Shown here: positions 1 through 35,229 of the stretch, piece by piece | How positions within the stretch are numbered: the first letter of the stretch is position 1 | How the letters are laid out: every line of letters starts with the position of its first letter | Assembly (NCBI GenBank): GCA_010015675.1 | Contig: ML977068.1 | Location: forward strand, 1 to 35,229 | DNA from: Byssothecium circinans | Taxonomy: Eukaryota; Ascomycota; Dothideomycetes; Pleosporales; Massarinaceae | Reading direction: 5' to 3' | Length of the DNA: 35,229 bases | Notes under the pieces: model-generated | Told to the model about the DNA's origin: nothing | Database searches by the model: none | The model's input: the letters and a program-made list of their open reading frames with translations, nothing else | Program-made: the position numbers and the translations under genes

Positions 1-59
1 TCTCCCCATTCTCCCCATTCTCCCCATTCTCCCCATTCTCCCCATTCTCCCCATTCTCC
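1..59. repeat. 9-bp minisatellite at window edge
   Basis: Six perfect tandem copies of TCTCCCCAT run from base 1, followed by a decayed partial copy that ends in TCTCCACCA. The array starts at the first base, so its full length outside the window is unknown. The unit is not the usual fungal telomere repeat (TTAGGG/CCCTAA), so I call it a minisatellite rather than a telomere. Confidence 0.9.
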
Positions 60-118
60 ACCATAGGAACTGTGAATATCTCACCTGCTAGTCGTCCCAT
101 CCAACATGATAAATGATC

Positions 119-453
119 CTAGCAGTATGCGTGTATCAAAGAAGGAGCAATCATCGCCACTAGTACTGAGTACAGTATGGTATCAACACAAGGAAAAAAC
201 ACGATAAGGATAAGGCGCACCGGCCTCGGAACTCGAACGACTTCGGATGAACGGTTACGTAAGCGGAGAGGATTAACCTGCGTCCGACAGAAATGCGTGT
301 ATAGAGTCGCAGAGAGACGATGAAGATGGCAAGTGATGCCAAACTCCATATAACTCCTTCGGTGGTTGGTACTAGACTTGTGTGATTGTAGCTTCCGACT
401 TCAGCCACATCACTGGTTGTACGTGAAAGATTCGGACGATTTGATCCAAACAA
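119..453 (-). pseudogene. Possible SAT4/rhodopsin-like membrane protein fragment
   Basis: An ATG at 453 opens a frame whose residues about 35-60 read as one membrane helix ending in the basic motif SLRLYTRISVGRR. This resembles the first helix and following loop of fungal SAT4-family (PF20684, rhodopsin-like) membrane proteins, which typically run 'lR.ytR......g.DD'. A GTAACC donor-like site follows. A second hydrophobic stretch with a possible counterpart of the usual DD motif (CVDTILYSVLVAM) lies in another frame near 140-200. After that the reading closes and the minisatellite begins. Family members are usually 300-400 residues with seven helices, and at most two helices are present here. 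I read this as a 5' fragment or relic. The resemblance is weak, and it could be a chance hydrophobic frame. Confidence 0.28.
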
Positions 454-454
454 A

Positions 455-930
455 ATGATGCATATATGGGCTCACAAGAGGGGTGCATTGGATAGGAACA
501 GGACCCGCGACCCCATCGTCTACGCCGTGCCGCTTTCCCGAGGACGGGGACTTAATGGGATGCCTCTACAGGGTGTGTATATTGAAACCCAGGGGTGGGA
601 AAATTCAAATCCTGCATGCTTCAGTCCGTTGTCAACTTCCCCAGCAACGGGCGCACATGAGGGAATAAAACGGAAATTGCTGACCGCTCTTGCTGAGTTC
701 GGAAGAGTTGGAAAAAATAGCATATCCTTGGCAGGAGGTTGTGTCACCACATACTTCTTCGCCTTATGCATCGACAGTTGCGGTACGGAGTTGTGTGACG
801 TCAATGGTTGATTGGAGATTAGCGGCGCAGCGTCTGACCGCATGAATTCGGCAATGAGACATTTCACCACCGATGTTTCACAGAGCTCCTTTCCCTTCCA
901 AAACCGCAAATCCAAATACAGATCCTCAAA
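455..930. other. Intergenic stretch upstream of the methyltransferase gene
   Basis: Short open frames exist on both strands, but none shows a domain, signal peptide or convincing splice structure. This stretch presumably holds the promoter of the methyltransferase gene that starts at 931. I see no clear TATA box or other named site. Confidence 0.4.
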
Positions 931-2376
931 ATGTCTGAAGCCCAAAAGCTCATCGAGGAGCTCTCCTCATTATCCAAGCAACCAAACTTCGTCGAAGATG
1001 TAGAGGCGCATGCAGCAGGCTTACACTTGTCGAAGAAGCTCGAGTTAGTTCTTCAAAAGCCAGAGGATGCCGCTATCGAGCTCTGTTTCCACGTATTGCC
1101 ATTTTCGCGCTGAAATCTTCTTGCATATATGCTTACCATTCGTCTAGCCAATCTTCGCAGCCACGGCACGAGTTGCAATCGACCTGAAGCTCTTCCATCT
1201 GATCGCAGGTGCAGAATCTCCCCTATCCGCCTCCGAACTCTCCAAAGCATCCGGCTGCTCCGAAACACTGCTCATACGCCTGTTACGCCCACTGTCGGCC
1301 TTGCACTTTGTCCGTGAAGTTGGCGAGAATACGTGGACGGCAACGCCGATCACAAACGCCATGTGCATTCCGCCCATTGAGGCTGCACACATCCATTTGT
1401 ACGTGTTCTTTTGCTTCAACCCGATTCTCCGAGACAGAGTTTATCCAGCACGAGGGCAGAAGTGCTGCGGTACTCCAGCAAGCCAATCAGTGGCAAGCGT
1501 TGTTAAGCCTTGTGGTACATGATACATGGCTGTACTGACTTGCAATGGTAGCTGGGACCAAGGAACTACATCTGCAATCAAACTGCCCTCATTCTTGAAA
1601 GAGAATGGGTACCGCCAGCCCGAGGACCCGAGAAAAGGCTTATTCCAATACGCCTTCGGCACCGATGAAGAAGCCTTCGAATACTGGGGCAAGATACCAA
1701 ATGTTCTCGACAATTTCAACACGTGCATGTCTGGGATACGTGGCTCACGACCAAGTTGGATCGAATGGTGGCCTGTGCAGGAACGACTGCTGAACGGTGT
1801 CGAAACGAGCAAACAAGGCTCTGAGGTTTTGTTGGTCGATGTCGCAGGAGGTCGCGGTCATGATGTGCAAGCGTTTGGGAGAAAGTTTAACAACACCAAG
1901 GGCACACTGGTCCTTCAAGATCTCCCTGCTGTTATCGACGATATCCAGCACCTTGATGAAGGTATCAGGAGAATGAAGTACGATTTTTTCACGCCACAGC
2001 CCATCAGAGGTTAGTTAGTATCCGCTTTCTGTATTGGTGGGAGACGACTGACCGTAAGCAAGGGGCGCGTGCGTATTTCTTCCACTTCATTATGCACGAC
2101 TGGTCCGACGACGTGTGTATCCGGATCCTTTCTCACACCGCTGCGGCAATGAAGGCTGGCTACTCGAAACTCTTGTTGAACGAGTTCATTCTGCCAAACC
2201 AAGGTTGTCCATTATTCCCAGCAGGTTTCGATCTGCAGATGATGGCTATGCATGCAGCTCAGGAGAGAACTGAAACTCAGTGGAAGGAGTTGCTCAACAA
2301 AGCGGGATTGAAGGTGATCAGGTTCTGGATTCCTCCTGGTGGTGGTGAGGGCGTGATTGAAGCTGAAAGAGATTGA
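931..2376 (+). CDS. SAM-dependent O-methyltransferase (COMT-like)
   Basis: This gene likely transfers a methyl group from S-adenosylmethionine to a hydroxyl of a small aromatic or polyketide-type substrate, as in fungal secondary metabolism. Inferred exons are 931-1092, 1148-1398, 1552-2009 and 2063-2376, giving 394 residues. Introns are 55, 153 and 53 bp. The N-terminal part has the winged-helix dimerisation fold of the family (ARVAIDLKLF near residues 60-70, then SELSKASGCSETLLIRLLRPL). The SAM-binding loop is VDVAGGRGHDV near 233. The catalytic histidine is in MHDWSDD (His about 302). Length is normal for fungal COMT-like enzymes (about 390-430). Joining exons 3 and 4 restores the diagnostic GARAYFFHFIMHDW. 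Intron 2 is the least certain: its donor GTACGT is strong, but a few residues usual in the family are missing there. No polyketide synthase or similar backbone gene is nearby, so the substrate cannot be inferred. Confidence 0.88.
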
Positions 2377-2597
2377 TATCAGACCGACCTGATGATGGAA
2401 AGCAAATGCCATTCAGGCTGTCACGTAGCCGGGTCATTTTATATAGGCTACTGCAAATGCATTGTATTTCTAAATGATCGATGAATTGCGGGTTCCAAAT
2501 GCCGTCCCAACTCCGTCCGCATGTGTTCCAAGCACATGGTTAGGCCAGGGAAAGGCGAAATGCACCGTTGATTTGATGTAGACAATAGGGACACAGC

Positions 2598-3592
2598 TTA
2601 GTTTTCCAATGCCTTTATGTTGTCAGTCTTTCCGGAGGAATATGATTCGCGTTTAGTCAAGGTCAATACCTCGTTAGCCCAGTGTTTCCCATCTCGAATG
2701 AGTCCGCATTCACGCAGATGCACAAGAAACGATGTCACGGTGAATCTGCGCCTGAAGTGCCAGGGTCGTTGATGGTGTGAACGCTTACATCTAATGCAAT
2801 AGGACCCTGAGAGTAATTCCCGGGTACTACGGTTGAACGCTGGCGTTTGTACGACCGCCATGAAACGTACTGCATTTCCGGAGTGCCCATCGAAGGGATC
2901 GTCACTGCGACGACGTGGCGTGCGGTGGTGACCCCCAGATATTGCTTGAGATGCTCTTTCTTCAAACCTTTGTTGCCTCTGGGCTGCCTGATCCGTAGCA
3001 TATCGTTGCATTGCGATGGTTGACCCATGGAATTTGATGCCTGCTTGCTGGGCTGATTCGAAATCGACCAAGCGTAGCCGTCCACGAATTCGCCTTTCAT
3101 TAGGCGAGTATATCCCAGGGATACTTTTCATACGAGGTAGCGTGTCAAGAATTCGGCGGGTGATGCCAAATTTTCGTACGGCTAAACCATACGACACGGG
3201 AAGAAATGCCCTATTCTCGCAGAGGTAAAAAAAACAGACTCGTCTGCAGGTGAGCAGGAAAAGATAGCCGCCAAAATCTCCACAAAGTTCGCATTCCGAC
3301 GTGCAGAATGTGCTAAAAAGAGTCTCGCAGGTTATCCATCGGCCGGTTTCAATGCTGAGAATTCCACGGATGACGTTAGGCGCATGCGTGACGATATCTC
3401 TCTGTACTGGGGTAAGTCGTCCACGACCTGCAAGGCTCTCGGATTTACTCTTCGAAAATTCATAAGAGAAGATATGTCTAGCTGTACCAAGACAGACTGG
3501 ATAAGCTCGAGGGCCAATGCATCCAGTGTCCCGATGTCATATTGAGGTGCGATGGAAGCGTGATAGTTAGTAAGTGGGCACGCTAAGACCAA
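2598..3592 (-). pseudogene. Fungal F-box protein gene broken by a frameshift
   Basis: Read from 3592 downward, the N-terminal frame has an F-box: TLDALALELIQSVLVQLDI, then a NFRRVNPRALQVVDDLPQYR segment. This frame ends in a stop at 3332-3334. A second frame begins just upstream of that point with THAPNVIRGILSIETGRW, then CELCGDFGGYLFLLTCRRVC, and runs without a stop to 2598. It includes LPRMKSIPGIYSPN, AGIKFHGSTIAMQR and a C-terminal CIRC...H..ECG element. All of these blocks occur in this order in a well-known expanded family of fungal F-box proteins, where F-box proteins act as substrate adaptors of SCF ubiquitin ligases. The frames switch at a TCTCTCT run (3397-3403): two extra bases (one GA unit on the coding strand) explain the break. 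I also find no ATG in the N-terminal frame (it would start at TTG), so the start is lost or lies in an unseen exon. An assembly error in the dinucleotide run is the main alternative. Confidence 0.75.
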
Positions 3593-5196
3593 GTCGGTTC
3601 GTCGAGAGTGTTGTCTTTGAGGTTGAGCCGTGCATATGTGAGCGTCTCGAACTGGGCCACGCTGGGCTCGCTACTTTCTTGGCCGCTCATGTCATGTGGA
3701 ACCTCGGAGCACGATACGAGACCACAAAATTGTGCGCAGCGATGTGTCAAGATCTCGGGAATGAATAATATTTCTTCAGATGACATACAGAGGTGCAGCT
3801 TTCTGTTGGATGCGGCCCCTTTGGAGCACAAAAAAGTGATGGACGAAAGTGAGAGAGCAACGAACGGAGCGAGCGGTAAACTAAGCGCGGTCCTATGCGC
3901 TAAACTGCGTTTATCACCGTCACGTGCTCAAGTGGAGTCTTGGGCACATCGTTGAGTTAGGAGGTAAGAAATTATAGAACATGAGTGCAATAATTTGCTA
4001 ATGCTTTGCTAACTAATTTTCTCGGGTCTTTGTTGCCTCAGTTATAGAAGAGATGACAAATAACGCCGACCATGGTGGCTAGCTCGGCCTACCTAGATAA
4101 TGATCAATACGAACACTAAGGTTTCAAACCCATAGGGAGATATTAGAACGGCCAATTACCGAAAGGATTATGCACAAGCTTCCACCATTCGTACTGGAGA
4201 GAAGAAAAGACAGCCACAAGCAGCAGTAAACATCATACTTCAGCCTCAACTTCTGAAATCCACTAACATAGAAGTGTTAGGAGCAACACTTGACCCCGAC
4301 TAGCGACCTATGTCAGCACTCCGACTGCAAGAGGGGGTGGCTTTTGGACCTCAAGACCTCGGGAAGCCCGTCTGGACTGGATGCTTCAATAACAACTCCT
4401 GATTGACATCAAATTCGGCTTCGACCGAATCCAGCCGCTTAGTCTGGTTGCTGTTGAGAGATGGCACCTTGATAAAAATCTTCCTTAAACTAAATTGTTA
4501 CACTATGCTATATCTAGGGCACCGTAAATACCTACAAGGCAATACCGAACTTTGTATGAGTTCCTAATCTTGAAAGGATTTTAGACTAGCGAAAGTAGTA
4601 TCAGCGGGTAGGAATTGTTTCGATGGAGTCAAAGAGGGAAAAATGGTCAGAAAGAAATCAGAGCATTTCTAGGAATTAGGTAGCCTTCCAATGAAACCTC
4701 AACAGAGGTAGTAGTATGGAATTGACATCGTTCGACTTAATTCTAAAGATGCCAATGTCGCGAATTCTCGTAATCCACGCGAGAAGAACCGTACGGCCGT
4801 CAAGATAGATATTTAGCAGTCCATCCAGTAGCTACATTGCGTGCGTTACCCTCTTTCGGAACACTCCCCGGCAGCGCAGGTGGACTTCATTTCCACCCTA
4901 TTTTGCCATAGTACAGTGCGTCCGACCCACCAATAGGATCCCATGTCAGCGCCTCAACAACGCAAATATTGAAAAACTGCATTGTCACTATGCAAGAACG
5001 CGCAATCAAAAGAATCATACCGTGACTTCGCTATGCGAAGTATTGCAGGGTAACGTTGCGTATGGGGCAAGTCAGCTATATTTGGGTTGAAGTACATACC
5101 ATGGTATTTAAAGAGCGCGTCCAGGTACGATACAAACAAATACATTCTTTAAAGGGGCGAAACCTCAAGACGACAATCGTAAGCAAAAGGTTCGCG
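3593..5196. other. Gene-poor stretch, no supported gene
   Basis: About 1.6 kb with many stop codons on both strands and no recognisable domain. A short inverted repeat (ATTCGG...CCGAAT) lies near 4413-4430. A TATTTAAA box at 5105-5112 could serve the secreted-protein gene that starts at 5197. The stretch may be decayed sequence, but I see no transposase, reverse transcriptase or terminal repeats. Confidence 0.5.
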
Positions 5197-5727
5197 ATGA
5201 AGTTCTCTCCGCTTTCCACTCTCCTCGCTTTCGGGCTCGCCCGCCACGCCTCTTCTTCGCCAACACCCGCACCTAGAGCCAATAATGCCGCACCGCTCAA
5301 CTACTCCGCATTCGCCGATTGGCTGCAAGTCCAACCACCCACAACCGTCCCACCAAACATGGGCAGATATGCCTACGAAACGACCATAGACGGCGTCTGT
5401 CACGAATTCCTGACCGTCAACTGGAACTGCCTCTACAACATCACCGTCACCGGCCCAAACATGGCAGCTTCCCTGCGCAACTTCACGGCGGGTCCGACAG
5501 GTGGAAGGATACCGTATTTTGACGTGGAGACTGGGTATGACTGGCATGGAAATATGTGGGCGTATGTTTTGGAATGCAGCAATTGGTATCCGAAGAGCGC
5601 CTGTGGAATGGTTATTTGCTGCGATAAAAAGAACAACGCCGGGTTCTATTCAGATCCGAATTCCGAGTGCCCGCAGGGGACTGTGGAGGATTCGAGTTGT
5701 TCGACTACTGGGAACGCGAAGCTCTGA
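5197..5727 (+). CDS. Small secreted cysteine-rich protein, effector-like
   Basis: An uninterrupted 176-residue protein. The N-terminus (MKFSPLSTLLAFGLARHASS) looks like a short signal peptide and is followed by a Pro/Ala/Asn-rich linker. The mature part has eight cysteines, at residues 68, 78, 127, 136, 141, 142, 158 and 168, enough for four disulfide bonds. Three N-glycosylation sequons (NYS 35, NIT 81, NFT 95) also fit passage through the secretory pathway. The open frame extends upstream to 5056, but the ATG at 5197 was chosen because it places the hydrophobic segment at the N-terminus. A TATTTAAA box lies about 90 bp upstream. I do not recognise a named family. Fungal proteins of this size and cysteine content are often extracellular effectors or wall proteins, but that role is only an inference. 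Confidence 0.72.
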   Translation: MKFSPLSTLLAFGLARHASSSPTPAPRANNAAPLNYSAFADWLQVQPPTTVPPNMGRYAYETTIDGVCHEFLTVNWNCLYNITVTGPNMAASLRNFTAGPTGGRIPYFDVETGYDWHGNMWAYVLECSNWYPKSACGMVICCDKKNNAGFYSDPNSECPQGTVEDSSCSTTGNAKL

Positions 5728-6287
5728 TTCGGGTGGGGCGGAGATGCCACAATCCCATCAACCTTCCAATCGACAAATACAATGGCAGTTGGAATTGAAT
5801 ACTGGGTTCCAGGTTTCCTTCCAAACTATCATCCATCAGCCGACCCGTCCAACTTCTCATTAGACGCTACGTGTCAAGACTTACTGGCCTACCTGCAAGG
5901 TAATCAATTGGCGCTGCTTGCCACACGAGGGGTCGACTCATGTTCACTTCAGCTTGGTACCACTTGAAGTGCATCGTGAAGGATGACAGCATGAAAATAA
6001 TAGCTTCACTGCGGGCATCCGGCACAACGTGAACTTTGTAGTGGTTAGTGAAGCACCAGCCACACTTCTCCACACGCCTCGCTAGTGCGTGTTCGAGCTA
6101 TTCCCAGTGGCCCCTCTTTATATACTTGAACTATTACGTACGAAAGATGCACGACATAGCCCAAATTCCTTTCGTGAGAGCACTGAATAGTTGGCAAACG
6201 GACTTGCACGCTCAATGCTGTCATCAAAAATCATACCGCCCGGTCAAGCACCAGAGTTATAAACCCCATCAATACCACTCCAACTCA
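5728..6287. other. Intergenic stretch before the kinase-like gene
   Basis: No gene supported. An in-frame extension of the kinase-like gene reaches back to a GTG at 6048, but its residues (including a PLFIYLNYYVRK segment) show no family resemblance, so I treat it as non-coding leader. Confidence 0.4.
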
Positions 6288-7630
6288 ATGCCTGGCATTC
6301 AAAACTCGTCCTTGGACTGTTATAGCATGGATGAATACAAGGCGCTCAGGAACTCGGGAAAATTGGAGCCCCTAGAACACTACAGTCATGGAGGCTACCA
6401 CCCCATCCACATCGGCGACAAGCTCCACAGCGCCCAATACACGATCGTCAACAAACTAGGTTGGGGTGGAAGCTCGACCGTATGGCTCGCGACCGATGCG
6501 CACGACAAGAACGCCTGCGTAGTCATCTCCATTTCGAAGGCAAGCATGGCAAAACACTGCCGTGAAGTGCTCATGCCCAAGATCGACTACCTCAGAGCTG
6601 GCGATGACGAGCATCCCGGGAAGAAACACATAATTTTTCCAAAAGAGTTCTTTATGCATGAAAGCTGCAATGGACGGCACTTCTGCCTGGTCATGGATTT
6701 TGAGGGTCAGGTCGTTTCGAGAGCGACAAATCGGGGTCAAGGCGCCGCGACACGGCCGCTTCCGTTGGCGCGAGCGAAGGAAGCAATTTTAGATCTGGGG
6801 GATGGTTTGAGGTACATGCATGATCTGGGCATGGCACATAATGGTCAGTAAACGCAGCGACCTCGACCAGTTAAGCTGAGCACAACACTGACCTGCTAGA
6901 TATATACGGTGCTAACCTCTATCTCGGCCTGACGCCGAATATCCTGTGGACGGCCCGAACATTTGAGAAAATGTGCGGGCCGCCCAGAAAGGTCCCCATT
7001 TCCAGACACGCATTCATGGCATCGAACCAACACGTACCACGGTATCTGGTCACGGACGCTCTTACCTCTGAAATCGATGCCGAACTCTTCTCCGGCCCTC
7101 TCAAGATTGGTGATTTCGAGCTGGCGGTTTGCGCTGGAGATAGCGTCTCTCGGTTTGCTCAAGGGCCATGGATGTTACCAGAGCACAATACACCCCAACA
7201 CATTGACACGGCGGGTGACATCTGGATGTTCGCATGCGCAATATATCAGTTCCTTTCCGGGTTCGATCTTATGGGCGAATACAATGACCCTTTGCCCAAA
7301 ATAGTGAACCAGACTACCTCAGTCCTTGGGAAACCGCCAGAGTGGATAATCGAGTCGTGGAAGGAGAAGTACGGAAAGGGGAGTATACGAGTTTCTGAGA
7401 CACCGACAAAGCCACTGTGGTCGTGCGTTCGCGAGATCCGTGATGGGAACATGAAAAGGGGTATGAAGGCTCGGAAACATGAGTTCTCCGACACACATAT
7501 AGAGACGCTGACGGATTTGCTGTGTTTCATGTTACAGTTTGATCCGTCAGATCGACCAGATATTGGAGAAGTGTTGGCCCATCCAAGCATGGAATACTTC
7601 CGGGAGCAGTGTAAGCTAGCCCAGCCGTGA
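6288..7630 (+). CDS. SRPK-like protein kinase with altered catalytic residues
   Basis: Exons 6288-6843 and 6900-7630 (56-bp intron with CTGAC branch and TAG acceptor) give 428 residues. The N-terminal lead GGYHPIHIGDKLHSAQYTIV and the loop KLGWGGSSTVWLATD (glycines at 58-61) are typical of the SR-protein-kinase-like group that is expanded in fungi. Joining the exons creates the catalytic loop AHNDIYGANLYL with Asp186 and Asn191. The later IGDFELA (257-259), the DIWMFACAIYQFLSG helix and a C-terminal DPSDRPD motif complete the kinase fold. Three core positions deviate. The ATP lysine of the usual 'VALKV' strand appears as Ser81 in VVISI. HRD is HND. DFG is DFE. Real SRPKs phosphorylate splicing factors; this copy may be weakly active or a pseudokinase. 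An unseen upstream exon is possible. Confidence 0.8.
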
Positions 7631-7852
7631 AAGGAGTGGGGATGTTCATGGTAAATCATAAGCAATAGTGAGTAGAAAAGTGAATCTGCAATACAAAATG
7701 TGAAGCTTTAAAGAGGACCTGTCTCATAAAAGAGCTTATATATTGTGGCAAAAGATTACGATAACCAAAATGCAAAACGCAGTGGAGGTATCCATCAAAA
7801 TCCAGAAAAGAAATGCAATGCATAAAGGTGGGTAAAAAGGCATCTGGGCGGC

Positions 7853-9328
7853 TTAGCCTGTCAAAGCGTTATCCTCGTAATAGGACGAATTGGATACTGG
7901 GGGGGAAGGCGGTTGAGGGATGACAAGATTCTCGCGCTTACGTCCTGGCTCCATAAAGTCGTCCAGTTCGTCGCGCGTCCGTTTTCGTGTAGGAGATGCT
8001 GCCGGCAAACTCGCACCCATGATCTCGCTGGGCAAACACACTTCGTCCAGTCTTCTCTGCCTTGCGCGTTCTTTTTGCTTCTTCTTTACAATGTTTCTCC
8101 ACTTCTTTATCACGTACGTAGCGAGTGCTGCACGATCGAAGGGTGTGAGGGTTGCGGATTTGATATTTACCCAGTCAACTCTCCGCAGGCCAATGGGAGC
8201 CTTTTTGTGCAAGGCCTTGGCAAGACTGCTAGTTAGGTATTCGATCTGGTCTCGGCCGAGTGAGTGAAGGTCGTTCCGTAATGCCAGTCGCAGTGTAAGA
8301 TAACTGCGGGGTAGTTGTGGTAGCGTGGGTGACTGCTCTTCCAGTTTGTTTTTCGGTTTTAGCGGAGCGAGAAGAATATGGCGCTCCGTGTTTGGAAGCC
8401 GATACCATAGCGCTGAGGGAGTGTCGTGTCGTCGCTCGTCACGACAGATATGCTGATTGAGTTGGTGTGTAGAGATCGACTTCCCCTTATTCTCCTCGAG
8501 GAGGTGTTTCAGAGCATCCACAAGAGCTCGAGTGAAAGAATTTGCGCCCGAAGCCGTAGTCTGATCGATCGCACAGGCGCATAGCATTTCCATTACTCTG
8601 CTTTCCTCCCTCGCTGATTTTGCCAAGTTGCTTGCATAACATGTATCCAAGATGGTAAGGACGTCGCATTCGACATCATCCGCTTTCAGAAGCGCTTCAG
8701 CCTTGTTCCAGTTGCAGTATGCTTGAAGGCCTCGATCCGTGCTGCGCTTCAAATCAGCCACCAAGTCCAGTTGCTGAGTGTTGTCTCGAAAGGTCCCATG
8801 CCCCGTGTAGTATACGATCAACAGGTTGTTTGGCCCGTCATTCACATCGACGAATTCGGTCATGTGTCGGTTCAGCTGGTGTTGGGGCTTGCTGGCAAGG
8901 TCGAGCTCGACAATTTTGGTATCGTAGCGGAATCGTTCGCGGAAGACAGCCTCGAGTTCTTGGGCCTGGCATTTGTTAGAGGGACTGCCTGGCGAGGTTT
9001 CCTTGGGCTGTTTGCGTACTTCTTCCTTTGTCTTCAGCTCATCCAGCTCGTCTGCCCACCGTACGAGAAGAACGGAGACTTTTGCGTACCCATTCGGGAG
9101 GCCCATATCCCTCCGAATGGCTTCGTCGAACCACATGCGCATCTCCTTGGTGTGCTCCCCCTCGATGGCGTCCTCGAGGGTCGCATGGCTCCTCTCTGTG
9201 GGATTTGGGACCCCCGAAATACCATTCAGCTGCGCTGAGATGTCCTTGATCGAGTTGACGTGAATGTCCGCGTTGATGATTTTGTCTTCGTAGCCTTCTC
9301 CAGCTTGCTCTGTCATGTTGGCGTTCAT
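7853..9328 (-). CDS. Caspase-like (peptidase C14) domain protein
   Basis: Read on the minus strand from ATG 9328, with inferred exons 9020-9328 and 7853-8965, giving 473 residues. The caspase-like fold is shown by LLIVYYTGHG (His159) and by VLTILDTCYAS (Cys212), the catalytic dyad of metacaspase and caspase-like peptidases. The strand-forming VSVLLVRWADELDELKT and KPQHQLNRHM segments precede it. The C-terminal third is not protease-like: it has a basic helix (about KKWRNIVKKKQKERARQRR), a likely nuclear signal (PTRKRTRDE) and a proline-rich tail. There is no N-terminal Pro/Gln-rich region of the kind seen in true fungal metacaspases, so this belongs to the orphan fungal caspase-like group whose substrates are unknown. 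Without the inferred 54-nt intron (8966-9019) the protein would be 491 residues with an 18-residue insert. A second ATG lies at 9316. Confidence 0.8.
   Translation of the reverse strand: MNANMTEQAGEGYEDKIINADIHVNSIKDISAQLNGISGVPNPTERSHATLEDAIEGEHTKEMRMWFDEAIRRDMGLPNGYAKVSVLLVRWADELDELKTKEEVRKQPKETSPGSPSNKCQAQELEAVFRERFRYDTKIVELDLASKPQHQLNRHMTEFVDVNDGPNNLLIVYYTGHGTFRDNTQQLDLVADLKRSTDRGLQAYCNWNKAEALLKADDVECDVLTILDTCYASNLAKSAREESRVMEMLCACAIDQTTASGANSFTRALVDALKHLLEENKGKSISTHQLNQHICRDERRHDTPSALWYRLPNTERHILLAPLKPKNKLEEQSPTLPQLPRSYLTLRLALRNDLHSLGRDQIEYLTSSLAKALHKKAPIGLRRVDWVNIKSATLTPFDRAALATYVIKKWRNIVKKKQKERARQRRLDEVCLPSEIMGASLPAASPTRKRTRDELDDFMEPGRKRENLVIPQPPSPPVSNSSYYEDNALTG
8966..9019 (-). other. 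Inferred 54-nt intron with no stop codon
   Basis: On the minus strand this segment starts GTACGC, contains CTCTAAC nine bases before the end, and ends CCAG. It is a multiple of three and has no in-frame stop, so it is invisible to a simple frame search. Removing it joins ...ELKTKEE to AQELEAVFRERF. That fits my recollection of related proteins, in which the 'LDELKT..EV.ELE.VF' stretch is continuous. Confidence 0.6.
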
Positions 9329-10007
9329 CGTGTCGAGCAATCGCGGTGTAGCATGAAGGGAAAGATCGGTGGTAGGTTCACAGGAGAAGGTCGTCAAGGC
9401 TGCACAAAGGAGAATGAGCTGGAGGAGCTCGCAGAAGAGCCGCCCATGCCTCCTCCTGCGACCACCTCCAATATTCAGCCCCCATATTGGTGGACGGCGT
9501 GGTTCAGGCGCCGCATGTCAGACCTTCGCTAGACCCCGCCATGAGCCGCTGACTAACAAATGCCTCTCTGATATTTGGGGGCCAGAGAGGCTTTCCCAGG
9601 CAACACCTCGACCTAAAAATATCGACTCTGACGACGAGAGAGCATTTTCAAAGCAAACGTTTGGCGCGAAAGAGGCCTTCTGATTATGAAGCTGACGTCT
9701 TGACCGGTCCACACTCCGAAGGACGAGCGATGCCACAACGGGCGTTGCCGGTGAACCATTGTCGTGAACCGAACACCACGCTTGCGGCTGTGCAAGGATA
9801 TGTGCGTCAGCCTCGTTGACAGTCGCCTTCTGAAAGGTTCCGCAGGAATCATCGGGAGGCCTGCAGTAGCAGATAGGGCGTTGTATATGATCAGTTCGAC
9901 GGCCGTCCCCCAGCAATCTTCATATCCCACAAGGCTCTCCGTCCCATACATACACGGCTCGCCCTACTTTTCTCTACATTACATATCAGGAGTCCAATAA
10001 TAATAAG
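9329..10007. other. Divergent promoter region
   Basis: This lies between the caspase-like gene (left, minus strand) and the small SH3/Tudor-like gene (right, plus strand). Open frames of up to 132 codons occur on the minus strand but show no domain and are rich in Arg/Ser. Both promoters and 5' leaders are expected here. Confidence 0.4.
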
Positions 10008-10500
10008 ATGGCAACGAACGATCCGCCGATTCAGCCCGTCCAGGATCAGAACAACGTAAGTTGCCTGCTTCGCACGAGGCCTTGCCACTCGGGCTGACGA
10101 ATATTTATTGGTATTCAGATGGAGGAAGTGGAAGTGCGAAATGAAGATATTGTTTCGACAACAGAAGAGGAGAAAATACCGCCGCAAAAATCCGGTGTAC
10201 GCATTAACCCGAACGCGCTGATGGTAAGCAATTCCTGTTCGACATTTCGCCACCCTCATACTCAAGGGCCATTTTCTGATTCCCTTGCAGCAAACGGGGA
10301 AGTATGAGAAGGGCGACATCGTGCACATGGCGATAGTTGAGCGAGGTGTTCGCACGAAAGGCACATTCACAGTTGCAAGGGCACGCTACAATTCATCGGG
10401 CGACTTTCACGAGTACCAACTCACCGACGACAAAAAGAAGGGCACTGGAGTCTGGGTCCGTGAGAAGGCGCTCAAGCTACAGGAGAAAGCGAAACGCTGA
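10008..10500 (+). CDS. Small SH3/Tudor-like basic protein
   Basis: Three exons, 10008-10055, 10119-10223 and 10291-10500, with canonical introns of 63 and 67 bp (GTAAGT...CAG and GTAAGC...GCAG), give 120 residues. The first 50 residues are acidic and disordered-looking (MEEVEVRNEDIVSTTEEEK). The C-terminal 70 form a compact beta-rich block: KYEKGDIVHMAIVERGVRTK, then ARYNSSGDFHEYQLTDD, then GVWVREKALKLQEK. The pattern 'GD.V....... G.....A.Y...G...Y.L.D.....WV.E..L' resembles small SH3-like or Tudor-like barrels (compare DUF2945 hypervirulence-associated proteins). Such domains bind peptides or nucleic acids, but no ligand can be inferred. The three-exon structure, with all frames matching at the joins, makes the gene model strong even though the function is unknown. 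Confidence 0.75.
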
Positions 10501-10822
10501 AGTGCGACATTCACTGTGGCGGTGCAAGTTTATGGCGCATGCGGATCTTTAGGCAGCCACAATTTGATTGGAATTGGGCGTTTCGGGGCTAGGCGATCGG
10601 TCGAGGCCGGTCAAGATGGGGCCTCAGGACACCACATTTTGACTCTTCACATACATAGACCGGTCACCCGCCACACTTTGACTCTTTGAATCCAAATTTA
10701 CTTTGATATATCAATGTCGATCTAACGGTTCCTTACCTCCTCCGTCGGTCACCGAAAGTTTGTGGATTTCTTGTCGTTTTCTTTTCCAATCGTGCGCTGG
10801 TCGCGCTCAGCCTTTCCATCTC
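10501..10822. other. Short intergenic stretch with a degenerate direct repeat
   Basis: Contains two similar copies of a CACA(T/C)TTTGACTCTT element, near 10633-10648 and 10672-10687. It lies just upstream of the DUF6594 gene and may be part of its promoter; no named site is recognised. Confidence 0.35.
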
Positions 10823-12364
10823 ATGCCCCCCGCCCGTACAATGACTGGGGAAACCGTCCTCAACATGGACGACGAGAAGACGCCGCAATCCCCAGCTTCG
10901 CCTACGAGCACGGATGACACGCTAAGAGGCGATGCGATTATCCATATCCGGGAAGAGGACGAGGGTTCTGCTGCTCGCTCCAGCTCCGAGGACTCGCGCT
11001 CATCGGTGAATGATGCGCCTGCACAGCCCCGTAGGTGTTCCCATTCCAGACCCCAACCCAGCCACTCCTTTCAGACCCCAAATACGAAATCACTTCACTG
11101 TGGCAATTTGCCTTGAAGCCATCTGGAGTCCAATCACGATGACTCATCCGTTTGGGTCTCGGAGCATCGATGCACACAGCATGTGGAATGTGAGACCAAC
11201 AAGCTGAGACGTACGCAGATGACGAGAAGAGACGACCAACTTTCCTGCGACGAGTCACAGGTTCTTTCAAGTCAGAGCCGGACCCACCGAGCGTCACTGA
11301 GACGAAAACGCGAAAACGTAAGCCAAAGCATTAACTAGACACCTCCAAAACACTGAACAATATCAGTGGAGAATACACCCAGTGGCTTCCCCCGCCTTGC
11401 CGCCTTCCAGAGCAGCGAAGCAAACTTCTCCCTCTACCGCTCATTCAGCTACCTGCATTCACGTATCCTTCTCGACCTCCAAGACGAGCTAAGGGAGCTA
11501 GAGAGAGAGCTCGATGATATCGACTGGGATGACTTTGAAGACAACCCTAATCGACTGAAGTCTCGTGAAACCGATGTTAATAAAGCGGCAACGGAAGGCG
11601 ACGCTCGAAATCGCCGCGTCATCCTGCGTGAGATCAAAGATAAGTTGATGGAGTATGATGAAGTTTTGATCAAGGCGCGCAAATTGGAGTCGTTCGAAAA
11701 GCCCTCGGATCGCAACTACCGCAGCGTTCGTCGGTACTATCATAATGAAAAGCCTCTCATGGATGAGGAAATGGACTCTATTCGGAGCAAAGAGGATACT
11801 GTTTCATTAAGAACTGGCCGCGAGTGGGCGAAGTTTGATGGCGGTGTCGAAAATGTTATAAGCAAGTGCGACGACTGGTTGCAGAGGATCTTCAGGACGA
11901 AGGAGCCACCACTCCAGGTACTTTCCCACCTCAAAGCTTATCACCACGAGGTTCTAACAACGCAACAGCGCTACTTCCGCACCCCTGAACTCCGCGCAAA
12001 GACAACGAACAGCTTCATCACCTTTTACTCCTCTTCGCGCATCGACCAGCTCATTAACGTCTTCATCACCTTTGTAATCTTCATCCTGCTCGTCGTCCCC
12101 GTAATCACAATGTACAAGCTCACCTCCACCTCCAGCCACGTCGAGCTGTCCAACTCAAACAGCACCGCTACTATGGCTCCGGCTCCATCCTCTGATAAAA
12201 ACACATTTAATGCGGTGGGTGTGTTAATTGTTTTTACGCTGTTGTTCAGTGCGGCGATGAGCCTACTGACGAGGGCGGCGAGGCATGAATTGTTTGCTGC
12301 CAGTGCGGCTTATTGTGCGATTTTGGTGGTTTTCATTGGGAATTTCACGGGCCCAGGGAATTAA
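10823..12364 (+). CDS. DUF6594-domain membrane protein
   Basis: Inferred exons 10823-11030, about 11219-11317 and 11367-12364 give about 434 residues. The N-terminal 100 residues are Ser/Asp/Glu-rich and disordered (SARSS-type runs), followed by a basic stretch (DEKRRPTFLRRVTGSF). The DUF6594 core starts at GFPRLAAFQSSEANFSLYRS and continues with a charged coiled coil (LQDELRELERELDDID). Three membrane helices close the protein: LINVFITFVIFILLVVPVIT, then VGVLIVFTLLFSAAMSLL, then AASAAYCAILVVFIGNF. This is the standard layout of the large fungal DUF6594 family, whose function is unknown. The intron 1 acceptor is ambiguous: GCAG (exon from 11219) or CAAG (exon from 11204) both keep frame. ATG 10841 is an alternative start. 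Confidence 0.82.
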
Positions 12365-12589
12365 TGTTGGAGACGGTTACGTGCCAAAATTCTTGGTGGA
12401 GCTATCCCCATGCCAAACAGACGCAGGACTTTTGCGCTGGTAACGCATGGGAGAGCAACTCTATTTTCCATTCGGGTAACGATTCTAATGAACCATGACG
12501 ATAACATTGGGCGCCTTCAACGCGTGATTTTGTAATTCTTCCGCCTGTCTAAAGTTTGTCTTATCAAGCACCGAGAGAATCTTCCCTAT

Positions 12590-13129
12590 TTAGTATTCCC
12601 TACTTTCAGCTTCTGCGTGACCTTGCTCCACCTTGGCCCTCCAGTCATCCCCTCCAACCCTAATCCTAGCCAAGGCCACCGCCAACTGCAGCTTGTCCTT
12701 TGCCTTCGTGCCATTAACCCCCCAAACGTAGATCCAAGCGTCGCACGTCTTCCGCCACGCCTCCACTTGCCTCCGTTGTCGTTCCCACTCCACAAAGAAA
12801 ATATGATCCGAGTAGCTCCGTTTCCTCACGTCGATATCGGTTCCTTCGAGTTTTTCCATCATTGTCTTGAATTCATTCATCGCATGGCAGGCTAACATGA
12901 TTGCTCCCCTGCATGCGCCTTCCAAGTTATCGATCTCGGGCAAGCCAGCGGCGTTCGGTATGGCATTGATGTAACGATCCACCCTCCGCGACCCTTCGTT
13001 AAAGAGGATGTAGATGCTGCGTTCTTGGTCTACAAAGACTTGGAAGTCTTCGGGGGAAAAGGAATTGTGCCAATGCCATTCAGTTCTCTCGCATGGAAAG
13101 GGTATGTTGTGTGGACATGTCCAATTCAT
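12590..13129 (-). CDS. Unknown helical protein, family member F
   Basis: A 179-residue protein of unknown function from ATG 13129. It resembles its minus-strand neighbours in layout: an N-terminal helical stretch (PEDFQVFVDQERSIYILFNE), then LPEIDNLEGACR at about residue 63, a helix with MNEFKTMMEKLEGTDID, and a C-terminal Trp-rich amphipathic part (FFVEWERQRRQVEAWRKTC, WIYVWG). Compare LPNLEAAEIICR in E and APALEAQAIVCS in D. The resemblance is weaker than among A, B, D and E, so membership is tentative. A possible upstream exon exists: an ATG near 13302 is followed by a GTGAGT donor, and a CTACAG acceptor 43 bases on would join in frame. I did not adopt it because the intron would be unusually short. 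Confidence 0.55.
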   Translation of the reverse strand: MNWTCPHNIPFPCERTEWHWHNSFSPEDFQVFVDQERSIYILFNEGSRRVDRYINAIPNAAGLPEIDNLEGACRGAIMLACHAMNEFKTMMEKLEGTDIDVRKRSYSDHIFFVEWERQRRQVEAWRKTCDAWIYVWGVNGTKAKDKLQLAVALARIRVGGDDWRAKVEQGHAEAESREY

Positions 13130-13941
13130 GATGAGAAGGTCCTGCTGATCGTAAACGGTCGGTTGATATGATCGGGTAATGTGCGCCGGAGTGGGTAAGT
13201 TTGGCTGTATCGTCCAAATCGTATCGATAGCTGCTGTAGAGGGTAAGACTTGCTGGCTGCTTGTTTACTGACTCACAGTGTTCTAGAGCTATTGTCATTA
13301 AATCTCGTCCGTGTCGTGCGAAGAATGAAGGCGGATGGTAGTGGTTCAGTGGTTTAGAACGCAAGAGCGTGCAGCGGTGGAGGAACCGTTTACGCCCGAC
13401 CTACACTGAACAGAGACTGCCAAAGATTGCGATGCCATGTGTCAAAAGCATGGAGACCCTTTCCAAAATTTGATCTGGGAAGTCTCGACGAATACCTGCC
13501 TGGGTCTAGACTTTCTATCACTCGAGGATGGGAAGCGAGCACTTAATGATGAACACGGTAAAGGAGAGGAGATTCATGAGTTGGAACTAATATTTGTAAC
13601 AGTTCAAGGGTAGGATTCATATTAGGGATGCAAGAACGACGTTTACATACAGAAAGGGTAGTCTTGCTGAGGGAAATGGAAGGTGCGCTCAACTACATCA
13701 ATACCCAAACGCGTACACGCATGAGAAGCAATCTCTCGATGCTGCATCCATAGAAGCATACTAAATCGCCGCTTTGGTCCGATAAGTGATAACAGATCTC
13801 CTCCCACAGTATCTCTTAAGTAACTGTCACCTTCACCTGCCCAAAACAGCCTCCAGCTCACCTCACAACTTTTTCATCGCAACTACACAGAAGTAGCATT
13901 GGTAAGAGGCCCTTTCAGAGCATATATTTTGTAACTGCCCT
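13130..13941. other. Intergenic stretch between family members F and E
   Basis: No supported gene. A minus-strand frame at 13643-13861 has an ATG but no domain or family motif. The region may hold the promoter of F. Confidence 0.4.
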
Positions 13942-14816
13942 TCAGGCAGATCGCTCTACGGAAGAGCTATTCGTTTTCAGATATCCCGCCACGATCTTGC
14001 GCTTCTCTTCAGCATCAAAGCAAGCCTCAACCCGTCGGCGCTCCTCCACCAGCAACTCACGCAGGCGCTTTTGCACGAAATCTTCTGTGAAAGGGATAGT
14101 GGAAGCATTGCTGATAACAGCCCTGGTAATGTCCCCAAATGTATTGTCGTCTGGCTCAAGTAGCCCGAGATATTCATTGACGCAAAGTTCCGCATGGCTG
14201 ATCTGCACCATTAGCAAGTCGTGCGACTTTTGAGCTTCTTCCATGACCTGAGAGCGGACAAGAAGAGTTCTCATGGAGAGTTCTACCTTCTGCACGGTGC
14301 TATGGATGTTGGCACGATACGGTTCGTGCAGATACATGGCGAGATAGCGAATCAGTTATTTGTGCTGCAATTCCCATGTTTTAGCAATGTCACTTCGCCT
14401 AGCCTCTACAAACCAGGCCAACTCCTGCCGTAGTTGATCTACCGGAATAAGTCGAGTCTTCCAGTCGCGGACTATGGCAGTAGACTTTGCGGCTGTAGCG
14501 TTACTGTTTTGGCGGAGAAATTGCTCGCCCCTTTCCGCGGCTTCCGGGACCTGCAATGCATGCTGAAGCAGAGTATCCACGACTACATCGTCGACGATGG
14601 ACTGCATCTCGGACTGTAGTGTTTCGACCTGGTTGAGGAATCACGGCAAATGATCTCGGCGGCTTCGAGGTTCGGAAGCGTCCATGCCCGTCCAATGTTG
14701 GTTATGGCCTTGGGGTAAGTCTGGTCGTTCATGTGCATGGCCTGCAGTTTTTTGTGTCGTTTAGTAAACTGTCCGGATGGCCGTGAGTATCTTGAGAGAA
14801 AACTTGCCGGATGCAT
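13942..14816 (-). pseudogene. Unknown helical family member E, two lesions
   Basis: From ATG 14816 the first frame runs to TLPNLEAAEIICR (about residue 47), the hallmark of this family, and then loses frame. The next frame continues the pattern at once with FLNQVETLQSEMQSIVDD and VVDTLLQHAL. One missing base near 14636-14645 explains the shift. That second frame meets TAA at 14356-14358 and then reopens in the same frame to 13942 with a second module (QVMEEAQKSHDLL ... YLGLLEPDDNTFGDI) and a charged tail (VEERRRVEACFDAEEKR). The overall plan matches its neighbour D, which has two modules and is intact. I see no splice signals that would remove either lesion. I therefore call it a recent pseudogene; two sequencing errors is the less likely alternative. 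Confidence 0.6.
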
Positions 14817-15398
14817 TGAGATCTCGAAATGGATCTTGATCCTCTCCCGAACAAAACATTATGTTACATATGTTGCGAGTCTTTGGTTGTAGAGTGGGGA
14901 ATTCTTTTAATAAATTGAGCGCGCGTTAAACGCCCTAGTGATTTTGGGCACCGTTGATGGTTGGCGTGATTGCACTGTGAGTAATCAGAGAGCTTAAATA
15001 GATCAGTGACGAAGGCGGGGTACACAGCGAGCGACGACGATTATGGTGACAACACGCAAAGTTTACATGGCTATATGGGACGGAAGGTCTGACAAATATG
15101 TCCACGTACAATGCGCAAAGAGTAAGAAGGGTCGCTGTACACGTCAGAAGTGTTACACGCCTTCAAAAGAAGATGGCACAGTTTGGGAAGAAGGCATAAG
15201 CATACAGGGTTCAAATATCAATATGTTATATTCTTGTCAGCGGCTTTGGTTTCCGTGCTTTAAAGTTAGTTTTCACGTCACTACTCCCACAGAAAAGAGA
15301 AACAAACTGAGCTTTAGCTACAAAAGCATATATAGGAAAGAGGTCTCAAATTGGCCCGCCAAGAGACTCGCCTCCCATAGGGCTCCTCAACTTTCTAC
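14817..15398. other. Intergenic stretch between E and D
   Basis: Expected promoter of E. A plus-strand frame from 15043 enters the 3' end of D antisense; it is Lys/Ser-rich without a domain and is not called. Confidence 0.4.
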
Positions 15399-16340
15399 CT
15401 ACAAAGGACCAGCCGCATCATCCCCGTTATCTAAGGGTGGACTGCTGCCCCAAGCTTCCATACGGTCCGTCGCTTCCTTCAGCAGTATCACATAGTGCCG
15501 GGCGCAGGATTCCACAAAGTCCCGGCACTCACGATACCGAACCAAGACACTCTTTCGAAAGCGCCTTTCGCAGTAATAGCAGTCGACGTCCAGCCGCCGC
15601 TTATAAGTCCCGACAATGTCAGATAGAGTTTTCTTGTCAATGTTAAACTCTTCCGCCAGTCTTTGTACCGCAGAAAGAGCGGTATAAGTCTGTTCCACCA
15701 GATCGAAGAATGCGGACCGGGCCTCAGCGGGAGTTTGAGCGGCGTTGAAAGCATCTTCATATCCGTCAATCACCGTAACCATTTCAAGACTTTCGTGCAT
15801 CTCACCTATTGGAAGCCAGGGCTTAACAAGCAGGTAGAGATCCAGTTCCGGTAGTTCAGGGGGGGCTCTGTGGGAACAGAAGCGTTCACGGTTTTCGTGC
15901 GCGCATTCCCGCAGGTCCTGCTCGAGGTATGTAATGGAATCATCCGAGCGCTCGAATTCTGTGAGCCAACGTCGCTGATCATCGACGAACTTCGTGAACA
16001 GCTCCTGCACGATCGCCTTGACTACATTCTTGAGCTCAGGGAGCTGCAGAGCCGCTGTTGCCAAACTGTCCACGTCGAGCTGGTTCACCATGGTACCCAT
16101 CTCGTTGAACAGCGTCTTGATTTCGTCGATCATCTCACTGCAGACTATTGCTTGGGCCTCGAGTGCAGGAGCTGATTGCGCCTCGTCCAGCTTATAGTAT
16201 TCCTGGTCGAGATTTCGGAGAATTTCAACCATCTTGTTTCTCCGACTGACGACTTCATCCCGAACGGGGTTTAGGAGGTCGGCGGAAATAGTAGTAAGGT
16301 CGTTGGAGGTCGATAGCGGTTTAGCTCGTTCGCAAGACAT
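15399..16340 (-). CDS. Unknown two-module helical protein, family member D
   Basis: A single-exon protein of 313 residues that starts MSCERA at 16340, like neighbours A and B, which also start MSC. Module 1 has SAPALEAQAIVCSEMIDEIK near residue 56, then LFNEMGTMVNQLDVDSLATA. Module 2, near residues 195-260, repeats the plan: AAQTPAEARSAFFDLVEQTY, then LSAVQRLAEEFNIDKKTLSD. Cysteines in DVDCYYCERRF and a YRECRDFVESC helix follow. The protein is predicted to be largely helical and charged, with no signal peptide or membrane segment, so it is probably intracellular. I do not recognise a Pfam family. It is the only clearly intact two-module member here and serves as the reference for reading pseudogene E. 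Confidence 0.72.
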   Translation of the reverse strand: MSCERAKPLSTSNDLTTISADLLNPVRDEVVSRRNKMVEILRNLDQEYYKLDEAQSAPALEAQAIVCSEMIDEIKTLFNEMGTMVNQLDVDSLATAALQLPELKNVVKAIVQELFTKFVDDQRRWLTEFERSDDSITYLEQDLRECAHENRERFCSHRAPPELPELDLYLLVKPWLPIGEMHESLEMVTVIDGYEDAFNAAQTPAEARSAFFDLVEQTYTALSAVQRLAEEFNIDKKTLSDIVGTYKRRLDVDCYYCERRFRKSVLVRYRECRDFVESCARHYVILLKEATDRMEAWGSSPPLDNGDDAAGPL

Positions 16341-16883
16341 TATCGCAGTCTACTTACTTCTCGTTTCTTTAGGTTTGTAGTAAGTTATGTGTCTCTGTTA
16401 AATTGAGTTTCAAGTGTTAAATTGAGTTTCAGGCTACAACAGGTCATGACGGCTGGATTTATATAAAACAACGCCGCGGGTATGATTTGCTTTACAATGG
16501 CATTGTGAAGGGGGATTATGAGTATACAATATCGTCGTAATATGACCTCGTATATACACAGTGCGTCTGTAACTTCGGTAGAGGAATCGGAGACATTGTA
16601 TCCAATCTGCTCAGAATTCGCAGAAGTCGTGCAATAACATAATAATAAGTCATGTCTATAATGACCAAAATTTGGCTCCAAGTGTGCTTACAGAGCCCAA
16701 TGAAGTCAACCTTCCAAATTTCACCGTACCTTGAATAGGGTCAAACGTAAGGTTTACAGTAAAATGTCTCATGCATGCAGGTAAGACGTGTTTACCTACA
16801 AGGCACCATTAACAACGACTCTAAAACTACAGAATATAACGAGATTAAGGGCCGTTTCTATAAATGTATTGTATGCCTACGGA
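16341..16883. other. AT-rich intergenic stretch upstream of D
   Basis: AT-rich, holding the expected promoter of D. A duplicated segment GTTAAATTGAGTTTCA occurs at about 16396-16411 and 16415-16430. No gene is seen. Confidence 0.4.
16396..16430. repeat. Short tandem duplication
   Basis: The 16-base segment GTTAAATTGAGTTTCA occurs twice in close succession, with AGT between the copies. It lies about 55-90 bp upstream of the ATG of family member D, in its presumed promoter or leader. Confidence 0.7.
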
Positions 16884-17006
16884 TCAATCTGACTCTTTTT
16901 CCAATGAACTATAATGCTCATGTTCATCCCACATGCACTGGAACTTAATGTCCTCAGCCCTCTCCTTCTCCCTCCTAAAATACTCCGCAATCTCCTCCTT
17001 CCGTCT

Positions 17007-17450
17007 CTAAAAACACTCTCTAATCGATTTCCGATCTCCCTCCACCATACACCTCCTCTTCCGCTGCTCCGTACAATTCGCATAGGCATCCAGCACTCTC
17101 CCCACGACACCACGAATCTGCTCCTCCCTCACCAACATGCCGCGCGGCGTCACCTTAACCATCTCCACTAAAGCGTCAACGTTAGGGAACTGGTCAACGA
17201 GCTCCTGCATCTCTCCGAGCGTTTTTTCCAGCTTATCGAGATGCTCACAGAGTTCGATTGCGGCGCCTTCGAGAGCTGGCAGCGTTTTGGCGGCGATGAG
17301 GTTCCGTTTAGACGTGTGTTTCTTGGAGAGTGTGGAGCGGAGGTCGGCGTCGTAGGAGATGAAAGCGGTGTGGAGGGATTGGGCGAGTTCGTTGACGAAA
17401 TCGGTGAGGCTGTTTGAGCAAGCGCTGGGGTTTGAGATTATGCAGGACAT
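17007..17450 (-). CDS. Unknown helical family member A, probably truncated
   Basis: From ATG 17450 (MSCIISNPSACSN) the frame gives 147 residues. The family core is TLPALEGAAIELCEHLDKLE near residue 56, then LGEMQELVDQFPNVDALVEM, then EEQIRGVVGRVLDAYANC. The last element matches TADQIRGLVEAECQWFWEWY in B. The frame stops at TAG 17007-17009. Past that stop the same frame stays open for about 40 more codons to a TGA at 16884-16886, with coding-like composition (RRKEEIAEYFRREKERAED, then FQCMWDEHEH, SSLEKESD) that parallels the acidic end of B. So the gene is probably a truncated copy whose original end was at 16884. Alternatives are stop readthrough or a weak 42-nt intron over the stop. Function unknown; no signal peptide. 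Confidence 0.62.
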   Translation of the reverse strand: MSCIISNPSACSNSLTDFVNELAQSLHTAFISYDADLRSTLSKKHTSKRNLIAAKTLPALEGAAIELCEHLDKLEKTLGEMQELVDQFPNVDALVEMVKVTPRGMLVREEQIRGVVGRVLDAYANCTEQRKRRCMVEGDRKSIRECF

Positions 17451-17830
17451 GGTGAATTTGGACGATTGTTGGATAAGGCTTGAGGTAAATCTGTGCGCAC
17501 TGCGCGTTGGATAGAGGATAGTTTGTGGATCTTTCCTCGTGGGCGAGGTGGATAACATCTTAAAACGGCTGACATTATGAATACACAATGCTGATGAAGG
17601 GAGGATGTTAAGTCTTTATTCATCTCCACACAATGTGAATGGAATAACCAAAACAATGCAAAGCTATGTGGTAATCTCATAGAGAATTGCAAGAGCACCA
17701 GATGATGATGAGGAAGAGTCTGTGGGAGGCCATCTAACTAGCTGAATGAACAATTATAGTCAACAAATTTATCCTTCAACTCGAAATCCTCCATTTCATG
17801 CTCTCAACGTCAAAACAAAAAAATACCCTC

Positions 17831-18358
17831 TTACTCTACTTCCTCCTCCTCCTCCTCATCCGCAGTCCCCCTAAACTCGTCACTCTTCCACTCCACACAC
17901 CTCCAAACATCCGCCCTCCTCTCATCCACCCCAAACCCCCTTCCCACAACCTCATACCATTCCCAAAACCACTGACACTCGGCCTCAACCAGGCCCCGAA
18001 TCTGGTCCGCAGTAACCTTCTCCGTATATTTCTCCCTATCCACACACATCTGAGTCTGATTCCGATACAGTTTCACAAGTAAATCGACATCAACCTGCTC
18101 CAAGACATGTCTGAAGTCATCAAGTAGCGTCTCGGCCCGACTGATGCGTTCCAAACACTCCATCTCCGCGGCCTCAGCTTGTGGGAGTGAGGTGGAGGTG
18201 GCTAGGGTGGTGTAAGAGGTGGAAAAGTCACGCGCCGTGGCGTTGAAGAGGAAAATTTGTTTTTGAAGGTCCCGAACGACCCTGATGAGGAGGGTGGTGG
18301 AGAACTGTGAGAGACTGTTATAGGGTGTGGTTTGGTAAACGTCTTTGGCGCAAGACAT
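17831..18358 (-). CDS. Unknown helical protein, family member B
   Basis: A single-exon protein of 175 residues from ATG 18358 (MSCAKDVYQT). The frame is open further upstream, but this ATG matches the MSC start of A and D. The core reads TSLPQAEAAEMECLERISRA near residue 57, then LLDDFRHVLEQVDVDLLVKL, then TADQIRGLVEAECQWFWEWY. The tail is acidic and ends in a run of six glutamates encoded by a TCC/TCT microsatellite (17837-17860 on the plus strand), which may vary in length between strains. No signal peptide or membrane helix, so probably intracellular. B is the best-preserved short member and sits at the right end of the same-strand array. No known family recognised. Confidence 0.7.
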   Translation of the reverse strand: MSCAKDVYQTTPYNSLSQFSTTLLIRVVRDLQKQIFLFNATARDFSTSYTTLATSTSLPQAEAAEMECLERISRAETLLDDFRHVLEQVDVDLLVKLYRNQTQMCVDREKYTEKVTADQIRGLVEAECQWFWEWYEVVGRGFGVDERRADVWRCVEWKSDEFRGTADEEEEEEVE

Positions 18359-19409
18359 GATGCACAAGGGCTTTCCCTCCGTCTTGTTATTGTCGAGAAT
18401 AGTAATAAGAATCCAGTTGGAGATTTGGAGATTTTGATGGCAATAGCAAGTTGTGTTGCGGTACTGTAGAGGGAGGTGGTAGATGAACATTCCTTAGTCA
18501 CAACGATCCACAATATATCTATAGACACACATTTTTACTGTATTGTGCAGAACCGGAGTGCCGTGTTTTGCACTGGCTACAGTGTACTGTACAGTGTGGA
18601 TATCGGAAGCCCTTCGCGGTACTGTTTTGGTACAACGTCTTAACAGTGTAGGAAAACATATTGCCCAGCGTGGCACTCTACCATCTGAATACAAATTGGT
18701 GATGCTGGGTACTCCGTTGTCGGGAGATCATGTTCGATAAATTGATCAATGACGTGCATGCGCTGTTCAGCGAAGGGGTGAGTACCCTCATAATTTCACT
18801 GAACATGTGTCAGCACCGATTGTCGGGGGTCCTTCGGTTCCTTCCAGAACTCAACTCTGCACAAGCGATCGAACAACGAAACATACCTGCTGACTGCATA
18901 TCGTACAACCGTAAGCGTACTTTCATTCAGGCGAAACAGATGGTGAGCAGCTCAGAAATGGATATATAGCGTATCTGCGTAGACATGTACAACATCTATG
19001 AGTCTAGAAGAGAAAACCAAGCCAGGACCACCTACACAGCCAATTCAAGCGCCCGAGGTCCGCTATTGCATCGGATTCCTTCACCTGAAGCAAAGAAGGG
19101 TAAAAGGTGGAAGCCAAACACCGCGGCCCGGATGTCGATCGCAACGAAGTCGCCTGAGAATCCCTGCTGTATAATCCCTGTCCGTGATCCACTTCCCAGC
19201 CTAACCTGCATAAAACAACATTTCTCTCCCCAACCCCGAGTTCGATAATCTCTACCATGAGCCCCGTCACCAATCGGGTACAAACATCCATGCGCATGCG
19301 AATGCAAAGTCCCCGAAGCGTAATTGCCAAATATGCGCGCAAAAAAAAGGAAAACAGCGTGCTATCTGACGTGTAGGGACAATGGGTAGTGACACGCCCA
19401 AAGCTGCGA
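18359..19409. other. Intergenic stretch right of the family array
   Basis: About 1 kb without a supported gene. Plus-strand frames of 65-87 codons (18543-19248) have no signal peptide, domain or splice context. Confidence 0.45.
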
Positions 19410-20050
19410 TCAGAAGAAAACTAGAGGATCGGCTTGCAGCTCGCTCAGACCTGGTAAAGAGTCGTGTATAACAGTGCAGAAGGCGTTGTGGTTTGCTGGT
19501 TGCTCGTCTTGATTATCCGATAGGGGTGTCAGCCGGACCTTCCTCACTAAACTCTTGGCCTCAGGACTGAGGTGTCGTATGAAGTCGAGAACGGGTAGGT
19601 AGTTGAAGGCATAGAAGTGGAAGAGGTTTTCTGAGTAGAGAATGGAAAGGCATTCGTGGTAGATGAGGCGGTTCGCGCGCAAGATGTCGAGGGTCAAGGT
19701 GTCGGGATGTGGGCGGCATTTCTTGTTCCACTTTTTGCTGATTGCGGTGGATTCGCAGTCGGTATAGAGCAGGAATCGCTTCGTTGACGACGGAAGAACA
19801 TATCTGAAGATTTCGCGGCGTATCTCCGAGGGTATGCGCAATAATGGCGGATAGTTGTCCAGGGCAGTTATTGTCTCGGGAATGGAGAGCTGCTTCACGA
19901 CTGATTGACGCGACCCCCCTCTTCTTTGTAGATAGATGTCACTGGATGCGGGATCCATAGGTGTGGGCGTGAGCTGTCGCGAAACTGAGTGCATGTTTCA
20001 TCCATAAAGAACAGATGGCTTACCTTTTTCGAGGACGTCTTGGTCGGCAT
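19410..20050 (-). CDS. F-box-like/DUF7730-type protein
   Basis: Inferred exons 20024-20050 (MPTKTSSKK) and 19410-19973, joined over a 50-bp intron (GTAAGC...ACAG), give 196 residues. The core LDNYPPLLRIPSEIRREIFR is the degenerate F-box-like motif seen at the start of many fungal proteins annotated F-box or DUF7730. It is followed by the characteristic LDILRANRLIYHECLSILYS and a NLFHFYAF block, then a LSPEAKSLVRKVRL segment. Such proteins may act as ubiquitin-ligase adaptors, but most are uncharacterised. The protein is shorter than usual (250-400), ending soon after the conserved core. Starting instead at ATG 19994 within the intron would give 194 residues without splicing. It is divergent from CCT7 across a 504-bp shared promoter region. 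Confidence 0.68.
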
Positions 20051-20554
20051 GTCTAGATATTTATAAATGGCAGACACGGATGCTACGGAAAGCAACTACA
20101 AGGCCAATGAGCGAGTTGTGGGAGCCTGGGCGACAGCAAGGTCACGAGACAAGGCGGAGGCGCAATATATCATTAGACAGCGGGCGAAGGAGGGTCGCGG
20201 ACTGCAGACGAAGCGCTGACCGGACGGCGAAAGAGCATCAAGGATAGTGGGAAAGCGAGATTTGGGGCGAAGAATGGCACGGAAGCATGGTAGAAGGCTA
20301 CTGGAAGGCTAGAAGCACGCTGGACGGCTCACGGCTCACGGCTCTAGGGTATCGGCGCGGAACAACTGGCCGGAGCTGGTCCGAGCGCGACCTCCAAATT
20401 TCTCGACGCGATTGGCGCCTGGCGGGGAGCATCGAGCTTCCCGGACACTGAAACAGCACGGAATCACGCCCTTTACGCCCTTTACAGCTTCACTCTATCT
20501 GTATCTTGCTGTTTCGGCGCACTTGGCAGTTTCTTCGATACCCAAAGCTTCACC
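20051..20554. promoter_or_regulatory. Shared divergent promoter region of the F-box-like gene and CCT7
   Basis: A 504-bp gap separates the two divergent start codons. It holds three tandem ACGGCTC units at about 20324-20344 and pyrimidine-rich tracts before the CCT7 start. The frame of CCT7 exon 2 appears open back to 20412, but only because the first intron is stop-free in that frame; the true start is at 20555. The specific control elements are not identifiable. Confidence 0.4.
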
Positions 20555-22356
20555 ATGTCGTTCGGCGGACAGACCCCGACGATTGTTGTGCTGCGAGAAG
20601 GTGCGACATCCGAGCTTGATATTGCTATGTAAACAAGGGCATATTAAGGATTGTACTGATAAAAATGCAGGCACCGACCAGTCGCAAGGCCGTGGTCAGG
20701 TACTCTCGAATATCGACGCCTGCCTCGCCGTCCAGTCAACGATAAAAGGCACCCTCGGCCCGTATGGCGGCGACCTGCTGATGGTGGACGAGAACGGCAG
20801 GCAGACAATCACCAATGATGGCGCCACCGTCATGAAGCTCCTCGACATTGTCCACCCGGCCGCCCGCATCCTCACCGACATTGCCCGCTCGCAAGACGCC
20901 GAAGTGGGCGACGGCACCACATCTGTGGTTGTGCTGGCCGGAGAGATACTGAAGGAGATCAAGGACTACGTGGAGCAGGGCGTCAGCAGCCAGACCATCA
21001 TCAAGGGCCTGCGGAGAGCATCGCACCTCGCCGTCAACAAGGTCATGGAGATTGCAGTGGACACAGCCGAGGGCAGCCAGCGCGACACACTCCAGAAGCT
21101 GGCCGCGACGGCCATGAGCAGCAAGCTGATTCACCGCAACGCCGACTTCTTCACAAAGATGGTGGTGGACGCCGTGCTGTCGTTGGACCAAGAGGACATC
21201 AACGAGAGGCTCATCGGCGTCAAAAAGATTACCGGTGGCGCACTACAAGATTCGCTCTTCGTCAACGGTGTCGCCTTTAAGAAGACTTTCTCATACGCCG
21301 GGTTCGAGCAGCAGCCCAAGTCCTTCGCCAACCCCAAGATCGTCTGTCTGAACGTGGAATTGGAACTCAAGAGCGAGAAAGACAATGCCGAGGTGCGCGT
21401 GGAGCAGGTGTCGGAATATCAGGCGATTGTGGATGCGGAATGGCAGATCATCTTCAACAAAATGGAGGCCCTACACAAAACGGGCGCACAGGTTGTGCTC
21501 AGCAAGCTCCCCATTGGCGATCTAGCGACACAGTATTTTGCGGACCGCAACGTGTTCTGCGCTGGACGAGTTGCGACAGACGATCTGGACCGCGTGTGCC
21601 GAGCGACGGGCGCCAGTGTGCAATCCACCTGCTCAGACATCCAGCCGAAACATCTTGGAACCTGCGCAAAGTTCGAGGAGCGACAAATCGGCGGCGAACG
21701 ATTCAACTTCTTCGAGGGCTGCCCAGAGGCGAAGACGTGCACGCTGGTGCTCCGTGGCGGTGCCGAGCAATTCATCGCCGAAGTCGAGCGAAGTCTTCAC
21801 GACGCCATTATGATTGTCAAGCGTGCCATCAAGAACAGGAGCATCGTTGCAGGCGGTGGAGCATGCGAGATGGAAATCTCGGCCTATCTCCATGCCTATG
21901 CCGACAAGGACGTGCGCAACAAGCAACAACCCATCATCAAGGCATTTGCCAAAGCCCTAGAGGTAATACCCAGGCAACTGTGCGACAATGCCGGTATTGA
22001 CGCGACCGACATCCTCAACCGCCTGCGAGTGGAACACAAGCGGGGCAACATCTGGGCGGGCGTCGACTTCATGCACGACAGCATCGCGAACAACATGGAG
22101 AAGTTCGTGTGGGAGCCTAGCCTGGTCAAGATCAATGCTCTGCAAGCTGCGACCGAGGCGGCGTGTTTGATATTGAGTGTGGACGAGACGATAAGTATGT
22201 TTTCCAGCTTCATATACCTGAGATTCAGTCGCTAATGCCCGTGCAGAGAACCAAGAGTCGGCCGGACCTCAAGCACCAAACAAGCAGCTGCCGCCGGGTG
22301 CGGCGCAGCGGGCGCTCGGTATGAGGGGGCGTGGACGAGGCATGCCTAGGCGGTAA
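20555..22356 (+). CDS. CCT7: T-complex protein 1 subunit eta (CCT7)
   Basis: One of eight subunits of the cytosolic TRiC/CCT chaperonin, which folds actin, tubulin and other proteins with ATP. Exons 20555-20600, 20671-22194 and 22247-22356 (introns 70 and 52 bp) give 559 residues, the normal length. The N-terminus [15 protein letters not shown] is the eta-type start. The ATP-site elements are [37 protein letters not shown] (95-99) and [12 protein letters not shown] (about 408-417). [20 protein letters not shown] is diagnostic for eta over the other subunits. The C-terminus after the second intron, [19 protein letters not shown], is the arginine/glycine-rich eta tail that points into the folding chamber. 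It is a conserved housekeeping gene and anchors this otherwise accessory region. Confidence 0.97.
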
Positions 22357-22662
22357 AGTTGAATGCAGAGTTCATGTATACCACTATACCAACGCGTGCA
22401 GCGTCAGTGTCGACACAGCTCAGACAGCTCAGACATTTAATAAAAACATGAACACTTGTACGAAATCCAGCGTCATGATATGTGGGGTTTTGTTATTTGC
22501 GATTGCTACTAACTCGCTTCATATGGAAGATGTCGGTACACCAAAATCGAATGGCTTTAGTAACCCTTCTTTCACTAAGCTCTCTCCCATGCAAAATTAA
22601 ACGCAGAAGCCCATTGCTAGATTCCCATATCCACCCGCTGCTCCCATGTTAATACGTCCACA
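22357..22662. other. Convergent intergenic stretch
   Basis: The 3' ends of CCT7 (plus) and the chitinase gene (minus) face each other here. Both terminators and polyadenylation sites are expected; a TTTAATAAAAA stretch near 22436-22446 could serve CCT7. No gene seen. Confidence 0.4.
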
Positions 22663-24072
22663 TCAGTTGTTTGGAAAGCCAGCCTTCAAGTTGTCGTACT
22701 GGGAGTCCGGGTATAAGAGCCAATTGGATTTGTGCTCCAACTGCGAGCCACCGGAGCCGCCAAGTGCATCCGCAACCTACATCTCGTAAGCGTCATCTCA
22801 TCCGCCGCCAGCAAACCAAGTACTTACAGTCGCCACCAGACTCCCTTGGTCCTGTCTATCACCCGAAAGTTCCCACCACATGGCGCCGCCCAACCGATTA
22901 TGCCTAATGTACTCTGCCTTCACCTTGGCCATATTCAAATTATCATAAGTAACCAACGTCCTCGAACTATTATCGTACGAGTAACTCGCTCCAGCTTCCA
23001 CGTCAAAGTGCTCCTGCGCGCCGGGTCGAGGGAGGGCTTTGTAGTCCCAGACACCTTGTTCCCAGGAGCCTTCGCCGACGCCTTGGTAGGGTTTTCCGAG
23101 GCCGTCTGTGTTGTTGAATCCGCGGCCGTAGAGGGGCATTCCCATGACGAGCTTGGAGGCAGGGACGCCTTGCGTGAGGTAGACGTCGATGACGGATTTT
23201 GTGTTGAAGGGCGTGCAGGTAGGGCAGCTGGCGGAGTAGTAGAGGTTAGCTTGGTGGCCGGCTTGTTGGTCCCAGGAGCCGGAGTAGTCGTAGGCCTACT
23301 CGTTGTTAGCACTTCTTACTTACAAAATACCGAGGGAAGGAGAGAAGAAACGGGGAAAGTGAAATAGCTTACCATGAGATTAACAAAGTCAAGTACCTGA
23401 GCTATAGCTCCCAACGGCATATTCTTATAATTCTCCTCCCCCGCCGGCGCGGCAATCGAGAGTTCAAAATGCGGCCGCTGCCCCGCACTCTTCGCAGCAA
23501 GCTCATCAGCATACTTATCCATCGCAGCCCTAATCTCCTTCAACAATGCCAGCAATTGCTGGCCCTGTTCGGGATCCCTCGGATACTCCCAATCGATATC
23601 GATGCCGTCGAAGCCCACATCCTTGATCAGTTTCACACAGCTCTGCGCAAATTTCTTGCGGCCCTGGGGCGTCGCTGCGGGGGCGTCGAAATGCTTCTGC
23701 TCGTGCGCATACGTCCAGCCCCCGATCGATAAGAGGACTTTCAGATTGCGGTTCTGTTTCTTGAGGAGGTAGAGTTGCTTTAGGTTGCCGTAGAGGTTGT
23801 TGCCCACGTCGTTCCAGGAATCGCCTTCGTAGTGGATTTGCAGGTCCGACCAGGGGTCCGTGAGGATCACTTCGCCGTCGGGGCGGTTGTCGCCGAAGGC
23901 GTAGAGGATGTGGGTTAGTTTTGTGGCGGGGATCTCTTGGGGGAAGTATTTGCGGCCGTAGATGCCCTGGGCGGGGAATTAGTAACTGATTCAAGGTGGG
24001 AGTTTTTGGACAAGATGGCTTATGTACCCAGTTGACGAAGTAGGCCACGGATCGATAGCCTTCGGTTGCCAT
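22663..24072 (-). CDS. GH18 chitinase, ChiB-like, apparently without a signal peptide
   Basis: Hydrolyses beta-1,4 bonds in chitin. Exons 24028-24072, 23373-23966, 22828-23295 and 22663-22776 (introns 61, 77 and 51 bp) give 406 residues. The first exon ends SVAYFVNW and joins to GIYGRKYFPQEIPATKLTHI, the standard start of the GH18 barrel. The active-site motif is FDGIDIDWEYP, with catalytic Glu about 142. LLSIGGWTYA, MGMPLYGRGF and GGAMWWELSGD are further family blocks. The fourth exon supplies the last conserved end, LLYPDSQYDNLKAGFP, which is lost if the third exon is simply read on to its stop. No signal peptide precedes the barrel. Intracellular ChiB-type chitinases of this form are linked to wall turnover and autolysis. 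A hidden upstream secretory exon cannot be fully excluded. Confidence 0.92.
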
Positions 24073-24773
24073 GATGGGTGGCTTGGCCTTTATTATAGTT
24101 GGTCGTGGTTTGGTGGATGGACTGATTTGTGGTGTAGGTGTGGGTTTCTATATACAAGTCAGCCATCTATCAATCATGGACGCGAGAATCTGTGAATAAC
24201 AAGGAGCTACTTACGCTACCAACCGTTTTTGTAGTGTGCCTTAGAGTTGAAGTCACGCTAATCGTAGTTTTCGGTTTGCTGCCTGCGGGGGGTTTCGTGT
24301 TTCCACTCGTAGCAGAAGCCTCAGTCTCAGTCAGTAAAAGGCATGAAAGAAGTTCAGAAGGTATATAAAGCGTATGATCGGTTGATATGTGGGTAAAGCT
24401 GATGTGGGATAGCTGCGCCACAAACAGCCACATCGCTACGTCACCGCAACTAGGATACAATATTGCTACTCTTCACACCAGCCGAACAACGCCCAGCGCG
24501 TGAGGTCAGCGTTCGTGCTCCCAACCCTTGAAAACAGTCAAGGATTTTTGTCGTATCGATGTGGCGAGCAATCAGAGAGCTTTCCAAGGTTGGGCTGACG
24601 GGGGAGCTCATCCCATACGACATGACAGCTCGACAGCATGGCCCATGGCACCGCAGCGATCGGCATCTATGAGATGGATATCTCATGTTTCGCTCGGTAA
24701 CTGGAGGCGATACTCGAAAGTCATTTCGACAAGCGAATCCACAGCTCTAGACTTCCTCCACAACAGAACGGAA
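24073..24773. other. Intergenic stretch between the chitinase and the small secreted-peptide gene
   Basis: A minus-strand frame at 24170-24460 is Ser/Thr-rich but has no domain and does not join the chitinase gene cleanly. This is the likely promoter of the chitinase. No gene called. Confidence 0.4.
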
Positions 24774-25007
24774 TCAACGCACCAGTATAGCCGTCAGCTT
24801 GTCAATCTGCTTCTGCAGATCCGCAATCTGACTTGCAGCTTTGAGACACCACGAACATTCTTTCGGCGGCTGCTGTGCGATTGCGACCGGGGCGAGAAGG
24901 AGCAGCCAGAAGACGAGGCTGAGAAAGTCACGTGCGCCCTGGTTCAAATCAGCCGAATGTCAAATACGCCTGTTCATCTCAACTCCCCGTCAACTTACTA
25001 TCATCAT
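24774..25007 (-). CDS. 57-residue secreted peptide with CxxC motif
   Basis: Two exons on the minus strand: 24999-25007, which is only ATG ATG ATA, and 24774-24938. They are separated by a 60-bp intron with a perfect GTAAGT donor and a CCAG acceptor. The protein starts MMIGARDFLSLVFWLLLLAP and continues VAIAQQPPKECSWCLK. It thus has a strong hydrophobic core and an Ala-x-Ala cleavage site before QQ at about residue 25. The mature part is about 32 residues: one CSWC pair, then an amphipathic helix (ASQIADLQKQIDKLTAILVR). The frame has no ATG of its own, and the splice supplies it exactly in phase. A further 3' exon is possible, since GTGCGT sits just before the stop. No family recognised; a secreted or wall-associated small protein is the simplest reading. 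Confidence 0.5.
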
Positions 25008-25609
25008 AATGCGCAATGAAATCGAGATTCTTCTTGGAAAAATGGAGTGTCGGGTGCGCTCATTACATATGTATGAGTTTGCGTGTCGCGCGCTCCGGAC
25101 TCACTCTGTTCCGAATGGAATGGACTGGAGGAGTCCTTGCTTCAACATGTCTTCAACAGCGATCTAGGGATTGCCTCTTGGGCCTTTCTTCCTCATGCTT
25201 CAAGATGCTCTGGACCGACCGCCAGGGAGATATTACACGTGCACTGTCATGTACGCGAGGAATGTCATCACAGCCTCCATTCCGACCATAGACGAGGTAT
25301 CACCAGTCCCAATTTGACACCGGAAAGTGACCGGGATCTCATTGGAGCACCGTGAAACTATGCCAGTGTATGCCTCACAGCAAGTGTCAGCCGGGATGCG
25401 CCTCGCCTGTCAGCCTCGTGGAATATATACACGAGAATACCCGCAATAGAAGCTCATGAACTTCATAGTTACCCATCCTCCACGTCCTCGTTCGCCTCTA
25501 GTCAGGCCTCCGTGCCTCGTCGTACCTATTCCGAAGTTGTCGCAGGAGTTTTCGAACTTGTTCTACATGAGTCTCTACGCTCCACAACCGCACTTATCCG
25601 AAAGCTGGA
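25008..25609. other. Promoter region of the STAND receptor gene
   Basis: About 600 bp with no supported gene. Plus-strand frames of about 90-110 codons have no domain. It should include the promoters of both the minus-strand peptide gene and the STAND gene that begins at 25610. A TATATACA box-like run lies at about 25424-25431. Confidence 0.4.
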
Positions 25610-28600
25610 ATGGATCCACTCAGCGTAACCGCTGGCATTATTGCCATCCTTCAACTCGCGAACAAAGTCATCACAATTGGTTTGAGCTTACATGCAAGCC
25701 TTACAGTGAGGAAAGAGCTAGATCAAATCATCAATGAGGTCGACTCGCTTCGTGCGGTTCTCCAAAAGCTGGCGCGTCTTTCACAGACCGAGACGCAAAA
25801 CAACAGCACCGCGATACTGTTGGTCGACCTCGATGACCACCGGGCTAGAGCCCTTTCGATTTGCAGGACGGAACTGGTCTCTCTCGAGGCCGAACTGGCT
25901 AAAGCCAAACTCTCTGGATCTCAATTCGGTCTCAGTAGCGTCAAGTTGATTGGCATCGGAAAGGAGATAAAGACGCGATTGGAAAGACTTTCGAGAGCTA
26001 AGCAGACTCTTCAATTGTCACTGGCATTGGATGATTACGAACTTTCTCTGCAGTCTCGTATGGACTCGCTGCACATCCGGTCGACTCTGGATGACGCTAC
26101 AGATGAACGAGATCGCCGCTCCATCATCGACTGGTTGGGTCCACCGTTCCCAACATCTGCCTTCAACGACGCTCAACGACTTCGAAGTACTAATACAGGG
26201 ACCTGGTTTCTAGACGGCAACCCCTATCGATGCTGGAAGCATTCGCCGCATTCAACGCTTTGGCTTAGCGGTATCCCCGGCTCCGGAAAAACAGTTTTAT
26301 GCTCTTCAATCATCGTGGATTTGAATTCAATGTGCCGCTCTAGCCATAATGGACTGTTGTTGTATTTTTTCTTCGAGTTTACCAATCGCGACAAAGAACC
26401 CGTCGGCACATTCCTTCGGTCTGTATTATCACAAGCAGTGGTGCAGAGACGAGAAATACCTCCTTCAATCCAGGAACTCTTCGACCAGCATCACAACGGC
26501 TTCCAGCAACCAAATATCAGCATTCTACTTGCTACTCTGATGGAAATCTTGGAAAGCGAAAAAGAGATATATTTGGTCCTTGACGCCTTGGACGAATGCT
26601 CTGAAAGAGTTCAGTTGCTTGAGGCGGTAAAGGAAATCATCAGCCGGTCGCTGGATAATCTGCACATACTCGCTACCAGTCGTCCCGAGAAAGATATTGA
26701 AAATATCTTCACTCACATTCAAGCTCAACATATGCGTCTCGAAGGGTCTGCTGTAAGCAACGATATCGAGCAATACGTTCAGAACAAGCTGCTCAAAGAG
26801 CAATGGCTACATAAATGGCCACAAGGCGTCCAAGACGAGATCGTATCTGGGATTGTTGCTAAAGCAGGAGATATGTTCCGTCTGGCTGACATGCAACTCA
26901 ACGGACTCAAGAAATGCGGCACGCTCAAACTTCTCCGAGCCGCGTTGCGCACCCTACCGACATCTCTCGATGAAACTTACTCTCGAATACTCGACAGCAT
27001 TGAGCCCGAACATGTCGAGGCCGCTGTGAGGATTCTTCAATGGCTTTGCTTCTCTTTTGCGCCTCTTACCTTGAGCGAACTTGCAGAAGGTCTAGCAGTC
27101 GATCTTCACGAAAACGAGTACGTACTCCCAGAACGCAGATAGTTGAATCGGCCATCTGTTCGATGGCCTCAGTCAATACATCAGTGGACCAGGACCGCTT
27201 TGTATCAATTTCGCTGACTTTTTATCTTGCCATTCAGGTACGATGAAACTCAACAACTACAAGACCTCGAAGACATCTTGTCGATATGCGGAAGCCTAGT
27301 AGTACGAGCCAGAAACTCGGCCAGCACTGTCAAACTTTCGCACTATTCCGTGAAAGAATATTTAATTTCCAACCGGATCCTACGCAGCAAAAATGAATAT
27401 TTTCACATCGACGTCGCAAGCGCAGAGCTATGTATCGCAAAAACGTGCCTCATTTACCTACGAAGTCGGTCTGCTCCATCACGATCGCGATGCGATTCAG
27501 AATCACGCCCCGCCTCTTTAACACAATACGCCATAGACCATTGGCCTGAGCACTTTCATCGATCTGGTCAAAATAAAACACTTCAACCGCTCGCAGAGCA
27601 GTTGTTGTTCAACGAAGAGGTCCGGTTCCTCGAATGGGCGCGGATTTATTGCGTATCTGAGGGAGGGAACTACACTGAAACCCTCAAGCAGCACGACCTA
27701 AATGCGATTTTATACTACGTTGCCTGGGTGGGCTCCCCAAGCCTCATGGAGGCTACGCTCAAGCGAGGAGCAGAAATCAATGTTGATGCAGGAGCGTTCG
27801 GAACCGCATTAAATGTATCGGCGTGTCTGGGGAGTATTGAATGTCTTCAACTACTCCTTGCATGGGGCGCGGACATCAACTACCAGGCTGGAATCGGGTG
27901 CTTCGCTTTGAGGGCTGCTGCTGGACATGGCTCCGTCGAGTCGGTTCGATTCCTTCTTTCCCACGGAGCCGATGTCAACATGCGTCATAAGGATCATTTA
28001 GATTCTCTTCATGCTGCCATATGCGCTCACAGGAACCGGGACAGGACCGTTGGGCTTCTACTCGAGGCAGGTGCTGATGTGCGCGCTTCAAAACCCGACA
28101 ATCAACCAATGGAAGTCTCTCCACTCTGTGCTCTTGCGGTTATGGATGGAGCTGTCCATCTTGCAAGGCTTCTTCTTGATCGGGGCGCAGAAGCCAATAG
28201 AGCAGGCTGCTTGCAAGTCAGTATTTTTCCTGTCTTGATCACCTGACGATTTTGTGGCTAACTGTTTTCACATTTCGACTTAGGAGGCCCTTCGCTTCGG
28301 GCACATTGATCTAGCAAACCTGTTACTCGAGAGAGGAGCGGATGTCAATGGCGACGACCTTTATGGCCGTCCAGTCATGGACGCAGCAATGAATCAGGTT
28401 GCAGTTCTTTCCCTCCTCGTCGAACGCTGGAATGCCGACTACCTTTGGACTGACTCCGCAGGAAGAAGCGTACTACACTTAGCTGCGCAGGATGGTACTT
28501 TTGACACGGTGGAATACCTACTCGGTCTGGGAATGAGTATTGACCAAACAGATGCGAGAGGTTGGACCGCAATTCACTACGCTGCAGATGCCGGCGCAGC

Positions 28601-29090
28601 TGACAAGCTTAAATTACTACTTTCCAGGCAGAGCACCAAAATTTCGAATCTACCAATCGCAATGGCAACAACAACATGGACACCACTACATCTAGCGTGT
28701 CGAAGGAACGAGTCCGAGGCCCTCGACCTTCTACTTCAAGCTGGCTTTAAGCCCACTACCGTTGCAACGAAGGATCCGCCATGGGAATGGAGCCTGTACG
28801 ACATTGCCCTTGTCCATCGCAACTATAGACTCATCTCGGAAAATTTGGACCCAATACATCCACTGCTAATCCAAGAACGAGCATCCGCCCAACGTCCGCT
28901 AATGCCTCTGAGCGATAGAAAGGAATGTGACGGATGCTTTCCAAAGCCAGGCGCGTCTCACCTTATCTTTGGGCCTGTGTTCCATTGCGACGAATGTCTA
29001 GATTTCGATTACTGCTTCATGTGTAGGATGACCGCCGATCAGATGCATCCGCACTCTTCGTGGTCTATTCTCCAGGAACAAGATCTTTAG
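25610..29090 (+). CDS. HeLo-like-N/NACHT/ankyrin/ZZ STAND (NLR-like) protein
   Basis: Exons 25610-27117, 27238-28216 and 28284-29090 (introns 120 and 67 bp) give 1097 residues. Residues 1 to about 150 match the fungal STAND N-terminal helical domain (MDPLSVTAGIIAILQLANKV, the Helo_like_N/fungal_N type). A NACHT NTPase follows: Walker A LSGIPGSGKTVL (about 219-230) and Walker B LVLDALDEC (about 322-330). A winged-helix-like stretch (TLPTSLDETYSRIL, FAPLTLSELAEGLAVD) bridges to about ten ankyrin repeats (about 655-985), e.g. ALRAAAGHGSVESVRFLLSH. The end (about 1043-1090) is a ZZ-type zinc finger: CDGC, HCDEC, YCFMC, HPHSS. NACHT-ankyrin proteins are proposed fungal immune or heterokaryon-incompatibility receptors: the repeats sense, NACHT oligomerises, the N-terminal domain signals. 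Splicing restores a continuous sequence at both joins. Ligand and partner are unknown. Confidence 0.9.
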
Positions 29091-29337
29091 GCAAACTTGG
29101 AAGAATGTGCGCAAGCCGATGAATCATCTGGACTGTTGGAAAGGGAAGCGTTTTGGGGCTCTAACCTGAACTATTAAGATCGATTGCAGTGGTAATAGTG
29201 TGTGGGTGGAGCTGACATAGACAAGCTTATCTCGTTCGTATACAACGCCAAACCGCTTTCCAAATGCCCTCCTGCCAAAAGCAGAAATTATGCACCAGAG
29301 CATGAGAAAGAGAGAGACACTACAAACAGACAGCGGC

Positions 29338-30416
29338 CTATGCAAAGTTCACATCTGTAGGCGCAGACCTCACCTCCTCTTTCGCCTTCCCTCGCCATTC
29401 CTCTTCCACCACTCCAACCTCTCTCCGACTCTCAACCAGCGCTTTTATAAGCGCAATCGCCACCTCCCTCCCCGTTTCCAATTTCTCCTCGCTATCACTC
29501 AAATCCGGAACGTGCAGAAAAACGACAGGCTTCTCATCTTTCTTGATGGAGTAGTAGTGCGCCAGCGAATTGTAGTAAATAAACCCACACATGAAGTTCC
29601 CCGCATCTTTACTAATCCGTACATCAGGCACCTCCGCATCCTTTGGCACTGAATCCGCGTCCCCATAGCCAAGCGCGCGCCGCCATCTCCTCAGCACATC
29701 CTTGGTATTGAAGCTCGTTAGTAATCTATTCGGATACTCCCCCTCAGGCCATTTCTCCAGTCCCAAAGAATCCGGATACCGTTCCCCATCGACATCTGTC
29801 AGTGATCCGTAGCCCCGCGCATGCGAGCCTTCTTCGAGCGTATAAAAAGGTCGACCGGCGGCAAGGCCGATGTGTAAAATGATGTCCGGTTTGGGGTAGA
29901 TTGGGCTGGAAGGTGGGAGCAGGGTGGGAGCGAGGGCGATGACGGGTCTGTAGGCGACGCGGATGGGTTCGTGGTGCACGTAGATGCGTATTGGAGTGGG
30001 GTTCGAAAGGGAGGCGGGAATGAGAGCGGGGAGGTGCGAGGCGATTTCCCACGAGGAGTTTATGGGGACTTGGCCGAGGAAGGGCTGGTGTGGTGTGTTA
30101 GATGTAGTATGATAGATGGATTGAGGAATGTAAGGCTTGAACAACACAAAATAGGGAAAACACCTGGGCACGATCGAGTACACGTGACTTCCGTTTCACA
30201 CATCAAGTGATGTGGTATCCATTCACTCTCAACTTTTCCCGGATGGTAAACCGACACGTCAAAATATGAAAAAGAAAAGGAAAAAATTTAAAGAAAGCAA
30301 AAACAACAGTGTAAAAGGGTCTTTCATACTCCAAAGCCAGTCACCAATACCGTAACAGGATCATCCCCCTTCTCTGGCGGAGGTTGACGAGCTGTCGTCG
30401 ACCAAGCTCGCGGCAT
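29338..30416 (-). CDS. Pyroglutamyl-peptidase I-like cysteine peptidase (C15)
   Basis: Likely removes N-terminal pyroglutamate from peptides in the cytosol. Exon 1 (30330-30416) encodes MPRAWSTTARQPPPEKGDDP followed by VTVLVTGFG. Exon 2 (29338-30084) continues with PFLGQVPINSSWEIASHLP. Together they restore the C15 hallmark 'VTGFGPF...NPSWEIA', and the protein is 277 residues. A 245-bp intron (GTATGA...CCAG) separates them; exon 1 is too short to stand out as an open frame. The catalytic set is visible: Glu in FYTLEEGSHARGYG (113/114), Cys195 in AGNFMCGFIYYNSLA and His220 in VVFLHVP. Fungal C15 proteins are longer and more diverged than bacterial ones, so activity is probable but not certain. 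Reading exon 2 alone upstream into the intron would give a false start. It is divergent from the monooxygenase gene. Confidence 0.85.
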
Positions 30417-31172
30417 CGGGCTAGTGAGCTACCATGTCATGAGGTACAAAGGACGTAACGGTACAAATACTCTTACAGGATCCCTATTTCCTGAGTCAGC
30501 AGCGGCTTTTGATAGGTCTTGCATCGGCATCGAGTGTGTGACACCACTGGCGGTGCCTGGGTGAGGTATTGAGCATGACGTCGTTTGGTCCACTCAACCA
30601 CAACCATTATTGGTGCTTCGACTGCGTGCTATCTGCGGGACGGGGTCTTGTTGGGCAATTTCTAGGATCATTGAGGGCTGCCGTACCTATGGCGTGAGGA
30701 TGATATATACAAAGAAACCACCACAGTAATACTGCGGTACGTGGGGGGTCTCAAAAAGAGTGGCACGAGTAGAATCGTGGCGCGGAGTGCAGGTGCAGAT
30801 GGATTAGGCCTGATTAGGAGCTGACCTCGGCTTTTCGCTAAAACGGGCTATTTCCGGCTCTCGTGACGTAGACTTCGTTCCGAAGTCTTTTCCGAATCCC
30901 CGCATCGCATCCAATTGCCGACATTGCTTGTATGAGCTCCACTCTGAGAATTTGTTGACTGTCAGGGCTGGTGGACGGGTGATTCATGCTAGAAACTGTG
31001 CTTTGTACGCGTGTCGTACGTCAGAGTGAGTGTTTTTCTCTGAAGGGTTGCCAATTGCAACTTGAACAACTTGAGATGACTTCTCAGTCGGGAGAAAAGA
31101 AAGAGCTGATAGGCTTCACAGATACACCTTGAACCTCCATTCAAGGCCCTATCTTCCTCTCTATAGGCTACC
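30417..31172. promoter_or_regulatory. Divergent intergenic region of the peptidase and monooxygenase genes
   Basis: 756 bp between two divergent start codons, with no supported gene. It contains the perfect inverted repeat listed separately and a direct repeat (GATTAGG-CCT-GATTAGG) near 30804-30820. Both genes' promoters should be here. Confidence 0.5.
30870..30888. promoter_or_regulatory. Perfect inverted repeat, possible regulator-binding site
   Basis: AGACTTCG, three spacer bases TTC, then CGAAGTCT: an 8-bp perfect inverted repeat. It lies about 285 bp upstream of the monooxygenase start and 454 bp from the peptidase start. Short inverted repeats of this form can be binding sites for dimeric regulators such as Zn2Cys6 proteins, but no regulator gene is adjacent and the match could be chance. 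Confidence 0.3.
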
Positions 31173-32529
31173 ATGGCCTCCCCCAAGCCCTTCAACGTCG
31201 CCATCATTGGCGGCGGCATCTCGGGCCTGACCCTCGCCACCGGCCTCCTCCAGCACAACATCCCGCTCACCATTTACGAAGCGGCACCCTCTTTCAGCGA
31301 GATCGGCGCCGGTGTAGCTTTCGGACCCAATGCCGCGCTAGCCATGAAGCTCCTCTCCCCGAAGATATACGCCGCGTTTGAAAAATGCAAGACAGCGAAC
31401 CAGTGGGAGAGTAAGTCGGACTCGTGGTTCACTGTGCGGGTGGGCGACGCGCGCAAAGCGGACAAGGATGGCTTCGTGCGGGATTGTAAGAAGGTCGGGG
31501 ATGCGTTGTTTGATATGAAGTTTGGGAATGACAGAGGACGGGGTGGGGTGTATCGGGCGCACTTTTTGGACGAGCTGGTCAAGGAGATACCGGACGGAGT
31601 GGCCAAGTTTGGGAAGAAGTTGACCGATATATCATTGGCTGATGACAAGTCGGGAGATATGATCTGTCACTTTGCGGATGGCACGCAGGCGAGACATAAT
31701 GCCGTTATTGGGTGTGATGGCATCAAGTCGGCGTCGAGAGAATGGATGTTCGGCAAAGATGATCCAGTGACGCACCCCGTATTTTCGGGCAAGTACGCGT
31801 ACAGAGGTTTGATACCGATGGATCAAGCAATCGAAACGCTGGGTGAAGAGGTCGCGAAAAACTCGCAGATGTTCTTTGGGTATGGCGGGCATGTCTTGAC
31901 CTTTCCTATCGAGAAGGGCAGGACGATGAACGGTCAGTTGTTCCTGTTTTAACTCCACAAAGATTCCTCTAACAGCTGCAGTCGTCGCATTCAGCTCGTG
32001 CAAAGAGTGGAAAGACGAGAAATGGGTCGTCACAACCACAAAAGAAGAAATGAACGCCGAATACGCCGCTTGGGGTCCGCACGTCCAAAAGATCGTCCAC
32101 GCCATGCAGAAACCCGATATATGGGCACTTTTCTACCACCTCCCGTGCTCAACCTACTATAAAGGGCGCGTCTGTCTTCTCGGCGACGCCGCGCACGCTA
32201 CAACGCCGCATCAAGGGGCTGGCGCAGGCATGTGCATGGAAGACGCGCTCATCATGTCGATATTGTTGAAGGAAGTGAAGGGCGTGGATGACTTCGAAAG
32301 AGCGTTCAAGGCTTTCGACGAGGTGAGAAGACCGCGGACTCAGAAGAACGTGATTACGAGTAAGGAGGCGGGGATGTTGTATGATTTCGAAGGCAGGGGG
32401 ATTGGTGATGATTTAGAGAAGCTTGAACCAGAGTTTAGGGGAAGGATGAGGTGGCTATGGGATGTTGATCTAGATGAGGAGATTGAAAGGGCGAGGAAAA
32501 TATACTTTGGTGCCACGTCGAAGATATGA
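31173..32529 (+). CDS. FAD-dependent monooxygenase (salicylate-hydroxylase-like)
   Basis: Class A flavoprotein hydroxylase, likely acting on an aromatic acid or a secondary metabolite with NAD(P)H and O2. Exons 31173-31932 and 31982-32529 (49-bp intron, CTAAC branch, GCAG acceptor) give 435 residues, the usual length. The FAD-binding Rossmann motif is FNVAIIGGGISGLTLATGLL (GxGxxG at 13-18), and the E at the end of the second strand is in IYEAAP. The middle DG motif appears as VIGCDGIKSASR. The second FAD motif is VCLLGDAAHATTPHQGAGAG (GD at 321-322). The EIGAGVAFGPNAALAMKLL block is typical of salicylate-hydroxylase-like members. The substrate cannot be named. The methyltransferase 29 kb away is too far to imply a cluster. 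Confidence 0.93.
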
Positions 32530-32981
32530 CGTATCGGCCTCGTTCGCTTTTACACTCATACCATCCCAACCTCTACACTTCACTGCTACATCGTCGCTGA
32601 CATACTACTCAGCTTCCTACTGAATCTATCGAAGAGGCTTCCCCTGTTACCAAAAGCTCGCTTTATCCTATTAAAGGTCACTCTGATTACGCTCTTTGTT
32701 CGCCGAACCCACACAATGCAATGTCTGACTCTCTTTCACACTTCCTTCAGGCAACAACAAACGCCCAATCCCGCTATCTACACAATGCACAGCCCACTAC
32801 ATAACCATTTCTTTTCCCACACCTCTTTCCGCCAGACATCATCCACACACAACACACACTCCGCATCCCGCAACCCCAGCTCGACCACCCCGCGCACTTC
32901 CCACCACGCCCACGCCCCTACCACCCCCAAGTGCGCCGCGTGGCCGAGCACTCTTCCTTCACTACCTAATACCACCACACA
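32530..32981. other. Intergenic stretch before family member C
   Basis: C-rich and low in complexity near 32830-32970 (runs of CACA, CCAC and CCC), which yields a spurious Pro/Ser/Thr-rich frame. Probably the promoter and leader of the gene at 32982. Confidence 0.4.
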
Positions 32982-33596
32982 ATGGCCACCGACGCCTACT
33001 ACGACGCCCTCTCCTGCAACGACATCCTCCACACCATCCACACAGCCCTCAACTCCCGCATCATCCCCTTCGACACCGCCGTCTCAGGCTACAGACGCAC
33101 CTTCGAGCGCATCTCAGCAGTAACATCCATCCCAGACGCCGAGGCCCTTGGAATCGAATGTCACCTCCTTCTCGACAAGATCGCTGCTCTGCTAGCGGAG
33201 CACAAGGCGCTGCTCGAGGCCCTCAACGTGACCGCGCTGTCGAATGTGCTCGGTCGAGCTCTTGGCGTAGATGAGATGGTAGCGATGCGCGTGGTCGAAG
33301 AGCAGCTGGAGGGGTTGTGGGAGGGGTATTGGGATGCGTTTTTTCGGAGCTGTGTTGGGGAGCGGAGGGAGGATGTTGATTCCGAGGTTGAGTTTATTTC
33401 TATGAAGATCGCGGGTCGGACTTCGACTATCGAGGGGGAGGAGAAGAAGAAGAAGGGGGCACAGGTGCAGAAGGCGGTGGAGAGGGATGGGGCTTTTGAG
33501 GATGGAGCGCTTAGGAGGGTGGAGCGTTTGGGGGAGGTTGGGGAGGCTGACGCGGGCGTCGGGCCGTTTCGTATTGGGATTGCTAGTGATGCGTGA
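32982..33596 (+). CDS. Unknown helical protein, family member C (dispersed copy)
   Basis: A single-exon protein of 204 residues from ATG 32982 (MATDAYYDALSCND). It shares the plan of the array at 12.6-18.4 kb: a helical N-terminus (HTIHTALNSRIIPF, SGYRRTFERI), then TSIPDAEALGIECHLLLDKI near residue 49, then LLAEHKALLEALNVTALSNV, then VVEEQLEGLWEGYWDAFFRS, comparable to the FWEWY part of B. The tail is charged (ERREDVDSEVEF, a KKKKGAQVQKAVERD stretch) and Gly/Glu/Val-rich, coded by purine-rich DNA. No signal peptide or membrane helix. It lies 15 kb from the array on the opposite strand, so it is a dispersed copy. No known family recognised. Confidence 0.68.
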   Translation: MATDAYYDALSCNDILHTIHTALNSRIIPFDTAVSGYRRTFERISAVTSIPDAEALGIECHLLLDKIAALLAEHKALLEALNVTALSNVLGRALGVDEMVAMRVVEEQLEGLWEGYWDAFFRSCVGERREDVDSEVEFISMKIAGRTSTIEGEEKKKKGAQVQKAVERDGAFEDGALRRVERLGEVGEADAGVGPFRIGIASDA

Positions 33597-34854
33597 GATG
33601 GGTGAGGGAGGGAGGGAGAGAGAGGCTTGGATAAGCTTTTTTTATAATCCGTTCATGGTGTTTTGGGTGTTTGTTTGTAGCATTTGCATCATTGGCGTAA
33701 GGCATGGATAGGTCGCATAGTAGAAATTCAGCATATCTTCAACAACAGTTGCTCATAATTGTACGTATGGCTGCGGAAGAACCATTTGACTCACCCATTG
33801 AGTGTTAGTAGGCTAACACCGGCTGACTCGGGTTTCAGATGAAAGCGCCCCGACCGAGTGTGGCGTGGGCACAAACTGTAACTGTGCCACACGCTCATGA
33901 TACTCCCTCACAACCAATCCTAATGATGGTCAGGGTTTTGTGAATTTGTGCCGAGCGTCTAATATTTGTGCTCCACGGATAACCCTGACCAACGAACCAT
34001 AAGCACTGGGGTAGACGATTCTCTGTATACGCCGCAGCGCCTACGACGGAGCGCCTACGACGGAAGCCCAAATCTTTAGTAACGTCCGTCCCTGGGTCGC
34101 GCAAAACCCACCGTGCCGCAAAATATGAGGGGTACTTTGACTTCGAGCGGCTATACCTCTGCGCACACGTCGAGTTTCACTAAAATTATGTATAAATAAT
34201 GTACTGTAGCTATTTTTGAAGATCTAGGGCGCCTCTCACCTGTAAATTACGTTTGCATCATCGCATTCACGCCTGATTTGCAGAGAGCCTCCTTCTATAG
34301 CGTGACAGAGTTCCTTCCCTATAGCACCACCATTAAGCTCTTACCACTCCGTAATACTCATGAATGGTCTTATTGAGCCTTAGAACCTCGCTATGATGCT
34401 GAGAAGTTCTCATCAGCCTTGTGCCTGCTATCACGCACAAATTCATGCAAGGCCGCTACCCTAGTCAGTACTTCCGATCAAACCAACTACCGATTTCGGC
34501 TAGTGCAAAACGACCCCGCACCTACATAATCATTGTGGTGTAATTTATGACTGCTAGGCCTGTGGCTGTGCGGAGTCTTGGCGGGTGGGCTAACCTCAGC
34601 CCCGCAGCCTTACGATCCCCACTCAACCTTGACCATGCCTCTAGTTAACCAACTCAACTCTCTGAAAACACCATACAGAATTCGCCACCTTACAACCCTG
34701 TGGCCAGTGCGGGTCGGCCGCCCCCCCTGCACACCGTGGCAATGTTTGGTGCCACATCATTTATGTTACCGTATCGCCACGCATAGTCGTGCTTACACCC
34801 AGCTATACCTCTTCTACATTTGCACTAGCTTAGTACCGTACATTTAAAGCAGCA
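33597..34854. other. Gene-poor stretch near the right edge
   Basis: No supported gene in about 1.26 kb. It contains the 14-bp tandem duplication listed separately and an AT-rich TATAAATAATGTA stretch near 34191-34203. An imperfect inverted repeat (GAGTGTGGC / GTGCCACACGCTC) lies at about 33857-33897. I see no transposon gene or long terminal repeat. Confidence 0.45.
34036..34063. repeat. 14-bp perfect tandem duplication
   Basis: AGCGCCTACGACGG occurs twice, head to tail, with no spacer. The unit carries CGACGG but has no recognised function. Probably a replication-slippage product. Confidence 0.85.
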
Positions 34855-35229
34855 TCAATGTTCTAACTCTATACTCTCCGTTTGCCATTCAGCCAAAGTT
34901 TCAAGCGACGTCTCTGTATCAGGATGCTGGCCGCCAAGGACTTGTGTCCGCATCCGAACACATGTTTGCAGAAGTATCAAGGCTTCCTGGTTGCGGCTCT
35001 GCGATTTGAGCGTGAATGCGAGGTTGCCCATGGCCGTTAGGGTAGCTGGATGTTCATCGCCAAGCACTCTCTTCCTTGTCTCCATCACCCGCACCTCTAG
35101 GTTTTCAGCCTCCGTTAACCGACTTTGACTCCAAAACGTCGATGCCAGGTTGGCCATGCTGGCCAGCGTGTCTGGATGCTCCTTCCCAAGCACCTTTAAG
35201 CATATTTCTAGTTCTTTTGCTTGCAGCTC
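34855..35229 (-). CDS. C-terminal end of a TPR-repeat (kinesin-light-chain-type) STAND-like protein, partial
   Basis: The gene enters from beyond the right edge on the minus strand; its last 124 codons are here, and the frame is open to base 35229. The sequence has tetratricopeptide repeats of the 42-residue TPR_10/TPR_12 type. The marker blocks are LGKEHPDTLASMANLASTF, then LGDEHPATLTAMGNLAFTL, then LGGQHPDTETSLETLAEW. The intervening helices are of the AENLEVRVMETRKRV type. In fungi such repeats usually form the C-terminal sensor of NB-ARC or other STAND proteins, but the N-terminal part is outside the window, so a plain TPR protein is also possible. The protein ends soon after the third repeat seen (ELEH). 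Confidence 0.8.
   Translation of the reverse strand, partial: ELQAKELEICLKVLGKEHPDTLASMANLASTFWSQSRLTEAENLEVRVMETRKRVLGDEHPATLTAMGNLAFTLKSQSRNQEALILLQTCVRMRTQVLGGQHPDTETSLETLAEWQTESIELEH

Follow-up and report, generated by a model that had tools for sequence, protein, structure and literature searches.

A contig of the dothideomycete fungus Byssothecium circinans encodes a real, undescribed family of small proteins of an ordinary kind, made up of a conserved gene (C), three diverged genes (A, B and D), a broken copy (E) and a doubtful sixth locus (F). The window analysed is this entire contig (C92, 35,229 bp), one of 109 contigs in a 48.4-Mb assembly. It is one more undescribed family among the many orphan families of fungi. 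Set against its strongly diverged array, a gene C that is recognisable across genera would make the family a tractable case for studying the divergence and loss of orphan duplicates; without a function or wider sampling, it is of local interest.

Five loci form a tandem array and a sixth lies apart

The layout proposed in an earlier note on this DNA is borne out, with F, E, D, A and B following one another on the minus strand (12,590 to 18,358) and C lying on the plus strand. The spacing given there holds as well, the array measuring 5.8 kb from F to B and C starting 14.6 kb past B. Gene B (17831..18358) is an unbroken ORF of 175 amino acids. Gene D (15399..16340) encodes 313 amino acids, of which residues ~1-146 form the family domain and the remainder a second helical region. 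Gene C (32982..33596) encodes a 204 amino acid protein. Gene A (17007..17450) encodes 147 amino acids and ends at a TAG; it may be shortened, because the same frame is open for 40 more codons past this stop (16887-17009) and the D-to-A alignment obtained in a whole-genome search with D continues through it. In each of 11 stretches tested, all chosen as open in the proposed frame, codon preference ranked that frame best of the six, and a score based on synonymous codons only did not discriminate between frames in the tested stretches.

The first 34,174 bases of reversed C92 agree at every position with the start of a second contig (C93, 41,206 bp). This identity is probably an unresolved contig overlap rather than a true perfect duplication, so each locus appears twice in genome searches and copy counts are doubled. 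The contig end falls within a TPR-repeat ORF (34861-35229, TPR_10 E-value 1.8e-28), a possible cause of the assembly break.

Two short motifs, a hallmark and a following VD element, recur across the loci. The hallmark strings of all six loci and the VD strings first reported are present in the sequence, as are the MSC start of A, B and D and the QIRG(V/L)V common to A and B. Counted from the assumed ATG, the hallmark starts at residue 57 in A and D, 58 in B, 50 in C and 63 in F, and the distance from hallmark to VD element is 60 nt in B, C and D, 63 nt in A and 59 nt in E. A loose hallmark pattern, composed after the strings were known, matches B, C, D, E and F (the cysteine of A is shifted); across all six reading frames of the window it has six matches, five at family loci and one outside the family. 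In the structural model of C, the hallmark IPDAEA, from residue 50, stands at the start of helix 2, and NVTALS, from residue 82, at that of helix 3. A position at helix starts would account for the recurrence of both elements at fixed spacing, and motif likeness by itself would then be no proof of kinship.

Profile comparisons place A, B, C and D in one family

Kinship was assessed by scoring each protein with a profile built from the other members; for C, its relative in Massarina eburnea (see below) was also left out. Scores were compared with those of shuffled sequences (up to 1,000 scored for each protein) in which the chemical class was kept at every position. The left-out proteins scored 51.0 (A), 64.3 (B), 47.0 (C) and 57.4 bits (D, first part) against top shuffle scores of 27.8, 26.3, 21.5 and 30.9 bits, respectively, and the true score was matched by none of the 999 (A), 1000 (B), 977 (C) and 1000 (D) shuffles. 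Reversed sequences of A-D and of the Massarina protein reached at most 4.2 bits as compared with 47-64 bits for the real ones. As a further background we used 615 stop-to-stop stretches of at least 40 residues, drawn from the window together with 5.8 kb of C93 sequence that extends beyond it. Among these, left-out A-D were found at E-values of 6.7e-19 to 2.2e-13 (B 6.7e-19, D 3.5e-16, A 1.4e-14). A chance resemblance of A-D is rejected, since their profile scores lie far above both the class-preserving shuffles and the ORF background.

Single proteins used as whole-genome queries connected the same genes. The search with C matched B (E-value 5.3e-5), that with B matched C (2.1e-4) and D (2.7e-4) and that with the Massarina protein matched D (6.5e-4) and B (0.006). 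Matches were weak with D (A at 0.007, B at 0.048) and with A (D at 0.005, C at 0.19, B at 0.33) as queries. Pairwise identity among A, B, C and D is 19-28%. As judged from these sequence comparisons, the four proteins are homologous and form one family.

A repeat of the first half of D in its second half is not established from the sequence. In pairwise comparisons of the second half with first halves, the real score was reached by 6 of 1,000 shuffles for D with itself, 5 of 1,000 for the Massarina protein with D and 61 of 1,000 for C with D, and by profile it was reached by 22 of 769 scored shuffles. Comparison of the second halves of D and E with the family core by hhalign gave an E-value of 0.38, and between the two second halves there was no match, their score being reached by 481 of 1,000 shuffles.

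E is a broken copy and F a probable distant member

E lies on the minus strand in three pieces. The upstream piece (14586..14858) bears the hallmark LPNLEAAEIICR, the middle piece (14359..14640), in another frame, bears VVDTLL and has a stop at its end, and the downstream piece (13942..14355) begins past that stop. E is broken because 59 nt, not a multiple of three, separate its hallmark (14643-14678) from its VD element (14566-14583), which places the two in different frames; the reading of E as a single frame fails on this point. The hallmark piece scored 13.0 bits among the 615 ORFs (E-value 0.0024), and its hallmark part scored 13.9 bits against a shuffle maximum of 8.4, with 0 of 925 shuffles reaching the real score. 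Corresponding values for the middle piece are 16.8 bits, an E-value of 0.00016 among the 615 ORFs and a shuffle maximum of 14.8 bits (0 of 998 reached the real score). Its pairwise score of 74 to D was matched by none of 500 shuffles and its score to C by 201 of 500. The downstream piece scored only 3.4 bits against the family, equalled by 48 of 953 scored shuffles, and is at most a putative family piece. We dropped a candidate extra fragment upstream in yet another frame, for which 117 to 481 of 500 shuffles equalled the scores to five members. E is best read as a member of the family that is now a pseudogene, rather than as a case of unusual splicing or sequence error.

F (12590..13129, minus strand, 179 amino acids) scored 13.7 bits against a maximum of 8.6 for class-preserving shuffles, none of the 910 scored reaching the real score. 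Among the 615 ORFs it ranked seventh with an E-value of 0.0026, with just A-D and the hallmark and middle pieces of E ahead of it. Its E-value varied with the member left out of the profile, from 0.0018 without A, 0.03 without D and 0.096 without C and its Massarina relative to 1.2 without B. An unrelated F-box ORF reached E-values of 0.042, 0.15 and 0.07 in three of the four leave-one-out profiles, so weak scores like that of F call for care. In pairwise tests F gave p <0.05 with B alone (28 pairs, uncorrected), its BLASTP E-value against the Massarina protein was 0.27 and its hhalign probability was 40%. F is probably a distant member of the family, based mainly on its likeness to B. The single family of six proposed at the outset therefore stands for A-D by leave-one-out profiles and for E in pieces, with F only probable.

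Gene C has a relative in Massarina eburnea

Searching 5.8 billion proteins with a profile of A-D, we identified the hypothetical protein P280DRAFT_479978 of Massarina eburnea CBS 473.64 at an E-value of 2.6e-30. It is 54% identical to C (94 of 174 columns), scores 180 bits against it and has its hallmark region placed as in C. This relative means that the family is not confined to Byssothecium circinans, and C is, on sequence grounds, its conserved member. Three protein-database searches were carried out, in which 2,671, 5,259 and 384 candidates were scored and E and F did not serve as queries. P280DRAFT_479978 was the sole outside relative among the matches listed, and none of A, B and D had a counterpart from Massarina there. 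The suggestion that the family is lineage-specific needs qualifying: it is not species-specific, C having a relative in Massarina.

Protein searches of the genome with D, F, C, B, A, the Massarina protein and two E pieces yielded no convincing further copies and no second cluster. Matches at E-values of up to 10 lay in C92 and C93 only, bar one in contig C19 (E-value 0.41) that came from the downstream E piece. None of the listed ORFs at the C19 locus scored above -0.5 bits against the family profile, and the ORF at the match appears, from a motif, to be amidase-like. A genome-wide multicopy family is unsupported by these searches. Single-sequence genome searches are weak near 25% identity, as seen with F and the E pieces, which matched no siblings, and distant copies could therefore be missed.

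The ML distance between C and the Massarina protein is 0.66 substitutions per site; once A, B and D are included, the nine remaining pairs are separated by 2.39-3.41 substitutions per site. Either the array duplications are older than the split from Massarina, with copies lost or missed there, or the array copies have evolved faster than C; the distance tree is unrooted and is compatible with old duplications and with faster divergence alike. The local expansion by birth and death envisaged in the earlier note is in line with the tandem array and the decay of E. A recent expansion is contradicted by the 19-28% identity of A, B, C and D, which indicates that the copies are old or fast-evolving.

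The family matches no described family, and C is predicted to be helical

No described family had been recognised from the letters alone, and database comparison agrees, giving no credible match in Pfam, NCBIfam or PDB. Against Pfam, A, B, C, D, F and the downstream E piece gave nothing at the cut-off (best E-value 0.035), nor did the Massarina protein together with C (best E-value 0.044). Against NCBIfam, the best score for A, B, C, D, F and the Massarina protein was 17.5 bits compared to a cut-off of 200. HeLo-type Pfam models were not listed at E-values of up to 10 for the scanned members, a result that remote kinship could escape; the Pfam copy scanned presumably contains each HeLo model. 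A sequence search of PDB returned 14 chains at E-values of up to 10, the best at 0.21 and none credible. A literature search, covering mostly titles and abstracts, returned no paper with the locus name P280DRAFT_479978 and none describing the family.

The AlphaFold2 model of C has a mean pLDDT of 72.6, with values of at least 70 at 131 of 204 residues. It contains five confident main helices (residues 12-44, 50-80, 83-94, 98-123 and 125-143). Ten-residue blocks between residues 21 and 140 average 84-96, and the C-terminal 57 residues are unreliable. A Foldseek search with this model found no close fold (best E-value 0.30). The 50 matches listed include PDB helical bundles such as syntaxin Habc domains, the Not5 N-terminal domain and spectrin repeats at 5-16% identity; many of the bundles aligned to C are designed or unrelated proteins, and at these values they give no clear sign of kinship. 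The PDB chains aligned to the model suggest that the five helices of C are most likely packed as a bundle. Modelling covered C and D. A helical fold shared by the whole family, as had been proposed, may exist, with C giving a good five-helix model and whole-length D a poor one (mean pLDDT 54.0).

An intracellular location, also anticipated, is probable from hydropathy, used here as a rough proxy and not as a signal peptide predictor. The best N-terminal 12-residue mean hydropathy is at most 1.03 in C, the Massarina protein, A, B, D and F, suggesting the absence of a signal peptide, and no 19-residue window with a mean above 1.24, as a membrane span might show, was found in the cores of C, the Massarina protein, A, B and D or in whole D and F. 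The same set of sequences has calculated pI values of 4.4-6.3.

Possible function and genomic neighbourhood

The explanation that we favour, with confidence evenly balanced, is that the family consists of small cytosolic helical binding modules, conserved in C and diverging or decaying in the tandem copies A, B, D, E and probably F. Under this explanation A, B, D, E and probably F would be strongly diverged tandem duplicates alongside the conserved gene C. Their common domain would have five helices, most likely as a bundle, with the two recurring motifs starting helices 2 and 3, and a helix surface may dock onto a partner protein. Duplicates could then diverge by altering this docking surface, that is, by a change of partner, and the array would at the same time be decaying, with E broken and A perhaps shortened.

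Several other explanations compete with such binding modules. One invokes secreted effectors that diversify under host pressure, since effector genes typically diverge fast, form clusters and decay, but C, the Massarina protein, A, B, D and F show no hydrophobic N-terminal segment by our proxy, and we consider this origin highly improbable. It is scarcely credible that the proteins are unrelated and alike only via amphipathic helices and helix-capping motifs. Both hallmarks do lie at helix starts in the C model, where convergent capping is expected, A-D share just 19-28% identity and the unrelated F-box ORF reached E-values of 0.042-0.15; with the hydrophobic and charge pattern preserved, shuffles nevertheless reached at most 30.9 bits against 47-64 bits for A-D and the Massarina protein, which largely refutes convergence for A-D, whereas F could still be such a case. 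More weight, though still on the unlikely side, belongs to an old fungal family of wide distribution, its other members being too diverged to detect. Such homology detection failure accounts for many lineage-specific fungal genes (PMC7660931), and only the limited numbers of candidates given above were scored, in searches that had neither E nor F as a query. However, with the Massarina protein at 180 bits against C, one would expect to see orthologues from Pleosporales at a somewhat greater distance, and none are listed from there.

We regard as improbable, if less so than secretion or convergence, that the loci belong to a self/non-self recognition or cell-death neighbourhood, in which the family would supply helical signalling or decoy partners of NLR-like and caspase-like genes. 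A NACHT/NPHP3_N and ankyrin gene (25571-29090) lies on the contig 3.9 kb from C, accompanied by a caspase-like C14 protein (7856-9517; 21.2 bits, slightly below the Pfam cut-off of 21.4) and the TPR gene fragment at the contig end (34861-35229). Such neighbour genes are, however, common in fungal genomes. The NLR-like gene is also 7.2 kb away from the array, DUF7730, TCP-1 chaperonin and chitinase genes intervene, and no HeLo-type Pfam match is listed for the scanned members. Neurospora lineage-specific genes, likewise without recognisable domains, cluster with HET-domain genes (PMC10684091); here an NLR-like gene is found on the same contig. A link of the array or C to the NLR-like and caspase-like genes is possible. 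Very unlikely is a version in which the family is young, restricted to Massarineae and possibly born in that suborder, with C having seeded a fast-evolving array of self/non-self recognition partners or decoys.

The NLR-like gene spans three ORFs, which carry NPHP3_N/NACHT, ankyrin repeats and a weak C-terminal ZZ match, and it has a weak PigL_N match at its N-terminus. Adjoining the array is a gene for a DUF6594 protein (11357-12364, E-value 4.3e-54). Past the window start, C93 contains an ORF of 1,646 amino acids (L014, 4418-9358), which we take to be part of a PKS-NRPS hybrid. O-methyltransferase ORFs are located on the same side at 1148-2014 of the window, and together with the 1,646 amino acid ORF they possibly represent a secondary-metabolite cluster.
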